In this document: positions 1 to 64,000 of the stretch, in pieces
Layout of the letters: each line of letters begins with the position of its first letter
Position numbering within the stretch: position 1 is the stretch's first letter
Origin: Granulosicoccus sp.
GTDB lineage: Bacteria; Pseudomonadota; Gammaproteobacteria; Granulosicoccales; Granulosicoccaceae
Length of the DNA: 64,000 nucleotides
NCBI GenBank assembly: GCA_023301725.1
Contig: JALZUD010000013.1
Location: forward strand, 62,001-126,000
Direction of reading: 5' to 3'
Position numbers and translations under genes: made by a program
The notes under the pieces: generated by a model
What the model saw: only the letters and a program-made list of their open reading frames with translations
The model's database searches: none
What the model was told of the DNA's origin: nothing

Positions 1-1
1 T

Positions 2-1165
2 GAGGGCGAGATCCTCATGGAAGTTGGCGACGAGGTTCGTGAGAGCTTGGTGCGCGAGATGGATACCGAAGAGCTTCGTGCCGCCACCGAGCAACTCGAC
101 CTTGATGATCTAGCTGACTTTGTACAATCATTACCAGAAAAATTCACCACTGATGTACTGGCTGGCATGGATCGCCAGGATCGAGAACGGCTCGAGCAAG
201 TTCTAGCTTATCCCGAACACAGTGCGGGCGGATTAATGAACCTTGATACTGTTACCGTGCGTGCTGATGTCACGCTGGATGTAGTGCTTCGCTTTTTACG
301 CCGTCGTGGAGATCTTCCACGACACACAAACCGTTTGTGGGTGACCGATCGATACGGTCGCTATCAAGGTGAACTGTCGCTGAGAGTATTGTTAACCAAC
401 AATCCTGACACGCTGGTATCTAGCGTCATAGCTAACAACATCGAACCATTGAATGCGTTGATGACAGACCATGATGTCGCTCGAGCTTTCGAAGACTTCG
501 ACTTGGTCTCCGCACCTGTAGTTGATGATGACAACAAATTGATTGGTCGTATCACCGTAGACGATGTGGTTGACGTCATACGTGAAGAAGCCGAACAATC
601 AGTACTGAGTATGGCTGGACTCAACCAGGAAGATGATATTTTTGCGCCGGTACTTCGAAGCACGCGTAAGCGCGCTCTATGGCTGGGCGTTAACCTGCTC
701 ACGGCCTTGTTGGCATCGTGGGTCATCGCGCAATTTTCGGGCACTCTGGAGCGCCTGGTGACTTTGGCAGTGCTGATGAGCGTGGTGCCGAGTATGGGAG
801 GTATTGCAGGTAGCCAGACGTTAACGCTTGTGATTCGCGGGCAAGCTTTGAATCAGATTAACAAAAACAACTTGCGTGATCTGGTGACGCGAGAAGTGGC
901 TATAGGTCTGCTCAATGGAATCATGTGGGCTGTGATTGTGGCAGCCCTTGTTTGGTTGTGGTTTGGCGACATGCAAATAGGCTTAATATTAGGCGCAGCT
1001 CTTGTCTTTAATCTGGTTGCTGCGGCCTTTGCCGGAGCTATGTTGCCCATTGTGATGAAACGCTTTGGCGTCGATCCGGCATTGGCAGGCGGGGTCGCTC
1101 TGACCACGGTGACAGACACAATAGGGCTTGTGGGCTTTCTTGGCCTGGCTACCTTGTTTTTGTAA
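2..1165 (+). CDS. mgtE: Magnesium transporter MgtE, 5' end cut by window edge
   Basis: This is an inner-membrane Mg2+ channel/transporter. The frame is open from base 2, so the true start lies before the window; about 388 residues are present, against roughly 450 for the family. In order it has the end of the acidic N-terminal MgtE domain, a CBS pair (including the stretch around VDDVVDVIRE) and a C-terminal membrane domain with about five hydrophobic helices. The pore motif GGVALTTVTDTIGL, with the conserved Asp of the ion-binding site, sits near the C terminus. Cytosolic Mg2+ binding to the N and CBS domains gates the pore in known family members. A hairpin follows the stop codon. Family assignment is firm. 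Confidence 0.93.
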   Translation, partial: EGEILMEVGDEVRESLVREMDTEELRAATEQLDLDDLADFVQSLPEKFTTDVLAGMDRQDRERLEQVLAYPEHSAGGLMNLDTVTVRADVTLDVVLRFLRRRGDLPRHTNRLWVTDRYGRYQGELSLRVLLTNNPDTLVSSVIANNIEPLNALMTDHDVARAFEDFDLVSAPVVDDDNKLIGRITVDDVVDVIREEAEQSVLSMAGLNQEDDIFAPVLRSTRKRALWLGVNLLTALLASWVIAQFSGTLERLVTLAVLMSVVPSMGGIAGSQTLTLVIRGQALNQINKNNLRDLVTREVAIGLLNGIMWAVIVAALVWLWFGDMQIGLILGAALVFNLVAAAFAGAMLPIVMKRFGVDPALAGGVALTTVTDTIGLVGFLGLATLFL

Positions 1166-1192
1166 CCTGCCTTGCTGGATGAGCAAGACAGG
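1166..1192 (+). terminator. Hairpin after mgtE
   Basis: An 11-base arm at 1166-1176 pairs with 1182-1192 around a 5-base loop, with one mismatch (C opposite A) in the stem. Only a short T run follows, about 15 bases further on, so this is a probable but not canonical intrinsic terminator. Confidence 0.4.
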
Positions 1193-1257
1193 CTCACGAG
1201 CTCCTACTTTTTGTCAGCAACTGACAGTAACCGATCTGTCGCTTTTACAAGGTAGAG

Positions 1258-1563
1258 CTAACTAACCAACTGACACGCCGGCTTCCTGGAAATTTTAGAC
1301 AATTTTTCGGTTTGCACACGGGCGGACTTACAAGCATCCTGCACCTGAAACAACAGCTCGTTGCTATCAATATAAAACCCCTGAAACATAAAGCGGGTCT
1401 CTTCCCAAGGGATATCCAGCTCGTTCACGTACATACCAACTTCCAGTTGGTTTGCTTGAATCCAACGTGTACTGCAGACGATTTGAGTGGCACTTTTTTT
1501 GGTTCGGCAAGCCTTTTTGCCTTTTGCACTGCTTTCAGTATTTTTGCGCTTATTGAAAAACAT
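1258..1563 (-). CDS. Stand-alone DUF3391-like protein (HD-GYP N-terminal type domain)
   Basis: A 101-residue protein with a lysine-rich N terminus followed by a segment (IQANQLEVGMYVNELDIPW, then FMFQGFYIDS) that matches the DUF3391 domain normally found at the N terminus of HD-GYP cyclic-di-GMP phosphodiesterases. No HD-GYP residues follow: the frame stops after about 100 residues and nothing phosphodiesterase-like lies downstream before mgtE ends. It may be a free-standing regulatory domain or the remnant of a lost phosphodiesterase. The start at 1563 is a plain ATG just before the basic N terminus. The domain call is from motif resemblance only; the role is unknown. Confidence 0.6.
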   Translation of the reverse strand: MFFNKRKNTESSAKGKKACRTKKSATQIVCSTRWIQANQLEVGMYVNELDIPWEETRFMFQGFYIDSNELLFQVQDACKSARVQTEKLSKISRKPACQLVS

Positions 1564-1704
1564 TTTCTCAATCTCCCTCGCCGGGCTTCTGCCCAGTCTT
1601 GATGTTGTCTGCCGTCAAGAGTACGTCGATAATGTTTGCAGCGCCAACCTATTGATGATCATTCGAGACTCTCCACACGCTTTGAATCCAGGCATTGAAT
1701 AGAT

Positions 1705-1812
1705 TGTGAATAGACACTCAAATCGCTTGTGAATGAAAGGAGTTTACAGGCCAAATAGTCATTATTTTGGCGAAATATGCGCTCATTTGAGGTTATTCAC
1801 CGCTTATCCACA
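1705..1812. promoter_or_regulatory. Cluster of DnaA-box-like sites upstream of nrdJ
   Basis: A perfect DnaA 9-mer TTATCCACA lies at 1804-1812. Three one-mismatch relatives are nearby: TTATTCACC at 1793-1801, and on the opposite strand CTATTCACA (1705-1713) and TCATTCACA (1728-1736). They sit 50-155 bases upstream of the first NrdR box. In E. coli the nrdAB promoter is also controlled by DnaA boxes next to NrdR boxes, so a role in cell-cycle control of the reductase is plausible. Bases 1564-2144 hold no convincing gene. Confidence 0.5.
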
Positions 1813-1860
1813 GCTTTTACCGCAGTTGCACACAATTTCATCCACCATTCAGAGCCAATT

Positions 1861-1876
1861 GCACTATATGTAGTGT
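1861..1876 (+). promoter_or_regulatory. NrdR box 1 of the nrdJ promoter
   Basis: The 16-mer gcactatatgtagtgt matches the palindromic NrdR consensus (acaCwAtATaTwGtgt) at 14 of 16 positions. It is paired with a second box 31 bases downstream, about three helical turns, which is the spacing NrdR needs to bind as an oligomer when dATP is plentiful. The nrdJa start is about 270 bases further on. Confidence 0.8.
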
Positions 1877-1891
1877 TGAGCTAGCAACTAA

Positions 1892-1907
1892 TATCAATAT
1901 ATTGTGT
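1892..1907 (+). promoter_or_regulatory. NrdR box 2 of the nrdJ promoter
   Basis: The 16-mer tatcaatatattgtgt keeps the CwAtATaTwGtgt core of the NrdR consensus, with deviations only in the outer left arm. It starts exactly 31 bases after box 1. The pair marks the downstream operon as a member of the NrdR regulon. A leader of roughly 230 bases then precedes nrdJa; no riboswitch was recognised in it. Confidence 0.75.
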
Positions 1908-2144
1908 CGTCAACATTGACCCACATGAAATTAAAGCGATACAATCTCCTCCCGCGAAGCGATGCACAACCACTGTTTGTCGCACCTCTTTTCGTATCCT
2001 CTTTGAACACAACAGACTCAAATAACACCACATATTGCGCAAGGAAGCGCAGTAAAGCACTACCTGTAGTTCTGGTGCAGCGTAATTCACGGATCGAACC
2101 CTTCTCATATCGCCATTTGCCTTACTACTAGAGAATCCGTTTCG

Positions 2145-4313
2145 ATGAGTCCAGTCGACGCCATAGCTAAGAAAACAGCCCCTTCCAAACCGGCACTGGC
2201 AAAATTGCCTCTGCAGGAAACCTCTCTGGATATCTGGGACAAAAAATACCGCCTGAAGACCAAAGACGGGCACAGCGTTGACAACAACGTACAAGACACA
2301 TTCGAACGGGTAGCACGTGCTCTGGCAGACGTAGAAAAAACCGAAGAGCAAAAGTCACATTGGTACGCAGAATTTCTCTGGGCGCTGGAACAAGGCGCAA
2401 TACCTGCGGGCAGAATCACCTCAAACGCTGGCGCTCTAGCGCACAAACCTGCAACATCCACCATCAACTGCACTGTCAGCGGAACCATCACTGACTCTAT
2501 GGACGATATCTTGGGCAAGGTTCATGAAGCGGGTCTGACACTCAAGGCTGGCTGCGGTATTGGTTATGATTTTTCAACGCTGCGCCCTCGCGGTGCGTAT
2601 GTCTCTGGAGCCGGCGCATACACCTCAGGTCCTTTGTCGTTTATGGATATCTTCGACAAAATGTGCTTCACCGTTTCATCGGCTGGTGGTCGTCGTGGCG
2701 CTCAAATGGGCACATTCGATGTACGCCATCCAGATGTGTTGGAATTCATCAAGGCCAAGCGCGAAGACGGCAGACTACGCCAATTCAATCTCTCTTTACT
2801 CATCACTGAAGACTTCATACAAGCCGTCAAGGCAGATGAGCCTTGGCAGCTGGCTTTCCCTATTCGCCAAAAAGAACTCGACGATGGCGACATCGAGCTA
2901 GAAAACCCCGATCAGATCGTCTGGCGTGACTGGCCGACGCACAAGGAAATCGTGGTTAACGAGGAAGGCTTGGTGGCATGCCAGATCTACCGCACTCTAC
3001 CCGCCCGACGTCTTTGGGATTTGATAATGGCATCCACGTACGATTTTGCCGAGCCAGGGTTTATCCTGATCGACAAAGTTAACGAGATGAACAACAACTG
3101 GTTTGATGAGTCAATTCGTGCCACCAACCCTTGTGGTGAGCAACCATTGCCACCCTATGGTGCATGCCTCCTCGGCTCAATAAACCTAACCCGTTTTGTC
3201 GTTGAGCCATTCACCGACAAAGCTTATTTTGATTGGGATCGCTATACACGCACGGTGGAAATATTTACCCGCATGCTAGACAACGTAGTGGAAGTGAACG
3301 GACTACCACTGGAGCAGCAACGCAATGAAATTATCCGCAAGCGCCGTCATGGCATGGGCTATCTGGGCCTAGGCTCAACACTCACTCTAATGGGTATGAA
3401 ATACGGCGATGATGATTCACTGGAATTCACCGAAAAAGTGACACGCGAACTGGCTGTAGCAGGTTGGCGCACGGCTCTAGAGTTGTCGAAAGAAAAAGGT
3501 GCAGCGCCTATCATGAGTGAAACTTTCACTGTAACCGCCGAAATGCTAAGAAAGCGTCCAGAAATGAAGGCCGATAATTACAAGGTAGGCGACACGGTCA
3601 CAGGTAAAGTACTGCATGCTCGTTACAGCCGTTACATGCAACGTATTGCAACTGTGGAACCAGAATTGGTAGAACAACTTGCAGAGCATGGAGCGCGCTT
3701 CACACACCATAGCTCTATTGCACCCACAGGTACTATTTCGCTGTCGCTAGCCAATAATGCCAGCAATGGCATAGAGCCAAGCTTTGCACATCATTACTCA
3801 CGCAACGTCATTCGCGAAGGTCGTAAGAGTAAGGAAAAAGTCGACGTTTTCTCTTTCGAGCTACTTGCTTATCAAACGCTGATTAACAAAAAAGCGATAC
3901 CTTACAGCGAAGATCCTGATGCTCAACTACCCGATTACTTCATGTCGGCTGACGATATCAAGCCACGTGATCATGTGTCTGTGCAAGCAGCGGCTCAACT
4001 GTGGATTGATTCTTCCATCTCCAAGACTGCCAATGTCCCTACCGACTTTGCCTTTGAAGAATTCAAAGACATCTACATGTATGCGTACGACAAAGGTTTG
4101 AAGGGCTGTACAACGTTCCGCTTCAACCCGGAAAATTTCCAAGGCGTACTTGTTAAGCAAGAAGACCTTGAAAACACCGAATACCAATTTACTCTCGACG
4201 ATGGCTCAGTGGTTAACGTTAAGGGCAATGAAGAGATCGAATACGACGGTGAAACACATACTGCAGCCAACCTTTACGACGCCTTGAAAGAAGGCTACTA
4301 CGGAAAGTTCTAG
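2145..4313 (+). CDS. nrdJa: B12-dependent class II ribonucleotide reductase, large part (NrdJa)
   Basis: Adenosylcobalamin-dependent reductase converting ribonucleotides to deoxyribonucleotides without oxygen dependence. The 722 residues hold the catalytic barrel: NPCGE at 328-332 with thiyl Cys330, redox Cys109 (TINC) and Cys341, eleven residues after the thiyl Cys as in the Lactobacillus enzyme, and the phosphate-binding loop APTGTIS. The C-terminal redox tail normally found on single-chain NrdJ is absent here and is carried by the next gene, 11 bases downstream, as in the split nrdJa/nrdJb of Pseudomonas. Start at 2145 is an ATG with a weak GAGAA site. Two NrdR boxes lie upstream. Confidence 0.93.
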   Translation: MSPVDAIAKKTAPSKPALAKLPLQETSLDIWDKKYRLKTKDGHSVDNNVQDTFERVARALADVEKTEEQKSHWYAEFLWALEQGAIPAGRITSNAGALAHKPATSTINCTVSGTITDSMDDILGKVHEAGLTLKAGCGIGYDFSTLRPRGAYVSGAGAYTSGPLSFMDIFDKMCFTVSSAGGRRGAQMGTFDVRHPDVLEFIKAKREDGRLRQFNLSLLITEDFIQAVKADEPWQLAFPIRQKELDDGDIELENPDQIVWRDWPTHKEIVVNEEGLVACQIYRTLPARRLWDLIMASTYDFAEPGFILIDKVNEMNNNWFDESIRATNPCGEQPLPPYGACLLGSINLTRFVVEPFTDKAYFDWDRYTRTVEIFTRMLDNVVEVNGLPLEQQRNEIIRKRRHGMGYLGLGSTLTLMGMKYGDDDSLEFTEKVTRELAVAGWRTALELSKEKGAAPIMSETFTVTAEMLRKRPEMKADNYKVGDTVTGKVLHARYSRYMQRIATVEPELVEQLAEHGARFTHHSSIAPTGTISLSLANNASNGIEPSFAHHYSRNVIREGRKSKEKVDVFSFELLAYQTLINKKAIPYSEDPDAQLPDYFMSADDIKPRDHVSVQAAAQLWIDSSISKTANVPTDFAFEEFKDIYMYAYDKGLKGCTTFRFNPENFQGVLVKQEDLENTEYQFTLDDGSVVNVKGNEEIEYDGETHTAANLYDALKEGYYGKF

Positions 4314-4324
4314 AGGCCATCATC

Positions 4325-5047
4325 ATGAAAATATCAAAAAAAATCGTTAGCTATTCAGTGGTCAAAGCAGATTCGCAATCTGCTGACGGCTCAAACGTTG
4401 CAGCTAAAGTGGAAAGCATCACTGCCGATGTGATCCAGATGCACGAAAAACTTGAACGACCCAACAAGCTGATTGGTTCGACGTACAAGCTGAAAACGCC
4501 TGATCATGTATCAGCGCATGCAATGTATATCACCATCAACGACATCATTCTCAATGAAGGCACTGAGAACGAGTTGCGTCGCCCATTCGAAGTGTTCATC
4601 AACTCCAAAAACCTTGAGCACTATCAGTGGATAGTTGCGTTGACACTCATCATGTCAGCGGTATTTCGCAAAGGTGGAGACATCACCTTTCTGGTAGACG
4701 AATTGCGCTCGGTTTTTGATCCTCGCGGCGGCTACTGGAATAAAGGTAAATACATGCCGTCTATCATTGCCGAGATCGGTGAAGTGATTGAATCGCACCT
4801 CATTGATATTGGCATGCTCAAGGGCAAAGAACCCAGCGCAGAACAGCTTAAATTGATCGATGAGAAGAAAGCAGAGTATCGGGCCAAGCACGCAGCATCT
4901 ACACAAGCCGATCAGTCAGATGCCGCAAACACAGAAGACCCGTGGATGGCATCCGCCACGTTGTGTGGAAAGTGCAGCACTAAAGCGGTGGTCATGATGG
5001 ATGGCTGCCAGACCTGTATGAATTGTGGTGATAGTAAGTGCGGTTAG
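4325..5047 (+). CDS. nrdJb: Class II ribonucleotide reductase, small C-terminal part (NrdJb)
   Basis: This 240-residue protein supplies the C-terminal part of the split B12-dependent reductase. It has a conserved central segment (GGYWNKGKYMPS region) and ends in a cysteine cluster, Cys214, 217, 228, 231, 234 and 239. That cluster matches the zinc-binding, thiol-exchange tail that re-reduces the active site of class II enzymes. A charged linker at about 185-205 probably lets the tail swing. It is co-transcribed with nrdJa at an 11-base gap, and both halves should be needed for activity. A 9-base-pair hairpin follows the stop. Confidence 0.9.
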   Translation: MKISKKIVSYSVVKADSQSADGSNVAAKVESITADVIQMHEKLERPNKLIGSTYKLKTPDHVSAHAMYITINDIILNEGTENELRRPFEVFINSKNLEHYQWIVALTLIMSAVFRKGGDITFLVDELRSVFDPRGGYWNKGKYMPSIIAEIGEVIESHLIDIGMLKGKEPSAEQLKLIDEKKAEYRAKHAASTQADQSDAANTEDPWMASATLCGKCSTKAVVMMDGCQTCMNCGDSKCG

Positions 5048-5062
5048 CTTGTAGAAAACGAC

Positions 5063-5089
5063 GGATAACGCGCAAGTCGGGCGTTATCC
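5063..5089 (+). terminator. Hairpin after nrdJb
   Basis: Perfect 9-base-pair stem (GGATAACGC with GCGTTATCC) and a 9-base loop, placed 15 bases after nrdJb. No T run follows, so termination may be weak or Rho-assisted. Confidence 0.4.
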
Positions 5090-5204
5090 CTACCGCTATA
5101 ACAGCAATCTAAAAAGCCCACAGCTCACCAGAATCGCATTTTCAGGTTCGTTAAGGGTACAATTCTCGGGCGCCAATGCACCACCCAACATCGGTTTATT
5201 TGAC

Positions 5205-5420
5205 ATGTCGACGATCAAATGCAGAACATGTGATTCACAAATGATCACAGAGCGCTGTGAAACCAGTGGCCACGCTGTCACATGCTGGCACCAGTGCCCA
5301 TTGTGTAAGCAAGTCCGACTAACCAGTGAATACGAAACCAGCGCAGCTGGTCAGTATGCGATTGCAAATCGTGTCGATGAAGACATGGATACCAACTACG
5401 GATCATCTCCTTACCTATGA
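5205..5420 (+). CDS. Small zinc-ribbon-like protein of unknown function
   Basis: A 71-residue protein with two CxxC pairs (IKCRTCDS near residue 5 and HQCPLCKQ near residue 30) plus Cys18 and Cys27, suggesting a compact zinc ribbon; no catalytic motif is visible. Its stop overlaps the ATG of the next gene in an ATGA junction, and that gene overlaps ppiC the same way, so the three are probably translated together. It may belong to protein quality control with the parvulin, but that is inferred from context only. I do not recognise a named family. The start at 5205 is the only ATG before the first Cys pair. Confidence 0.6.
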   Translation: MSTIKCRTCDSQMITERCETSGHAVTCWHQCPLCKQVRLTSEYETSAAGQYAIANRVDEDMDTNYGSSPYL

Positions 5421-5710
5421 GTGAACTTCAACTCTCTGCAAAGCTTGTTGGCGATATTCAACAGGTGCTGCAACAGCACGACCCTGCTTCGTCAGATCCT
5501 GGTGTCACATCCCAGTATCTGGTGGCAGTTGTTGGCTTTCTTCTCGGCCAGCAGGATATGCCTGCCGCTGAAAAGAGTGATGTAATGGATCAGCTTGCCG
5601 CCTTTATGAGACACGTTGCTGACGATGTCGGTGGTCAGAAAAAGGCAAACGTAGCTCCCGCTCCTCCTCCACAACAAGATGCGTTCGGCATCTGGAAACC
5701 AAAATCATGA
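5417..5710 (+). CDS. Unknown small protein translationally coupled to ppiC
   Basis: A 97-residue protein with predicted amphipathic helices over about residues 1-70 and a low-complexity proline/alanine tail (APAPPPQ) ending in GIWKPKS. No signal peptide or cysteine cluster is present. The 4-base ATGA overlap at its start and at its end with ppiC argue strongly that it is real. I do not recognise a family; a small helical partner for its neighbours is possible but not supported further. Confidence 0.6.
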
Positions 5711-5985
5711 GTCAAGCAACTGCACGTCATATCCTCGTCGACACTGAAGCAAAATGCCAGTCAATTATTGACGAAATCAAAGCTGGCACCGATTTTGCCG
5801 CAGCGGCCAAAGAACACTCCAGCTGCCCGTCAAGCCGTGACGGCGGCAGCTTAGGCACATTTGGCAAAGGGCAAATGGTGCCTGAGTTCGAAACAGCCTG
5901 CTTCGAAGGCGAAGTCGGAGCTGTTCAAGGTCCTATCAAAACAGACTTTGGATTTCATGTTGTTGAAGTGACAGACCGCAGCTAG
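5707..5985 (+). CDS. ppiC: Parvulin-type peptidyl-prolyl isomerase (PpiC)
   Basis: A single-domain cytosolic parvulin of 92 residues, about the length of E. coli PpiC (93). It catalyses cis-trans isomerisation of peptide bonds before proline. Visible parvulin signatures are ARHIL at the start, the [12 protein letters not shown] helix, [19 protein letters not shown], and FGFHVVEV at the end, holding the His, Cys, Met and Phe positions of the active pocket. There is no signal peptide, so it acts in the cytoplasm. It is the last gene of a three-gene overlapping set and is followed by a strong hairpin. Confidence 0.92.
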
Positions 5986-6018
5986 TTTGTAAAAGCCCTA
6001 CTGCAGTCGCCTATTTTG

Positions 6019-6048
6019 GTCAGATGAGCCTGAAAAGGCTTATCTGAC
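6019..6048 (+). terminator. Strong hairpin after ppiC
   Basis: A 12-base-pair stem (6019-6030 with 6037-6048, one G-U pair) closes a TGAAAA loop 33 bases after the ppiC stop. No T run follows. Apart from this hairpin and one doubtful reading frame, bases 5986-6413 show nothing I can name. Confidence 0.45.
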
Positions 6049-6174
6049 GGTTACATGGGCTGTATATTTTGTTTCCTGTCTGGTATTTTTGTCTCCTTTA
6101 GTTCTGGCGTTCATCGCTGCCTTAGCGATGTCCAAGATTTTGCATGAAGATCTTTGGAGTGATAACAACACACC

Positions 6175-6417
6175 ATGCTCGAGTACAGGAAACTGCCGCA
6201 AACGATGGTTCAGAATTTTAATGAAGTCTTCAGCTTGCCGCCTGTCACAGACGTGCGCTTTAACGCAGTTGTAGACACACCAGAAAATACGCTCAATGGC
6301 GGCACATTCGGTTGGAAAACCAGCGTGCAACTGTGTGCGCTAACTGCCCTAAACAGTACCGAACCTCAGCCGTATAAGGCTCCCCAATATCATCGGCCAG
6401 AAGGGCAACCAGCGTGA
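6175..6417 (+). CDS. Doubtful small reading frame before the GGDEF/EAL gene
   Basis: An 80-residue frame whose TGA overlaps the GTG start of the next gene (GTGA), the only argument for it. The translation has no recognisable domain, signal peptide or compositional bias and looks like it could be random coding of an upstream leader. It may instead be part of the untranslated region of the cyclic-di-GMP gene. Confidence 0.18.
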   Translation: MLEYRKLPQTMVQNFNEVFSLPPVTDVRFNAVVDTPENTLNGGTFGWKTSVQLCALTALNSTEPQPYKAPQYHRPEGQPA

Positions 6418-8141
6418 CAACACCTGGTCTTTTACCCGTACTAGCCCTGCTCGCAACGGTCCTAGTAGTGTGCGCGATCGTGCTTCTAAAGCGCATCTTT
6501 TCACGCGACCATCTTAGCGCTCAACAAACTCTCGACTCGCTGCCTGATGCTGTTGCCATCTTCGACCGACATGGAAAACTTCGAGCAGTCAATCGCAAAC
6601 TGGAAAAGCTCCTACCACTAAAAATTGACCGTTCAGTATTTGCCCAAACCGACACTCACGATCTCTACACCCAGATCTCTCCCGACAGTCTCGCTATTGA
6701 GCGAGCACGTGGACAGGCCCTTGATGTGGCCGACGACGCAGACTCTACACTCAACTTCGAACTGCCCAGCTATGGACGAAAATCGCTTTCAGTAAAAGAG
6801 CGCCCCACAGATGATGGCGGAACTGCTGTGTCTATTTACGGCAATGGATCGGCAACTCAACACACCAAACGACTCAGCGATCCACTAACAGGACTGCCCA
6901 ACAGGCAGAGACTGGCAAACGAGCTTGCAAACCGCTGTACTCATGCGCGCAATGAACTGTCTTTGATCATCGTCGATATCAAAAATTTTAGACAAATTAA
7001 TGACACCTACGGCCGTGAATCAGGTGACGAACTGCTGAAACAGACCGCTGTTTGTATTCAAAAAAACATGCCTTCAACAGCCTTTATTTCCAGAACAGCA
7101 GGCGATGAATTCAGCGTACTGCTTGAGTCGGAAGTAGGCCGAGTATTTATCGAAACTTGCGTGTCCAACCTGCTGCAAGCTTTACGTCAGGGCCTTAAAA
7201 TTAATGACATGAACGTGCCTGTACGTGCCAGTGTTGGCATAGCCTACGCGCCAGAACACGGCAATACCGTGTCCAGCCTGCTAAAAGCTGCAGATAGTGC
7301 CTGCGCCCATGCAAAACATTTAAGCGATAACCATCTCGTTGTTTACAACTCTTTTCAGCAGCGGCAAGCCAAACACAGACACCAACTGGAAGTGGGTTTG
7401 CAGCAGGCTATCGAGAAAGACGAGCTAGCACTGCAATATCAACCGCAGATAGACACCAAAAGTAAACTCACGGTTGGCATGGAAGCTCTATTGCGTTGGA
7501 ACAGCAGTGAATTCGGAAAAGTCTCGCCGTCTATTTTTATTCCGATCGCTGAAAAAACGGGCATTATTCACTCATTAGGTATCTGGGTGCTGGAACAGGC
7601 CGTGCGCGACTATCAGCGTCTTGCCACCTTTGGCATGTCACCGGCAATACTGTCAATCAATCTGTCACGAAAGCAGCTTGAAGATGACCAACTTGTGATA
7701 GCTGTCAAAGAGTTGCTGGATACCACCGGCTTCGATGCAGCAAAACTTTGTTTTGAGATCACCGAAACAGCGTTGGCCAGAGACACCGACAAACTGCACA
7801 AGCAATTGATTGACTTGACATCGTTGGGCGCACGATTATCTATTGATGACTTCGGTGTGGGCTATTCGTCGCTCAAAGAGTTGCGCGATTTCCCCATCTC
7901 CGAGGTCAAAATTGACCGTGAATTTGTGACCAATATTGCCACTGACCAACATAGCCAAGACATCGTCTCGGCCATTGTTGATATTTCACGCAGCCTCGGT
8001 GCTGTGGTGGTTGCCGAAGGCGTAGAGAACAAACAACAGCTAGACAAAATTGCCGAACTGGGTTGCGATCGCGCTCAGGGTTACTACATCAGCGAGCCAA
8101 TGACAGCTGCCACCTTCCCTGATTTAGTGTTAGACACATAA
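6414..8141 (+). CDS. Membrane PAS-GGDEF-EAL cyclic-di-GMP protein
   Basis: A 575-residue signalling protein that should make and/or break cyclic di-GMP at the inner membrane. One transmembrane helix spans about residues 5-27, followed by a PAS-like segment (DSLPDAVAIFD). The GGDEF domain begins at DPLTGLPNR (about 156), and its signature is AGDEF at 229-233. The EAL domain has Glu358-Ala-Leu and keeps the residues for hydrolysis seen in active enzymes: SINLS, EITET, IDDFGVGYSSL, KIDR, AEGVE and QGYY. Phosphodiesterase activity is therefore likely. The altered cyclase signature could be active, since AGDEF cyclases are known, or regulatory. The start is GTG. Confidence 0.9.
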   Translation: MTTPGLLPVLALLATVLVVCAIVLLKRIFSRDHLSAQQTLDSLPDAVAIFDRHGKLRAVNRKLEKLLPLKIDRSVFAQTDTHDLYTQISPDSLAIERARGQALDVADDADSTLNFELPSYGRKSLSVKERPTDDGGTAVSIYGNGSATQHTKRLSDPLTGLPNRQRLANELANRCTHARNELSLIIVDIKNFRQINDTYGRESGDELLKQTAVCIQKNMPSTAFISRTAGDEFSVLLESEVGRVFIETCVSNLLQALRQGLKINDMNVPVRASVGIAYAPEHGNTVSSLLKAADSACAHAKHLSDNHLVVYNSFQQRQAKHRHQLEVGLQQAIEKDELALQYQPQIDTKSKLTVGMEALLRWNSSEFGKVSPSIFIPIAEKTGIIHSLGIWVLEQAVRDYQRLATFGMSPAILSINLSRKQLEDDQLVIAVKELLDTTGFDAAKLCFEITETALARDTDKLHKQLIDLTSLGARLSIDDFGVGYSSLKELRDFPISEVKIDREFVTNIATDQHSQDIVSAIVDISRSLGAVVVAEGVENKQQLDKIAELGCDRAQGYYISEPMTAATFPDLVLDT

Positions 8142-8154
8142 GCAAATACGGCGC

Positions 8155-9261
8155 TCAGAACGCACGGAACTCCATTTGCTTGGGCGCCTGGTCGTCAATA
8201 TCGCTCAGGGTACTGAAAGCCACACCCAGCAAACGCACACCACGACGATTATCTACCGCCAGTGCTTTGTCCAATAGCACGGGAAGCACCCGTGCCAACA
8301 CCGCTTGATCGATGTCGCCAATCGAATGCGAGTATGCGCGCGTCAGGGTTTCAAAATCGCCAAAACGCACTTTAACGCTCACCGTATTCGCAGACAGCCG
8401 TTTTTCAGACAACGACTCCAACAATTCAATGCCTAGAGACTCCAGAACCTCAAGCATTGCATCAGTAGCCACAAGGTTTTCAGAGAACGTGCGCTCACTA
8501 CCCATTGACCGACGCGTGCGAGAGCTACTGACAGGCCGATGATCGACACCTCTCGACGCATGATAGAGATAGGTTGAACTCTTACCGAACTCTCGCGCAA
8601 GTTCATCTAGCGGCCAGGCTTTCAAATCACCCCCTTTATAGATGCCAAGCTCCATCATGCGTGCTTCAGTCACCCGACCCACGCCATAAAATCGTCCAAT
8701 GGGCAGTTGCTCAACAAAGGCCTCTCCCTCATGAGGTCGGATACAGTACAGCCCATCAGGCTTGTCAAAATCTGAGGCAATTTTGGCGAGAAATTTATTG
8801 TACGACACACCTGCAGAGGCAATCAGTGCAGTACGCTCGTGAATGATTTTACGTATTTCCTGCGCAAGTAGCAGAGCCGAGCCTCTGAATAGACCACTGT
8901 CGGTGACGTCAAGATAGGCCTCGTCGAGAGACAATGGCTCTACCAGACTTGTAAATGATCGAAAAACGTCTTGAATCTGGCCTGACACCGCCTGATATTC
9001 ACTAAATCTTGGCTTAACGAACACAGCATGAGGGCAGCGCCTGCCAGCTTCCGCACTGGGCATTGCTGAGTGGATACCAAAAGCTCTCGCCTCGTAGCTG
9101 CAAGCCGCAACCACACCCCGACCGTTAGGCTGGCCGCCCACAATGACGGGTTTACCACGCAATTCAGGATTATCACGCTGCTCTACGGATGCGTAGAACG
9201 CGTCCATGTCCACATGAATAATCTTTCTGTGTATTTCTTTATGCTTGGAGGTGAACGACAT
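8155..9261 (-). CDS. dinB: DNA polymerase IV (DinB)
   Basis: Y-family translesion polymerase of 368 residues, about E. coli length (351). The catalytic acidic residues lie in HVDMDAFYASVE near residue 18 and SLDEAYLDVT near residue 114; the family motifs KFLAKIASD and FYGVGRVTEARM (helix-hairpin-helix region) follow. The little-finger domain fills the C-terminal third. It bypasses damaged bases such as N2-dG adducts. It ends convergent with the cyclic-di-GMP gene and starts divergent from minC. I saw no CTGT-N8-ACAG LexA box in the 66-base start region, unlike the HNH gene at 48-49.5 kb. Confidence 0.95.
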   Translation of the reverse strand: MSFTSKHKEIHRKIIHVDMDAFYASVEQRDNPELRGKPVIVGGQPNGRGVVAACSYEARAFGIHSAMPSAEAGRRCPHAVFVKPRFSEYQAVSGQIQDVFRSFTSLVEPLSLDEAYLDVTDSGLFRGSALLLAQEIRKIIHERTALIASAGVSYNKFLAKIASDFDKPDGLYCIRPHEGEAFVEQLPIGRFYGVGRVTEARMMELGIYKGGDLKAWPLDELAREFGKSSTYLYHASRGVDHRPVSSSRTRRSMGSERTFSENLVATDAMLEVLESLGIELLESLSEKRLSANTVSVKVRFGDFETLTRAYSHSIGDIDQAVLARVLPVLLDKALAVDNRRGVRLLGVAFSTLSDIDDQAPKQMEFRAF

Positions 9262-9327
9262 GGGCCTGCGAGTGGGTATTTGCTTTAAACTCTACACCAC
9301 CGCGAACAACATAAATGGAGCATTATC

Positions 9328-10092
9328 GTGTCGAGCAAAACCGGCGTCGAACTAAAGGGTGGCATGTACACCTTTATGTCGCTCAAGCTCCACACCAGTG
9401 ACACTGACATCATCAATCAGCAACTCGCTGACAAGGTGCAGCAGGCCCCAGCATTTTTCAAAAACACGCCTGTTGTCGTCGATTTCTCTGCACTGGAAGC
9501 ACTCACCGACGAACAATTCGATGCCAATGAGCTCATCGAATGCGTGAGACGTCACAAACTATTACCAATAGTTGCCAGTCTTGGCAACAAATCTTCACCG
9601 CTAGGTGAGTCAATCGCGATACCATTGATAGAAGGTAGTGTACGCAGTGGTAGTACGCAGAAAACTGCCGAAAAAGCTCAAAATCACGAGGACGTTGCAG
9701 ACAAAGAAAGAGAGGAGCCCTCAATAGAAGATAGTGCAATTTCTAGAGAAGTGGAATTTATTGTCAAGGCACCGCTGTTTATCAACAAGCCCGTACGTTC
9801 AGGACAACAGATTTATGCTCGCGAAACCGACTTGATCATTATGGGTCCAGTAGGTCCGGGAGCAGAAGTAATAGCAGATAACAACATCCATATTTACGGC
9901 CCGTTAAGAGGCCGAGCCTTATGTGGTGTTTCAGGCAATGCATCATCGCGCATTTTTTGTACATCCTTAGAAGCAGAATTAGTATCTGTGGCAGGCAGTT
10001 TTCGCATGCTAGAGACAATACCTCCAGAGCTGCGCGGCAAACCCGCACAAATCTGGTTAGAAGACGGCAAGCTCAGAATTGAGCCGTTGTAA
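9328..10092 (+). CDS. minC: Septum site-determining protein MinC
   Basis: Division inhibitor that blocks FtsZ assembly away from mid-cell. The 254 residues comprise an N-terminal MinC domain (about 1-105), a charged linker (115-145) and the C-terminal beta-helix domain with glycine-turn repeats (IIMGPVGPGAEV, IHIYGPLRGRA, IFCTSLEAELVSVAG) that binds MinD and dimerises. The start is GTG at 9328; an internal ATG 36 bases on would cut the first strand. It is the first gene of minCDE, with 63 bases before minD. Confidence 0.94.
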   Translation: MSSKTGVELKGGMYTFMSLKLHTSDTDIINQQLADKVQQAPAFFKNTPVVVDFSALEALTDEQFDANELIECVRRHKLLPIVASLGNKSSPLGESIAIPLIEGSVRSGSTQKTAEKAQNHEDVADKEREEPSIEDSAISREVEFIVKAPLFINKPVRSGQQIYARETDLIIMGPVGPGAEVIADNNIHIYGPLRGRALCGVSGNASSRIFCTSLEAELVSVAGSFRMLETIPPELRGKPAQIWLEDGKLRIEPL

Positions 10093-10123
10093 CGCATTTC
10101 TACAGACGTACATTTATTAAACG

Positions 10124-10143
10124 CTGTAAAACAGGTTTTTTTT
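10124..10143 (+). terminator. Weak mini-terminator between minC and minD
   Basis: CTGT and ACAG pair around an AAA loop and are followed by eight T residues just before the minD ribosome-binding site. A 4-base-pair stem is short, so at most this would attenuate read-through from minC into minD. Confidence 0.2.
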
Positions 10144-10155
10144 GGGAGTGGAAGT

Positions 10156-10965
10156 TTGACTAAGACAATCGTCGTAACCTCGGGTAAGGGTGGAGTCGGC
10201 AAGACGACTACCAGTGCGTCCATAGCAACCGGACTTGCCGAGCGCGGGTACAAAACCGTTGTAATAGATTTTGACGTTGGCTTACGCAACCTCGATCTGG
10301 TCATGGGTTGCGAGCGTCGTGTGGTTTACGACTTAGTCAATCTGGTCAATCAGGAGTCCAGCCTTCATCAGACACTGATCAAAGATAAACGCATAGAAAA
10401 TTTGTACATCCTGCCCGCCTCGCAAACACGCGACAAAGATGCACTCACCATAGAGGGTATAGCGCGTGTCATGCACAAACTGAAAAAAAGCGATTTCGAT
10501 TACATCATCTGTGATTCCCCTGCAGGCATCGAAAAGGGCGCAAAAATGGCCTTGTACTTTGCCGACGAAGCCATTATCACGACCAATCCTGAAGTCTCCT
10601 CTGTCCGTGACTCAGACAGAATCCTCGGCATTTTGCAAAGCGAATCAAAGCGCTCCAAAATGAACGAAGACCCAGTCAAGGAACATCTGTTAATCACACG
10701 CTACAACCCTGGGCGTGTCAAAGACGGGCAAATGTTAAGCGTTGACGATATCGTCGACCTGCTTGCCATTCCCCTACTTGGCATTATCCCAGAGTCTCCC
10801 ACGGTGCTCGATTGTTCAAATGAAGGTAAGCCTGTCATTCTGGACGAGGTCAGCGAAGCGGGTCAGGCGTACTCAGACGCCATCGATCGCCTGTTGGGCG
10901 AAACCAAGCCACATCGCTTCATGGAGGCCCCTAAGAAAGGCCTTCTGTCGCGTCTATTCGGATAG
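10156..10965 (+). CDS. minD: Septum site-determining ATPase MinD
   Basis: Membrane-cycling ParA-type ATPase of 269 residues that recruits MinC and is displaced by MinE to give pole-to-pole oscillation. The deviant Walker A GKGGVGKTT starts at residue 10, with Lys11 as the signature lysine. The ICDSPAGIE switch and the C-terminal amphipathic membrane-targeting helix (KKGLLSRLFG) are intact. The start is TTG with a GGGAGTGG site upstream; the conserved TKTIVVTSGKGG begins right there. minE starts 7 bases after its stop. Confidence 0.96.
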   Translation: MTKTIVVTSGKGGVGKTTTSASIATGLAERGYKTVVIDFDVGLRNLDLVMGCERRVVYDLVNLVNQESSLHQTLIKDKRIENLYILPASQTRDKDALTIEGIARVMHKLKKSDFDYIICDSPAGIEKGAKMALYFADEAIITTNPEVSSVRDSDRILGILQSESKRSKMNEDPVKEHLLITRYNPGRVKDGQMLSVDDIVDLLAIPLLGIIPESPTVLDCSNEGKPVILDEVSEAGQAYSDAIDRLLGETKPHRFMEAPKKGLLSRLFG

Positions 10966-10971
10966 GGTGCT

Positions 10972-11301
10972 ATGGGCTTTTTCAAATTTTTTCAATCATC
11001 TAAGGATGACCAATCTGCCAAACTGGCGAAAGATCGCCTTCAAGTTCTGATCGCACACCAGCGAACTGATCGAACTGGCCCAGACTACCTGCCTATGCTC
11101 CGGCAAGATATTCTGGACGTGATCAAAAAATACGTATCAGTTGGAGATGACGCGCTGTCAGTCCAAGTAGACCAGCAAGACGACTGCGATGTACTTGAAT
11201 TGAACATCACGCTACCCGAGGACGCGGAAGCCACAGCTAATGCCTTGTCTGTGGCCAAACGCCGCGCTCAGGAACGGGCTCAAGAGGCCGCTGGCGTCTA
11301 G
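10972..11301 (+). CDS. minE: Cell division topological factor MinE
   Basis: A 109-residue MinE that stimulates MinD ATPase. It has the N-terminal membrane-binding helix (MGFFKFF), the MinD-contact segment (AKDRLQVLIAHQR) and the dimerisation domain with DILDVIKKYV. A C-terminal tail of about 20 charged residues makes it longer than the 88-residue E. coli protein. It is co-transcribed with minD. Confidence 0.95.
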   Translation: MGFFKFFQSSKDDQSAKLAKDRLQVLIAHQRTDRTGPDYLPMLRQDILDVIKKYVSVGDDALSVQVDQQDDCDVLELNITLPEDAEATANALSVAKRRAQERAQEAAGV

Positions 11302-11833
11302 CCTGCTGTTTCGCAGCACCTGGTACTAATCAAGAACCACCTCCCCTAGGTTTGGGGAGAAGGCCAATCGTGGAATACGGTTGGCACTAGCGAGCAGGAC
11401 TCAAAAGCCCCCCCTCTCCCTCTTCTCGCCTATCCCAGCTCGAACGTCTAGCTACTTTTGCATTCACAGCCTAGGCAATTGGATAGCGTTATGTTGTTAT
11501 TTACGCACAACACGCTGGATTGTTGGCAGTCAGCCACGAATGTCACTGCCATTCGGGCGAATCAACATTATTGCAAAGTACTTTGTTGCAAAAAAACCAC
11601 GCCAATGAAACACGGCGAGCAAAAGTTGGGTTATTCTTCGCATTAGAACTGGCACACCGTTGTATCTGTTCTACACTCTTTTTGTGCGGCACCGCTGTCC
11701 AAGTCAATGTTTTGCTAAAACGCAATTAGTTGTTGCTTTATTCCGACACGCTGACTAGAGTTGCATCGCTGAAACACAAATGTTGTTTAAAAGAACGCTA
11801 TTACAGCAAATATCTGATTGGAGAAAACACACA
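11302..11833. other. 532-base gap between minE and the porin gene
   Basis: No credible gene is seen. A hairpin at 11341-11359 (CTCCCC with GGGGAG) may end the min operon, though without a T run. A perfect 12-base palindrome CAAAGTACTTTG lies at 11574-11585, flanked by TTG and TTGCAA, and could be an operator. The porin ribosome-binding site GGAGA is at 11820-11824. Short frames in this gap have no coding character. Confidence 0.5.
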
Positions 11834-12841
11834 ATGAAATGCACTAAGACTTTAATCGCAGTAGCAATCGCAGGTATTGCTGCAGCACCCATGATGGCCT
11901 CTGCAGATACGACACTTTTTGGTGTTGTTGAAATCCAGCTCAATGGTTCTGATGCAGACGATATCGACGCGGTAGACGCAATTCCAGAATCAGCTCCTGG
12001 TGCAGGGGACGGTGTAGAGGGAGTAGCAGCTTCAGAGCCGGGCGATGCTCGCTTCAATGCTGATGACGTTCTATTCGGTATTACTTCTGAGCATGAAATG
12101 AACAGCGGTCTCACTGCCTACGGTAGCCTGCGTGTTGACATAAACAGACTGTCAAACGAAGGTCGTCAGACTATCGACGTCAACAACACTCCAGGAAACG
12201 ACGAAGATGATGAGGAAATCACATCTTTGGGTTCCGCTGACTCTATCCATGTCGGTATCAAAGGCGGTTTCGGTAACGTTCGATTCGGCGAAACTTTCAA
12301 CCCAGCAGAAATGGGCCAGGTCGCTAACGATATCTTCGACGTAACTGGCGACATCAACGGTGGCGTAGGTTACGCAGGTAGCTTTGGTCCAGTTAGCATT
12401 CAGGCAGCTTTTGCTCCAGAGCAAAACGAAGACGTTACCGCTATCGGTGGATCGTTCAACCTTGGTGGATTCGCAATCGGCGCAGGTGCTGAGTCACGTG
12501 GTGTTGACGAGCAAGTTGCAGGCTCAATTGGTGCTTCTTTCTCTTTCGCCGGCGCAGCTATCGCGGCTAACTTCTGGTCCAGAGAAGAAGCTGAAGGTTC
12601 AACTGACGGAGACACAGAGTCTTTCACAGTGAAGATCGGTTACGGAATCGCAGGTATATCTGCTGACCTGACAATCGCTCATCAAGAAGATGACGGCCCA
12701 ATTGATGACGATGCAATACGTCTTGACCTTTCATACAACCTTGGCGGCGGCATGACTGTCAGCTCACGAGTCACGTCTGAAGAGCCTAACAGCGGTGATG
12801 ATCTAGTTTCTTACCGTTTCAAGCTCAGCAAAGCATTCTAA
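11834..12841 (+). CDS. Outer-membrane general porin
   Basis: A 335-residue porin of the Gram-negative trimeric 16-strand type. The signal peptide is clear: MKCTKTLIAVAIAGIAAA then cleavage after ASA near residue 23, before DTTLFGVVE. Alternating strands and an end in Phe (FKLSKAF) are typical of outer-membrane barrels. The loops are rich in Asp and Glu, as in porins of marine bacteria, which suggests cation preference. A start at 11780 would add 18 residues ahead of the signal, so 11834 with GGAGA ten bases upstream is preferred. It is monocistronic with its own terminator. Confidence 0.88.
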   Translation: MKCTKTLIAVAIAGIAAAPMMASADTTLFGVVEIQLNGSDADDIDAVDAIPESAPGAGDGVEGVAASEPGDARFNADDVLFGITSEHEMNSGLTAYGSLRVDINRLSNEGRQTIDVNNTPGNDEDDEEITSLGSADSIHVGIKGGFGNVRFGETFNPAEMGQVANDIFDVTGDINGGVGYAGSFGPVSIQAAFAPEQNEDVTAIGGSFNLGGFAIGAGAESRGVDEQVAGSIGASFSFAGAAIAANFWSREEAEGSTDGDTESFTVKIGYGIAGISADLTIAHQEDDGPIDDDAIRLDLSYNLGGGMTVSSRVTSEEPNSGDDLVSYRFKLSKAF

Positions 12842-12880
12842 GATTGCTTAGCTAAATTAGGCTTAACAAGCTAAACAAGA

Positions 12881-12908
12881 AAACCCTTCTTCGGAAGGGT
12901 TTTTTTTT
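12881..12908 (+). terminator. Intrinsic terminator of the porin gene
   Basis: A 9-base-pair stem AAACCCTTC/GAAGGGTTT with a TTCG tetraloop runs into an unbroken T tract, 40 bases after the porin stop. This is a textbook intrinsic terminator. Confidence 0.92.
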
Positions 12909-12979
12909 GCTTATAAAACGACCTAAGAGCATGAGATACTAACGGCTCATAAACGGCACTTCGCAAGCGATCAAGACTG

Positions 12980-15900
12980 ATGGAAAACGGCATATTTGCC
13001 TATATTTTGCGATACAGCAGGAAGCAGCAACTTAAGTTGTTGCTGATGATTATTGCCTCGTTCCCATTTTACTACCTGAGCCTCGATTTACCCAAAACGA
13101 TTATTAATGAGGCCATCGGCGGCATTGAATTTCCTGTAACCGCCACGTTCGACATTTTTGGCTTACAGCTGTACTTTGGCACCTACGAACAAATTCCTTA
13201 CCTATTGTTGCTATGCCTCGCGTTTCTGATGCTGGTTATTGTCAACGGTCTGTTCAAACTCTTCATCAATATTTATCGGGGGTTGCTTGGCGAGCGCATG
13301 CTACGGCGTATGCGACTTCAACTTATTAACCGGATAATGGAATTCCCGTTAGCGCGTTTCCGCCGCACCAGTCAGGGCGAATTGGTGTCAATGGTTAATC
13401 AGGAAACCGAACCATTGGGCGGTTTTATTGGCGAATCTATATCCCTACCCTTGTATCAAGGTGGGTTGCTATTAACTATTTTGACCTTTATGTTTGTCCA
13501 AGACTGGCGCCTTGGACTGGCGTCTATTGCCTTATACCCAGTACAGGCCTGGTTAATCCCAAAATTACAAAGGCAAATTAACCTGCTTAATCAGGAGCGC
13601 ACTTTGCGTATCCGAAGCCTGTCGGAAAATCTGGGTGAAGTGGTAGCTGGCATCAATGAGGTCCATGCCAATAACAACTTACGATTCTACGATCATCATT
13701 TTTCAATCCTTCTTGGCGTTATCTATTTTATTCGGATAAAGATCTACAAAAAGAAGTTTCTTATTAAATTTTTAAACAACTCGTTCGCCCAAATAACGCC
13801 GTTCTTCTTTTTCCTTATCGGTGGTGTCCTCGTTATACAAGGCAACCTATCCATTGGAGCGCTGGTGGCGGCACTTGCAGCCTACAAAGATCTTTCACCT
13901 CCATGGAAAGAGCTTTTAAGCTGGTATCAGGGGCAAGCGGATGCTCGTTTGCGCTACTCCGTGCTTGTTGAACAATTCCAGCAGGACGAATCAGATTCAG
14001 CATCAGATCCTAAAATACACACCGAACCTGTCACTCAACAGGCAGCCCTACCCATGGTTGCCAGTAGAGTCAGCTTTACACAGAGCAACAGAGGTCAGGA
14101 GATCAACAGTGCGTCGTTGACGATTGAATCTGGGGATTGGATCAGCCTAGTGGGTGCAAGCTCGAGCGGCAAAGGCACTATGGCTCAGCTCTGCGCACGG
14201 CTCATTGATCCTACCGATGGCAAGCTGCATTATGCCAACCAGGACAGCACACAAGTGCCTCGAGCAGCCACCACCATGTCAATAGCCTATGTAGGCCATG
14301 ATTCTTATGTGTTTTCGGGCACGGTGCGCAGCAATCTTCTGCAAGGATTAAAACAACAGCCGCAAACCAATCTAAGCGCTGAAGGACGCAGTTCAGCGCT
14401 TGTTGAGAATATTAAAAAAAGCGACTGGGAGCGTGAAGCTGGTCTGTCAGGCAATAGCGATCTGGCCCTGGATACCGATTGGATTGATTACGAAAAAGCA
14501 GGCGTGGATAGTCCAGAATCATTGTCCACCACTATTGCAACTGTGCTCAACACAGTGGGTGCAGCTGACGATATTATCGGCAATGCCTTATCACAAAAAA
14601 TCAGTTCGCAACAAAAACCTGAATTGGTGAAGAGCATTCTCGAAGCAAGACACTTGTTCAAAGAGCAGATCATGGAGCAGGGGCTGGGATCAGTGGTGGA
14701 ATTTCTTGATCCAGAACAATACAACGACAATGCAACGCTTGCCGAAAATATTTTATTTGGTATATCAGACTTAGCTGAATTCTCCACAGAAGGTTTAACA
14801 CACCACCCTGTGCTGCGTGAGTTATTAAAAGAATATGATCTGGCCGATGCACTAGACAACATCGCTTTTGAGACTGCAAAAACACTGTGTGAGTTGTTTA
14901 TGGATCTGCCTTCAGATCATGAATTTTTCAGTCGGTACGACCTGGTTAACGCTGAGGATCTTGAGCAATTCGATCGCATACTACGCACTCTGAAAAAACG
15001 AAAGACCATCACCAAGCTAGTCACAAAAGACAAGGTGCTCATTAGATCCATCAGCTTCAAACTGGTCAGTGGGCGTCATCGCCTGGACATGCTCAGCGAT
15101 GACATGAAACAACGAGTCGTTAAACTACGAAAGAAATTTACACAAAAACTTGATGACAACTCTCGCAGTCATATTGACCGCTTTTCTCCAGATAAATACA
15201 ACTCATTGGTATCCATCAGAGAAAACATTATTTTTGGACGAATCGTTTATGGTCGCCTTGGTTCACACAAAAAAGTGCAGGCAATCATTCTCAACGTACT
15301 GCAAAGCTTAAACTTGATGCCACCCATTTACGAAGTGGGCATCGCTGCCAAAGTTGGACTCGCCGGAAGCCTTCTCAGCGTCACACAACGACAAAAGCTG
15401 GCGCTTGCCCGAGGATTACTAAAACGCCCTGAGCTCTTAGTGATCCACGAAGGCCTGAATGCAACCAGTACCGAAGAGACGCACGTCATATTGTCAAACA
15501 TCAAAGAACAGCACCCTAATATCAGTGTACTCTGGGTGGACAACGATTTGCGCTTCACCGACTTGTTTGACAAATACGCCTACTTTCAATCTGGCAAGCT
15601 CGACCGCATTGAAGAGCCATCCAACAAGGTAGATCTTGCCAAAGATAGTGATTCAGACGAACCACGGCAACTTGCAAAACCGGCTTCTGAGGAGACGCGC
15701 CGGGTTCTCAAAGTGCTCGATCAAATTCCTCTTTTTGCCATGCTTGATACTCATCAGCTTCATCTTTTAGCAAGGGGTTGTGAGTCTGTGACACTACCTG
15801 AAGGTAAAAGGCTTTTCGCTCAGGGAGATGTTGGTGATGCTCTCTATGTGGTCGTTGATGGCATCGCTGGTGTTTTCCGATCAAAAGACGGCATTGAAAC

Positions 15901-16138
15901 AAAGGTAGGAGAATATGGCACTGATGAAGTTATTGGTGAACTTGCCTTGTTATCTGACAACCCTCGATGGGCCTCAGTTGATGCTCTATCCAAGCTCAGC
16001 TTACTAAAACTTAAACGCCATGTTTTCCTTGAAACAATACGTTCCAACGGTGAAATTGGCTATCAAATATTGCAAGTAGTGAGCAATCGCTTTTCATCTA
16101 GCAATCCAAGTAGTTCGAACAATTCAATTGATTCTTAA
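12980..16138 (+). CDS. ABC-exporter-like protein with degenerate ATPase and cyclic-nucleotide-binding domain
   Basis: A 1052-residue inner-membrane protein. Residues about 15-335 form an ABC-exporter membrane domain. The nucleotide-binding domain is altered at every key point: Walker A is GASSSGKGT (392-400, Gly after Lys398 instead of Ser/Thr); the Q-loop Gln is missing (YVGHDSYVFSGT); the signature is LSVTQ (799-803); Walker B is LLVIHEG (His823 for Asp); and the H-loop reads VLWVDND. About 350 residues are inserted between the Q-loop and signature, carrying two further Q-loop-like echoes, AENILFG (588-594) and RENIIFG (747-753). Residues about 905-1040 are a cNMP-binding domain with GELAL (Glu987) and PRWAS (Arg996) intact. 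ATP hydrolysis is doubtful; ligand-gated or scaffold function is my inference. Confidence 0.8.
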   Translation: MENGIFAYILRYSRKQQLKLLLMIIASFPFYYLSLDLPKTIINEAIGGIEFPVTATFDIFGLQLYFGTYEQIPYLLLLCLAFLMLVIVNGLFKLFINIYRGLLGERMLRRMRLQLINRIMEFPLARFRRTSQGELVSMVNQETEPLGGFIGESISLPLYQGGLLLTILTFMFVQDWRLGLASIALYPVQAWLIPKLQRQINLLNQERTLRIRSLSENLGEVVAGINEVHANNNLRFYDHHFSILLGVIYFIRIKIYKKKFLIKFLNNSFAQITPFFFFLIGGVLVIQGNLSIGALVAALAAYKDLSPPWKELLSWYQGQADARLRYSVLVEQFQQDESDSASDPKIHTEPVTQQAALPMVASRVSFTQSNRGQEINSASLTIESGDWISLVGASSSGKGTMAQLCARLIDPTDGKLHYANQDSTQVPRAATTMSIAYVGHDSYVFSGTVRSNLLQGLKQQPQTNLSAEGRSSALVENIKKSDWEREAGLSGNSDLALDTDWIDYEKAGVDSPESLSTTIATVLNTVGAADDIIGNALSQKISSQQKPELVKSILEARHLFKEQIMEQGLGSVVEFLDPEQYNDNATLAENILFGISDLAEFSTEGLTHHPVLRELLKEYDLADALDNIAFETAKTLCELFMDLPSDHEFFSRYDLVNAEDLEQFDRILRTLKKRKTITKLVTKDKVLIRSISFKLVSGRHRLDMLSDDMKQRVVKLRKKFTQKLDDNSRSHIDRFSPDKYNSLVSIRENIIFGRIVYGRLGSHKKVQAIILNVLQSLNLMPPIYEVGIAAKVGLAGSLLSVTQRQKLALARGLLKRPELLVIHEGLNATSTEETHVILSNIKEQHPNISVLWVDNDLRFTDLFDKYAYFQSGKLDRIEEPSNKVDLAKDSDSDEPRQLAKPASEETRRVLKVLDQIPLFAMLDTHQLHLLARGCESVTLPEGKRLFAQGDVGDALYVVVDGIAGVFRSKDGIETKVGEYGTDEVIGELALLSDNPRWASVDALSKLSLLKLKRHVFLETIRSNGEIGYQILQVVSNRFSSSNPSSSNNSIDS

Positions 16139-16158
16139 AACACGGTTGAAAATGCCTA

Positions 16159-16617
16159 ATGTCTCTTAACGAAGAATATGAACTGCTTAGCCGTATTGAG
16201 TTGTTTGAAGAACTAAATCCTGTACAACTAAAGCGCTTGATTTTTGTGAGTCGCCGCTATCAAATTGAACCCGATGAGTACCTGTTCAAGCAAGGTGATG
16301 AAATGAGCCGGGTTTTCGCCGTCGTCTCTGGTGAACTTTCTGTTTTGCTCGATTCACCCTCTGGCGAGATACACGTTGCAATGAATTCTACAGGCGATCT
16401 GGTCGGTGAGATTGCCGCTATTTCTGGAGCTGCAAGAACCGCCTCCATTCGTGCTAACACCTATAGCGAAGTTATCGGATTTGAACGTGATCAGTTTGTG
16501 GACACGGTGACCAGCGATCCACCCACAGCCCTTCGATTAATGCAGCTACTATCTACGCGCCTGACACATCAAAACAACCAATTGCGTAAATTAGTGCAAA
16601 AAGGCGTAGTAATTTGA
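16159..16617 (+). CDS. Small cyclic-nucleotide-binding protein
   Basis: A 152-residue protein that is almost entirely one CAP-type cNMP-binding domain. The phosphate-binding cassette is GEIAAISGAARTAS, with the Glu and Arg that hold the cyclic phosphate and ribose. The short C-terminal helix has no DNA-binding domain, so it is not a Crp-like transcription factor. It starts 20 bases after the preceding gene, which ends in a similar domain, so the two are very likely co-expressed and may work together. The nearest cyclase is convergent and immediately downstream. Confidence 0.82.
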   Translation: MSLNEEYELLSRIELFEELNPVQLKRLIFVSRRYQIEPDEYLFKQGDEMSRVFAVVSGELSVLLDSPSGEIHVAMNSTGDLVGEIAAISGAARTASIRANTYSEVIGFERDQFVDTVTSDPPTALRLMQLLSTRLTHQNNQLRKLVQKGVVI

Positions 16618-16670
16618 ATGTTTAACCGCTCGCGGCATGACATGTTATTCACTTTTTAAAGACGGAAAAT

Positions 16671-18038
16671 TCAGCGCGGATTGTTGTCAAGTTTCGCCTC
16701 GAATACATCTATTGGGCTCTTGCGACCGCGAAGCAAAGCTGAACCTTGCGAGGTGAACGCAAACTGCTCATCGTTGCACAATTGGCGTGTTCTGGCAGAG
16801 ATAAGAATCGACACCTCCCTCTCTTTAGCAAGTTCCTGTAAACGTGCTGCAATATTGACATCATCGCCATACACGGTGTAAGTCAAACGACTGGATGTAC
16901 CAACGAATCCACCAACAACCTTGCCCGTGTTAATACCCGCTCGAGCTTTCAGAAAGAAGCCTCCTGATAACTGGGTCTTGCTAAGTATTGACTCAATCTC
17001 TAAGGCTGCCTCTACCGCATTGGTCGCATGATTTGGATCATCGCTAGGCAGATTGAAACTAGCCAGAATCGCATCCCCTTGAAACTGACTAATCACCCCA
17101 TGATGTCTCTCAATAGGCTCGGATATCAGTCGGAAATACTCATTTAAGGTCTTGATCAATTCGTCTGGAGTTAATCGCTCCGCAAGCGTAGTAAATGAAA
17201 CCAAATCAAGAAACAGTATGCTGGCTTCTCGCGTTTCTGTTTGCGTGTCGATGAGCGGACCTTCAGCACCCCTAATTTTCGCAGCCACACTCTCAGGTAC
17301 AAAATGCGACAGATTTTTAGCACTGGCTTTGTTAATGATCGATATGGTGAGTAGACGCCTGCTACGCGCAACAGCCAGGGTCAGTATTATCGTCACAACA
17401 AGAATGGAGATTACCTTGTCAATTTCCCCTCCCACCAACACTGAGTTTGAAGTTAGGTACTTCACATAGTCCCTAGTAATCCATGACATACCTGTTTCGT
17501 CTATCAGGGCCATAAACACCATAATAAGCCAACCCCCTGCTCCTACCAACCCCGACAACAAAACATAGCCGGGTTCCAGACGCAGCGCACGAAGCGAGAT
17601 AAATATAAAAATATACAACAACGTGGGAGACTTGAGATAGAAAGAGGGTGGTTGCATGTATTGCAAATGAAATGACCAGATCAGGCCCATTAACAGCCCC
17701 ATATCAACCAGGATGGATAGATTAAGCACCCAATGTGGCAAATTTCTTCTGTAAGCTGAGAAGAGACGCACACACGTAAACAGGAAATAAGTACCTAGAA
17801 AATAAGGAACTGGCTCAAACGCCGCGTTTTCCGGTCTGGTGGTAGGCGCGTTAAAATACAAGACTGTGAACACAAGCAGTATGAAGATCTGAATCCAGCC
17901 AATCAGACGCTCACTGCTCTCTTGTTGCTTAGAAATAGTATCGCTAATACTTTTAGGCAAATCTTGATCGACACCGCCAACCAACCAACCTTGAGCCACC
18001 TGATTCCAGGTTTTTAATTTTTTTCTAATTGAGCTCAA
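16671..18038 (-). CDS. Membrane class III adenylate/guanylate cyclase
   Basis: About 455 residues: an N-terminal membrane sensor with roughly six hydrophobic helices (45-230), then a class III cyclase domain. Metal-binding Asp residues are in ILFLDLVSFTTLAERL and in QFQGDAILASF; the transition-state Asn and Arg are in DDVNIAARLQ. The usual purine-selecting Lys is replaced by Gln (SQFQGD), so cAMP versus cGMP cannot be decided. The frame opens at a GTG at 18071, but the TTG at 18038 has a good AGGAAG site 7 bases upstream and is preferred. It is convergent with two cNMP-binding genes. Confidence 0.85.
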   Translation of the reverse strand: MSSIRKKLKTWNQVAQGWLVGGVDQDLPKSISDTISKQQESSERLIGWIQIFILLVFTVLYFNAPTTRPENAAFEPVPYFLGTYFLFTCVRLFSAYRRNLPHWVLNLSILVDMGLLMGLIWSFHLQYMQPPSFYLKSPTLLYIFIFISLRALRLEPGYVLLSGLVGAGGWLIMVFMALIDETGMSWITRDYVKYLTSNSVLVGGEIDKVISILVVTIILTLAVARSRRLLTISIINKASAKNLSHFVPESVAAKIRGAEGPLIDTQTETREASILFLDLVSFTTLAERLTPDELIKTLNEYFRLISEPIERHHGVISQFQGDAILASFNLPSDDPNHATNAVEAALEIESILSKTQLSGGFFLKARAGINTGKVVGGFVGTSSRLTYTVYGDDVNIAARLQELAKEREVSILISARTRQLCNDEQFAFTSQGSALLRGRKSPIDVFEAKLDNNPR

Positions 18039-18169
18039 GACAACACTTCCTGCGGTAATAGGCACGCACACAGTAGATCAAACACTAGGCACCCCTGAAC
18101 CCTCGGGTTTATCAATAATCAAGTTATCAATGCGCATTATATTTAGCTGATTATCTTGTTTTAGGAACC

Positions 18170-19045
18170 CTAGTCCAACTTCAGATCAAGCAACTGTAAC
18201 TCGCTATACAGATGATCGATTTCGTGTGCTTCAACCCGCTGGCTAATGTAATAGCGCGACACAGGCAAATCTTCAGCAACCCCATACGCATCAGGATTTT
18301 GAACAAACCGGCTGTCTGCACTCAACTTAGCGTGCCCATCCGGCAATAACTTATTGGCAAGCCCTTGGCCATGTTCCGCAAATAAGTCCAAATCGCTTGC
18401 ATACATCAAGTCATACCAAGTGACATTCTCACCTTTGCTTGTTACAGAAAAAAAGAGTAACGCCTGCAAGCCGCCGTGCTGCAAGAGTACCGGCGTTAGC
18501 GGTTGCTCTTGCATATCATCCATAAGTTGTTGTTGGTGAGGCTCGAGCTGCGGATATATCTCCAGAATATCTGTAGACACTGATAAGGGCGAAACGTTAG
18601 CAGAGCTACGCTGCCACACATATCGTGCATTTTCCAACACCTTAAAGCCAAGGGACTCAACAATACCCAGTGGCTTTTTTGAATTGGTCAGTGTGGCATA
18701 GGTCATCGATTTGTCTTTAACAGAATCAAGCAACATTTCGCGCCCCAAGCCTTGACCACGCAGTGATTTATCCAGATACCACGAGCTCATGCTGACCATG
18801 CGCTCGGGCCTCAGAGTGTTCTTGGCATTGCCAATGAGTCGATCAGAGTAGACCATCCCACAAAAACCCAAGATACCCGCCTCTGACTCCACGATACGTC
18901 CAAAATCTGGCTTCTCGGCGAGCCAAGAATACGTCATCAGCTTACGCCATCGGCTCACAGGGATACGCGAATTCATTTTTGTATGCAGCAAAGTGCAGAT
19001 GGGCCCTATGTCGTCCGCCGTTGCAGGTCTAATGACGGCGTTCAT
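18170..19045 (-). CDS. GNAT-family N-acetyltransferase
   Basis: A 291-residue protein. The N-terminal half is a GNAT domain: IRPATADDIGPICTLLH, then the acetyl-CoA pyrophosphate loop RGQGLGREML near residue 118 and a SLGF motif. The C-terminal 130 residues are not recognised. Its ATG overlaps the stop of the upstream deacetylase (ATGA), so the two are translationally coupled. A GTG 9 bases earlier is possible. In this setting it may acetylate an amino sugar, the reverse of the deacetylase, but its substrate is unknown. It is the last gene of the 29.6-18.2 kb operon. Confidence 0.78.
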   Translation of the reverse strand: MNAVIRPATADDIGPICTLLHTKMNSRIPVSRWRKLMTYSWLAEKPDFGRIVESEAGILGFCGMVYSDRLIGNAKNTLRPERMVSMSSWYLDKSLRGQGLGREMLLDSVKDKSMTYATLTNSKKPLGIVESLGFKVLENARYVWQRSSANVSPLSVSTDILEIYPQLEPHQQQLMDDMQEQPLTPVLLQHGGLQALLFFSVTSKGENVTWYDLMYASDLDLFAEHGQGLANKLLPDGHAKLSADSRFVQNPDAYGVAEDLPVSRYYISQRVEAHEIDHLYSELQLLDLKLD

Positions 19046-19836
19046 GCTGTCCACCTGAAAACTTCAACAGGTGCAATCCACCTCGCTCCGGCATGGTTGT
19101 CGACAAATTTTGCCAATTGCTCACAAAACTGCCAGCCATTTGCATCAAGATCAATATGGTGCGTCAAAAATCCAGTGTGCTCTTGTTCGCTAGCACCGCC
19201 AGTTCGGCGTGCAGCAAGGTGGATGACCAATTGATTGAGGGTCTTCTGTTCCCCTGCAAAAACTGTCCCACCCTTCCAGCTGATGGGATCGCAGTGCGAA
19301 TTGGCCACCACAAAGCCTTCATTTTCAAGAGGCACCTCCTGCGCACCAAACGCAGAAACGCCCGCATAGCCAACATCTATTAATCCTTGAACCACTTCTG
19401 GAGCGATACGATTCCATGGCGGTACGACCACAGGTAGAAACTGCGTACCAAACAGTGTGTGGAGACGTTCACGCCCTACCAGAAGCTCTTTCACAACAGC
19501 CTCCTCGCCACGATGAATCCCGAGTTCCCATGCACCCAACCCCTGTCCTCTAGGTGCATGGTTGATATGCGCATAGCCATGCTGCGCAACGCTCAGCAAT
19601 GCGAATTCGGACAATACAGGTGCTAAGCCGGGCTCTGCATTTGCCGGAATGACCGCAAGCAGCAAGCCGGTAGTGCGTGTCAGGTTAGTGAGTTGATCGA
19701 GTTTCGGTCCTGGCGCCACTGCGTCATCGTCACGCCACCACAACGTAGCTTGTTGCTCATTTGCCACCCAATGGTTCAACTCAGCATCCAGCTGATGCCA
19801 TGGAGTCGTTACCGAGCTGTCGCTTGATTTGATCAT
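19042..19836 (-). CDS. CE4-like polysaccharide deacetylase family protein (paralogue A)
   Basis: A 264-residue protein with a reduced NodB-type barrel. Candidate metal and catalytic residues are WRDDDAV (Asp36-38), HGYAHINH (His86, His90, His93), PPWNR (139-143, the substrate-groove Arg/Trp motif) and THH (225-227). No signal peptide is present, so it would act on a cytoplasmic sugar or lipid-linked precursor. A second copy with the same motifs is at 30602-31351. It is coupled to the GNAT gene and lies 62 bases after a glycosyltransferase. Deacetylation of an N-acetyl sugar is the family function; the exact substrate is unknown. Confidence 0.75.
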   Translation of the reverse strand: MIKSSDSSVTTPWHQLDAELNHWVANEQQATLWWRDDDAVAPGPKLDQLTNLTRTTGLLLAVIPANAEPGLAPVLSEFALLSVAQHGYAHINHAPRGQGLGAWELGIHRGEEAVVKELLVGRERLHTLFGTQFLPVVVPPWNRIAPEVVQGLIDVGYAGVSAFGAQEVPLENEGFVVANSHCDPISWKGGTVFAGEQKTLNQLVIHLAARRTGGASEQEHTGFLTHHIDLDANGWQFCEQLAKFVDNHAGARWIAPVEVFRWTA

Positions 19837-19898
19837 GGAGTTACGTCTCTACCCAAATACATCACCCAGACAATTTTCCGAGGCCATTATCAAAGAAT

Positions 19899-21038
19899 CT
19901 AAAGCATCTCAAGTATTCTAGCCGTATTGTCTGCGCCCTCAGTGTTGAGCATAGTGGCCTCAGGAGGTATAGATTGTGACAACACAGCTCGCATAGCGTT
20001 CGCTAGATATTTCACCGATAGTTCGCTTTCCAACACCGTGGTTGCCAACCCCATAGCCTGCAAACGTCGCGCTCTATCGAGCTGCTCAGTTTCAGTCCCC
20101 ATACTGAACGGAATCAACAAACAGCGGCAACGAGCTTGTAATACGTCCGACACTGTATTGTAGCCAGCTTGAGATATTGAGAGCTTTGCACCTGCTAATA
20201 AACCGGTAAAGTCATCGCGAAAGCGTTGCAAAACCACACCAGCCGGAACAGCGCGCGCCATTGACTCAAAAACAGGCTCTGGAAGATTGGGACCAGTGAT
20301 GACACACATAGACCCAAGATCAGGGTATTCGCTGGCCACGCCAATAACACACATTAATAATTTTTCACCCACAGCTCCGCCACCTGCAGAGACAACAATA
20401 TCGAATTGATCTTTTGACTCGTGCATGTGCTGTGCACTGATAAGACCTGTGTAACAGAGTTTTGTCGCAATACTTGCGCTCTCCGAAAAACTATCACCAA
20501 GCGGTGCAAACGATTCATCGCCATGCACCAACACCTTGTCGAAGTGCTGCGATATCAACTGTGCTGTCTGAGCATCGCGCCCAGGCTTGACTCTTTTTTG
20601 CAGGATGTCGCGAACAGAGCAAACCAGTTTTGGCCTAGGCTGTGTACTCTCGATAGCATCAATCAACGGCAACAATTCAAAGCGCACTTGGCGCCGACCA
20701 AATGGATACGCTTCAAGAACCACGATGTCAGGCTGGAAAGCGCTATAGGTTTCCAGTAACTTATCTCGCCGGTGATTTCTATAATCATCATCGATAGGCG
20801 TGTTGTCAGCGTCTACCAGAACACTAAAATCATCTTTAGAGACAGCTATGGGAGGTAGCTGAACTTGCCTTGCCCCTTCAATCGCAAAGTGTGGCACCGG
20901 CGATCCACCAGATACCACCATAACGTCAAAGCCGTGATGTACCAATGCTTGTGCAATACGTTTGGCGCGCATCAGGTGCCCGATACCTAGCAAGTGCTGA
21001 ACATAAAACAGCACTCGTTTGCTATGTATCTCAGACAT
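19899..21038 (-). CDS. GT-B glycosyltransferase, GxGH type (copy 1)
   Basis: A 379-residue glycosyltransferase resembling MurG and the COG4671 predicted transferases. The N-terminal motif LLGIGHLMRAKRIA (Gly18, Gly20, His21) and the C-terminal nucleotide-sugar site around SQAGYNTVSDVLQ, followed by PFSMGTETEQLDRA, are clear. The frame is open to 21119, but the ATG at 21038 is preferred: it overlaps the stop of the upstream GT4 gene by 8 bases (ATGTCTGA) and starts just before the first beta strand. It has the same architecture and motif positions as the gene at 22302-23513, so the two may add successive or alternative sugars. Confidence 0.82.
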   Translation of the reverse strand: MSEIHSKRVLFYVQHLLGIGHLMRAKRIAQALVHHGFDVMVVSGGSPVPHFAIEGARQVQLPPIAVSKDDFSVLVDADNTPIDDDYRNHRRDKLLETYSAFQPDIVVLEAYPFGRRQVRFELLPLIDAIESTQPRPKLVCSVRDILQKRVKPGRDAQTAQLISQHFDKVLVHGDESFAPLGDSFSESASIATKLCYTGLISAQHMHESKDQFDIVVSAGGGAVGEKLLMCVIGVASEYPDLGSMCVITGPNLPEPVFESMARAVPAGVVLQRFRDDFTGLLAGAKLSISQAGYNTVSDVLQARCRCLLIPFSMGTETEQLDRARRLQAMGLATTVLESELSVKYLANAMRAVLSQSIPPEATMLNTEGADNTARILEML

Positions 21039-22305
21039 TATTTGTGATGTCTTGACGTGCGTTAACCTGAACGCCTGCAAATAAGTCAAGTAGTTGAGAA
21101 ATGCTGGCGTGGTGATCAAAACGCGACCGTATATTTTTTGCAGCGTTCTGACCCAGCTGCCAACGCAAGCTCGGATCTGTCATGAGCAGCTCGATAGCAT
21201 CTCGCAGTTCTTCAACGTTGTCAGGCTCTACCAATAGTGCATCACGTTGATGCTCAAAGGCCTCTGGAATAGCTGATATATGAGTAGTAATGCAAGTAAG
21301 TCCCTGACTAGCTGCCTCAACCAATACATTAGGCAGGCCATCGCGATCCCCATCTTCGGTGATTCGACACGCCAGAGCAAATAAATCTGACCGCTGATAA
21401 TGCTCTAGAACAACGCTCTGCGTCACAGCCCCTAACCAGGTAATTTGCTGTGCTATTCCCAGCGTTTCAGCCAGTTTTTGTAGTTTTTCTAACTCAGTGC
21501 CTCCACCAATATGCGTAAAGTGCCAATGCAAGGTCTTTGGCAGGGCAGCCAGTGCTTGCAACAACGTATCTAAACCTTTTTTCTTAACCGCGCGCCCAAC
21601 ACTCAACACGTTCACCGTAGCTGACGGATCGCTACCATCGCTTTGCGAAGCTGATCGCTGGAACGACGGGAATCGCTCGAGATCAATACCGTGATAGCTC
21701 AGGTGCACTCTAGTAGGGTCAACGGCAAGCGATTGTAGGTAGTGATGGCCGGTTCCGGTACAAGTGACAGCCCAGCGAGCACGTCCAAGCTTTGCGCTAA
21801 GTTCACGCTCTGCTGATGTCCATATATCTTTTGCGTGTGCTGACACACTCCAACCAACCGATGTGATCTGACTGGCGTAATCTGCCACTGATGCAGGAGT
21901 ATGAATAAAATGTGCGTACAGCCATATACCTGATTCTGGCCATTCGTTTGCCAATACCAACGCTTGTCCAAAACGCCGAAAACGATTTCGAGTAAAGTCA
22001 TGTGCAAGGTCTGTAACAAAACCTACACAGGCCTTCCAGAACCCTGCCCTACCAAGACACTTCAATAGCGCCTTTAGAACCCGAACAGGCTCTTCATGAA
22101 GATACTCAGGCAAGTACAATACAGGGGCCGTTATCTCATCATGCACTGTGTGCTGACTGGTATCTGTTGGGTGGCGCAATGAAACAATCGCCAGCGGTAT
22201 ACCAGCTCGCTGCAGTCCGAGCAATTCCTGCGCGATAAAGGTTTCAGACAAACGAGGGTAACCTTTTAAAACAACAATCAATTTTCCGCTCATCGAGGCA
22301 TTCAT
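21031..22305 (-). CDS. GT4-family glycosyltransferase
   Basis: A 424-residue retaining GT-B glycosyltransferase. The N-terminal KGYPRLSETFIAQEL is typical of GT4 enzymes that build exopolysaccharide or lipid-linked glycans. The C-terminal donor site has VGRAVKKKGLDTLLQAL and the E-x7-E type motif in EDGDRDGLPNVLVEA. It is sandwiched between two GxGH-type transferases, overlapping the upstream one by 4 bases and the downstream one by 8, so all three should be made in step. The sugar donor and acceptor are unknown. Confidence 0.85.
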   Translation of the reverse strand: MNASMSGKLIVVLKGYPRLSETFIAQELLGLQRAGIPLAIVSLRHPTDTSQHTVHDEITAPVLYLPEYLHEEPVRVLKALLKCLGRAGFWKACVGFVTDLAHDFTRNRFRRFGQALVLANEWPESGIWLYAHFIHTPASVADYASQITSVGWSVSAHAKDIWTSAERELSAKLGRARWAVTCTGTGHHYLQSLAVDPTRVHLSYHGIDLERFPSFQRSASQSDGSDPSATVNVLSVGRAVKKKGLDTLLQALAALPKTLHWHFTHIGGGTELEKLQKLAETLGIAQQITWLGAVTQSVVLEHYQRSDLFALACRITEDGDRDGLPNVLVEAASQGLTCITTHISAIPEAFEHQRDALLVEPDNVEELRDAIELLMTDPSLRWQLGQNAAKNIRSRFDHHASISQLLDLFAGVQVNARQDITNNV

Positions 22306-23513
22306 TGTTTGTCAGATTTTTTTTTATGCGCCTTAACACAATTACAGCTCAGCATCTTCCCTAGCAGCTCAACCACGCACGTTAGTCCATCCAGTGCAAA
22401 ATCAGTATACCGCTGCGAAGGTTTTGGTCTATCTGGTAAAGCAACAAGCGCTGCTAACAATTTATTCGGGTCGTCAGCATCCACAGGCAGAATCATATCA
22501 ACAAGATCAAGCTCAGCAGCACGCGTTGTTCTTATCAGCTGCTCTTCGCGAGGCACTGTTCGAGGAACAATGAGAGCAGGCTTATCGAACGAGAGTATTT
22601 CGCAAAATGTGTTGTAACCACCCATACCAACAACCGCTCGCGCGTTGAAGATAAGATCTTCCATGCGAGCATCAAAGCCAATAATCTTAACACCAGGTAT
22701 GCTCTTCCCTAACGCCACAAACTCATCGCGTTCCTTGCTTGGCATATACGGACCCAGCACAAACAGAGCCTCGAGTAATTTATCAGACGATTTTTCGTAC
22801 ACCGATAACACTGATCGAATCAGCTCAACACCGTCGCCTCCACCACCCGCAGTTACAAGAATGTAGTTGTCTTTACTACTTTGTTTTGGTTTGACACCAT
22901 GGGACACCTGGCGCTTGAGAAAACCTGCAAACTGAATTTTTGAATTGACACTCTCGGGAACATCAAGCCCTACTAAAGGATTATAAAAATTCTTGGGGCC
23001 ATACACCCAGATATGATCGTAAGTACTCTCGATCTTACTCATCAGCTCCTTTCGCTCCCATTCAGCCTTGAGCAACTTGGGCGAATCCATGACATCACGC
23101 AAACCAAGCACTAACTGCGTGCCCTGACTTTTAAGGTAACGCAGAGTCTCTGTTATTTCGCCTTTCAGCCCCATGGGTTCTTTATCTACAATGAACACAT
23201 CGGGGTTAAATGTTTTAGCAGTGTGCAAGACAATAGACTCACGCATCCTGATGGTATCCGCAATATCAATGTGCTGATCCAATGACGTGTACTCACCGTT
23301 TCGCAGCTTGATCACACTCGGGATTTTTACAAAATCGACGCGCGAGCGAAAATCGAAGGCACCCGCAATAGCTGAACCCGAAATAATAAGCACACTCAGC
23401 CCACTGTAATGCTCAACAAGCGAGTGCGCTATGGTACGGCATCGTCGTAGATGGCCCAACCCGAACGTGTCATGGCTGTACATGAGAATACGAGCGCCGT
23501 TTAAATTAATCAC
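22302..23513 (-). CDS. GT-B glycosyltransferase, GxGH type (copy 2)
   Basis: A 403-residue predicted glycosyltransferase of the COG4671 kind. It has DTFGLGHLRRCRTIA (Gly18, Gly20, His21, the same positions as copy 1) and the donor site GMGGYNTFCEILSFDKPALIVPR region with a following EEQ. The TAGGGGDG loop is also typical. It is 57 bases downstream of the ABC permease gene and overlaps the GT4 gene by ATGA. This links glycan synthesis to the ABC importer in one transcript. Confidence 0.83.
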   Translation of the reverse strand: MINLNGARILMYSHDTFGLGHLRRCRTIAHSLVEHYSGLSVLIISGSAIAGAFDFRSRVDFVKIPSVIKLRNGEYTSLDQHIDIADTIRMRESIVLHTAKTFNPDVFIVDKEPMGLKGEITETLRYLKSQGTQLVLGLRDVMDSPKLLKAEWERKELMSKIESTYDHIWVYGPKNFYNPLVGLDVPESVNSKIQFAGFLKRQVSHGVKPKQSSKDNYILVTAGGGGDGVELIRSVLSVYEKSSDKLLEALFVLGPYMPSKERDEFVALGKSIPGVKIIGFDARMEDLIFNARAVVGMGGYNTFCEILSFDKPALIVPRTVPREEQLIRTTRAAELDLVDMILPVDADDPNKLLAALVALPDRPKPSQRYTDFALDGLTCVVELLGKMLSCNCVKAHKKKSDKQ

Positions 23514-23570
23514 GATACAAAACCTTTAACTCCATAACTTGATGCAAAATCAAGAGCACCTCATTTACCC

Positions 23571-24749
23571 TTACTTATAAGGATCTGCAGCATCCCGCAA
23601 GCCATCACCTAGGAAGTTGAAGGCAAGAATAACAAGAATGACCGGCACTACTGGAAACAATAACCAAGGGTAAAGCGCGATAACATTAATGCTTCTCGCT
23701 TCTGTGAGTAGAATCCCCCAACTGGTTGTCGGTGGCCGCAAGCCTATACCCAGAAAGCTCAGAGCCGTTTCCCCAAGTATCATACCCGGTACCGCCAGGG
23801 TTGCACTAGCAATAAGATGCGACATGAATCCTGGCACAAGATGGCTGCGTATGACCCGACTGCTTTTAGCCCCTAGCAACTGGGCGGCTACAACAAAATC
23901 TTCATCGCGCAGTGACAACAGCTTGGAGCGTACTGCTCGTGCCAGGCCTGTCCAGTCTATTAATCCTAATATGACCGTTATGCCAACATAAACCAGCAAA
24001 GGGCTCCAGGTAAGCGGAATAATTGTCGCCAATGCCATCCATAATGGGATGCTCGGGATGGATTGCAAAACCTCAGTGATTCTTTGCACCATCATGTCAA
24101 ACAGACCGCCACGATAACCAGCAATACCACCGATGACTATCCCCAGCACAAAACTCATTATTACGCCAAGGATACCAATGGTAAGAGAAATTCTTGCACC
24201 GTATATGGTTCGAGACAGAATATCCCGACCGAGACGATCTGTCCCCAATAAAAACATTTGTCCATTTTCTGCTGGGCATACCAGATGCAGATCTGTGTCT
24301 ATAACATTCCAGAAACTGTAGGAATCTGCACGACAGAAAAATCGTAATTCTTGAATATCATTTTCATCGTCAGCATAGTTACGCCGCAGAGTTGTCATGT
24401 CTAAAATCATGGTCTTGCCGTAGACATAAGGTCTGACCAATTCACCATCACGAAAAATATGTATCGCCGTAGGTGGGGCATAGATGGATTCGGTATGGCG
24501 CGTGTGCAGATTGTACGGCGCCAGAAATTCGCTAATCGTAATTCCAAGGTAGATCAGAATCAGAAAAATAAGCGACACCAACGCAGGTTTGTGTTGACGA
24601 AAATGCAGCCACATCAATCTCGATTGTGAAGCCATAGCTGAAGAATCAGCTACGTTATCGTTTTCCAGATCATTGGGATCATAAGGCGCTGTGGATACAA
24701 AGTGATCCAGCGGCTTTCCTGAATCAGGCAATGGCGACTTGGAATTCAT
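23571..24749 (-). CDS. ABC importer permease, DppC/YejE type
   Basis: A 392-residue inner-membrane permease. After an N-terminal helix (about 52-75) comes an unusually long periplasmic segment (80-170), then the conserved GTDRLGRDILSRTIYGARISL and five helices with the coupling (EAA) loop near GAKSSRVIRSHLVPG. This layout, with a long loop after helix 1, is like YejE and sugar-type members of the Opp/Dpp class. It overlaps the partner permease by ATGA and belongs to a complete importer operon. Confidence 0.9.
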   Translation of the reverse strand: MNSKSPLPDSGKPLDHFVSTAPYDPNDLENDNVADSSAMASQSRLMWLHFRQHKPALVSLIFLILIYLGITISEFLAPYNLHTRHTESIYAPPTAIHIFRDGELVRPYVYGKTMILDMTTLRRNYADDENDIQELRFFCRADSYSFWNVIDTDLHLVCPAENGQMFLLGTDRLGRDILSRTIYGARISLTIGILGVIMSFVLGIVIGGIAGYRGGLFDMMVQRITEVLQSIPSIPLWMALATIIPLTWSPLLVYVGITVILGLIDWTGLARAVRSKLLSLRDEDFVVAAQLLGAKSSRVIRSHLVPGFMSHLIASATLAVPGMILGETALSFLGIGLRPPTTSWGILLTEARSINVIALYPWLLFPVVPVILVILAFNFLGDGLRDAADPYK

Positions 24750-25744
24750 ACGTTTCGCCCTTTTCCAAATCGGATACGAGGATCTAGTATGGCCAATGCT
24801 ATATCAGACACTAAAACACCAATAACAGTCAGGAACGCCAAGAACATCAGGAACGACCCTGCCAGATACATATCCTGACTCTGCAATGCTTGTATCAGCA
24901 TAGGGCCTGTTGTTTCTAATGACAGAACAATCGCTGTGACTTCTGCTCCAGATATTACTGCAGGCAAGATAGAACCAATATCTGAAATGAAGAAGTTCAA
25001 AGCCATGCGCAAAGGGTATTTTCTGAGCACCTTCTTTGGGTGTAATCCTTTTGCACGTGCCGTGATCACATACTGCTTTCTCAATTCATCAAGCAAGTTA
25101 GCCCGCAATCGACGAATCATTGCGGCAGTACCCGCTGTACCGATAATAATGACCGGAATCCAGAGATGCTCAAGAATGGATATAAATTTATCCCAGGACA
25201 TCGACTGATTCAGATACTCCCGGTCCATCAGATGACCAATGGATGTTCCGAACCACACGTTAGCAAAGTACATCATGACCAAGGCCAGAATAAAGTTAGG
25301 CACAGCAATACCAATCATGCCTACAAGCGTTAGCCCGTAGTCGCCCCAACTGTACTGATGTGTTGCCGAGTAGATCCCAATAGGAAAAGCGATGAGCCAA
25401 GTAAAAGCTATGGTAACTACCGAGACCATTATGGTTAACCACAACCGGTCGCCTACTACTTCATTCACAGGTAGGCGATATTCAAACGAGTAGCCAAAGT
25501 CGCCTACAACCATTCCGGTAATCCAATGCCAATAACGTACTGTTATTGGTTGGTCAAAACCGTAGCGCTCTCTTAGAACCTCGATCTCTGCCAGATCAGC
25601 AGTTTCTCCCATGGCTTTAAGCTCAGCCACGTAGCTTTCAAAAAAATCACCCGGCGGTAACTCTATGATGGTGAAAACCAGAATCGAGATAATTAACAAG
25701 GTGGGGATCATTGTGATGATCCGCCAAAATATATAACTGAACAT
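24746..25744 (-). CDS. ABC importer permease, DppB/YejB type
   Basis: A 332-residue permease with the typical start (MFSYIFWRIITMIPTLLIIS), six helices and the coupling loop ARAKGLHPKKVLRKYPLR that contacts the ATPase. It pairs with the preceding DppC-type permease to form the membrane channel. It starts 2 bases after the stop of the binding-protein gene. Confidence 0.91.
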   Translation of the reverse strand: MFSYIFWRIITMIPTLLIISILVFTIIELPPGDFFESYVAELKAMGETADLAEIEVLRERYGFDQPITVRYWHWITGMVVGDFGYSFEYRLPVNEVVGDRLWLTIMVSVVTIAFTWLIAFPIGIYSATHQYSWGDYGLTLVGMIGIAVPNFILALVMMYFANVWFGTSIGHLMDREYLNQSMSWDKFISILEHLWIPVIIIGTAGTAAMIRRLRANLLDELRKQYVITARAKGLHPKKVLRKYPLRMALNFFISDIGSILPAVISGAEVTAIVLSLETTGPMLIQALQSQDMYLAGSFLMFLAFLTVIGVLVSDIALAILDPRIRFGKGRNV

Positions 25745-25746
25745 AG

Positions 25747-27648
25747 CTATAGGGTGTCGTCAAGCCAGAAGGTATCGGGCATGTAAATACCCAGATAGCT
25801 GGTGGGCGCAAATCCGACCAGAGCCTCATCAGGCAAATTGCGTAACCGGGCGGAGCGAACTACGGGCTGCAAACTGCCGTTGACAGTGCCAATGGAAAAC
25901 ACCTGATCAGCATGAATCTCCAGCATCTCAATCCAGATTTTTTCTCGCTCCTCATCTTCAGAGGTCAACATCCACTCATCAAGCAACGCCCGTAGCCGCA
26001 ACACTTCCGGCATATCGGGTATCTGACCTTGCATTTTTGCGGACATGTAGTGCAGGCCCCAAACCGGCCATTGAAGCTGATCAATAGAGCTGGGGGCGAG
26101 TGCTGTTGGTGGCATCTGAGCCGATGGCAACCCGTTATCAAGGCCAAACCAGACCGACATCACAACCTGACCACCAGTAACCCGGCTGCGGAAAATATCA
26201 CGCTGTGACGAACGTACAAACAAGGCGATGCCAACCTCTCTGTAGTGATCCGCAATTAGCTCAAGCATGTCTGTTTGAAGCGTGCTGTCACCAGCAGACT
26301 CAATGGTTATATTGGCAACACGGCCATCAGGCAACAAACGGATGCCATTACCTGCCCGTTCAGTGAGACCTAGCTCGTCTAACAATGCATTTGCCTGCTC
26401 AGGATCAAAGCTGGCCCAGGCAGCGGCATACTCTGGTTTGAACAAAGGGCTTTCAGGTAAAACGGTGTCCGCACTTTCGTTAGCCAGACCATAGTAAATA
26501 ACCTGATTTATTTCACGCCGATTAATCGCCAGCGACAGTGCCCGCCGCATTCGCACGTCCTGAAACAAGGCTCTCCAGACTTCATCCTGGCAGTTAAGGT
26601 TGGGATACAAAGCAACACTGGATCCTTGTGTTCTGCGCCACAAAGACACTTTCAGTGGAAATCGATTCTCAGCCTCTTTTATCATTGTGTAATCAGGCAG
26701 CGCAATTCCGGTAACTTGCAAATCGCTTTCGCCCGTTGCTACCTTGGCACCAATGATTTCAGCAGAACTAACATTGAGCACGAGCTGATCTATGTATGGC
26801 AGCTGTTTGCCATTCTCATCAACTCTGTGAAAATAAGGATTGCGTTCGAACACAAATTGTTCGGCCGGTGGGAAGGTCGTTGGTCGCCACGCCTCAAGCG
26901 TGGGCAGTTCAGGATTTTCAGGTCTATTCTGTCGAGACATCTTACGGTGCAAGCCAACCCAATCGTCCACACGATTCTCTTCAATTAACCGGGCAAGAAC
27001 AGCATCCGTTTGAAAGTCAGTATGAAACTGCTGCATGTAGCTTGCTGGCAGTGCCAGTGTTTGAGGGATAGGTGCCGCCAGCAAATCTAGAAACTGCGGC
27101 ATGGGCACTTCCCATGTGTAGCGCACCGTCCGTTTGTTCACCACCTCAAAGACAGGGCCCTCACCATCTGACTTGAGTCTTGCCGGCATGCCCCCTCGCA
27201 GGATGTCACGATTAAGAATAACGTTATCCCAAAAGTAACTAAAATCTGCCGACGTAAGCTCACTGCCATCTGACCAACGATGTCCTTCGCGCAAATGAAA
27301 GGTAAATATTCGCCCCTCTTCTACCTCGTAAGACTCAAGAATATCAGGCACCAGATTGAGATCTTCGTCGTAACCGACAAGCCGTGAATAACTGAAGATA
27401 GGCACGTATCGAATATCTTTTTGGCGCCCGATGAGCATGCGCAATTTGCCGCCGTATTCACCGGGCATACGATCCATAGTCGTAAGGTCCACCACCCGAG
27501 GATTTTTAGGCAAACGCTCGTTTAGCGGTGGTAATGAACCTGAGCTTATGGCAGCGTCGTAATACGGCACATCGCTGGTATTCGCCAATAGCTGTTTGGG
27601 TAGTGTGGAACACGCTACAAGCGCGAGTAATTCACGGCGCGTCATCAT
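25747..27648 (-). CDS. ABC importer extracellular solute-binding protein, family 5
   Basis: A 633-residue periplasmic binding protein of the oligopeptide/nickel class (SBP family 5). The N terminus MMTRRELLALVAC has twin Arg, so export through Tat is possible, followed by a cleavage region near QLLA. Family landmarks are FHLREGHRWSDGSELTSADF near 120 and DVRMRRALSLAINRREIN near 370. It is larger than DppA and closer to YejA or to plant-oligosaccharide binders of the same fold. Substrate could be a peptide, a glycopeptide or an oligosaccharide; the flanking glycosyltransferases favour a sugar-containing ligand. Confidence 0.87.
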   Translation of the reverse strand: MMTRRELLALVACSTLPKQLLANTSDVPYYDAAISSGSLPPLNERLPKNPRVVDLTTMDRMPGEYGGKLRMLIGRQKDIRYVPIFSYSRLVGYDEDLNLVPDILESYEVEEGRIFTFHLREGHRWSDGSELTSADFSYFWDNVILNRDILRGGMPARLKSDGEGPVFEVVNKRTVRYTWEVPMPQFLDLLAAPIPQTLALPASYMQQFHTDFQTDAVLARLIEENRVDDWVGLHRKMSRQNRPENPELPTLEAWRPTTFPPAEQFVFERNPYFHRVDENGKQLPYIDQLVLNVSSAEIIGAKVATGESDLQVTGIALPDYTMIKEAENRFPLKVSLWRRTQGSSVALYPNLNCQDEVWRALFQDVRMRRALSLAINRREINQVIYYGLANESADTVLPESPLFKPEYAAAWASFDPEQANALLDELGLTERAGNGIRLLPDGRVANITIESAGDSTLQTDMLELIADHYREVGIALFVRSSQRDIFRSRVTGGQVVMSVWFGLDNGLPSAQMPPTALAPSSIDQLQWPVWGLHYMSAKMQGQIPDMPEVLRLRALLDEWMLTSEDEEREKIWIEMLEIHADQVFSIGTVNGSLQPVVRSARLRNLPDEALVGFAPTSYLGIYMPDTFWLDDTL

Positions 27649-29576
27649 TGTCTTAACTCTCCGGCATCAGCTGAACTTCGAGCAAGTACAACATGCCCGT
27701 TGCCTAGATCAACACTGGATAAACCGGTGTCAGCGTCAGCACAGAACACCTTATCCCAGTTTTGTGAAGCCGATTGGCTGGACGTGGCTGCAGTAGAGAA
27801 ATCCAACGGTCGATCAAGATCCGGAAATGGCACAGCATTCATTAATGATCGAGTGTAAGGATGAACCGGATTTTTCATGATGATTTCTCTGGGTGCTATT
27901 TCGACGATCTTGCCGGCCCACATAACCGCTACCCGATCCGCAATGTAGTCGATAACGGCCAGATTGTGAGAAACAAACAAATATGTCAACCCCATATCTT
28001 TTTGTAAGTCTTTTAGTAAATTGAGTATTTGTGCCTGCACTGAAACATCGAGTGCCGACACAGGCTCATCACAAATTATAAGGCTTGGCGCGAGCGCTAA
28101 AGAACGGGCAATACCGATACGTTGGCGCTGTCCACCAGAAAAACTGTGAGGATAGCGCTGCAGAGCGTTAGTGCCCATACCCACGGCCTTCAATAGCGCC
28201 TCTATTGCATTATTGCGTTGCGCGCGAGTGCCTCGCTCATGAATTTCAAAGGGCTCACGCAGAATATTTGAAACCGTCATGCGCGGCGACAATGAAGATA
28301 TCGGATCTTGAAAAATCAGCTGTATACGTGTGCGTAACTCTTCCAGCGCGGCATCCTGAACGGCCAATACATCTACAGGGCCTGCACCTTCATCAAAGAC
28401 AACACTGCCTGTATCAGGAGTTACCGCACGCATGAGAATTTTAGATAAAGTGGTCTTACCACTGCCACTTTCACCCACTAAGCCTAAGCATTCTCCGCGA
28501 TAAATATCAAAGCTCACACCGTCTACCGCACGCGCTAGTGCACTTTTGCTTTTTTTGAGTCGCCACTGTTGTTTACGGGTGACGTAGCTTTTACTGATAT
28601 CGCGCACACTGAGTATGACTTCCGGCGCTTTGTCGATGCTCAGCTTTGGAACCATGAGTTGATTATGTAAATCGTCAACATTTGTGTCAATTTCGCGAAG
28701 CGGTGTGAGGCGCGTGGCTCGATCCATATCAAAATGCGGGATTGCCCCCAGCAACCCCTTCAGATAAGGATGCTCGGGGTGGCGAAACAGGGTATCGATA
28801 GGCCCCGCCTCCATGATTTGCCCACGGTAGATAACCGACACCTCATCAGCCATGTTGGCCACCACACCCAGGTCATGGGTGATCAGCAAGATGGCCATTT
28901 TCAGGCGACTTTGCAACTCGGACAAAAGCTCTAAAATCTGTGCCTGTATTGTGACGTCCAAAGCGGTTGTGGGTTCGTCAGCAATCAGAAGCGCCGGCTC
29001 ACAGATCAGCGCCATAGCAATCATCGCACGCTGACGCATGCCACCAGACAGCTCAAAAGAGTACATGTCGAAAACTTTAGCAGGATCCGCAAACCCCACG
29101 AGTCCCAACATTTTTTCACAGGTATCACGTCGTTCCGCAGGCTTCTGCAACGTGTGCTCAGTGAGAATCTCTGATATTTGGTCACCAATGGTGTGCAATG
29201 GTGAAAATGAGGTCATTGGCTCCTGGAAAATCATGCCAATGCGGTTGCCACGGATTGAACGAATCTGGCGGCCATCATGTGGCAATTGGACCATGTCTTG
29301 CGGCTCATTTGACATGTCAGGGTCTGTGAATAGCACACGCCCACTGACTTCTGCATTGGCCGTTTGCAGCCCCATGACCACCTGACTAATGACCGACTTA
29401 CCCGAGCCTGACTCGCCAACCAGCGCAGTCACCTTGCCCGGTAGAACTCGCAAGCTAGCGCCTTTGACGGCTCTTACAGGCCCTGACACGCTTGGAAACG
29501 ATACGTGAAGGTCCTCGATGCGAAGTAAATCCGCTGTTGAAGCAAACTGATTATCTGTACTGGATGGGGCCGTCAT
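27645..29576 (-). CDS. Fused double ABC ATPase, DppD-DppF / YejF type
   Basis: A 643-residue ATPase holding two complete nucleotide-binding domains in one chain, as in YejF. Domain 1: Walker A GESGSGKS near 53, signature ELSGGMRQR, Walker B LLIADEP. Domain 2: Walker A GESGSGKTT near 365, signature FSGGQRQR, Walker B LIICDEP. Each is followed by the oligopeptide-transporter extension (HPYLKG, HPYTRS). It is the first gene of the leftward operon; its start is 71 bases from the divergent GT32 gene, so a divergent promoter region lies between. Both sites are intact, in contrast to the degenerate ATPase at 13-16 kb. Confidence 0.93.
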   Translation of the reverse strand: MTAPSSTDNQFASTADLLRIEDLHVSFPSVSGPVRAVKGASLRVLPGKVTALVGESGSGKSVISQVVMGLQTANAEVSGRVLFTDPDMSNEPQDMVQLPHDGRQIRSIRGNRIGMIFQEPMTSFSPLHTIGDQISEILTEHTLQKPAERRDTCEKMLGLVGFADPAKVFDMYSFELSGGMRQRAMIAMALICEPALLIADEPTTALDVTIQAQILELLSELQSRLKMAILLITHDLGVVANMADEVSVIYRGQIMEAGPIDTLFRHPEHPYLKGLLGAIPHFDMDRATRLTPLREIDTNVDDLHNQLMVPKLSIDKAPEVILSVRDISKSYVTRKQQWRLKKSKSALARAVDGVSFDIYRGECLGLVGESGSGKTTLSKILMRAVTPDTGSVVFDEGAGPVDVLAVQDAALEELRTRIQLIFQDPISSLSPRMTVSNILREPFEIHERGTRAQRNNAIEALLKAVGMGTNALQRYPHSFSGGQRQRIGIARSLALAPSLIICDEPVSALDVSVQAQILNLLKDLQKDMGLTYLFVSHNLAVIDYIADRVAVMWAGKIVEIAPREIIMKNPVHPYTRSLMNAVPFPDLDRPLDFSTAATSSQSASQNWDKVFCADADTGLSSVDLGNGHVVLARSSADAGELRQ

Positions 29577-29647
29577 GGAAAAGCTCGTTATCTCAACAGT
29601 GTGGATATACTACCGGTGTATTGCTCCTTCGACAAATTCTACTTGTT

Positions 29648-30622
29648 ATGTCATCAAAAGAGATCTTGAATAGGCGGCTGGCCGAGGCCACGGACCTTCG
29701 AAGTTTAGGCAAGTTCTGTGAGGCTGAAACACTGCTGCACGCCATCGAAAAGGATCCTGATAGCCATCTTCTGGGACCTGCCACTGTGCACGGCTTACCT
29801 CGACGTTTGCACGCAGCGTGGTTGAAGCTTGCTAAAGCTCAAGGCGACAGAATTCGGACCACAGGGCTTCAATACACGCTTGTCCCTCCTGAGGCCACTC
29901 TCAACCAATTTGCAACATTTACGCTGGCAGAACGCAAGCAGCTAGCCAACATCAATAGTCTTCGAGTACCTGCCCTGTTACATCAGATCTGGATAGGTGA
30001 CAAAGCTGCACCAGCGGGCACTGAGGCTTGGCGGCAACACGCAAAACTCAACAATATCGATTATCAACTGTGGGACGAGAACAAGCTTCAGACGCTGGGT
30101 ATTGAGAAAAATGCAGCCTATAACGCGATGCGTTCGAAGGGGGATTTACCCGGAGCAGTTGATGTGGCCCGCTACTTGATTCTTGAGCGTTTTGGAGGGA
30201 TCTATCTTGATTGTGACTGGTACCCAGTGCGCAACGACATCAGCTTTTTTGACCTATTACCCATGACAGGGCTCATAGCAATGCCCGAAAACATTCCACG
30301 ACAGACCGGTAAAGGTAGCCTGCTACTTGCTAATTCATTCATTGCAACACCTCCCGGGCATTTGACGTTCAAGCGGTTACTCGCCAGCATGGAGCACATC
30401 ATAGAGTTGCTTCCCAAAGCACCCGCCTGGTGGTCAACGGGACCGCTGCTATTTACATTAATGAGTCGCGGAGGTTCTGTGACTCTGGCAGATGCCGGGC
30501 TGGTGGCCGGCAATCTGCCGCAAACCACATCACTGCCAGAGGTTGTAAGCTGGTGCGAACAAAAACGCTTGAACGACAGTGGGCTGTTGCTAGCTTGGCG
30601 CTCATGGAGCCGTGAAGAGTAG
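29648..30622 (+). CDS. GT32-type glycosyltransferase with DXD motif
   Basis: A 324-residue protein. A helical, TPR-like N-terminal part (about 1-95) precedes a GT32-like catalytic region: VPALLHQIWIGD, then GDLPGAVDVARYLILERFGGIY and the metal-binding LDCDWYP (Asp188, Asp190). A TGPLLFT loop follows. Such enzymes transfer hexoses or phosphosugars from nucleotide donors. The frame opens at 29492, but the ATG at 29648 avoids overlapping the divergent ATPase start. Its last 21 bases overlap the convergent deacetylase gene. Confidence 0.8.
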   Translation: MSSKEILNRRLAEATDLRSLGKFCEAETLLHAIEKDPDSHLLGPATVHGLPRRLHAAWLKLAKAQGDRIRTTGLQYTLVPPEATLNQFATFTLAERKQLANINSLRVPALLHQIWIGDKAAPAGTEAWRQHAKLNNIDYQLWDENKLQTLGIEKNAAYNAMRSKGDLPGAVDVARYLILERFGGIYLDCDWYPVRNDISFFDLLPMTGLIAMPENIPRQTGKGSLLLANSFIATPPGHLTFKRLLASMEHIIELLPKAPAWWSTGPLLFTLMSRGGSVTLADAGLVAGNLPQTTSLPEVVSWCEQKRLNDSGLLLAWRSWSREE

Positions 30623-31351
30623 ATCAGATGCGGCCACCCAGCGAACCGCTGGATGCTTTTGCAACAAAGCTAGAGCCTGTTGTAAAAAATCCCAAGTGGT
30701 TGGTGTGTGCACAAGATGATGAGTGAGGATGCCTATAGTGGACCTGCCCGCATGCAATTGCGCAACGATCTCTGCCACAAGTTCACAGGATTCGCGCACA
30801 CCGTTACCACCTTTGGCGTAAATCACATCGATCTGCGTATTTAGCATGGGCACACCGGCGGATGCTTCAGGGCCAAATGTGGATACACCGGTGAAATCCA
30901 GCGCGCTCAGCTGCTTCAGAACACCCTCGGATATTCGGTTCCATGGTGGTACCAGTAAGGGTACAAACCGTGAACCGTGCAGCCGAGAAAGCTTTGCGAA
31001 GCCACGTTCCAATTCGCCAAGCACCTGCTCGATCGGCCTATCATCGCCAAGCTCACATTTTTTTTTATCATGCGGTGCGTGATTAGTGTGTGACCAACCA
31101 TGAACAGCCACCGACACACCAGTGTAACCTGCCAAGCGATGCACCAGTGCATCTCCTGTATGCTCAGGAATAACTGCCAAAGTGAGTGGCACGTTATTAG
31201 ATTCACAAACATCCAACAGCTGCGAAAGAGGCTCACTAGGCTCTACCGCATCGTCATCACGCAGCCAGAAATCAACCTGTTCGCCAGCTGCGGCTTTACT
31301 GTCCAACGCACCTCGCAGAGTGGAAAACGTACTCAGCTCTTGTCTATTCAC
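30602..31351 (-). CDS. CE4-like polysaccharide deacetylase family protein (paralogue B)
   Basis: A 249-residue paralogue of the gene at 19042-19836. The same signature positions are present: LRDDDAV (Asp32-34), HGWSHTNH (His84, His88, His91), PPWNRI (135-140) and a late THH. No signal peptide. It overlaps the upstream GT4 gene by ATGA and converges on the GT32 gene. Two paralogues, each next to glycosyltransferases, suggest two deacetylation steps or two acceptor types in one pathway. The length is short for CE4 enzymes, and the family call rests on motifs. Confidence 0.75.
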   Translation of the reverse strand: MNRQELSTFSTLRGALDSKAAAGEQVDFWLRDDDAVEPSEPLSQLLDVCESNNVPLTLAVIPEHTGDALVHRLAGYTGVSVAVHGWSHTNHAPHDKKKCELGDDRPIEQVLGELERGFAKLSRLHGSRFVPLLVPPWNRISEGVLKQLSALDFTGVSTFGPEASAGVPMLNTQIDVIYAKGGNGVRESCELVAEIVAQLHAGRSTIGILTHHLVHTPTTWDFLQQALALLQKHPAVRWVAASDLLFTAP

Positions 31352-32460
31352 TGACCAACAACCCGTTGCAATTGTTCCGCGAGCGTAGCACTCGCCCTAG
31401 GCAAACTGTGAAAGTTGCGCACATGCTCAACTGCATTGCTAGACATGGTTGTCAGTTGCTTTTCGTCATTTAACAAAGAGGCTATAGCTTGAGCATACAG
31501 TTCGTCGTTTAAGCCTTCAGTCAATAAGCCTGTTTTGCCATGATCTACAACCTCTGGCACACCCGCAATGTCGAACGCCACCACAGGCACTCCCGCGGCT
31601 TGTGCTTCCAGATAGGCAAGACCATAGGCCTCTCCACAACCAGGCCACACATAAAGAGAACTCTTTGCCAGCAGCTCAGCAATGGCCGATTGTTCAAGTA
31701 ATCCATGCCACTGCACACGCTTCTCTGGAATCTCTCTAAAGCACTCTTGCACTTGGTCATACAAGGGTCCATGCCCTATCACCGACAATGTCCATGGAAC
31801 ACCATGCAGCTGATTAAGCGCTGCAGCCAGATGCTCGAAACTGTTCATTTTATCGCCCGAACGCATCATGGCAACCACCACCATATGTCGATTTTTACGT
31901 ACTGTATTGGACACAAAAAACGGCGTAGCGTCGATAAACGGACGCACTTTAGCCAAGGAGGCCGTAGCTGAAGCTTGTTGCAACCCCACTTTGTCTCGTT
32001 CGGTAAAACACAGATTGACCGCCGCCTGATTAATAGCTTCTAACACCGTATCTTGCATTTCACCCCAAGCACTTGTTTCACGGCGTGGCGAATAGCTGGC
32101 TTCTGCAGTGATGTAGGGCACATCATATCTACGGCACAGTATGGGGCCGATTAAATCCGGGGACTTATAATACGGGTGATAGCAAAACCAGCACAAAGGC
32201 GGGCCCTCAATATTCCACAATGCCGACAAACGCTCTATTTCAAGTTCAGCCGTTTGCACAATGTCATTAACAAAGGAGCTATCCAACGGGTCGCGTATAA
32301 AAGCCCGAAGTGAAGATGCAATGCGAACATCGTACCCCGCCATCTCGAGTGCTTGCATCAACAATCGGCTCATCAGCCGATCTCCTGATGGTGAGGGATG
32401 ATCAACTGGCTTCATCGGTGAGTAGAATGCTATATACCTTCTGGGAGCTTTCTCTGTCAT
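31348..32460 (-). CDS. GT4-family glycosyltransferase (second)
   Basis: A 370-residue GT-B transferase with an N-terminal acceptor loop (KPVDHPSPSGDRLMSRLL) and the GT4 donor motif GEAYGLAYLEAQAAGVPVVA, then GVPEVVDHGKTGLL. The frame is open to 32601, but the ATG at 32460 begins the conserved region; the upstream 47 codons are low-complexity. It overlaps the deacetylase paralogue B by 4 bases. The 231-base stretch to the divergent phosphoesterase should hold both promoters. Confidence 0.83.
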   Translation of the reverse strand: MTEKAPRRYIAFYSPMKPVDHPSPSGDRLMSRLLMQALEMAGYDVRIASSLRAFIRDPLDSSFVNDIVQTAELEIERLSALWNIEGPPLCWFCYHPYYKSPDLIGPILCRRYDVPYITAEASYSPRRETSAWGEMQDTVLEAINQAAVNLCFTERDKVGLQQASATASLAKVRPFIDATPFFVSNTVRKNRHMVVVAMMRSGDKMNSFEHLAAALNQLHGVPWTLSVIGHGPLYDQVQECFREIPEKRVQWHGLLEQSAIAELLAKSSLYVWPGCGEAYGLAYLEAQAAGVPVVAFDIAGVPEVVDHGKTGLLTEGLNDELYAQAIASLLNDEKQLTTMSSNAVEHVRNFHSLPRASATLAEQLQRVVGQ

Positions 32461-32691
32461 CCGAGTGCCAAAGCCTTTATTTTTACAACGATTGTTATCA
32501 GAACGATTGTTACTACGACTGCTAAACAGATCGCTTGCGTACGGCAAATAATACACTCTGTCGATGCAGGACCTGCACAAAGAATTTTCATGCTGCGCCA
32601 ACCCGGGCTACTCATGAGACGTGTATGTCATGAACAATCAGGGTTAGGGTAAAGTACAAGCACTAAAGCTCCTACAACACGCCGCTAGCCT

Positions 32692-34440
32692 ATGCCCAGC
32701 CGAACAATAACAGAAGCCCCCCACCGAGTTGCTGTTATCGCCGATGCGCACTTGCACGACATCAACAGTGACTACGACTTCGAAGGATTGAACCTGAGTG
32801 GCGATCAATTAACCCTAAGAAGCTGGACCGATACACGTCGCTCCTCCCGCGTTTTCAATGAAAGTAAAGCTGCACTGATTTATACACTGCAAGACATTGT
32901 GGACCATGGCATAAAGTACGTCGTTTTACTGGGTGATTACTCTGACGACGGGCAAATAGAATCGATTGATCGGGTTAAGCAACTTCTGCATTCCTACTCA
33001 CAGCAATTCGGCTTACGATTTTTCGCGGTTAATGGTAATCACGATGCTGTCGCTCTGCATGGCAAACAGCAATCAACGCGCTTCGTACTAGACACAGAAC
33101 GAACAGTGCTTGTGACCAGCGACCCTAAGGTGGCAGCCTTTGAGCCGGACTCAGCTGTGTTGACTCATAAAATGTCTTGTGAAGGAGTAGCCAGTAGCGT
33201 TGGTAAGATGTCTGATTTTGGCTTATGTAACAGCCAAGACTTTATTCACTGGGAAACGCCTTTTGGCCTTGATGATTGTGTCAATTCAAGACGGTACAGC
33301 GCCACTTCCAACGATGGCGAAACCACCCACGAGCTGGTAGATGCGTCGTATCTGGTTGAGCCCGAAGATGGACTTTGGCTAATGATGATTGACGCCAATG
33401 TATTTGAGCCACGAAACGGCGGCGTAAACCCAGCAAAGAAAAAAGCCTTTATTGACAGCTCCGAGGCCGGATGGAACGCTGTGTTGCGTCAACGGCCACA
33501 CCTTTTGCGCTGGATAAATGATGTCACTATGCGCGCAAAAAACACCTGTAAGACACTACTAGTATTTTCACACTACCCTACCATTGACCCATTTGGTGAA
33601 ACAGCAGATCTGGCATTTGAATTGTTTGGCAACTACGATATGCATAGGCGTAGGCCTGAACAAGCTGTGGCAAAATCGCTATTGGATGCTGGCGTGAACA
33701 CACACTTCGCCGGTCATTTACACATACATTCAGTTTCACAATTTGCGCACAATAATCTCACGCTGATCGATCATGTGGTGCCCTCACTGGTGGCGTACCC
33801 ACCAGGCTACAAAATCATCGATGCAAGTGCGCACAAGCTCGACACCACGTTAGTTTCCATTGACAACATGGAACTCGATACGCGCCTGATCAACCATTAC
33901 ACTCAAGAGCAAACGTTGCGGGGAGTAGCTGACAAAGCAGCGTTTGGCGCCTCTAACTACGGTGAATTTCTCTATCATAGAATGCGCTTGAGGGCGATTC
34001 ACCACTACCTGCCTAGGGATTGGCCAGACGACATTACGCGCGCAGTAGCAAATACTTCACTTGCTGATCTGCTCATGTTGCTGAACGCCACGCAAGATAA
34101 CAATCCTGACGTGGCAAAGTTACACAAGGCAAAGCGACGTGACTCGTCGCTTAAAAACCACCCCTTACCGGTCGATCCCTCAATATCTGAAGACGATCTT
34201 GCTGGATGTGCAATGACAACGTTGATTGCAGACTGGTACTGCCTAAGACATGCAGGCAGTAATGCCTACCAACACATTACTCCTGCAAACCTTGCACTCT
34301 ATAGTGCACTGTGTGAGACGTTCAAGGAGCAAAACAGCCCTTGGCCACAAAAGCTCGACCCATCACACTACCGCTTTTTTCTGAACTTCATCAAACTGTT
34401 CAAAGGTGCTCTACAACGCGCAGACAACCCAGTGTGCTGA
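32692..34440 (+). CDS. Calcineurin-like metallophosphoesterase with unassigned C-terminal half
   Basis: A 582-residue protein. The dimetal phosphoesterase motifs are complete: DAHLH (Asp18, His20), GDYSDDG (Asp82), GNHD (115-118), FSHYP near 290, and GHLH (His342, His344). Residues after about 400 are mostly helical and match nothing I recognise. No signal peptide, so cytoplasmic. It may release phosphate from a nucleotide, sugar phosphate or lipid carrier; hydrolysis of the cyclic nucleotide made nearby is one option worth considering but is not indicated by sequence. It is divergent from the GT4 gene and convergent with the BON gene. Confidence 0.82.
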   Translation: MPSRTITEAPHRVAVIADAHLHDINSDYDFEGLNLSGDQLTLRSWTDTRRSSRVFNESKAALIYTLQDIVDHGIKYVVLLGDYSDDGQIESIDRVKQLLHSYSQQFGLRFFAVNGNHDAVALHGKQQSTRFVLDTERTVLVTSDPKVAAFEPDSAVLTHKMSCEGVASSVGKMSDFGLCNSQDFIHWETPFGLDDCVNSRRYSATSNDGETTHELVDASYLVEPEDGLWLMMIDANVFEPRNGGVNPAKKKAFIDSSEAGWNAVLRQRPHLLRWINDVTMRAKNTCKTLLVFSHYPTIDPFGETADLAFELFGNYDMHRRRPEQAVAKSLLDAGVNTHFAGHLHIHSVSQFAHNNLTLIDHVVPSLVAYPPGYKIIDASAHKLDTTLVSIDNMELDTRLINHYTQEQTLRGVADKAAFGASNYGEFLYHRMRLRAIHHYLPRDWPDDITRAVANTSLADLLMLLNATQDNNPDVAKLHKAKRRDSSLKNHPLPVDPSISEDDLAGCAMTTLIADWYCLRHAGSNAYQHITPANLALYSALCETFKEQNSPWPQKLDPSHYRFFLNFIKLFKGALQRADNPVC

Positions 34441-34449
34441 GCGTCAAGA

Positions 34450-34800
34450 TCAATTTCTCGGCACGATAAGATTATTCACCACAAAACGCACACCAGTGAC
34501 GGTATAGGCAATACGCTCGGCCTCAAAAGTGAGAGCAGAATCATTGACGGTGCCTGAAAGCTTCACTGTATCTTCGTTATCCTGACCAACGCTAATCTGC
34601 TGATAACGAGTTCGGGCGCTTGCCTTCAACGCCGCTCGCACCTGATTTGACAATGGTGCGGAATTTTCAATGGGTGCGAAAGTGTTCACCTGGTGATCGT
34701 CAGAAAAAACAACAGGGCCGTTTTCTGTGGCACAACCCAATAGCATGATTGTAGCTAGGAACAATCCTGTGACATTTGCCACGCGCTTTAAATTAATCAA
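34450..34800 (-). CDS. BON-domain lipoprotein
   Basis: A 116-residue secreted lipoprotein. The lipobox is MLLGC with the lipidated Cys23; Ala follows it rather than Asp, so sorting to the outer membrane is expected. Residues about 50-116 form one BON domain (ending VRFVVNNLIVPRN), known from OsmY and related envelope-stress proteins that bind membranes. Most relatives carry two BON domains; this has one. Confidence 0.8.
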   Translation of the reverse strand: MINLKRVANVTGLFLATIMLLGCATENGPVVFSDDHQVNTFAPIENSAPLSNQVRAALKASARTRYQQISVGQDNEDTVKLSGTVNDSALTFEAERIAYTVTGVRFVVNNLIVPRN

Positions 34801-34977
34801 CGAAGTCTCCTGAACCGCTATTGCGTTTTACGATGGTGTTAGTTTAGTTGATGCCGAGGTGAAGCACGTGAAGTATTTCAACACTGTGGTGCAGTTGGCA
34901 AAGCATGCTGCTTGGCTTGATGTCGCCCCCACATTCACACGTGCCGAGAGCCGGACGACGGCTCAAAACATGGGCCA

Positions 34978-35298
34978 TTAAGCCTCTTTTGCCTTACCGC
35001 CCATACATGGCGGAGACTCTGGTACCACACCGTCACGCTCTTGCCACTGACTGGCCGTATATGTATGCATACTCAACGCGTGAACGCCTCCCGCCAGTTG
35101 GGCGGCCAATAGCTTATTCACTGTGCGATGCCTAGCAACAAGATTCTTGCCTTCAAAAGCATCACTAACAATGGTCACTTTGAAATGACTCTCTGAGCCG
35201 GGAGGCACATTGTGCATGTGGCTTTCGTTAATCACATCAAGCCTAACAGGCGCCAGATGTTCCACCAGAATGTCGTTGATTTGTTCGGCAGTGGTCAC
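34978..35298 (-). CDS. bolA: BolA-family protein
   Basis: A 106-residue BolA/IbaG-type protein, the partner of monothiol glutaredoxins in Fe-S cluster handling and a stress-linked regulator in E. coli. Conserved pieces are the VINESHMHNVP segment, SHFKVTIVSDAFEGK, the RHRTVNKLL helix with its conserved His, and VHALSMHTYT. The C-terminal tail is variable. It stands alone, 67 bases before the slt stop region. Confidence 0.9.
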   Translation of the reverse strand: MTTAEQINDILVEHLAPVRLDVINESHMHNVPPGSESHFKVTIVSDAFEGKNLVARHRTVNKLLAAQLAGGVHALSMHTYTASQWQERDGVVPESPPCMGGKAKEA

Positions 35299-35365
35299 AA
35301 AAAACTCCTTGAATAAACTGGGTAAAATCTAGATTTTCAGGCAACTTGAGTAAAGCATTAAGGTT

Positions 35366-37390
35366 TCAAACTTCAGGCGCAGCTGGCACCACTGTCAGCT
35401 TGTCGCTCATGCGTACAGACTTGCCTGTCAAATGATACTCATATATAGCTGCGTAAGCCAACACAGCCCGCACATATCTGCGAGTCTCGGTGAACAAAAT
35501 GGTGTCGATCCATAAATCCGCGTCGGTTTCCTCATCGCGTAGCCACGCATCAACCCGGTGCGGGCCAGCGTTGTAGCCGGCAGTAGCAAGCACTTGATTG
35601 TTATCAAATTTGTTCATTACATAGCGCAGGTAATGCGTGCCTAGGCCAATATTGGTTCCCGCATCGGTCAAATCCCCTCTCCAGTCTTTCAGACCCTGAA
35701 GATCAGCCACGTACTCTGCGGTTCTTGGCATTAATTGCATCAGACCAACAGCACCAGCGCTGGACTGAACATCACGAATATAAGCACTTTCACGTCGTAT
35801 CACACCAAAGATCCATGACGGCTCTATGCTGTTTTCAACGGAGGCTTTTGCCACCTCCGATCGGTATAACACAGGAAAGCGCAGCGAGATAGCACGCCGG
35901 TAATCCTCTCCACTTCTCCCAGCTGTGTAGATAGAGCGATCATGCAAACCCCATTCGCTGGCCACCACCGCGGCGGCGGCAAGTTGAGCGGACTCACGCG
36001 TTGTTTGGCTCAGCCAGTTATTCCATTCGCGCCGACTTTCGTTTTCTAACGATACACGCTCGAACTCTCGCGCCCGCAGCAACGAGGGCTCTGCTCGCAA
36101 ACTAGCCAATGATTCTTCTGGCAGCACGATAGGTTCATCATAAATAGCGTAGTCCTGACCTAGCCTATCTGCTGCCAGAAAACCATGATAAGACTGCAGG
36201 CGAGCTAGCCAAGCATAGATGCGAAGCGCTTCCGCCGTGTTGCCCAATTGCTCGTTAGCACGAGCAACCCAATAGGCCCAGTGATCTTCGAGCGCCTCCT
36301 CGGCGGGCAGACGTTTGATAAAGGCCAACACGCCATCCCAATCTTGTACATACAGAGCAGTGCGAACACGCCATTCGGCCAATTCCAAGTCATCTTCTCG
36401 CTCATCAGTTTCTGCCAACCAGACTTGCGCCTCAGGCAAACGGCGGTACGCCGCACGCATAACAAGCGCACGATGTGTGTCGTAGTAGCGATCATCGAAA
36501 AACGTGTAATTGCTACGAATCTTCAACCAATGCTCAACCGCCGCCAGTGTATCTTCACGAGACCATCTAACAATTAAATCAGCAATGATGTGCCGATTGA
36601 GAACTGTGTTTTGCGCCAACTCACCACTTAGCAGCCATTCTTCTGGTTTGTCATCAACTTCTATCCAGCGGCGCACACGTTCACGGTCATTGGATGCTAG
36701 ATACCCCAGCATAGGTTCGGCAAATTGTGGCTTGCTGGCCTCCATTGCCTGAAAGATTCGTGTCCAGATCGCGGTCACTGGTGGCGTTTCGGCAGCTTCG
36801 ATCTGACGGAGAGTGTCAGCACAAATAGCATCGTGCTTGATCGGCTTGACCCATTGCGCAATCACACGCTCATCAAAACCTTTGATTTTGCCCGCCTCAA
36901 AGGCGGCACGAATAGTTGTGCAGGGCATTGCTGCTGCCAGTCGTGATTTGCCCACACCCAAAAAAAGCTCCCATTGCTCAGTCTCAGCTAGCCGCTTTTG
37001 CAGAAGCTGCGTCAGCCTGCGCGTCATTGACGTGTGCCCAGTGCGCTGCTCGAAGTCGTTTAGCGCGCTGACATCATCTAGCTCAGGTGTTTTGCTGCGA
37101 AAGCTTTTTTGCAGCTGCTCAAAAAGCAGGTAGTCATGTAGGGGGTAACCCTCCAGCGCTACAAGCAATTGCTCATAGACTTTATCGTCGCCGGCAACTA
37201 ACTGCTCACGCGCGCGCGTGAAAAGCTCGCGTTGAGCGACAAGCTCAGAGGTATCTGATGGAAAGGTGTTCGGCGTGGACGCTCCCGCAGAACCACCTAA
37301 CACCAAGGTAGCCGAGATCAGCAGTAAACGGCGCGCACTTGGCATCAATCGCCAGTAACTTAATCGCGGCTGTTCAGTCATATTTCTCAC
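35366..37390 (-). CDS. slt: Soluble lytic murein transglycosylase (Slt70 type)
   Basis: A 674-residue periplasmic enzyme that cleaves peptidoglycan glycan strands to 1,6-anhydro products. An N-terminal signal (LLLISATLVLGGSAGAS, with several possible upstream Met starts) precedes a long helical superhelix domain (about 50-470), a linker and the catalytic SLT domain: RRESAYIRDVQSSAGAVGLM with catalytic Glu near residue 532, then the NIGLGTHYL and AGYNAGPHRV motifs. Its length matches E. coli Slt (645). Confidence 0.93.
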   Translation of the reverse strand: MRNMTEQPRLSYWRLMPSARRLLLISATLVLGGSAGASTPNTFPSDTSELVAQRELFTRAREQLVAGDDKVYEQLLVALEGYPLHDYLLFEQLQKSFRSKTPELDDVSALNDFEQRTGHTSMTRRLTQLLQKRLAETEQWELFLGVGKSRLAAAMPCTTIRAAFEAGKIKGFDERVIAQWVKPIKHDAICADTLRQIEAAETPPVTAIWTRIFQAMEASKPQFAEPMLGYLASNDRERVRRWIEVDDKPEEWLLSGELAQNTVLNRHIIADLIVRWSREDTLAAVEHWLKIRSNYTFFDDRYYDTHRALVMRAAYRRLPEAQVWLAETDEREDDLELAEWRVRTALYVQDWDGVLAFIKRLPAEEALEDHWAYWVARANEQLGNTAEALRIYAWLARLQSYHGFLAADRLGQDYAIYDEPIVLPEESLASLRAEPSLLRAREFERVSLENESRREWNNWLSQTTRESAQLAAAAVVASEWGLHDRSIYTAGRSGEDYRRAISLRFPVLYRSEVAKASVENSIEPSWIFGVIRRESAYIRDVQSSAGAVGLMQLMPRTAEYVADLQGLKDWRGDLTDAGTNIGLGTHYLRYVMNKFDNNQVLATAGYNAGPHRVDAWLRDEETDADLWIDTILFTETRRYVRAVLAYAAIYEYHLTGKSVRMSDKLTVVPAAPEV

Positions 37391-37480
37391 CCTAAGCGAA
37401 CCCGTTTAAGCGGTCCATTGCAAAGATAGATAGAATTATCATTCCATCGCGTACTTTAGTACAGTTTGAGGAAAATAAGA

Positions 37481-38347
37481 GTGTCCGCGTCATCGAACAG
37501 TTCAACCCTAAAAAGCGTCTCCCCTTTGCCAGTTATCAACGTTTCAGGTTACCGGTTTACCAAGCTTGATTACCTGCCAGTTTTGCAAGCAGACATGGAT
37601 ACAGCACTGCGTGCAACCGGCGTACTTGGCACTATTTTACTAGCCGATGAGGGCATCAACATAGCCTTATCTGGCAGTCGCGAGCAGATCGATGCCGCGA
37701 TTCAGTACTTCCAGAACCATGCCAGTTTTCACGATATCTGGTTAAAAGAAAGTGCATCCGAAGAAATACCCTTTTCTAAATTAAAAGTCCGTATTCGTCA
37801 CGAAATCATCGCTTTTGATGGGGCTGGCGCCTCAGATCGGCAATTACAGCGCCCCAATGCACCCTCACTAGATCCCACCACTTTGGCACAATGGCTCGAA
37901 GAGGGACGCGATATAACGTTGCTGGACACCCGCAACACCTACGAAATTGAATCTGGCACCTTCACTACCGCCGAGCACCTCGATATCGCGCACTTTCGTG
38001 ACTTCCAGGAAGCGATCAAGAGCGCACTGAGTGAAGGTCGATTATCTCTGGATAAGCCCACGGTGACCTTCTGTACTGGCGGCATCCGTTGTGAGAAAGC
38101 AGCCCCGTGGATGCTCGAACAGGGCTTCAAAGAGGTTTATCAGATTGAAGGCGGCGTTTTGAATTACTTCGAACAAACCGGCGGCAAACATTGGGATGGA
38201 GATTGCTTCGTTTTTGACGACCGAGTTGAGGTTGACAAGGCACTGCATCCCACAGGGGCCACCTGGTGCACTTTCTGCCAATTGACTATCGCAGCCGATC
38301 AGACATGCACTTGTCAGCCCTCCTTGACTGCCATGGAAATGGTGTAG
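37481..38347 (+). CDS. trhO: tRNA uridine(34) hydroxylase TrhO (rhodanese-like)
   Basis: Oxygen-dependent enzyme forming 5-hydroxyuridine at tRNA wobble position 34. About 288 residues: an N-terminal acylphosphatase-like domain (TILLADEGINIALSG), a rhodanese domain with the active Cys in FCTGGIRCEKAAPWML, and a C-terminal Cys-rich segment (WCTFCQ, CTCQ). The frame is open from a TTG at 37466; the GTG at 37481 with GAGGA 8 bases upstream is preferred. Its 3' end overlaps the convergent methyltransferase by 34 bases. Confidence 0.9.
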   Translation: MSASSNSSTLKSVSPLPVINVSGYRFTKLDYLPVLQADMDTALRATGVLGTILLADEGINIALSGSREQIDAAIQYFQNHASFHDIWLKESASEEIPFSKLKVRIRHEIIAFDGAGASDRQLQRPNAPSLDPTTLAQWLEEGRDITLLDTRNTYEIESGTFTTAEHLDIAHFRDFQEAIKSALSEGRLSLDKPTVTFCTGGIRCEKAAPWMLEQGFKEVYQIEGGVLNYFEQTGGKHWDGDCFVFDDRVEVDKALHPTGATWCTFCQLTIAADQTCTCQPSLTAMEMV

Positions 38348-38895
38348 CTTTTACCCTGTTTGAGCTTGCGATAATTTCCAAATACATCGGTAAACGATCG
38401 CTTGATAAACCCTCTTAAACCATTAATAGTGACCACCACGATACGTGCGCCCGGCTGCATGCGTCTTTGTGCATCATCGAACATGATCTGAAAGAACTCA
38501 TTGCCAACCTTGGCTGGCAGATTGGACACCACCAATGTCAGTGGCAAGTTGGCATCCACGTGACTGAAACCGTTACTCAAGTAGGCTTGTGCATTGCCTA
38601 GGTTATTTCTTTGCGCATTGGCGTTAGCGTAATCAATAGCCAAGAAATCCTTGTCTACCATGTGCACCTGTCCATTGACAGCGCTTTTGGCAATAGCCAG
38701 GCCCAGCGGTCCATAGCCACACCCCATGTCTAGCACCACGTCATTGTCTTTAACGATCAAGTGCTCAAGCATTAGCTCACTGCCTTCATCGATAGCCCGG
38801 GGGGAGAACAGACCCCACGTGCTGTGTAGAGTTAACCTATTGCTCATTAACGTTGTGTCAATGACGAGATCTTTGCGCAGATGTTCTAAATTCAT
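38314..38895 (-). CDS. Small-domain SAM-dependent methyltransferase, RsmC/RlmG-like
   Basis: A 193-residue class I methyltransferase with the SAM motif VLDMGCGYGPLGLA near residue 54 and a VVSNLPAKVG segment where RsmC-type enzymes have NPPFH. It corresponds to only the catalytic half of the usual two-domain gammaproteobacterial RsmC, and is nearer in size to the single-domain forms of Gram-positive bacteria. Modification of a guanine in rRNA is plausible; the changed NPP motif leaves the target open. Confidence 0.75.
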   Translation of the reverse strand: MNLEHLRKDLVIDTTLMSNRLTLHSTWGLFSPRAIDEGSELMLEHLIVKDNDVVLDMGCGYGPLGLAIAKSAVNGQVHMVDKDFLAIDYANANAQRNNLGNAQAYLSNGFSHVDANLPLTLVVSNLPAKVGNEFFQIMFDDAQRRMQPGARIVVVTINGLRGFIKRSFTDVFGNYRKLKQGKSYTISMAVKEG

Positions 38896-38897
38896 AA

Positions 38898-39682
<785 letters not shown>

Positions 39683-39683
<1 letters not shown>

Positions 39684-39727
39684 GGGGCTATTCGCCCCCA
39701 AGACGTCAGCCTCAACACGAGGCTGAC
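39683..39727. terminator. Two hairpins between convergent adk and hydrolase genes
   Basis: GGGGGC/GCCCCC (39683-39699, 5-base loop) is followed by the perfect 9-base-pair stem GTCAGCCTC/GAGGCTGAC (39705-39727, loop AACAC). The pair fills the gap between the two stops and can act in both directions, although T runs are absent. Confidence 0.55.
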
Positions 39728-40542
39728 TATTCGGACAACAGGCATTCTCGCATAGCCTGCAACGTGGCCTCAGGCTGCTCGGTCATCACCATGTGACCGC
39801 AATTGCTTAGTACTTTGAGCTCAGCGCCTAAAAAACCTTGCAACTGCTTTGCTGCTCGCATGGGCGTCATTCGATCATCTTTGCCAGCGATAACAGTGCA
39901 CCGCTTACCCTTAAGCAGTTTCGCAGCAGCCTCACCGCCAGCGTAGGCATTACAGGCCTGAAGGTCTTTGTACAAAACACCCGGAGCGGCTCGCTCCAAC
40001 AATGCCATGGCAAGATTCTGAACATTGATGCCGGCCAGAGGGTTATGGCCCAATTGCGAGCCAAAGCTATGGCTAAATATTGCAATCATATCAACCGCTG
40101 ATTGATCGTTTGCCTTCGCTGCATCTAGCAAAGGTTTGCCAACTGGCATAGGGTATCCTGCTCCTAAAAGCAGTAGTTGCGCGGTTTGCTCCGGGCGCTG
40201 TGATGCCGCCTCCAACGCAATCAGGCTTCCCATACTATGGCCGCCAAGGATGAGTGGCTCTGAGGGTAGAGCATGCTTGGATTGTAATTCATCAATCAAC
40301 GTCCAGACATGTGCAGCCTGAGCCTCGATAGATTCTAACGCCTCACCTGCGGACGCACCGTGCCCGGGCAGATCAGCCGCCACCACATTGAATCCATGGC
40401 GTGCAAAATAACGTGCCAGCAACACCCATGCCGTACGATCCATGCCCGCGCCGTGCTGCAAAAGCAGTGTTCGCTGCCCCTCTTTCCATGGCATGCCACC
40501 GGTCCCGACAAACAGCTCTGTACCCGCAAGATTGATCTTCAT
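39727..40542 (-). CDS. Alpha/beta hydrolase
   Basis: A 271-residue cytoplasmic serine hydrolase. The nucleophile elbow is GGHSMGSLIAL (Ser near 102), the oxyanion region LLQHGAGMDRT near 28, and the late Asp and His are in GKDDRMTP and NCGHMV. It overlaps metY by ATGA, so it may serve sulfur-amino-acid metabolism, but the fold is too versatile to name a substrate. Confidence 0.82.
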   Translation of the reverse strand: MKINLAGTELFVGTGGMPWKEGQRTLLLQHGAGMDRTAWVLLARYFARHGFNVVAADLPGHGASAGEALESIEAQAAHVWTLIDELQSKHALPSEPLILGGHSMGSLIALEAASQRPEQTAQLLLLGAGYPMPVGKPLLDAAKANDQSAVDMIAIFSHSFGSQLGHNPLAGINVQNLAMALLERAAPGVLYKDLQACNAYAGGEAAAKLLKGKRCTVIAGKDDRMTPMRAAKQLQGFLGAELKVLSNCGHMVMTEQPEATLQAMRECLLSE

Positions 40543-41831
40543 TTGCTGGCTCTCTTTAGTGCTTGACCAAGATCAGCCAACAAGTCGTCAATAGCTTCAA
40601 GCCCCACAGATAAACGAACTAGTCCGGGGGATATACCTGCACTGATAAGCGCCTCATCATCCATACGCGAATGCGTAGTACTGGCCGGATGAATGACCAG
40701 CGATTTTGCATCACCCACATTGGCCAGATGAGAGAACAGCTGCAAGCTCTCAATAAACGTATTGCCCGCTGCTCGACCTCCAGCCAGCTCGAAACTGAAT
40801 ACCGCGCCGTAGCCTTTAGGCAACAACTGCTTAGCCAATTCATGATCACCATGGCTCGGTATAGAAGGATGATGGACCGCAGCTACTGCTTCATGTTGTG
40901 CAAGAAAATCTACAATGTGTTGCGTGTTAGACACATGTTTTTCCATACGCATGGGTAGCGTTTCCAGACCTTGCAACAAATGAAATGCGTTACCGGGTGA
41001 CAGGCTTGCACCAAAGTCCCGCAAGCCCTCTTTACGCGCACGCATAATGAACGCAGCCGGACCAAATTCTTCTACAAAATCCATCCCATGAAAGCCTGCA
41101 TACGGCTCGGTTAGTTCTGGAAACCGACCTGAAGCCTCCCAGTCGAAACGGCCACTATCAACCAAGACACCACCTAGCGCGATACCGTGACCACCCATGA
41201 ACTTGGTTAAAGAGTGCATGACAATATCTGCGCCCAGTGACATAGCTCTGAGTAGGTAAGGCGTTGTCAGAGTGGCGTCAATCATTAACGGTACACCAGC
41301 CGCATGTGCGATGGCAGATACCTTGGGAATATCCAGCACTTCACAACGTGGATTAGCGACCGTTTCCGCAAACACAACGCGCGTTTCAGGCCTGATGGCA
41401 TCTGCAAACGCTTGAGGATCCTGAGGATCGACAAACGTGGTTTCGATACCGAAGCGCGGCAGCGTATAGGTGAGTAAATTGTGTGTTCCACCATAGAGAG
41501 CCCGAGATGCCACGATATGACTACCTGCGCCGCATAGGGTTGCTAACCCCAAATGAATGGCTGCCATACCACTGGCTGTACAAACAGCGCCCACACCCCC
41601 TTCAAGCGCTGCAACACGTTCCTCCAGCACCGCCACTGTCGGGTTGGAAATACGTGAATAAACGTGCCCTGCTCGGGCGGTGTCGAACAAAGATGACGCC
41701 TTATTGCTGTCATCAAAGACGTAAGATGTGGTCTGGTAGATAGGCGTTGCACGCGCACGTGTTTCGCTATCGGGCTGCTGCCCAGCATGCAATGCCAGAG
41801 TGTCAAAACCGAGAAAAGCCGGGCCTGCCAT
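40539..41831 (-). CDS. metY: O-acetylhomoserine sulfhydrylase-type enzyme (MetY)
   Basis: A 430-residue PLP enzyme of the Cys/Met metabolism class that makes homocysteine from O-acetylhomoserine and sulfide. Signatures: FDTLALHAGQQPDSETRARA at the start, RISNPTVAVLEERVAALEGG, and the PLP-lysine region MHSLTKFMGGHG. It lies between the ClC gene and the hydrolase, all on the minus strand. An O-acetylserine or O-succinyl preference cannot be excluded from sequence. Confidence 0.9.
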   Translation of the reverse strand: MAGPAFLGFDTLALHAGQQPDSETRARATPIYQTTSYVFDDSNKASSLFDTARAGHVYSRISNPTVAVLEERVAALEGGVGAVCTASGMAAIHLGLATLCGAGSHIVASRALYGGTHNLLTYTLPRFGIETTFVDPQDPQAFADAIRPETRVVFAETVANPRCEVLDIPKVSAIAHAAGVPLMIDATLTTPYLLRAMSLGADIVMHSLTKFMGGHGIALGGVLVDSGRFDWEASGRFPELTEPYAGFHGMDFVEEFGPAAFIMRARKEGLRDFGASLSPGNAFHLLQGLETLPMRMEKHVSNTQHIVDFLAQHEAVAAVHHPSIPSHGDHELAKQLLPKGYGAVFSFELAGGRAAGNTFIESLQLFSHLANVGDAKSLVIHPASTTHSRMDDEALISAGISPGLVRLSVGLEAIDDLLADLGQALKRASK

Positions 41832-41872
41832 AGGGTTATTCCTGAATGTTGTTAAAAGTCTTAAGTAAAGCC

Positions 41873-43651
41873 TTAAGTAATGCCGAATTCGTCTTCACGC
41901 GCTCGTTTTACCACATCATAGTGTTCGCTTAACAAATCACTCTTTGTTACCACACCCAAGAGGGTGGGTTTTTCGCGATCACTACGATCGAGAACGGGAA
42001 TGTACTCGTGCTCACGCTCCGCCATGTTTTGCACCGCAGTAACTATATTGGTCATGGTGTTAATGCTGTAATCAGCACCCAGTGCAGCCTCTATGGCAGG
42101 CGAATCCATACCAGCCTCAATGGAATAGGCCACTATCATGGACAGCGAAGCACTGCCTGCAAACACATCATCATCGCCTTTGAACACCACAACACGCTGA
42201 CGCTGAGAACCCATACGGGCGCTTAATTCGCCCACCGTGACGTCACTGTCAGATAACAAATATTCGTCGCTGATCAAGCTCTCTACTTTATGGGTCATTA
42301 ACAGGCTGATGTCTCGACCACGTGAAAGATTGATTTGCCTCTTGGCCAGCTGCCAGCGGAAAAATGACCCATGCTCCCCAATCTGCATGACTGTGCTGGC
42401 AAAGGCTGCGGCTGTCATCACACCTAGAGTAATGTCATAGTCACGGGTGAGCTCAAACATGATGAGCACAGTAGAAATAGGCGCACCCAGAAGCGCCGAA
42501 CTGACCGCTGCCATACCGATAATTGCGTACACCCCGGGCTCGCTCAAGGGCACGCCAGTGAGGTTCAACAGAGCCCAGAGCAACCCTCCCATCATCGAGC
42601 CCAAAAACAACGCAGGGGCAAACACACCACCCGCGAAGCCACTACTTAAAGCCAAGGCAACCACTAGCATTTTGGCAAGCATAAGGTACAAGAGTAGGTC
42701 GCCTGGCAATGCACCGTTGACTGCCAATAGTGTGCCTTCGTAACCTATTCCCATAACCATAGGTAGTTGCGTAGCGACCAGCCCCATCATCAGCCCTGCC
42801 AATGCAGGTTTAAGCCAACCAGGTGTAGCAGAGTAGACCCACAGCTTTTGCAAGTAGCCAATCAGAAACAACAGACTCTTACCAAGCAAAGCACCGAAAA
42901 CACCCAACAAGGCAAATAATAAGAACTCACCATTTGATTCGATCACATGGGGTAGCACAGGAAACAACGGTTCACTCCCCAGAAAATAAAAACGCACCAG
43001 CATGGCTAACACTGTCGCAATCACGATAGGCGCAAACACCCGTAGCGTGTAGTAGCCAACAACGACTTCTAACGCGAAGATGACGGCTGCCAATGGCGTG
43101 TTGAACGAGACAGCAACAGCTGCAGCTGCACCACAGCCTAACAAAGCGAGTGACTGTTTATGGTCTAGCTTAAAGCGCTCGGCAAGGTAGGCACTAATGG
43201 ATGCGCCAATATGAACCGCCGGGCCTTCTCGGCCCAGAGGTGCACCTACGCCCAGTGATACACCTGTGGCAAGCGCTGCGCCAACGCCTGAGCGCACAGG
43301 CATTCGCGCGCTGTTTAACGCACAGGCCTCCATCACATCTGCAATACCGTGATAACGCTTGCCAGGCAGGAATTGCACAACAATGCCAATCACCAAACCA
43401 CCCACAGCGGGCACTAACACAACCTGCCAGGCGGGCTGCATACTCACAATTTGTGTAAAACGGATTTCAGAGGCGGTGCCATAACCCAGCCATTGCACCA
43501 GCAAGATAAGCTCTATGAGCAACAGCGTAGCCAGCCCCACCAACGCACCGATAACGGCCGCCAACAAAAAGAAACCCAACCGATGCCGCAGCGCTGAGTG
43601 CGGTGCATCAGTGACGTCGACGTCAGCCAAGACCCATAGTCCGTTGAGCAA
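41873..43651 (-). CDS. ClC-family chloride channel/transporter with CBS pair
   Basis: A 592-residue membrane protein with about ten helical segments and two C-terminal CBS domains (about 455-590). The gating-Glu motif GREGPAVHIGASI and the GGVFAPALFLGS filter motif are present, but GSGIP reads YHGIADV. At the internal proton-glutamate position of E. coli ClcA (second Glu of FIIEEM), the sequence is FALEVV, with Val as in animal chloride channels, so channel-like rather than Cl-/H+ exchange behaviour is possible. The first 29 bases overlap the upstream ubiH end, so a slightly later start is possible. Confidence 0.88.
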   Translation of the reverse strand: MLNGLWVLADVDVTDAPHSALRHRLGFFLLAAVIGALVGLATLLLIELILLVQWLGYGTASEIRFTQIVSMQPAWQVVLVPAVGGLVIGIVVQFLPGKRYHGIADVMEACALNSARMPVRSGVGAALATGVSLGVGAPLGREGPAVHIGASISAYLAERFKLDHKQSLALLGCGAAAAVAVSFNTPLAAVIFALEVVVGYYTLRVFAPIVIATVLAMLVRFYFLGSEPLFPVLPHVIESNGEFLLFALLGVFGALLGKSLLFLIGYLQKLWVYSATPGWLKPALAGLMMGLVATQLPMVMGIGYEGTLLAVNGALPGDLLLYLMLAKMLVVALALSSGFAGGVFAPALFLGSMMGGLLWALLNLTGVPLSEPGVYAIIGMAAVSSALLGAPISTVLIMFELTRDYDITLGVMTAAAFASTVMQIGEHGSFFRWQLAKRQINLSRGRDISLLMTHKVESLISDEYLLSDSDVTVGELSARMGSQRQRVVVFKGDDDVFAGSASLSMIVAYSIEAGMDSPAIEAALGADYSINTMTNIVTAVQNMAEREHEYIPVLDRSDREKPTLLGVVTKSDLLSEHYDVVKRAREDEFGIT

Positions 43652-44828
43652 ACTGCTTGCGTAGCGGCGATAGTGTGTCTAGCGATAACAAGCCTAATGC
43701 CCTAACATGAGCTGGCAGACTGGCCTTGCCCCGAAATCCTCGCGCCAAAATATCTGTGAACTGCACCACCTGTTGCTGATCACGTTGACGACTTGTCGAA
43801 AATTGCTGCAACAATTCAGCACTACCCGGATCAAGCTCAAGCGAATCATTTTGATCAACTGGTTTTAGCAAACGACATAGTTGGGCAACATCGCGCATAG
43901 CCAAGTTATAGCCTTGCCCTCCCACCGGATGTAACAGACGCATGGCATTGCCCAAAAGAACAGTACGCTCAGCGATTTGTGTTGCCGCCTCAATACGGAT
44001 CAAGGGTACCGCTGTTCTTGGTCCAACACGACGAAAGGCCCCCAATCGATAACCAAAACGTTGTTGCAGGCGCTGAAGATAGTCACCATCACTCAACGAT
44101 TGGATGGCCTCTCGCTCGTCGGGGTCAACACAATCAACAAAGCTCATGGTTTTTGCAGGGCGCGGTAATAAAGCCAAAGGTCCTGAGCTTGTGAAACGTT
44201 CATAGGCAATGTTGTTGTGATCGCCATCTAGCTGCACGGTGCCCAAAAAAGCTGATTGCTCGTAATCCACCTGATGCGTCTCGACTCCAACGCTTTGACG
44301 AATGGTTGAGGACACGCCATCGGCCGCAATTAACAACCGCGCTTTCAATGATGTATCGCCAAAGTGCACGCGAACACCGTCTGTCTCAACGTTCACGTTG
44401 TTAACACGCACACCTGTAACGTGCTGCACCGACGTGGCGTTAAGCTGCTGAACAAATCGCTCATTGACGAGTCGATTATTAACAACGTAACCAACAGCAT
44501 CCGCATTGAGCTCATCGGCATTCAGGCGTGTTGAACCAAAATACCCTTTGTGCGATACATGTACCTGCAATATCGGACAGGCATCATCAGCAATGGCACT
44601 CCATAGGTTCTGTGATTCAAGCCAAAGACGGGTGCCCAAGCTCAATGCAGTGCATCGTTGGTGCAGATCAGGTGCTTCAGCATGCGAATGACTGCTGCTC
44701 GAAGTTGACTCATTGGCGTCTAGCAAGGTAACTGACCAACCCTGCGCACTGAGCACGCCTGCCAATGGAGTGCCGACGAGCCCAGCACCCACAATCGCAA
44801 TGTCAACATCAGCGTTGACGCTATTCAT
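43623..44828 (-). CDS. ubiH: FAD-dependent ubiquinone-biosynthesis hydroxylase (UbiH family)
   Basis: A roughly 401-residue flavoprotein monooxygenase. It has the Rossmann GAGLVGTPLAGVL near residue 15, the ADGVSSTIRQ motif in the middle, and the second FAD signature LLHPVGGQGYNLAMRD. UbiH-family members add hydroxyl groups to the ubiquinone ring. The frame extends to 44876, but the ATG at 44828 overlaps the pepP stop by 8 bases (ATGAATAG) and begins the conserved region. Position after ygfB-pepP matches ubiH in E. coli; the usual second paralogue ubiI is replaced here by the ClC gene. Confidence 0.88.
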   Translation of the reverse strand: MNSVNADVDIAIVGAGLVGTPLAGVLSAQGWSVTLLDANESTSSSSHSHAEAPDLHQRCTALSLGTRLWLESQNLWSAIADDACPILQVHVSHKGYFGSTRLNADELNADAVGYVVNNRLVNERFVQQLNATSVQHVTGVRVNNVNVETDGVRVHFGDTSLKARLLIAADGVSSTIRQSVGVETHQVDYEQSAFLGTVQLDGDHNNIAYERFTSSGPLALLPRPAKTMSFVDCVDPDEREAIQSLSDGDYLQRLQQRFGYRLGAFRRVGPRTAVPLIRIEAATQIAERTVLLGNAMRLLHPVGGQGYNLAMRDVAQLCRLLKPVDQNDSLELDPGSAELLQQFSTSRQRDQQQVVQFTDILARGFRGKASLPAHVRALGLLSLDTLSPLRKQFAQRTMGLG

Positions 44829-46167
44829 CGCGCTGCATATAGGCTTCGATGTCGTCCGCTTGTTTTGGAACATCACCAGTTATGATGTTGCAGCCGCTTT
44901 TTGTGACAACCACATCGTCTTCAATACGCACCCCGATATTACGGAATTCTTTGGGTATTTTTCTGGAATTTCCTAAATACAAGCCAGGCTCTACCGTGAT
45001 CACCATACCCGGCTCCAGCACACGCCAGTCACCGTTAACCTTGTAGTCCCCCACATCATGCACATCCATACCCAGCCAATGCCCAGTCTTGTGCATATAG
45101 AACGGTTTATAAGCTTCACTTTTCATCAATTGAGGCAGTGTGCCTTTGAGCACACCTATATCACGTAGCCCACGAGTGAGTACTTTTACAGCGGCCATAT
45201 GTGGCTCGTTCCAATGATTGCCAGGCCGTGTTTTTTCTATTGCCGCCAACTGGGCTTCAAGCACAATGTCGTATACCGTACGCTGAGCTTTGCTGAATTT
45301 CCCACTGGCAGGTATGGTGCGCGTGATGTCACCTGCGTAGTAGTTAAGTTCGGCGCCAGAATCAATGAGCACCAGATCACCCTTATTAATGACATCGTTA
45401 TTTTCTGTGTAATGTAAAATACAACCATTAGCCCCACTACCTACAATGGGTAAAAATGCATGGTCCGCGCCCTGAGATTTGTATTGGGCAATTAACGTTG
45501 CTTCAACTTCGTGCTCAACCATTCCAGGCTTAATCGTGCGCATGACTCGACAATGAGCGGCTGCACTGAGTTTTGCAGCAGCCTCCATCAAATTGATCTC
45601 TGCGCGGCTCTTGAACAGGCGCATTTCGTGTAGATGAAATTCTAAGGAAATGAAACTGTCAGGATCACCCCCATCTCGGCTACGACTCGATCGGGCTGTG
45701 TTAAGCCAACCCAGAACCTGAGCATCAAAGTGTTGGTCCCTACCCAGTGTGTGATAGACCGATTGCTTGTTCTCAAGCAAGCCCGGCAAAATATCGTCCA
45801 GATCACCTATTGGAAACGCATCATCAGCGCCTAGCGCCAACGGCGCATCCTCCACACCCAATCGACGCCCTTGCCAGGTTTCTTTTAACTCATCGCGCTC
45901 GCGACAAAACATGATGTACTGGCCAGCCTTACGGCCCGGGATGAGTACCAACAGCGCATCAGGCTCATCAAAGCCTGTGAGATACAACATGTTGCTGTCA
46001 GCTCGGTAGGCATAGTCGGTGTCGCGACTGCGCAAGCACGGCTTAGCGGCGGGGATCAGGGCAATGGAGTGATCGCCCATGATGCGCATCAAAGCGCGGC
46101 GGCGGCGCTTGAATTCTGCCGACTGTACCTTGGAAAAACGCTCAGTTCTACTTTTCCCCTTGCTCAT
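44821..46167 (-). CDS. pepP: Xaa-Pro aminopeptidase (PepP)
   Basis: A 448-residue dimanganese aminopeptidase that removes N-terminal residues before proline. It has the N-terminal creatinase-like domain and the pita-bread metal site: LIDSGAELNYYAGDITRT (two Asp), GHWLGMDVHD (His), TVEPGLYL (Glu) and GVRIEDDVVV (Glu). The ATG at 46167 is preferred over the frame's first codon at 46206: it forms an ATGA overlap with ygfB. Confidence 0.93.
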   Translation of the reverse strand: MSKGKSRTERFSKVQSAEFKRRRRALMRIMGDHSIALIPAAKPCLRSRDTDYAYRADSNMLYLTGFDEPDALLVLIPGRKAGQYIMFCRERDELKETWQGRRLGVEDAPLALGADDAFPIGDLDDILPGLLENKQSVYHTLGRDQHFDAQVLGWLNTARSSRSRDGGDPDSFISLEFHLHEMRLFKSRAEINLMEAAAKLSAAAHCRVMRTIKPGMVEHEVEATLIAQYKSQGADHAFLPIVGSGANGCILHYTENNDVINKGDLVLIDSGAELNYYAGDITRTIPASGKFSKAQRTVYDIVLEAQLAAIEKTRPGNHWNEPHMAAVKVLTRGLRDIGVLKGTLPQLMKSEAYKPFYMHKTGHWLGMDVHDVGDYKVNGDWRVLEPGMVITVEPGLYLGNSRKIPKEFRNIGVRIEDDVVVTKSGCNIITGDVPKQADDIEAYMQRDE

Positions 46168-46757
46168 GAAAGACTCCCCTGCGCAGCCTTCGTCGTAGGC
46201 CGACATTCCTCCAGAACTAGCAATACGCCAACACGCACGAATTCCAGAAGCTCAACATAGACATTTTCTTGTACCTCCAACGTCGGGCTCTCTCCCTCGT
46301 CATCTGCCTCACCCACTGGATCAGCGGCATCAATGGCCTGAAAATCCTCAATAATCTCACGCGAATCGTCCGGCAATGTGCGATTTCCTTGCTGCGCAAT
46401 AGCCAGACCTATGCCGTAGGTGAATCCTGCGCAAAAATCACCCAGAGCGCGCACTCGAACACCCACCGGGGTTTCATCGTCGGGCAGAGCAGGCATAAAT
46501 TCCAGATCTGTATCGTTCAGGGATGACAGCGTCTGGCCAAACCAGTCATCCATGGTCTTTAGCTGTGATGCCATGGGTGCGATATCTGCGGCTGCAAGCG
46601 AGGCCGCATCTAGTAATTCTGTGAACCAGTGGGTTTTCGCGGCAGTGCTGGTCTGGGCACACAATAGCCCGCAGCACAGCCCATGGACCTCGGATACCGA
46701 CAGTGGCACATTTAATTGTGACAGCGCGCTGTCTAGATTCTGTAGGGAGAGATTCAC
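46164..46757 (-). CDS. ygfB: UPF0149/YgfB-family protein
   Basis: A YgfB-type helical protein with the family signature VSEVHGLCCGLLCA and the later DFCAGFTYGIGLA. The frame stays open to 46937, but the upstream 60 codons overlap the divergent TIGR02449-like gene region and do not resemble the family. The GTG at 46757 gives about 197 residues, close to E. coli YgfB (192). It is first in the ygfB-pepP-ubiH operon. The molecular function is not well established; a Pseudomonas homologue is linked to antibiotic-resistance regulation. Confidence 0.85.
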   Translation of the reverse strand: MNLSLQNLDSALSQLNVPLSVSEVHGLCCGLLCAQTSTAAKTHWFTELLDAASLAAADIAPMASQLKTMDDWFGQTLSSLNDTDLEFMPALPDDETPVGVRVRALGDFCAGFTYGIGLAIAQQGNRTLPDDSREIIEDFQAIDAADPVGEADDEGESPTLEVQENVYVELLEFVRVGVLLVLEECRPTTKAAQGSLS

Positions 46758-46860
46758 AAAGATTTGGCTAATGACCCGAGTCGGGTTACGAGTATACAAT
46801 GGGCCGACTGGGGTGCGCACTGCACGAGCAACCTCAGGCCACTCACCGAGGATATTGACC

Positions 46861-47082
46861 ATGAGCAGCACGATGCTCCAAGATGAATTTAATCGTCTGG
46901 AAAACCGCATGCAGGATCTGATCAGCCTGTGCTCCAAACTTCATCTGGAAAACACGTCTTTAAAGACCCAGCAAGGATCTTTGGTTGAAGAACGAGCCAA
47001 TCTCATTAAAAAGAACGAGCTTGCCAGAAGCAAGGTTGAAAAAATGATTGACCGCCTGAAATCACTGGAGTCCAATCAATGA
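46861..47082 (+). CDS. Small coiled-coil protein, TIGR02449-like
   Basis: A 73-residue, fully helical coiled coil with regular heptads (FNRLENRMQDLISLCSKL, then LVEERANLIKKN). Such a gene commonly sits between ygfB and zapA in gammaproteobacteria, and ZapB-like proteins have the same build, so a division-related role is possible. The frame is open far upstream, but the ATG at 46861 starts the conserved part. It overlaps zapA by ATGA. Confidence 0.78.
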   Translation: MSSTMLQDEFNRLENRMQDLISLCSKLHLENTSLKTQQGSLVEERANLIKKNELARSKVEKMIDRLKSLESNQ

Positions 47083-47447
47083 GCGACAAAGAACTCACAA
47101 ACGATGGCAACGACCTAGGCAGTGCCAAACCCGCTCGATTACGCATTCTCGATAAAGAAGTGCAAATTGCCTGTAAACCAGGTGAAGAGGACGACCTGAT
47201 GCAGGCGGCCGCGTACATTGATAAGTCCATGCGCGATTTACGCAAACGCAACACAACGTCGAGTATTGAAAAAATAGCGATTGTCACGGCTATTAATACT
47301 GCGCATGCGCTATTAAAGTCGCGATCACAAGAGACATTGGACGACACCGTACTGGAACGTGTTAGCGCAATCAACGACAAGCTGGACCAGATGCTGTCCA
47401 ACTCTGAAGTAGATAACGCTTCAGGAAGCACCTCAGGTAGCTCTTAA
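47079..47447 (+). CDS. zapA: Cell division protein ZapA
   Basis: A 122-residue ZapA that bundles FtsZ filaments at the Z ring. The N-terminal beta portion (ARLRILDKEVQIACKPGEEDDLMQAAAYID) and long C-terminal helix are typical; a Ser/Gly-rich tail is extra. It is coupled to the small coiled-coil gene, and the 6S RNA gene follows, as in E. coli and Pseudomonas. Confidence 0.92.
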   Translation: MSDKELTNDGNDLGSAKPARLRILDKEVQIACKPGEEDDLMQAAAYIDKSMRDLRKRNTTSSIEKIAIVTAINTAHALLKSRSQETLDDTVLERVSAINDKLDQMLSNSEVDNASGSTSGSS

Positions 47448-47762
47448 TTTAACGCGAGTTTCCATAGACAGAACAGCAGCAGCCCCGATTAACACGACAC
47501 TACGATCTTGTATATCCATGACTATAACTCCTCGTTCAAACACGTTGTTGACGCTATGTGAGTACTATCGTCCTGGAACCTTTAGCCAAACTTAAGATCT
47601 GGCAATAGCTGCGTGAACTGTGTTTGTTTTTAAGAGGAATGGCGGTAATTCGCGCGCAGGTAACGTAGTGAGGACTAAGTCCGCTTTGGCGCTCAGTGTG
47701 ATAACGGTAAGAGTCGGCTCAACCCGTATCGCCAACGGTCTAGTTCATGCTAGTCTGAGCTT
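47448..47762. other. Spacer between zapA and the 6S RNA gene
   Basis: About 315 bases with no supported gene. A TAGTCT at 47751-47756 stands at the right distance to be the -10 element for the 6S RNA, but no good -35 is seen. A 93-codon frame across this region and the 6S gene is not credible. Confidence 0.4.
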
Positions 47763-47950
47763 GTATCTTCTGCGGTGTTTGTTATTCGGCTGGGTATATC
47801 CCTTGAGCCTAATTTCTCACCCCGGGGCTGGTTTGGTCACTGTTGTTGTGCATGTCCGTTACGGCGGAAAGCCTGATACGGTTCCAACCGGCCCCACCTG
47901 AACCGATTGGTTCAAGGTAGCACACCAAAAACGGCTCTCGTGGTTGATAC
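47763..47950 (+). ncRNA. ssrS: 6S RNA (SsrS)
   Basis: Regulator that binds the sigma-70 RNA polymerase holoenzyme by mimicking an open promoter. The conserved bubble strand CCTTGAGCCTAATTT starts at 47801 (E. coli has CCTGAGCCGATATTT). The opposite strand has the small hairpin TGAACC-GATT-GGTTCA at 47899-47914, like E. coli TTGAACC/GGTTCAA. Between them GGGGCTGGTTTGG (47824 on) pairs with CCAACCGGCCCC (47884 on). GTATC and GATAC at the proposed ends can close the helix. Length about 188, near the E. coli 183. Placement after zapA is the classic synteny. Ends are approximate. Confidence 0.87.
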
Positions 47951-48015
47951 ACTTTCTACATTGGTTACATTATTTTGCGCTCAGTTTTCAAGCTAGATAC
48001 CTAGAAACAACGAGC

Positions 48016-49467
48016 TCAATCCACCAATTCAGTATTCCTAACAGACTCACGCGTTTGACTGGCCAGCGCAAACAACGCCATATCGTAGTCCATCGAATCG
48101 CCACACCAAGACCAAGGCTCATTCAGTGTCACAGGCAAGTTTTTACCAACGCCCGCTTTCAAATGTTTAAGCTCACTGCCATCAGGGCGCCTGAACAACA
48201 ATTCACCATCAGCCAAACGCTCCACCGAATACTGCCCTTCATGCAGCAGTGTGTGATGGTGATGGCACACTTTGACAAGATTCCATAACGATGTCTCTCC
48301 GTCGTTTGCCCAGTGCTGTATGTGGTGAGCATCCAGATGCTTGTGGCAATCACAACCAGGGAATACGCAGCAACTATCTCTGATATCCAGAGCTCGTTTA
48401 ATCGCGGTAGGAATAGCGCGACTGCTTCGACCGATACTTAAAGGCTCGCCTTTGCTGGTCAGCGCTGTAACAACTTTGCAACTGCAGCTTAATCTGCGTG
48501 CCGTTTCTACCGGAATGCCCACTTGATTATCAATATAACAATCAGGATTTCCATCGTTCTTTTCAAATACCTGCTTTGCCAATACGTTGCTATCCACATG
48601 CAGCACCACTTGATATCGATCATCGGTGCATGAAGCTACCTTGGAATCTTTTAGCAATGCTTCAGCCATGAGCGCTAATGCGTCTGCACGGCGCCTTGTT
48701 TGCTGCTTATTATTAAGTTGGTGCTTCTCTTCTTCGCTTAACTGATCGCTAGCGTCGGCACGCTCTAAAGCATGACTGCCACTGTTAATTGATGGCTCAG
48801 CCTGCTTAATAGCATCAACCGCAGCATCCATTGCCTTAATCACTAACGCACCTTGCTCAGCACTGAGTCGAGCGCGAATAATTAAACATCCGTGCTCATC
48901 CCAAAAATGCGAAAGCTGCCGATAGTCCTTGTTGTGCATAGCTCCTTGATTCTCTGCGTCAAACCGCTCTGCATCCGATAAATCAGCTTGATTTATATCT
49001 TCATCTGAGCCGAACATCGGTTGCTGATAATCGACCATTGGCTGCCCAGCACTATCAAATTGCCGACGATAAAGCCGAACCGTTTTGTCTAATTGGCTTG
49101 CCGTTCCGTGCTTTGCATAAGACAACAAGCAATCCTCATTGTGCACACTACCCACTCTGGTGATGGCGCGCGCTTTGGAATAGCTAAGCTCGCCGCTGGC
49201 AAACGCCTTGCTGACATTGGGCAAGTGCGCCAACGCATGGCCAACTCTCACCTTTTCGCGAGCCGCTACCAACGATATGCCGCACTTCCAGTTCAACCAA
49301 TGGGCGCAGGAGCGTACACCCTCATCTCCCCAACCCCGTCGCCTATCAAACTCGGCAACCATGACTAACTGTTTGTACGTTGCTGCATTAAGGTCCGCAC
49401 ACAAGCCAGTGATAGAGGCTTCTAGCTCAGAGGTGGAAATGTCGGCAAAATCAGGCAATGCTTCCAT
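48016..49467 (-). CDS. DUF222 / HNH endonuclease-domain protein
   Basis: A 483-residue protein. The N-terminal two-thirds is DUF222-like (AEFDRRRGWGDEGVRSCAHWL, REKVRVGHALAHLP, KARAITRV). The C-terminal HNH nuclease has the metal-binding CVFPGCDCHKHLDAHHIQHW, then LWNLVKVCHHHHTLLHEG. Such genes are common, often repeated and mobile-looking in actinobacteria and some proteobacteria; function is unproven. It sits on the opposite strand between the 6S RNA gene and fau, where many relatives have nothing. A perfect LexA box covers its promoter, so induction by DNA damage is expected. Confidence 0.85.
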   Translation of the reverse strand: MEALPDFADISTSELEASITGLCADLNAATYKQLVMVAEFDRRRGWGDEGVRSCAHWLNWKCGISLVAAREKVRVGHALAHLPNVSKAFASGELSYSKARAITRVGSVHNEDCLLSYAKHGTASQLDKTVRLYRRQFDSAGQPMVDYQQPMFGSDEDINQADLSDAERFDAENQGAMHNKDYRQLSHFWDEHGCLIIRARLSAEQGALVIKAMDAAVDAIKQAEPSINSGSHALERADASDQLSEEEKHQLNNKQQTRRRADALALMAEALLKDSKVASCTDDRYQVVLHVDSNVLAKQVFEKNDGNPDCYIDNQVGIPVETARRLSCSCKVVTALTSKGEPLSIGRSSRAIPTAIKRALDIRDSCCVFPGCDCHKHLDAHHIQHWANDGETSLWNLVKVCHHHHTLLHEGQYSVERLADGELLFRRPDGSELKHLKAGVGKNLPVTLNEPWSWCGDSMDYDMALFALASQTRESVRNTELVD

Positions 49468-49541
49468 GCTGATTACTCATTTTCGGGTTACTTCATATTG
49501 CTTGAGACTGTGTTACTAGTCAAGTAAACTAGAGCATTTAA

Positions 49542-49566
49542 CTGTATTTATATACAGCCTATTATA
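49542..49566 (-). promoter_or_regulatory. LexA (SOS) box overlapping the promoter of the HNH gene
   Basis: CTGTATTTATATACAG at 49542-49557 is a perfect CTGT-N8-ACAG site with the AT alternation of strong E. coli SOS boxes. A perfect TATAAT (-10) reads leftward at 49566-49561, so LexA would cover the transcription start of the HNH gene, whose ATG is about 75 bases further on. A half-site ACAG at 49568-49571 lies alongside. Confidence 0.8.
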
Positions 49567-49648
49567 TACAGTTATTTACATACAACTACAATACGATAAG
49601 AAGCTATAAAACCGTTAGTCTCCAATCCTGAATAAGCGAAGAACAATA

Positions 49649-49730
49649 CGCTCCCGCAGGAGCGTTTAACAGATGATTTAACATGCTGAAGCACCATACA
49701 TTCATCGAGATAACACTCCCGCGGGAGCGT
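49649..49730. repeat. Two GC-rich palindromes sharing a 15-base motif
   Basis: CTCCCGCAGGAGCGT (49651-49665) and CTCCCGCGGGAGCGT (49716-49730) match at 14 of 15 bases, 65 bases apart. Each is a hairpin: CGCTCC/GGAGCG at 49649-49664 and the 12-base palindrome CTCCCGCGGGAG at 49716-49727. They lie in the gap between the HNH gene and fau and could be repeat-element units or paired operators. The remainder of 49468-49854 shows only the HNH promoter. Confidence 0.6.
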
Positions 49731-49854
49731 GTTTGAAAAGCTCAGGAGCATAAAACAACGGGCTTTTTTAAAAAGAAGAACTGGACTGCCACTATCCTTA
49801 TGAACTAAGCTTCAGCGTCTGACAAAACAGGTAACAAAACCGTGCAACAGAACT

Positions 49855-50454
49855 GTGAAATCTGATCAACTCCGCAATGCCCTTCGCAGCACTCTGCGCA
49901 AAGCCCGTCAAAATCTGACGAGCGATCAGGTAGCTGCGCACTCGGCAAGCATCTGCAAACAAGCCGAACTGTTGCTCGGTAAAACAGACGCCAGACACAT
50001 AGCCGGCTATTACGCATTTGGCAACGAGGTTGATTTATCGCCACTTATGGCGGGTTTTGAAAAACAGCAAAAATCAGGCTACGTACCCATCGTGCTGCCA
50101 GAGTATCAAATGCGGTTCGCAGCGGTAAATTCGCAAACACAAACCCATCTGAATGGTTACGGCATCAAAGAGCCGCTAGTAGACAAAGCCGCTCTTGTGG
50201 ACGCCTCATCGCTAGATGCTGCCCTAGTGCCGCTAGTGGGCTTTGATGAGCAGTGCAATCGCATGGGCATGGGTGGCGGATACTACGACCGCTGCTTTGC
50301 GCACAGACGAAATAAAAGCTCACAGAAACCTGTGCTTATTGGCGTGGCCTACGAGATACAAGGCGCTACCAATGTGCACACTGAAGACTGGGATATCCCT
50401 TTGGACTACATTATCACCGAGCGTCGAATCATTCAGCGCAAGAACAACTCATAA
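49855..50454 (+). CDS. fau: 5-formyltetrahydrofolate cyclo-ligase
   Basis: ATP-dependent enzyme converting 5-formyl-THF to 5,10-methenyl-THF; E. coli homologue is YgfA/Fau. The 199 residues include LRNALRSTLRKARQNL at the start and the signature LVGFDEQCNRMGMGGGYYDR. Start is a GTG at 49855. It is the normal downstream neighbour of 6S RNA but is separated from it here by the HNH gene. Its 3' end overlaps the convergent ilvA by 22 bases. Confidence 0.92.
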   Translation: MKSDQLRNALRSTLRKARQNLTSDQVAAHSASICKQAELLLGKTDARHIAGYYAFGNEVDLSPLMAGFEKQQKSGYVPIVLPEYQMRFAAVNSQTQTHLNGYGIKEPLVDKAALVDASSLDAALVPLVGFDEQCNRMGMGGGYYDRCFAHRRNKSSQKPVLIGVAYEIQGATNVHTEDWDIPLDYIITERRIIQRKNNS

Positions 50455-51953
50455 GCACGGTTGGCTGATTCTTCTTCAGCCTTGTAACCCAGATTGTCGA
50501 TGAAGTCTTTCATCTGCTGCTCTTCACCTTCAGGCAAAGTCATGCCAACCAATACACGTGCATAGGCCGCACCATGATTGCGATAGTGAAATAGCGTGAT
50601 GTTCCAACGTTTACCCATAGCGGCAAGAAACTTTGGCAGTGCACCTGGGCGCTCGGGAAAAACGAAACGATATAGTCGCTCGCGAGGTACATCTGTGCGG
50701 CCACCCACCATATGCCGTAAATGCAATTTGGCTGTGTCGTTATGAGTCATATCCAGCACAGAATAACCAGCCTGTTCAAGTGCGCCAATAAGCGCTTCGC
50801 GCTCCTCTTCTCCACCACTTAACTGCACACCAGCAAACACTTGGGCTTCTTGATTGTCACTGAATCGATAGTTGAATTCTGTAACAGCGCGATTACCCAG
50901 CGTAGTGCAAAATCGTAAAAAACTGCCCGGCTCATCTGGGATGGTGACGGCTAATAGAGCCTCACGACCTTCACCGATATCGACACGCTCGGCTACATGG
51001 CGCAGGCGATCAAAGTTGATGTTAGCGCCACTGTTAACGGCAATCATGGTTTGACCATTGATCTGACGCTCACGCACATAGCGCTTCATACCAGCCACAG
51101 CCAAGGCCCCTGCAGGCTCAGTTAAGGTCCGTGTCTCGTTAAAAATATCTTTTATCGCAGCTGACATCTCATCAACACTGACAAGAATCACTTCATCGAG
51201 AAACTCACGACAAACTTCAAAACAGTGCTCGCCCACTTGCCTTACAGCCACGCCGTCGGCAAACAGACCAACCTCTGGCAGTGTGATGCGTTCATCTGCC
51301 GCTAAGGCATCGTGCATGGAGGCAGCGTCTATGGGCTCAACACCCACAATTCGGACTTCAGGACGCAAGTATTTCATGTAGGCGCTCACACCAGAAGCAA
51401 GCCCACCGCCACCCACAGGCACAAAAACAACATCGAGTTTTTCCGGGTGCTGACGACACAGTTCCACGCCAACTGTACCTTGTCCTGCGATGGTATCGGG
51501 ATGATCGAAGGGGTGAATGAAAGGAAAATCGCGTTGCTCACCAACCTCAAACGCGTGCGCCAAAGCAGCAGCAAAATCATCTCCGTACAGGATCACTTCA
51601 CCGCCCAGTTCTCTCACCGCTTCGACCTTGATACCAGGCGTGGTTTGTGGCATGACGATAACTGCGTTGAGGCCCAGCTTCTTTGCTCCCAGAGCAACTC
51701 CTTGCGCATGATTTCCAGCCGACGCCGTTACCACGCCAGGGACGGTTTTCTCCTGCATCAGCTTGAACATACGATTGAACGCACCACGACATTTGAACGA
51801 GAAAATACTCTGTTCATCTTCGCGTTTGAGCAGTACCTTATTGTTCAGGCGACGTGATAACTGAGGGGCTTCATGTAAACGCGTCTCCTCCGACACATCG
51901 TAAACACGGGCCGACAGGATGCGTTTGATATAATCATCGTGCAACGGGCTCAT
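50433..51953 (-). CDS. ilvA: Threonine ammonia-lyase, biosynthetic (IlvA)
   Basis: First enzyme of isoleucine synthesis, threonine to 2-oxobutanoate. About 506 residues: PLP domain with Lys54 in FSFKCRGAFNRM, the glycine loop GGGGLASG, and two ACT-like C-terminal domains for isoleucine/valine control (DEPGSFLRFCTTLGN, ERPGALPKFLAAMG). The frame continues to 52304, but the extra 117 codons run antisense into rpiA and are not IlvA-like; the ATG at 51953 gives the usual length. It diverges from rpiA. Confidence 0.95.
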   Translation of the reverse strand: MSPLHDDYIKRILSARVYDVSEETRLHEAPQLSRRLNNKVLLKREDEQSIFSFKCRGAFNRMFKLMQEKTVPGVVTASAGNHAQGVALGAKKLGLNAVIVMPQTTPGIKVEAVRELGGEVILYGDDFAAALAHAFEVGEQRDFPFIHPFDHPDTIAGQGTVGVELCRQHPEKLDVVFVPVGGGGLASGVSAYMKYLRPEVRIVGVEPIDAASMHDALAADERITLPEVGLFADGVAVRQVGEHCFEVCREFLDEVILVSVDEMSAAIKDIFNETRTLTEPAGALAVAGMKRYVRERQINGQTMIAVNSGANINFDRLRHVAERVDIGEGREALLAVTIPDEPGSFLRFCTTLGNRAVTEFNYRFSDNQEAQVFAGVQLSGGEEEREALIGALEQAGYSVLDMTHNDTAKLHLRHMVGGRTDVPRERLYRFVFPERPGALPKFLAAMGKRWNITLFHYRNHGAAYARVLVGMTLPEGEEQQMKDFIDNLGYKAEEESANRAYELFLR

Positions 51954-52092
51954 CAAATGCTCACGTTTCGGCGTCTGCTTTGGGGTCCACAATGTACCTC
52001 GTTTGATCGCTCTTTGCTTACTGCTTTCCTGAGAGGTAACTGCCAGGACTGTTTTATCACCCTTTTCACTCACTCCGGCACAGACTTTACAC

Positions 52093-52752
52093 ATGCACCC
52101 AGGAAAAAAAGCCGCAGCACTGACTGCACTTAAACACGTTGAAGAAAACAGCCTGCTCGGGGTAGGCACAGGCTCTACGATGAACGTGTTCATTGAGCTG
52201 CTGGCCGCATCAGGCATCAAGCTGGCGGGTTGTGTTGCCAGCTCAAAGGCTACCGCAACACTGCTTGAGAAACACCATTTTGAGGTTATGGATCTCAATG
52301 TCACCGGGCAATTGGAGCTCTACATAGATGGAACAGACGAGGTAAACCCCGCGTTACACCTCATAAAAGGTGGCGGCGGCGCACTGACTCGCGAAAAAAT
52401 CCTCGCAGGTGCTAGTAACAGGTTTATCTGTATTGCTGACAACAGCAAAGAGGTAGATGTGCTCGGGGAATTTCCACTACCCGTAGAAATCATTCCCATG
52501 GCCCGAAGCTTTGTTTCGCGCGAAATTGTCAAATTGGGAGCTGATCCTGAATACCGCGAAGGCCCCCCTACCGATAACGGCAATGTCATTGTAGATTGTT
52601 CAGGATTCAGCATTACAGACCCAGTGGAACTTGAAGCCAGAATCAATGCTATTCCAGGCGTTGTGACGAACGGCTTATTCGCTAGACGTGCTGCAGATTT
52701 ACTGGTTATTGGCCATGACGATGGCGAAGTGTATAGCCGCACTGCGAAGTAG
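52093..52752 (+). CDS. rpiA: Ribose-5-phosphate isomerase A
   Basis: Pentose-phosphate enzyme interconverting ribose 5-phosphate and ribulose 5-phosphate. The 219 residues match E. coli RpiA length. Signatures: VGTGSTMNVFIELL near residue 22, the catalytic segment YIDGTDEVNPALHLIKGGGGALTREKI, and IPGVVTNGLFARRAADLLVIG at the end. It is divergent from ilvA across about 140 bases, which should hold both promoters. Confidence 0.96.
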   Translation: MHPGKKAAALTALKHVEENSLLGVGTGSTMNVFIELLAASGIKLAGCVASSKATATLLEKHHFEVMDLNVTGQLELYIDGTDEVNPALHLIKGGGGALTREKILAGASNRFICIADNSKEVDVLGEFPLPVEIIPMARSFVSREIVKLGADPEYREGPPTDNGNVIVDCSGFSITDPVELEARINAIPGVVTNGLFARRAADLLVIGHDDGEVYSRTAK

Positions 52753-52769
52753 TTGACGAATAATGCGGG

Positions 52770-55415
52770 CTAAATATCCTGTGTCAATTCAAGCAAAGTA
52801 TCAGCATGCTCATCATTACCTTCAAGTGGCAGAACTAAGGTGATCCGCGTGCCGTCGGGTAAATTACTGGCTTTGACGGTACCGCTGTGCAAACGCACCA
52901 CACGTGTTACCAATGCAAGGCCTAACCCTATACCTTTATGTTCACTGGCTGTATTGGGGTCTCGCTTGAATCGGGTAAATAATTGATCCAGCATATCAGG
53001 GGCAATACCTACGCCTTCATCATCAATCGTCAACGTCGCGTATTCATCGTCATCTGTCAACGTCACTGTAATACAGCTGCCTTCGGGTGAATACTTGATG
53101 GCGTTGCCCACTATATTGGTAAATGCCCTCTCCAACGAAGCAGCATCGCCGACTACCCAAAGGTCGGTGTCATCGTCGATGTCTATCTGAAAACGAATAC
53201 TTTTATTTAGCGCCTGCGGTAGAAGCTGATCTAAGGAGTTGTCGAGTACCGAGTTCAACAATAACGGCACAAATTGTGACTCGGACAAACTATCAGCGCG
53301 CGCCACGTGTAAGAGATCGTCCATCATTAATAGGCTGCTATTAATGTTCTTAGCAATTCTCTTATCTGCAACAGGCTCCAGAAGATACAAAGCCGAGATC
53401 AATGGCGATCGAAGATCATGCGATAGGTAGTCAACCATCTCTGCTCGCGCCTTTTCCACCGTACGGATGTCAGTCAGATCAACCACACTGACGCAAATAA
53501 GACGTTTCGACAGTGTTTTCCCCACAGCGCGAAAGCTGACCATCATTTCTCGCTCTTCTTCGCGGTACGACACCTCCCAAGGTTTGCAGTGCATGACAAG
53601 CTGATTGAAGCTTTTCGCATCTGTTCCCTCGGTAGAGCCTCTTCCAAGACCCTCCATAAAATCCAGAAGATCACCGCGGCGCTTGAAATTACTCACCAGC
53701 TCATAGATCAGGCTGTTGGAGCGGATACATTCACCAGCAGGGTTCCAGATAGCAAATCCGACAGGTGCAGCAGCGAGCATGGTATCCGAAAAACTTCTAA
53801 CGTTTCTCAACCAGTCAAACTGGTCGCTTAACGTTTGTACATTGCTTTGTAGGCGCTCCACCGAACCCGCAAAGACACTGGTTTGCTCGCGCATTCGAAC
53901 GCGAGCAAGGGAATCAATATAGTCAGCTATCTCAGGACCGAGGTGCTCATCATCGATACGTAACTCTATTAAAAGTCCTTGTGCCTCTTGGTACCTTCGA
54001 GCGTACAGATTCTTCTGAATACCCCAGCGATTTTCTAAAGGCGCAGGCATGGTTAACGGTAGCAACTCATCACCACCAGCGAACCGCTCACGGCCCACTG
54101 AGAAACGCCACGCTGAAACAGGTAAGTGACGGGTAGCACTTTCAAAAAAATTCTTCATGGCTTCGTTGTCACTAACAGCTCGACGCGGAACGTAATCGGC
54201 TGTGCGTATTTGCTCTTGCTCGAGGAAGCGATTAACAAACTGCAAACGGTGCCGGCTCCACAACAAGTAGCTCACCAGCATGGGCACACTGGCTGACAAC
54301 GGTGCAAGCCATACATTGGCATACGTGTAGGCAAGATAACTAATGGCAATTGGCACCAGCGCCCCACCAATCGCACAAATAACACCCCACTCGGGTTTTG
54401 CTCTGGAATAAGCAAGAAACAACAGAGGCAAGGTCAAAAGTGCAACCAACATGACACAGTAAGAGTCGAGCTCTGTAATCATGGACCCATCGCGCAGAGC
54501 GGCAAATGCGTTAGCGTGAATTTCAACGCCTGGCACGGGTTGGCTTAATGCAGAGACTGGTGTAGGCACGACATCACCAAGGCCTGTTGTTGTCATACCC
54601 ACGAACACGACCTTGTCGCGCAGGCTTTCAGGATCAACATTGCCACGAATGAGATCAACAGCCGACACTCTGGGAAACGTGCCGTTGGGGCCATAGAACG
54701 GAATATAGACTTCGTGATCGGTCACCCAACGCTCTGATGGGGCAATTGAGCCATAAACGTTGCCCGGAACCTCAACTCCATCAGGCTGCACAACCTCCAG
54801 TGCCGCCAGAGATAATGAGGGCCAGTGCGCCGCACTGATACCGGCTTTGAGAAACAGACGACGCACAATGCCATCGTCGTCTATGGGTAGAAACACATGC
54901 CCCAATTCGCTGACATGGCGAGTAATTTCGGGCACCGGTAAGGATTCAACCGACTCCGCTGCAGCCCCACCTTCGGTGAGCACTGGCAACACCGACTCGG
55001 GCAAACTGCCAATAGCTAGACTCAGTCGCTGATCATCAGCAGGCGACTCTGATCTTTCGGTGTACAGCAAATCAACCACTGCTACCTTGATCGGGTGTGT
55101 CGCCAGTTGCTCGAACATCTCCGCCTGCACCTGACGCGACCACGGCCAGCGTCCCAGCTCATAGAGACTGTCAGAATCAATAGCCAGAATGACAACGTCC
55201 TCGGGAACAGGACGTTGATCTGCACGAACCCAGGCGTCGTGCAGCAGCCTGTCTACTTTGTTGGTAGCCTCGCTCCACACAAGCAAAGCGCTTAGTGCAA
55301 TCAGTGAGAAGAAAAACAGTGACAAGCCCATCAGGGTGATCTGGTGCACCCGATTGCCCTTGCCCGGGACTGCCGAGGTAAATCGGATCAGTTTGCCGGG
55401 CTTGGTAATACTCAT
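52770..55415 (-). CDS. CHASE2-domain sensor histidine kinase
   Basis: An 881-residue inner-membrane kinase. An N-terminal helix (about 28-50), a periplasmic CHASE2 domain (55-315, with VVILAIDSDSLYELGRWPWSR and DKVVFVGMTTTGLGD), two or three helices (325-395), a PAS-like region, then HisKA with the phosphorylated His near 666 in LSHDLRSPL, and an ATPase domain with NIVGNAIKYSPEG, DDEGVGIAPDML and GIGLGLALV. It starts 23 bases after the response-regulator gene, its likely partner. CHASE2 senses unknown extracellular cues. Confidence 0.92.
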   Translation of the reverse strand: MSITKPGKLIRFTSAVPGKGNRVHQITLMGLSLFFFSLIALSALLVWSEATNKVDRLLHDAWVRADQRPVPEDVVILAIDSDSLYELGRWPWSRQVQAEMFEQLATHPIKVAVVDLLYTERSESPADDQRLSLAIGSLPESVLPVLTEGGAAAESVESLPVPEITRHVSELGHVFLPIDDDGIVRRLFLKAGISAAHWPSLSLAALEVVQPDGVEVPGNVYGSIAPSERWVTDHEVYIPFYGPNGTFPRVSAVDLIRGNVDPESLRDKVVFVGMTTTGLGDVVPTPVSALSQPVPGVEIHANAFAALRDGSMITELDSYCVMLVALLTLPLLFLAYSRAKPEWGVICAIGGALVPIAISYLAYTYANVWLAPLSASVPMLVSYLLWSRHRLQFVNRFLEQEQIRTADYVPRRAVSDNEAMKNFFESATRHLPVSAWRFSVGRERFAGGDELLPLTMPAPLENRWGIQKNLYARRYQEAQGLLIELRIDDEHLGPEIADYIDSLARVRMREQTSVFAGSVERLQSNVQTLSDQFDWLRNVRSFSDTMLAAAPVGFAIWNPAGECIRSNSLIYELVSNFKRRGDLLDFMEGLGRGSTEGTDAKSFNQLVMHCKPWEVSYREEEREMMVSFRAVGKTLSKRLICVSVVDLTDIRTVEKARAEMVDYLSHDLRSPLISALYLLEPVADKRIAKNINSSLLMMDDLLHVARADSLSESQFVPLLLNSVLDNSLDQLLPQALNKSIRFQIDIDDDTDLWVVGDAASLERAFTNIVGNAIKYSPEGSCITVTLTDDDEYATLTIDDEGVGIAPDMLDQLFTRFKRDPNTASEHKGIGLGLALVTRVVRLHSGTVKASNLPDGTRITLVLPLEGNDEHADTLLELTQDI

Positions 55416-55438
55416 CTGAAGCTTTCTATTCGGGCGAG

Positions 55439-56146
55439 CTATTCTTGGTTAGTGTGCTCTTCCAGACGATAGCCGTGCTGGTAGATAGACGTCAGCTTCC
55501 AACGCTCAGATGCTAGCAACTTCAATTTTTTGCGCAGCCTGCTGGCATGCGTATCTACGGTTCGTGTGTTGAGTTCAGCCGATGTACCCCACACGGAGGT
55601 CAGTAAATGCTGCCGCGATAGCACGCGGCCCCTGTTGCGGAACAGAAACAACGCCAGATCGTATTCTTTTTCTGTAAGTTTGATGACTTCTTCGTCAACT
55701 TTTACTTGCCGATTAGAGGTATCAAAGACATACGGAGGGCATTTGAGTATTTCGACCTCTGGCTGTGCTCGTCGAGCCAAAGCGTACAGGCGCGCAAGCA
55801 ACTCGTGCTGCCTGACAGGTTTGGCCAGATAATCATCAGCTCCTGATCGCAACGCTTCCACAATGTCCTCTTCCGACTGCCGTGAGGTCGCAAATATGAC
55901 CGGGACATCACTGGTCAGTGTTTTACGAATCCATTGCAGCACGTCGATGCCAGTGCTGCCGTTTTGCAGCATCCAGTCAAGAACGACCACGTCGTAGCTG
56001 TTTTTCCGAAAACCTCTCTGGAAATCCTCTGCCGTATGGAATACGCCACAGTGATACCCCTTGCTCTCGATCCAACGACTGACTTTGGCTGCTTGCTCTT
56101 CGTTGTCTTCTAACAACGCGATACGCAAATTTTGGTTTTCACTCAT
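55439..56146 (-). CDS. OmpR-family response regulator
   Basis: A 235-residue DNA-binding regulator. The receiver domain has the acidic pair in LLEDNEE, the phosphorylated Asp57 in VVLDWML and the conserved Lys in LAKPVRQHELLARL. The winged-helix output domain (about 135-230) ends with RTVDTHASRLRKKL and YQHGYRLEE. It is first in a two-gene operon with the CHASE2 kinase. Confidence 0.94.
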   Translation of the reverse strand: MSENQNLRIALLEDNEEQAAKVSRWIESKGYHCGVFHTAEDFQRGFRKNSYDVVVLDWMLQNGSTGIDVLQWIRKTLTSDVPVIFATSRQSEEDIVEALRSGADDYLAKPVRQHELLARLYALARRAQPEVEILKCPPYVFDTSNRQVKVDEEVIKLTEKEYDLALFLFRNRGRVLSRQHLLTSVWGTSAELNTRTVDTHASRLRKKLKLLASERWKLTSIYQHGYRLEEHTNQE

Positions 56147-56260
56147 TAAATACGGCCCAATCCCTAAGATGCGCAGAGTTTCACCTAATGTGAAGCTACA
56201 TGCAAACCCAAAAACACATTTTAACTCAGCTTTACAGTGAAAATTGCATATTGATTGTCA

Positions 56261-56914
56261 TCAAATGGCGTCTGATTGCTCACTGTAAGCCATTGGGTTC
56301 AAATAATGGCGTCCACCCTCAAGCGTTTCGATCATTGTAGCCAGCCGATCCACTTCTTGTCCCGAATTCGCCAAATTAATGTCAGATGTATTAATAATAA
56401 GGAGCGGAGTGCGGGTATAGTCGTGAAAAAAACGCTCATAGAGGGCGCTTAACTGCTGCAAATAATTGCTGTCTATCCGCTGTTCATGTGACACACCTCT
56501 ACCCTCGATACGCTCTATCAGACGCTCTAGAGGGGCTTGCAGGTACACCACTAGGTCAGGCTGGGGGACTCTTTCCACCTGAGCCTCATACAATCTGGAG
56601 TACATCCACCACTCGGTATGATCGAGCGTCAGCTCAGCGAACAACCGATCCTTGTCAATCATAAAGTCTGCCACTATCGGCTGCACCGGGTTTACCACTG
56701 CAGGGTTCATTAACGATTCTGCGCGAGACACCAGAAAATGCAATTGCGTGCGCAGAGCATTGGGCTCCGGATCCTTGTAAAAAGATTTCAGGTAGGGATT
56801 GCGAGTCTCAGTATCGGTCAGATGCTGCGCTTTGAATCGCGTGGCAAGTTCTCTGGCAAGGGTAGTTTTACCCACGCCAATGGGGCCTTCAATGGCAATA
56901 TGCTGATATTTCAT
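56261..56914 (-). CDS. Deoxynucleoside kinase
   Basis: A 217-residue nucleoside salvage kinase related to deoxyadenosine/deoxyguanosine kinases. P-loop GPIGVGKTTLA at residues 10-20, the DKDRLFAEL helix, and the LID region RIEGRGVSHEQRI. It phosphorylates deoxynucleosides for dNTP supply; base preference is not readable by eye. Same strand and just downstream of folK. Confidence 0.85.
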   Translation of the reverse strand: MKYQHIAIEGPIGVGKTTLARELATRFKAQHLTDTETRNPYLKSFYKDPEPNALRTQLHFLVSRAESLMNPAVVNPVQPIVADFMIDKDRLFAELTLDHTEWWMYSRLYEAQVERVPQPDLVVYLQAPLERLIERIEGRGVSHEQRIDSNYLQQLSALYERFFHDYTRTPLLIINTSDINLANSGQEVDRLATMIETLEGGRHYLNPMAYSEQSDAI

Positions 56915-56987
56915 ATAGTAGAGTGTAGTAACTTATTGCTACATATCAAAAAAAATAGCGCGAACGCACACAGTCTTGGCAATTTGT

Positions 56988-57494
56988 CTAGTTGGCCGCA
57001 GCTGAATAGCGCTTGATGCCATAGCGTTCGCAGTGCTTCATCAGTTCAGTTACTGCACCTAGCTCGGGAATCTGCAATTGATCATCCAGCTCATTCATGG
57101 GCCATAAAACAAAAGATCGATGCGCAATGCCAACATGCGGGATAGTTAATTCTGGAAGATTGATGAGTTGCTCGGCATAGACAAGGATATCCAGGTCCAG
57201 CGGCCTTGCGCTCCAGCGCTGTGTAGCTTGCACACGCCCATGCCGACCCTCAATGAGCTTTAATTCTTTTAGCAAGGGCAGTGGGGCAAGCGTGCTGTTA
57301 AAAGCACATACGGCGTTCAGATAGTCGGGTTGCTCAGTAGGCCCCATCGGCGAGGTTTCGTAGATAGACGAACTCACCAGATTCGAACTACCGGGCAGAT
57401 CAGCAATGTCCCGAACACCTTGTGAAAGATGTTCTTCCCGATCTCCCAGATTGCTCCCTAGTGCCACCCAGATAAGTGACGTGGACGAGCTCAC
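56988..57494 (-). CDS. folK: 6-hydroxymethyl-dihydropterin pyrophosphokinase (FolK)
   Basis: Folate-pathway enzyme of 168 residues. It has WVALGSNLGDREEHL near the start and the signature RWSARPLDLDILVY with the Asp pair that binds Mg2+, then IPHVGIAHRSFVLWP. The start is a GTG overlapping the pcnB stop (GTGA), as in many gammaproteobacteria where the two are coupled. Confidence 0.95.
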   Translation of the reverse strand: MSSSTSLIWVALGSNLGDREEHLSQGVRDIADLPGSSNLVSSSIYETSPMGPTEQPDYLNAVCAFNSTLAPLPLLKELKLIEGRHGRVQATQRWSARPLDLDILVYAEQLINLPELTIPHVGIAHRSFVLWPMNELDDQLQIPELGAVTELMKHCERYGIKRYSAAAN

Positions 57495-58981
57495 GAGGGC
57501 GTCGTTGATCCTTTATCGCCGCTGGGCTTTCGCCTGCGCCTACGGCGTTTTTTCTTTTTGGAAGCAGATGCTGCATCAGGCGCAGCTGCATGCTCTGCGT
57601 TGCCACTGGCACTGTCCGCACTGATACCACTTGGCCAGATATCGTTTACCACAGGGCGATTTGCCGCAGCCGAAGTACGCGCATCTTCAGGCAGTGTTTG
57701 TACCTTTGTCCACCAATTGGCAGATGCTGTCAGCCGATCGTCAATGCTGGCACGTAAGCACAGAAAGTCGTATGCAGCTCGAAAACGCCGATCCTCCATC
57801 AATTTGAGAGCCCTGCCTCCCTTTAGTCTTTCAAGGCGAGGCTGCATTTGCCAGATCTCTTTCATCGGGCCAGAAAAACGTCTCGGAATAGACGTCACGC
57901 GCAGCTGCGTTGACAAGACAGAGTCAGCGGCGGCCATGATAGCGTCGTTTATCGGCATGCCTAACTTGCTGTCATGCAGCGCGTATTCTTCTACGTCTGG
58001 CCAGAGCATGAACGCTAATAAATAAGCAGGAGTGATGGGTTTGCCGATGGCAACCCGCTTGTCCGTATTCTTCAGCGCTGCATCTAACATGCTTACCAGC
58101 TCCGGCGCTCCCTCCTTCAAACGTTTGTCGAGCAGTGGAAACAGATACCTCATCAGATCGTGCTCTCTGACGGAGTGAAAGCTGCGTAGTGCATAGCCTC
58201 CCTGAAATAATTTGAGCACCTCTTCAAATAGCCGCGGAGGGGGTGTTTTACCTAGCTCACTAGCCTTGGCACTCATGGCTTTTAAGGTGTCAGGGTCGAT
58301 ATCAAACTCAAGTTTGGCAGCCAGTCGCACGGCTCTGAGCACTCTTACCGGGTCTTCAGAGCAACGGGTCAATGGATCACCAATCAGCCTGAAAACGCCC
58401 GCTTCAAGATCTGCCAGTCCTCCTACGTAATCAACAATCGAATCGTCTGCGATGTTGTAGTACAGGGCATTGACTGAAAAATCGCGGCGATAGGCATCTT
58501 CCTCTATCGAACCGAACACGTTATCTCTGACTATCCGGCCAGCAGCGCCAGTTTCACCGCCTTTGCCCTTATCGTGTGCAGCACGGAAAGTCGCTACTTC
58601 GATGATTTCTCGTCCAAACACCACATGCACCAAGCGGAATCGCCGCCCAATGATCCTTGAATTGCGAAACAGGGCTCGCAAGGTTTCAGGGCTAGCATCT
58701 GTGGCTATATCAAAGTCTTTGGGTTTGAGCCCCACTAACGCGTCACGTACTCCACCGCCGACAAGGTACGCTGCATGTCCAGCCTCATGCAGCTTGTCGA
58801 GCACTTTAAGCGCTGATCGCCCGATGTCCTTGCGCGTCACCTTGTGCTCGCTAGGCGGCACAATCAGCGGCTCACGTGCTGTTTGGCTTGATGTATTTTT
58901 GTTGGAGGATTTTTTTCCGGCCAGCATCGATCGCCCCTTCTTCATGGCAGCTTTCGATATCCCACTAAGGTTCTTCAGCAA
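57491..58981 (-). CDS. pcnB: Poly(A) polymerase I (PcnB)
   Basis: Adds 3' poly(A) tails that mark RNAs for decay. The 496 residues carry the nucleotidyltransferase signature AYLVGGGVRDALVGLKPKDF with catalytic Asp89 and Asp91, the RRDFSVNALYYN motif, the RNA-binding RLAAKLEFDI region, and a basic C-terminal tail (KKKKRRRRRRKPSG) expected for PcnB rather than CCA-adding enzymes. The start is TTG with GGAG six bases upstream. It is followed by folK. Confidence 0.93.
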   Translation of the reverse strand: MLKNLSGISKAAMKKGRSMLAGKKSSNKNTSSQTAREPLIVPPSEHKVTRKDIGRSALKVLDKLHEAGHAAYLVGGGVRDALVGLKPKDFDIATDASPETLRALFRNSRIIGRRFRLVHVVFGREIIEVATFRAAHDKGKGGETGAAGRIVRDNVFGSIEEDAYRRDFSVNALYYNIADDSIVDYVGGLADLEAGVFRLIGDPLTRCSEDPVRVLRAVRLAAKLEFDIDPDTLKAMSAKASELGKTPPPRLFEEVLKLFQGGYALRSFHSVREHDLMRYLFPLLDKRLKEGAPELVSMLDAALKNTDKRVAIGKPITPAYLLAFMLWPDVEEYALHDSKLGMPINDAIMAAADSVLSTQLRVTSIPRRFSGPMKEIWQMQPRLERLKGGRALKLMEDRRFRAAYDFLCLRASIDDRLTASANWWTKVQTLPEDARTSAAANRPVVNDIWPSGISADSASGNAEHAAAPDAASASKKKKRRRRRRKPSGDKGSTTPS

Positions 58982-58996
58982 TCCGTTCTCCGTGCA

Positions 58997-59413
58997 CTAA
59001 TCATCTGATGCCGTCTCTGAGGCGTCATTCTGGTTTTGAAACCTGATGATCTGTCGCCTTTGTTTCTTCGATGGGCGGCCCTCTCCAGCCAAACCAACTC
59101 TGGCTATTGAATCACTGCGCAATCTGACCCGAAGACTCTCTCGGGCATGAATACTTTTTTCGGTTTCTTCGTACATGCATTGTGCTTCGACCGCAGGACG
59201 CCTTTGATCGTTCAGAGCTAACACCTTGACACAAAACTCATAAGGCACTTTTTCAATGGTAATCTCATCGCCAAGGAGCACAAGCCGAGATGCCTTGATT
59301 CGCTGACCGCCTATGCGTACGTGATTCTTGGCAATGGCCTCAGTGGCAATGCTGCGTGTTTTGAAAAAGCGAGCGGCCCAAAGCCACTTGTCTATACGTA
59401 CTTTATCTACCAT
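58997..59413 (-). CDS. hslR: Heat-shock protein 15 (S4-domain RNA-binding, HslR)
   Basis: A 138-residue S4-fold protein that rescues stalled 50S subunits carrying peptidyl-tRNA. The S4 motif is RIDKWLWAARFFKTRSIATE, followed by IGGQRIKASRLVLLGDEI; the tail is basic then acidic. It begins the hslR-pcnB-folK run with 15 bases before pcnB. Confidence 0.9.
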   Translation of the reverse strand: MVDKVRIDKWLWAARFFKTRSIATEAIAKNHVRIGGQRIKASRLVLLGDEITIEKVPYEFCVKVLALNDQRRPAVEAQCMYEETEKSIHARESLRVRLRSDSIARVGLAGEGRPSKKQRRQIIRFQNQNDASETASDD

Positions 59414-59439
59414 TAATTGCGAGCATCCGAAATCACCCT

Positions 59440-59727
59440 ATGCAATGCTATATCTATCGAAGTTCTATCAAAGACGGACTCTATGTTTATCTTGCCGTCG
59501 AAGATGGACTTGACACCCTGCCAGAGCCTGTAAAGAAGCAACTAGGCGATGCAGAGTTCGCCATGGCTCTGGAGCTTACAACCGATCGCAAACTGGGACA
59601 AGAAGACATCAAAAAAGTGATGGAAAATCTGACAAACCAAGGATTTCATCTTCAAATGCCTCGGGATCTCGAAACTCAGCTGGAACGCCTTTCCAGCCTA
59701 CCTCTGTCAGGCAAAACCGAGCCCTAG
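59440..59727 (+). CDS. ycgL: YcgL-domain protein
   Basis: A 95-residue YcgL (UPF0745) protein, beginning MQCYIYRSSIKDGLYVYL and holding the LPEPVKKQLG and MENLTNQGFHLQMP segments. Widespread in gammaproteobacteria, function unknown. Divergent from hslR by 26 bases, so their promoters overlap. Confidence 0.88.
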   Translation: MQCYIYRSSIKDGLYVYLAVEDGLDTLPEPVKKQLGDAEFAMALELTTDRKLGQEDIKKVMENLTNQGFHLQMPRDLETQLERLSSLPLSGKTEP

Positions 59728-59765
59728 CTGTCAGATTATAGCCTGATGTGAGGCTCAGTTTCGTT

Positions 59766-60098
59766 TCAGGGCCTTTCGGCAGTCTGCAAAGGGCCTTGCT
59801 GCGATGAAAACCAAGCTGCAAGATCAGCAATATCATCGTCAGAGAGTTGTGAAGCAAAGCCTGACATAATGGCGTTTTGACGTGACCCATTGCGGTAGCT
59901 CTGAAGAGCGAATTCCAGATAGCTTGCGTACTGGCCAGCCAGTATCGGGTTGTTGACGTCAGTTGATACGCCATTAGCTCCATGACAGGCTGCGCATACT
60001 GCAGCCTTGCTCTCACCTGCAGCGGCATCACCTGCTGACACAGACGCAAAAGGTGCAAACGCTGCTAGCAAGGCGACAGCAAAGTTACGTTTAATCAT
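59766..60098 (-). CDS. Monoheme cytochrome c, c4-half-like (second of pair)
   Basis: A 110-residue periplasmic cytochrome. Signal peptide (MIKRNFAVALLAAFAPFASVSA), heme site CAACH (Cys35, Cys38, His39) and likely axial Met78 in NAIMSG. The sequence matches one half of diheme cytochrome c4. The ATG at 60098 overlaps the preceding cytochrome's stop (ATGA); a start 30 bases earlier would sit inside that gene. The pair may act as a split c4 electron carrier. Confidence 0.86.
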   Translation of the reverse strand: MIKRNFAVALLAAFAPFASVSAGDAAAGESKAAVCAACHGANGVSTDVNNPILAGQYASYLEFALQSYRNGSRQNAIMSGFASQLSDDDIADLAAWFSSQQGPLQTAERP

Positions 60099-60430
60099 CA
60101 GTTTGATGCACCCTGTAGCGCGAACCATGCCGCAATATCTGCTATGTCCTGATCACTAAGCAACGCAGTATTGGCTTGCATGGTTGGATGAGAACGTGTC
60201 TTGGCACGGTATGCCGAAAGGGCCGCAACCAAATATTGCTCGTGTTGACCTGCAATGCGTGGCACGTGGTACGAAGGGTAGACGTTGACGTAGTGTTCAA
60301 CGCCATGACATCCCAGGCAAGTGTAGGCCTTGGCCTCTCCCGCTGCCGCATCTCCTTCAGCTTGTACAGTGGTCGTAACTGACAACATCATTAGAGACAA
60401 TACGGCGAGTTTTCTTCGCATACAGTTCAT
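60098..60430 (-). CDS. Monoheme cytochrome c, c4-half-like (first of pair)
   Basis: A 110-residue periplasmic cytochrome with a signal ending near VQA-EGDAAAG, heme motif CLGCH (Cys38, Cys41, His42) and likely axial Met84 (HPTMQAN). Together with the next gene it resembles cytochrome c4 cut into its two heme domains, each now with its own signal peptide. The start could be the internal ATG at residue 4. Confidence 0.86.
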   Translation of the reverse strand: MNCMRRKLAVLSLMMLSVTTTVQAEGDAAAGEAKAYTCLGCHGVEHYVNVYPSYHVPRIAGQHEQYLVAALSAYRAKTRSHPTMQANTALLSDQDIADIAAWFALQGASN

Positions 60431-60632
60431 TGAACACCCTGATTTAATATAAAGAACAATGACAGGGAATGCGCCGGGAAGTGGTCCGAATTTGTGGACA
60501 ACCTCCCAACGCCTGCCTGATCGTAAAGATTTTAGCGCTTAGCGCTCAAACCGCCAACCGCTTATGCAACTATTATTGCAACTAACTGTGTTGTCGAGTG
60601 CAACAGCCGTGTGCCAGTTTTACTGGCAACAG

Positions 60633-62594
60633 TTATGCCTTAAGAGCTAGAAACATATCGTTCATTCGTTTTACAAACCCAGCACTGTCTTCCAACTGCC
60701 CGCCATCAGCTAGTAAAGCCTGATCGAGTAACAGGTGCGACCAGTCCTTGAAGCGCTCGTCATCCTGCTCTTTATCCATTAAATCAAGAATAGGATGCGT
60801 TGGATTGACCTCTAACACTGGCTTCGTGCTTGGCAAATCGTGCCCTGCCTGCTTAAGTAACTGTTGCATGTGCAGAGCCATGTCGTTTTCACCCATAACC
60901 ACACAAGCTGGTGACGAGGTCAATCGAGTAGAGACCTTGACATCACTGGTGGCCTCGCTAAGAACTGCTTTGATCCTTTCAATGGTAGGTGCAACCGCGT
61001 CAGCTTTTTGCTTTTTCTCGGCCAACTGCTCTTCAGTTTCGGGCTCCACACCGTCGATGCCACTCAGATCCATATCACCCTTTGCGATAGAGACAAAAGA
61101 TTTTCCATCGTATTCATTCAGGTACGACATCATCCATTCGTCCACCCGATCGTGCAGTAACAGAACTTCAATACCTTTTTCCCTGAACATTTCCAGATGA
61201 GGGCTGTTCTTGGCCGCCGCATAACTTTCACCCGTTATAAAGTACAACTTGTCTTGCCCCATTTTCATTCTGGCAATATAGTCGTCAAGGCTGGTCAACT
61301 CACCCTTTGCACTGTGTGTGGTGTCAAAACGGTACAGTTTTGCAACCTGCTCCTTGTTCGCGAAATCTTCACCTGGCGCCTCTTTCAAGCAAGCTCCGAA
61401 TTCGTTCCAGAAACCCATGTACTTTTCTGCGTCTTTTTCTGCCAGCTTCTCGAGCATGCCAAGCACGCGTTTCACTGAGGCGCTGCGAATAGACTCAATC
61501 GTTTTGTTGTTCTGCAGAATCTCACGAGACACGTTTAATGGTAAATCGTTGCTGTCGACAAGGCCTCGAACAAACCGCAAATACCGTGGCATCAACTTTT
61601 CGGCTTCATCCATGATGAAAACGCGCTGTACAAACAGCTTGATACCGTTTCGTTGATGGTTTCCATCATACAAATCGAATGGCGCTTTGGTCGGTATGTA
61701 GAGCAATGAGGTGTATTCCTGATTACCTTCCACTCGGTTGTGCGCCCACAACATGGGATCCTCAAAGTCTCCACAAACTGACTTGTAAAAGCTGTTGTAT
61801 TCTTCGTCGGAGATATCTGACTTGGGCCGAGTCCACAAAGCCGATGCATCGTTAACCTGTTCCAGCTTGGCAGGCTCTGGTACAACCGGATCCTCGCCTT
61901 CTTCAGGCTCTGGCGTGTAAGGCACCTCTCCCATCATCATGATTGGGAAAGTAATGTGGTCTGAGTATTTCTTAATAATGGCACGCAGGCGATGAGCACT
62001 CAGGAACTCGCCACACTCTTCTTTCAAATGAAGCGTGATCTGGGTGCCGCGCTCCTCAAGCTCTACTTCTCCTAGTGTGTATCCGCCGCTGGCATCAGAT
62101 TCCCAACGAACGCCCGTTGACGCAGCCTGGCCAGCTTTACGAGTTGCTAGAACCACTCTGTCCGCCACTACAAATGCTGAGTAAAAGCCAACACCGAATT
62201 GCCCAATTAGCTTGGCGTCGGTCTTCTGATCACCGGTTAAGGTTTCCAGAAATTGTTTGGTACCCGATTTAGCAATCGTACCGATGTTAGCAATGACTTC
62301 ATCGCGATCCATGCCAATACCGTTGTCAGATACTGTTAGCGTTTTCGCTTCTTCATCCACACTGACGGTGAGTTGAAGTTCAGCGCCACCTTCTAGCAAA
62401 CTGGCATCACCGATGGATTCGAATCTCAACTTATCGCACGCATCTGAACCATTGGAGATCAATTCCCTTAGGAAGATTTCCTGGTTGCTGTACAACGAGT
62501 GAATCATCAGCTGGAGCAGCTGGTTGACCTCGGCCTGGAAGACCATTTTCTCGCCAGAGGCGGTCTGTGCTTGTTCTTGGGATGTGTCGCTCAT
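60633..62594 (-). CDS. htpG: Chaperone HtpG (Hsp90)
   Basis: Cytosolic ATP-driven chaperone of 653 residues. The GHKL ATP site is clear: LRELISNGSDACDKLRF, DNGIGMDRDEVI and GQFGVGFYSAFVVAD; the middle domain has the catalytic NVSREILQNN loop. The frame opens at 62621, but the ATG at 62594 with GGAG nine bases upstream is preferred. A heat-shock-type promoter lies about 165 bases upstream. Confidence 0.96.
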   Translation of the reverse strand: MSDTSQEQAQTASGEKMVFQAEVNQLLQLMIHSLYSNQEIFLRELISNGSDACDKLRFESIGDASLLEGGAELQLTVSVDEEAKTLTVSDNGIGMDRDEVIANIGTIAKSGTKQFLETLTGDQKTDAKLIGQFGVGFYSAFVVADRVVLATRKAGQAASTGVRWESDASGGYTLGEVELEERGTQITLHLKEECGEFLSAHRLRAIIKKYSDHITFPIMMMGEVPYTPEPEEGEDPVVPEPAKLEQVNDASALWTRPKSDISDEEYNSFYKSVCGDFEDPMLWAHNRVEGNQEYTSLLYIPTKAPFDLYDGNHQRNGIKLFVQRVFIMDEAEKLMPRYLRFVRGLVDSNDLPLNVSREILQNNKTIESIRSASVKRVLGMLEKLAEKDAEKYMGFWNEFGACLKEAPGEDFANKEQVAKLYRFDTTHSAKGELTSLDDYIARMKMGQDKLYFITGESYAAAKNSPHLEMFREKGIEVLLLHDRVDEWMMSYLNEYDGKSFVSIAKGDMDLSGIDGVEPETEEQLAEKKQKADAVAPTIERIKAVLSEATSDVKVSTRLTSSPACVVMGENDMALHMQQLLKQAGHDLPSTKPVLEVNPTHPILDLMDKEQDDERFKDWSHLLLDQALLADGGQLEDSAGFVKRMNDMFLALKA

Positions 62595-62759
62595 GCGGGT
62601 TTCTCCAGTAAGAGAGTTCACGGCCGCCCTGTACGCAGGAGGACCAGACGTCGTTAATCGAGTGTGTCGTCCATGTCAAAGGAAACATGAACGCTAGTTG
62701 TCACCTGCATACGCGGCGCAGAGCTTACCGAGTCAAGTATGTAGACCCGAGTAAGCAAA

Positions 62760-62787
62760 ATGTCGGGGTGGTCACGACAAATTCAAG
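62760..62787 (-). promoter_or_regulatory. Sigma-32-like heat-shock promoter for htpG
   Basis: Reading leftward, CTTGAAT (62787-62781) and CCCCGACAT (62768-62760) stand 12 bases apart, close to the sigma-32 consensus CTTGAAA / CCCCATnT. It leaves an untranslated leader of about 160 bases before htpG. Just upstream, 62789-62817 can form a hairpin that may end the rplS transcript. Confidence 0.6.
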
Positions 62788-62838
62788 AGGCCGCCCATGC
62801 ATGGCATGGCAACGGCCAAAAAGGAAATGCAGCTAGTG

Positions 62839-63183
62839 CTACAGTTTTTCCTTGATTCGAGCAGCACGTCCTGTCAGTCCACGCAGGTAGTACAACTTGG
62901 CACGACGTACATCGCCGCGACGTTTGACTTCGACACTGGCCACTAACGGGCTATACGTCTGGAATACTCTTTCAACTCCCTCACCGTGTGACACTTTACG
63001 AACAGTAAATGCCGAGTGCAGGCCGCGATTACGCTTGGCGATACATACGCCTTCAAATGCCTGCAATCGCTCACGGTCTCCTTCTCTTACTCGTACTTGT
63101 ACAACTAACGTGTCACCAGCACCGAAAACAGGCAGTTCTTTGCCCATCTGCTCAGCATTGATCTCGTCGATGATATTGCTCAT
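62839..63183 (-). CDS. rplS: Ribosomal protein bL19
   Basis: A 114-residue 50S protein, the standard length, located at the 30S-50S interface. It has [12 protein letters not shown], the [20 protein letters not shown] core and the end [17 protein letters not shown]. It is the last gene of the conserved rpsP-rimM-trmD-rplS operon. Confidence 0.98.
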
Positions 63184-63240
63184 TGCATTACTCTAAATTG
63201 CTAAGGCCTGCAGATTGTGTCAGCCGTCTGTACCAGACCG

Positions 63241-63990
63241 CTACCTCTTCAGACTGTTTAAGAAAATTCTGTCGTCTTCATTCAACGTTGCTCGCTCCAA
63301 TAACTCAGGACGAGCACGCCATGTTTTTGCCAACGCCTGCTGTCTTCTCCAGCGCGCAATGGCCTTGTGATCGCCTGACATCAACACCTCAGGCACCTCC
63401 AATCCGTTATAGACCTTTGGTCGAGTGTAATGCGGACAATCTAGCAACCCCGAAGAGCCAAAGGAATCTTCCTCTGACGACATCGGATCGCCCAATACTC
63501 CCGGCTCCAATCTGGCAACCGCGTCGATCACGGCAAGAGCAGGTATCTCACCACCGCTGAGCACAAAATCACCCAACGATACTTCTTCGTCAACTGCATG
63601 CCTGATAACACGCTCGTCAACGCCCTCATATCTACCACTGACCAACACGAGCGATCCTGCTTGCTGCCATTCGCGCGCAAGTGCTTGGTCAAACACTCTG
63701 CCCTGCGGCGATAAATAAACCACCCGTACCGGCCCACTTTGGTCGCTGGACTCAACACGCACCTTGGCAGCAGAGATGGCTTCGTTCAGAGGTTCCGGCA
63801 TCATCACCATGCCTGGACCGCCTCCGAATGGCCTATCGTCTACGCTGCGATGCTTGTCGGTAGTGAAATCTCGTGGATTCACCAACTCAAGCCCTAACAA
63901 CCCAGCCTTACGTGCTCTACTGATAACGCCATAGTTGAGCGCGTCGTCGATCAACTGCGGAAACAATGTAACAACGCCAATTTGCAGCAC
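63241..63990 (-). CDS. trmD: tRNA (guanine-37-N1)-methyltransferase TrmD
   Basis: Methylates G37 next to the anticodon to prevent frameshifting. The 249 residues show the trefoil-knot SAM site: VYLSPQGRVFDQALA, VLVSGRYEGVDERVI and SLGDFVLSGGEIPALAVID. The start is a GTG at 63990 before LQIGVVTLFPQL. rimM should lie beyond the window edge. Confidence 0.97.
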   Translation of the reverse strand: MLQIGVVTLFPQLIDDALNYGVISRARKAGLLGLELVNPRDFTTDKHRSVDDRPFGGGPGMVMMPEPLNEAISAAKVRVESSDQSGPVRVVYLSPQGRVFDQALAREWQQAGSLVLVSGRYEGVDERVIRHAVDEEVSLGDFVLSGGEIPALAVIDAVARLEPGVLGDPMSSEEDSFGSSGLLDCPHYTRPKVYNGLEVPEVLMSGDHKAIARWRRQQALAKTWRARPELLERATLNEDDRIFLNSLKR

Positions 63991-64000
63991 TAGAAATCTG

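Follow-up and report, generated by a model that had tools for sequence, protein, structure and literature searches.

A Granulosicoccus homologue of the Sinorhizobium meliloti PPP cluster with a degenerate ABC protein paired to a cyclic-nucleotide-binding domain

The gene cluster at positions 12980-34440 of a 64,000-nucleotide stretch of Granulosicoccus sp. DNA (the window) is, as judged from its sequence, a gammaproteobacterial variant of a real surface-glycan system. Comparison shows it to be a homologue of the phazolicin-protecting polysaccharide (PPP) surface-polysaccharide cluster, which has been published for Sinorhizobium meliloti. In the reading favoured here, to which a probability of roughly 0.6 is given, the locus would act as a single module for the synthesis, export, and partial recycling of an envelope glycan, tuned by a cyclic nucleotide. 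The part that looks new is the signalling part, i.e. a family of pseudo-ABC proteins tied to a putative cyclic-nucleotide-binding domain.

Gene content and conservation of the cluster

All 16 genes that a first-pass annotation had named were located within 12980-34440 of the window, and the ten tight co-directional junctions it had described were borne out: with ATG 19045 taken as the start of P0004 and ATG 21038 as that of P0006, the genes overlap by 4 or 8 bases or are separated by gaps of 2, 20, 57, or 62 bases. An eleventh co-directional junction, P0003/P0004, measures 98 bases. The predicted transcription units are P0001-P0002, P0012 to P0004 (perhaps extending to P0003), and P0015-P0014. 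Most of the gene assignments agree with Pfam; the weak ones are P0004, which scores below the cut-off for GNAT families, and P0005, which on its own matched no Pfam family.

The cluster is no chance assembly. Its core is shown by comparison to be a trio of putative glycosyltransferases, namely the GT28-like P0008 (22302..23513, minus strand), the GT4 enzyme P0007 (21031..22305, minus strand; GT4-type by Pfam), and the GT28/MurG-like P0006 (19899..21119, minus strand; start probably ATG 21038), with PF04101 (Glyco_tran_28_C) found in both P0008 and P0006. The trio, in the window order P0008-P0007-P0006, is collinear in 77 of the 80 loci that were fetched as the best 80 of at least 590 matches, chosen on P0008. 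In 24 homologous regions, picked by a P0008 match from 24 of the 25 positive genomes other than the source genome (G097 was left out), P0006, P0007, and P0008 were matched in 23, 24, and 23 regions, and 22 control genes from the window outside the cluster gave one match in total. Counts from these regions are lower bounds because the regions are mostly 20 kb long; in them, P0012 may take in unrelated ATPases, and the matches of P0005 and P0014 were divided by score. A CE4-like deacetylase was likewise shown by comparison to accompany the trio. In an evenly drawn sample comprising 329 Pseudomonadota genomes, the P0008 transferase was present in 22 of the 23 genomes positive for the pseudo-ABC protein P0001; the distance between the two was less than 10 kb in 15 of the 22 genomes carrying both, and P0001 lay apart from the trio in the other seven, one of which is a very fragmented assembly. 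Two best candidates were scored per genome in the P0001 search, which was run genome-wide without L031 and L057.

Pseudo-ABC, cyclase, transferases, and deacetylases were observed together in distant genomes, a pattern that had been proposed as support for one system; it spans 13 family codes and two classes or more, and similar gene sets do exist in alphaproteobacteria, as had been suggested. Four of the listed genes lie outside the core: in the 80 loci, P0004 and P0005 were recognized in Granulosicoccaceae only (4/80), the P0013 type in 18/80, and the P0016 type in 14/80. A UDP-sugar dehydrogenase, present in the S. meliloti cluster and without a tblastn match in the window at E 1e-4, was found in 11 of the 24 regions and is therefore neither universal nor a firm requirement for a PPP-type cluster. 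The locus was probably acquired by transfer. HtpG proved useful as a yardstick for this, while IlvA was dropped since its matches were partial only (best per genome 35-40 %) and probably to paralogues.

Relation to the PPP cluster and nature of the product

Two tested S. meliloti mutants in the PPP cluster turned phazolicin-sensitive, and the cluster has been described as a surface-polysaccharide locus and proposed to provide a shield against this antimicrobial peptide; its authors also link it to symbiosis. These mutants back the earlier suggestion that the product of the window locus would be a surface glycan. By gene count, the matching S. meliloti region is smb21252-smb21271; the locus tags were obtained by counting genes from exoF3 (smb21245), and the gene table is incomplete by its own note. 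The window contains both the GT28-GT4-GT28 trio and the pseudo-ABC plus cyclic-nucleotide-binding gene by which a PPP-type cluster was recognized, and the two loci also have in common a P0015-type GT4 enzyme paired with a CE4 deacetylase, the importer, and a cyclase. In the S. meliloti cluster the binding domain is encoded by a gene of its own, and there are genes for DUF3095, UDP-glucose dehydrogenase, polysaccharide lyase, MscS, and MBL; none of the P0004, P0005, P0013, and P0016 types was detected in this 37-kb locus (L111). Conversely, UDP-glucose dehydrogenase, DUF3095, polysaccharide lyase, and AlgE-type porin had no tblastn match in the window.

Other S. meliloti loci were considered and rejected. 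The msbA2 operon (smb21188-smb21191) likewise has glycosyltransferases next to an MsbA-like exporter, but it is a separate locus, near 938 kb of pSymB, and not the homologue of the window cluster. The Clr-responsive 30-kb cluster (nodP2-smb21248) adjoins the homologous genes and is not identical with them; smb20804/05, smb20811, and smb20813 were dropped as candidates. Related GT28 and GT4 enzymes are also present in the glycan clusters of the E. coli plasmid pCFSAN004181P and of Ca. Manganitrophus, the latter with a GT28-CE4 fusion in which a P0006-like transferase is joined to a CE4-like domain. These clusters differ in having a canonical ABC exporter whose motifs are intact, APH-type kinases, and an AlgE-type porin, and no cyclic-nucleotide gene is annotated within the stretches viewed.

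Glycolipid synthases are known from both the GT4 and the GT28 family, and none of the 16 genes was annotated as an initiating sugar-phosphate transferase, a polymerase, or an outer-membrane exporter. The product might thus be a membrane glycolipid and not a polymer, a possibility that carries some weight, but which we regard as doubtful: the description of the homologous PPP cluster, the polysaccharide lyase and UDP-glucose dehydrogenase of rhizobial versions, and the alginate-export porin of distant relatives all argue against it.

The pseudo-ABC protein and the accompanying enzymes

Pfam, alignment with motif counts, a repeat test, an AF2 model, and PDB comparison were used to characterize P0001 (12980..16138, plus strand), which has an ABC-exporter-like transmembrane domain, a degenerate ATPase domain with an insert of approximately 280 residues, and a C-terminal cyclic-nucleotide-binding domain (Pfam: ABC_membrane, ABC_tran in its N-half, and cNMP_binding). 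The membrane domain is that of a type IV exporter (PF00664, E 3.9e-23), an assignment backed by structure comparison. The Walker A, Walker B, signature, and H-loop motifs expected of an active exporter are not intact: P0001 reads GASSSGKGT, LSVTQ, and LLVIHEG, and the H-loop histidine is absent. The Walker A lysine and the glutamate after Walker B are retained, and family motif counts revealed that the ATPase motifs are lost in most members. The insert is most readily interpreted as a pair of additional helical subdomains; in the repeat test the alignments spanned 32-51 columns only, with hhalign probabilities of 88, 96, and 54 %. From type IV (ABCB/MsbA-like) ABC exporters the family differs by this insert, by the lost catalytic motifs, and by a fused or adjacent cyclic-nucleotide-binding domain.

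P0002 (16159..16617, plus strand), which starts 20 nt past P0001, is a stand-alone cyclic-nucleotide-binding protein (cNMP_binding) whose PDB matches are cAMP/cGMP-binding proteins. PF00027 was detected in both window domains, and both read GE(L/I)A...R, i.e. the glutamate and arginine of the phosphate-binding cassette that constitute the cyclic-nucleotide receptor motif. Such a domain is fused to the pseudo-ABC protein or directly follows it in 93 of 94 homologous frames; a search for it within 900 nt gave 85 of 93, and 89 of the 94 yield a domain fitting a pattern in which GE(L/I)A...R is obligatory; the 94 frames (92 distinct) and the 88 aligned include near-duplicates such as S. meliloti strains and at least two genomes under two ids. 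Comparison thus shows pseudo-ABC and putative binding domain to be a near-constant pair accompanying the trio. Residues 932-1052 of the AF2 model of P0001 have a pLDDT below 50, so that the placement of the binding domain is not readable from it.

P0001 is best read as a non-hydrolysing ABC-like membrane protein that would govern glycan export, its state being set by a cyclic nucleotide. It is probably unable to run on its own ATP hydrolysis, which points to a ligand-gated flippase or a switch on a transferase/export complex. Heterodimeric exporters with degenerate halves are known, and the structures close to P0001 include TM287/288 and TmrAB. P0001 could be the inactive half of such an exporter, with the active half encoded elsewhere; ordinary ATP hydrolysis would then drive the pumping of the glycan, and the cyclic-nucleotide domain would do no more than fine-tune or stabilize the complex. 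The greater density of invariant columns in the membrane domain than in the ATPase domain of the alignment would agree with this. We consider this unlikely, since the degeneracy strips nearly all ATPase motifs of the family, not one site, and since a search of the window and the 80 loci with two canonical exporter membrane domains gave P0001-type proteins as the sole exporter-type matches (E 1e-3, at which more distant exporters could escape).

The importer consists of the DppC/YejE-type permease P0009 (23571..24749) and the DppB/YejB-type permease P0010 (24746..25744), both BPD_transp_1, the solute-binding protein P0011 (25747..27648; PF00496, SBP_bac_5), and the fused double ATPase P0012 (27645..29576; two ABC_tran), all on the minus strand. 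P0011 resembles over its full length SPH1118, the pectin-binding protein of Sphingomonas sp. A1 (E 9e-61), which makes the suggested import of a related molecule plausible, although the best PDB match, 5ipw (E 3e-84), outscores SPH1118 and is labelled a putative oligopeptide-binding protein. That label would also suit an independent nutrient-uptake operon merely abutting the glycan cluster, as would the distance of 18-20 kb between importer and trio in G125, G327, and G224 and the presence of P0009 and P0010 types in 12 of the 24 regions of limited length. Such an arrangement is nevertheless improbable: the importer is collinear in 57 of the 80 loci, and in all eight genomes tested no more than about 20 kb separates P0008 from the nearest P0010 relative. 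P0010 identity was 76-80 % in six f65 genomes and 65 and 54 % in two others.

The metal site of CE4 deacetylases is formed by an Asp-Asp pair and HxxxH. R31, D33-D34, HGxxH, PPWNR, and HH are invariant in five sequences. P0014 (30602..31351, minus strand; PF01522, Polysacc_deac_1) is the conserved CE4/DUF2334-like deacetylase of the cluster; its paralogue P0005 (19042..19836, minus strand) is 35 % identical and has the Asp/His motifs in common. P0014 pairs with the GT4 glycosyltransferase P0015 (31348..32601, minus strand; GT4-type by Pfam), the counterpart, by gene count, of smb21252. The remaining enzymes are the DXD sugar transferase P0013 (29492..30622, plus strand, start possibly ATG 29648; PF04488, Gly_transf_sug), the lineage-specific GNAT-like acetyltransferase P0004 (18170..19054, minus strand, start probably ATG 19045), and a peripheral member, the calcineurin-like metallophosphoesterase P0016 (32692..34440, plus strand; PF00149, Metallophos). 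A role of P0016 as cyclic-nucleotide phosphodiesterase is unsupported, and no PDB match was obtained at E 0.01.

Cyclases and the proposed role of the cyclic nucleotide

Class III cyclases use a metal-binding Asp pair, a transition-state Asn/Arg, and an adenine-specifying Lys. P0003 (16671..18071, minus strand; PF00211, Guanylate_cyc; PDB matches to adenylate cyclases), a membrane protein of this class, has the Asp pair and the Asn/Arg (FLDLVSFT, GDAIL, and DDVNIAAR in an alignment to bPAC). The Lys is replaced by Gln in P0003 and by Ser in at least 43 of the 56 cyclase matches of the fetched loci, which makes the product nucleotide uncertain. DUF3095, a recurrent neighbour that substitutes for the window cyclase in one relative, is predicted to have a tandem class III cyclase fold; this likeness comes from fold comparison only, sequence comparison with the PDB giving nothing useful (best E 1.2). 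Open PMC papers, searched in full text, yielded nothing on DUF3095. It is a partial, not a general, partner of P0001, being present in 17 of the 23 P0001-positive genomes, while 29 of the 46 DUF3095-positive genomes are without P0001.

The published cAMP link in S. meliloti is transcriptional and possibly indirect. CRP-like sites are not in excess in the window (29 found versus 36.9 expected). That the nucleotide acts solely on transcription via a global regulator, the local cyclase and binding proteins serving other targets and being neighbours by history, would accord with the influence of S. meliloti Clr and cyaA on polysaccharide genes or phazolicin fitness, but it explains the near-invariant pairing of binding domain and pseudo-ABC poorly and is the least probable alternative.

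In the favoured single-module reading, cytoplasmic assembly of the glycan would be the task of P0008, P0007, and P0006, with residues added by P0015 and P0013 and N-acetyl groups removed by P0014 and P0005. P0003, or elsewhere perhaps the tandem cyclase DUF3095, would supply the nucleotide, and its binding at the domains of P0001 and P0002 would put the membrane domain of P0001 into another state. P0009-P0012 would take oligosaccharides, perhaps acidic ones, up again. A bolder version is tentative: an ABC exporter fold, with an ATPase domain that would be catalytically dead, two extra helical subdomains, and near-invariant pairing with a binding domain, may have become a cyclic-nucleotide-gated device. 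Dedicated cyclases, DUF3095 among them, would in that case supply the cAMP or cGMP by which glycan export is directly opened or licensed.

For PPP-type systems, the comparison names a membrane candidate (the pseudo-ABC protein), a likely receptor domain, and likely cyclases, all conserved beyond rhizobia, and it supplies a predicted function for DUF3095. Should the gating prove true, the ABC fold would serve a new purpose, with an ABC protein gated by a second messenger, and cyclic mononucleotides would reach the cell envelope by a post-translational route.

Gene content and conservation of the locus

The window spans G000:C13:62001-126000. The 16 genes recognised in the first-pass annotation at window positions 12980-34440 were borne out as real by a gene-by-gene, Pfam-annotated check. 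The same holds for its ten tight junctions, all co-directional overlaps of 4 or 8 bases or gaps of 2-62 bases, given likely starts for the GNAT-like P0004 and the transferase P0006. From strand and spacing only, the following transcription units are predicted: P0001-P0002 (+; a degenerate ABC-exporter-like protein, or pseudo-ABC, with a cyclic-nucleotide-binding domain, and a stand-alone cyclic-nucleotide-binding protein), P0003 (-; class III cyclase), P0012-P0011-P0010-P0009-P0008-P0007-P0006-P0005-P0004 (-; ABC importer, GT28-GT4-GT28 trio, CE4-like deacetylase and P0004), P0013 (+; DXD sugar transferase), P0015-P0014 (-; GT4 transferase and CE4-like deacetylase) and P0016 (+; metallophosphoesterase). 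The identified flanking genes, for MinC, a MinD-like ATPase, DNA polymerase IV, a porin, a lytic transglycosylase and HtpG, look unrelated to the glycan locus. A GGDEF-EAL cyclic-di-GMP protein is encoded upstream, at 6414-8141.

Of 329 evenly sampled Pseudomonadota genomes, 26, 27 and 23 contained relatives of P0008 (cut-off E 1e-10), P0014 (E 1e-6) and P0001 (E 1e-40, two candidates scored per genome), respectively. P0008 was also present in 22 of the 23 P0001 genomes and in 23 of the 27 P0014 genomes (Fisher p, own genome excluded, 4e-28 and 3e-27). P0001 and P0008 lay less than 10 kb apart in 15 of 22 genomes and farther apart or on another contig in seven. When 24 homologous regions, representing 13 family codes, were compared, P0006, P0007 and P0008 were found in 23, 24 and 23, and P0015-type, P0014 and P0001 genes in 20, 16 and 15; as a control, 22 other window genes gave one match in all. 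Among 80 named loci, the best 80 of at least 590 P0008 matches, the trio was collinear in 77 and the importer in 57, and P0014 and P0015 were adjacent in 45. P0001 was recovered by genome-wide search for all 11 loci examined of the 13 lacking it in the fetched stretch (L031 and L057 were left out). P0001-type matches adjoin P0005/P0004 in several genomes of the window's own genus (L009-L012, L014-L016). A histidine-phosphatase-family gene, with no match within the window, occurs in 9 of the 24 regions (7 family codes), often amid transferase genes.

Relatives, origin and glycan enzymes

The five named contigs that match P0008 best (64-70 % identity) belong to Granulosicoccus or to Granulosicoccaceae, a gammaproteobacterial family, and it is from them that the genus of the window is deduced. 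P0010, an importer permease, is 76-80 % identical in six genomes of family f65, 65 % in G333 and 54 % in G192, and P0008 is 61-62 % identical to its f65 relatives. By contrast, HtpG of the window genome reaches 44-48 % over the main matches in other-class genomes (found in five of eight). Transfer of the locus between classes is the simplest inference.

P0005 and P0014 both keep the motifs RxDD, HGxxH and HH. A P0006-like transferase fused to a P0014-like domain in Ca. Manganitrophus ties deacetylation to this transferase type. The solute-binding P0011 is related over its full length to the pectin-binding protein SPH1118, but scores higher against 5ipw, labelled a putative oligopeptide-binding protein.

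Distant clusters on a Ca. Manganitrophus plasmid (L156) and E. coli plasmid pCFSAN004181P (L155) are related to the window's glycan genes and carry an ordinary ABC exporter, APH-type kinases and an alginate-export porin. No cyclic-nucleotide gene is annotated in the stretches viewed of either, and a literature search on these clusters found nothing apparently relevant. When the 80 loci and the window were queried with the membrane domains of these two exporters, the only exporter-type matches were P0001-type ones.

A second pseudo-ABC with a fused cyclic-nucleotide-binding domain (G000:C12:75289-78285, 32 % identical) lies elsewhere in the window genome, 1.6 kb from a divergent gene (G000:C12:79915-81051) for DUF3095, a predicted tandem class III cyclase; the surrounding 28 kb examined yielded no assigned relatives of P0002-P0016. 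Paralogues apart from the trio occur in several genomes (L137-L142, L144); G137 and G168 both have two. In a Granulosicoccus relative (L031:9740-12270), DUF3095 is followed by a YcaO cyclodehydratase gene (Pfam) and a TfuA-like gene (by eye), possibly a modified-peptide pair adjoining the glycan operon.

The Sinorhizobium counterpart and a proposed mechanism

The trio region corresponds to pSymB 837165-845065 in S. meliloti 1021. Tags were assigned by counting genes in annotated strain ml28 from exoF3 (smb21245, near 813.5 kb), and the count agrees with the published names of smb21247-smb21250 (deacetylase, aminotransferase, sulfotransferase, transferase) and the cyclase smb21257. By this count, smb21252 is the P0015-type gene and smb21265 probably one of the two GT28 genes. 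According to PMC10128002, an uncharacterised surface polysaccharide, the phazolicin-protecting polysaccharide (PPP), depends on nine genes in the stretch from smb21252 to smb21271; the phazolicin MIC falls from 1.47 to 0.18 ug/ml in smb21252 and smb21265 mutants and is 0.74 ug/ml in a cyaA mutant, a drop termed small by the authors; A. tumefaciens orthologues were recovered in a pyocyanin-sensitivity screen; and several genes likely have a role in symbiosis. The adjacent nodP2-smb21248 cluster is described in PMC5498481 as one with genes activated, possibly indirectly, by the cAMP regulator Clr. The pseudo-ABC frame is 831 residues long in strain ml28, 805 in 1021 and 922 in 2011.

The first-pass proposal of one cyclic-nucleotide-linked glycan system was right. 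The comparison demonstrates that the locus is conserved and homologous to the PPP region, that the pseudo-ABC is paired with a cyclic-nucleotide-binding domain, and that most of the P0001 family has lost the ATPase motifs. An envelope glycan would be assembled by the cytoplasmic transferases and edited by the deacetylases, and P0001 and P0002 would bind a cyclic nucleotide produced at the membrane. The ABC-like membrane domain of P0001, probably non-hydrolysing, would respond by permitting export or activating assembly, and the importer may retrieve oligosaccharides for reuse or sensing; ligand, gating, substrate and transport direction are what we infer here. The kind of glycan system to which the locus belongs has only recently been named, and the window holds a novel variant of it; specialists would find two aspects surprising, the pseudo-ABC family and the likely cyclase role of DUF3095.
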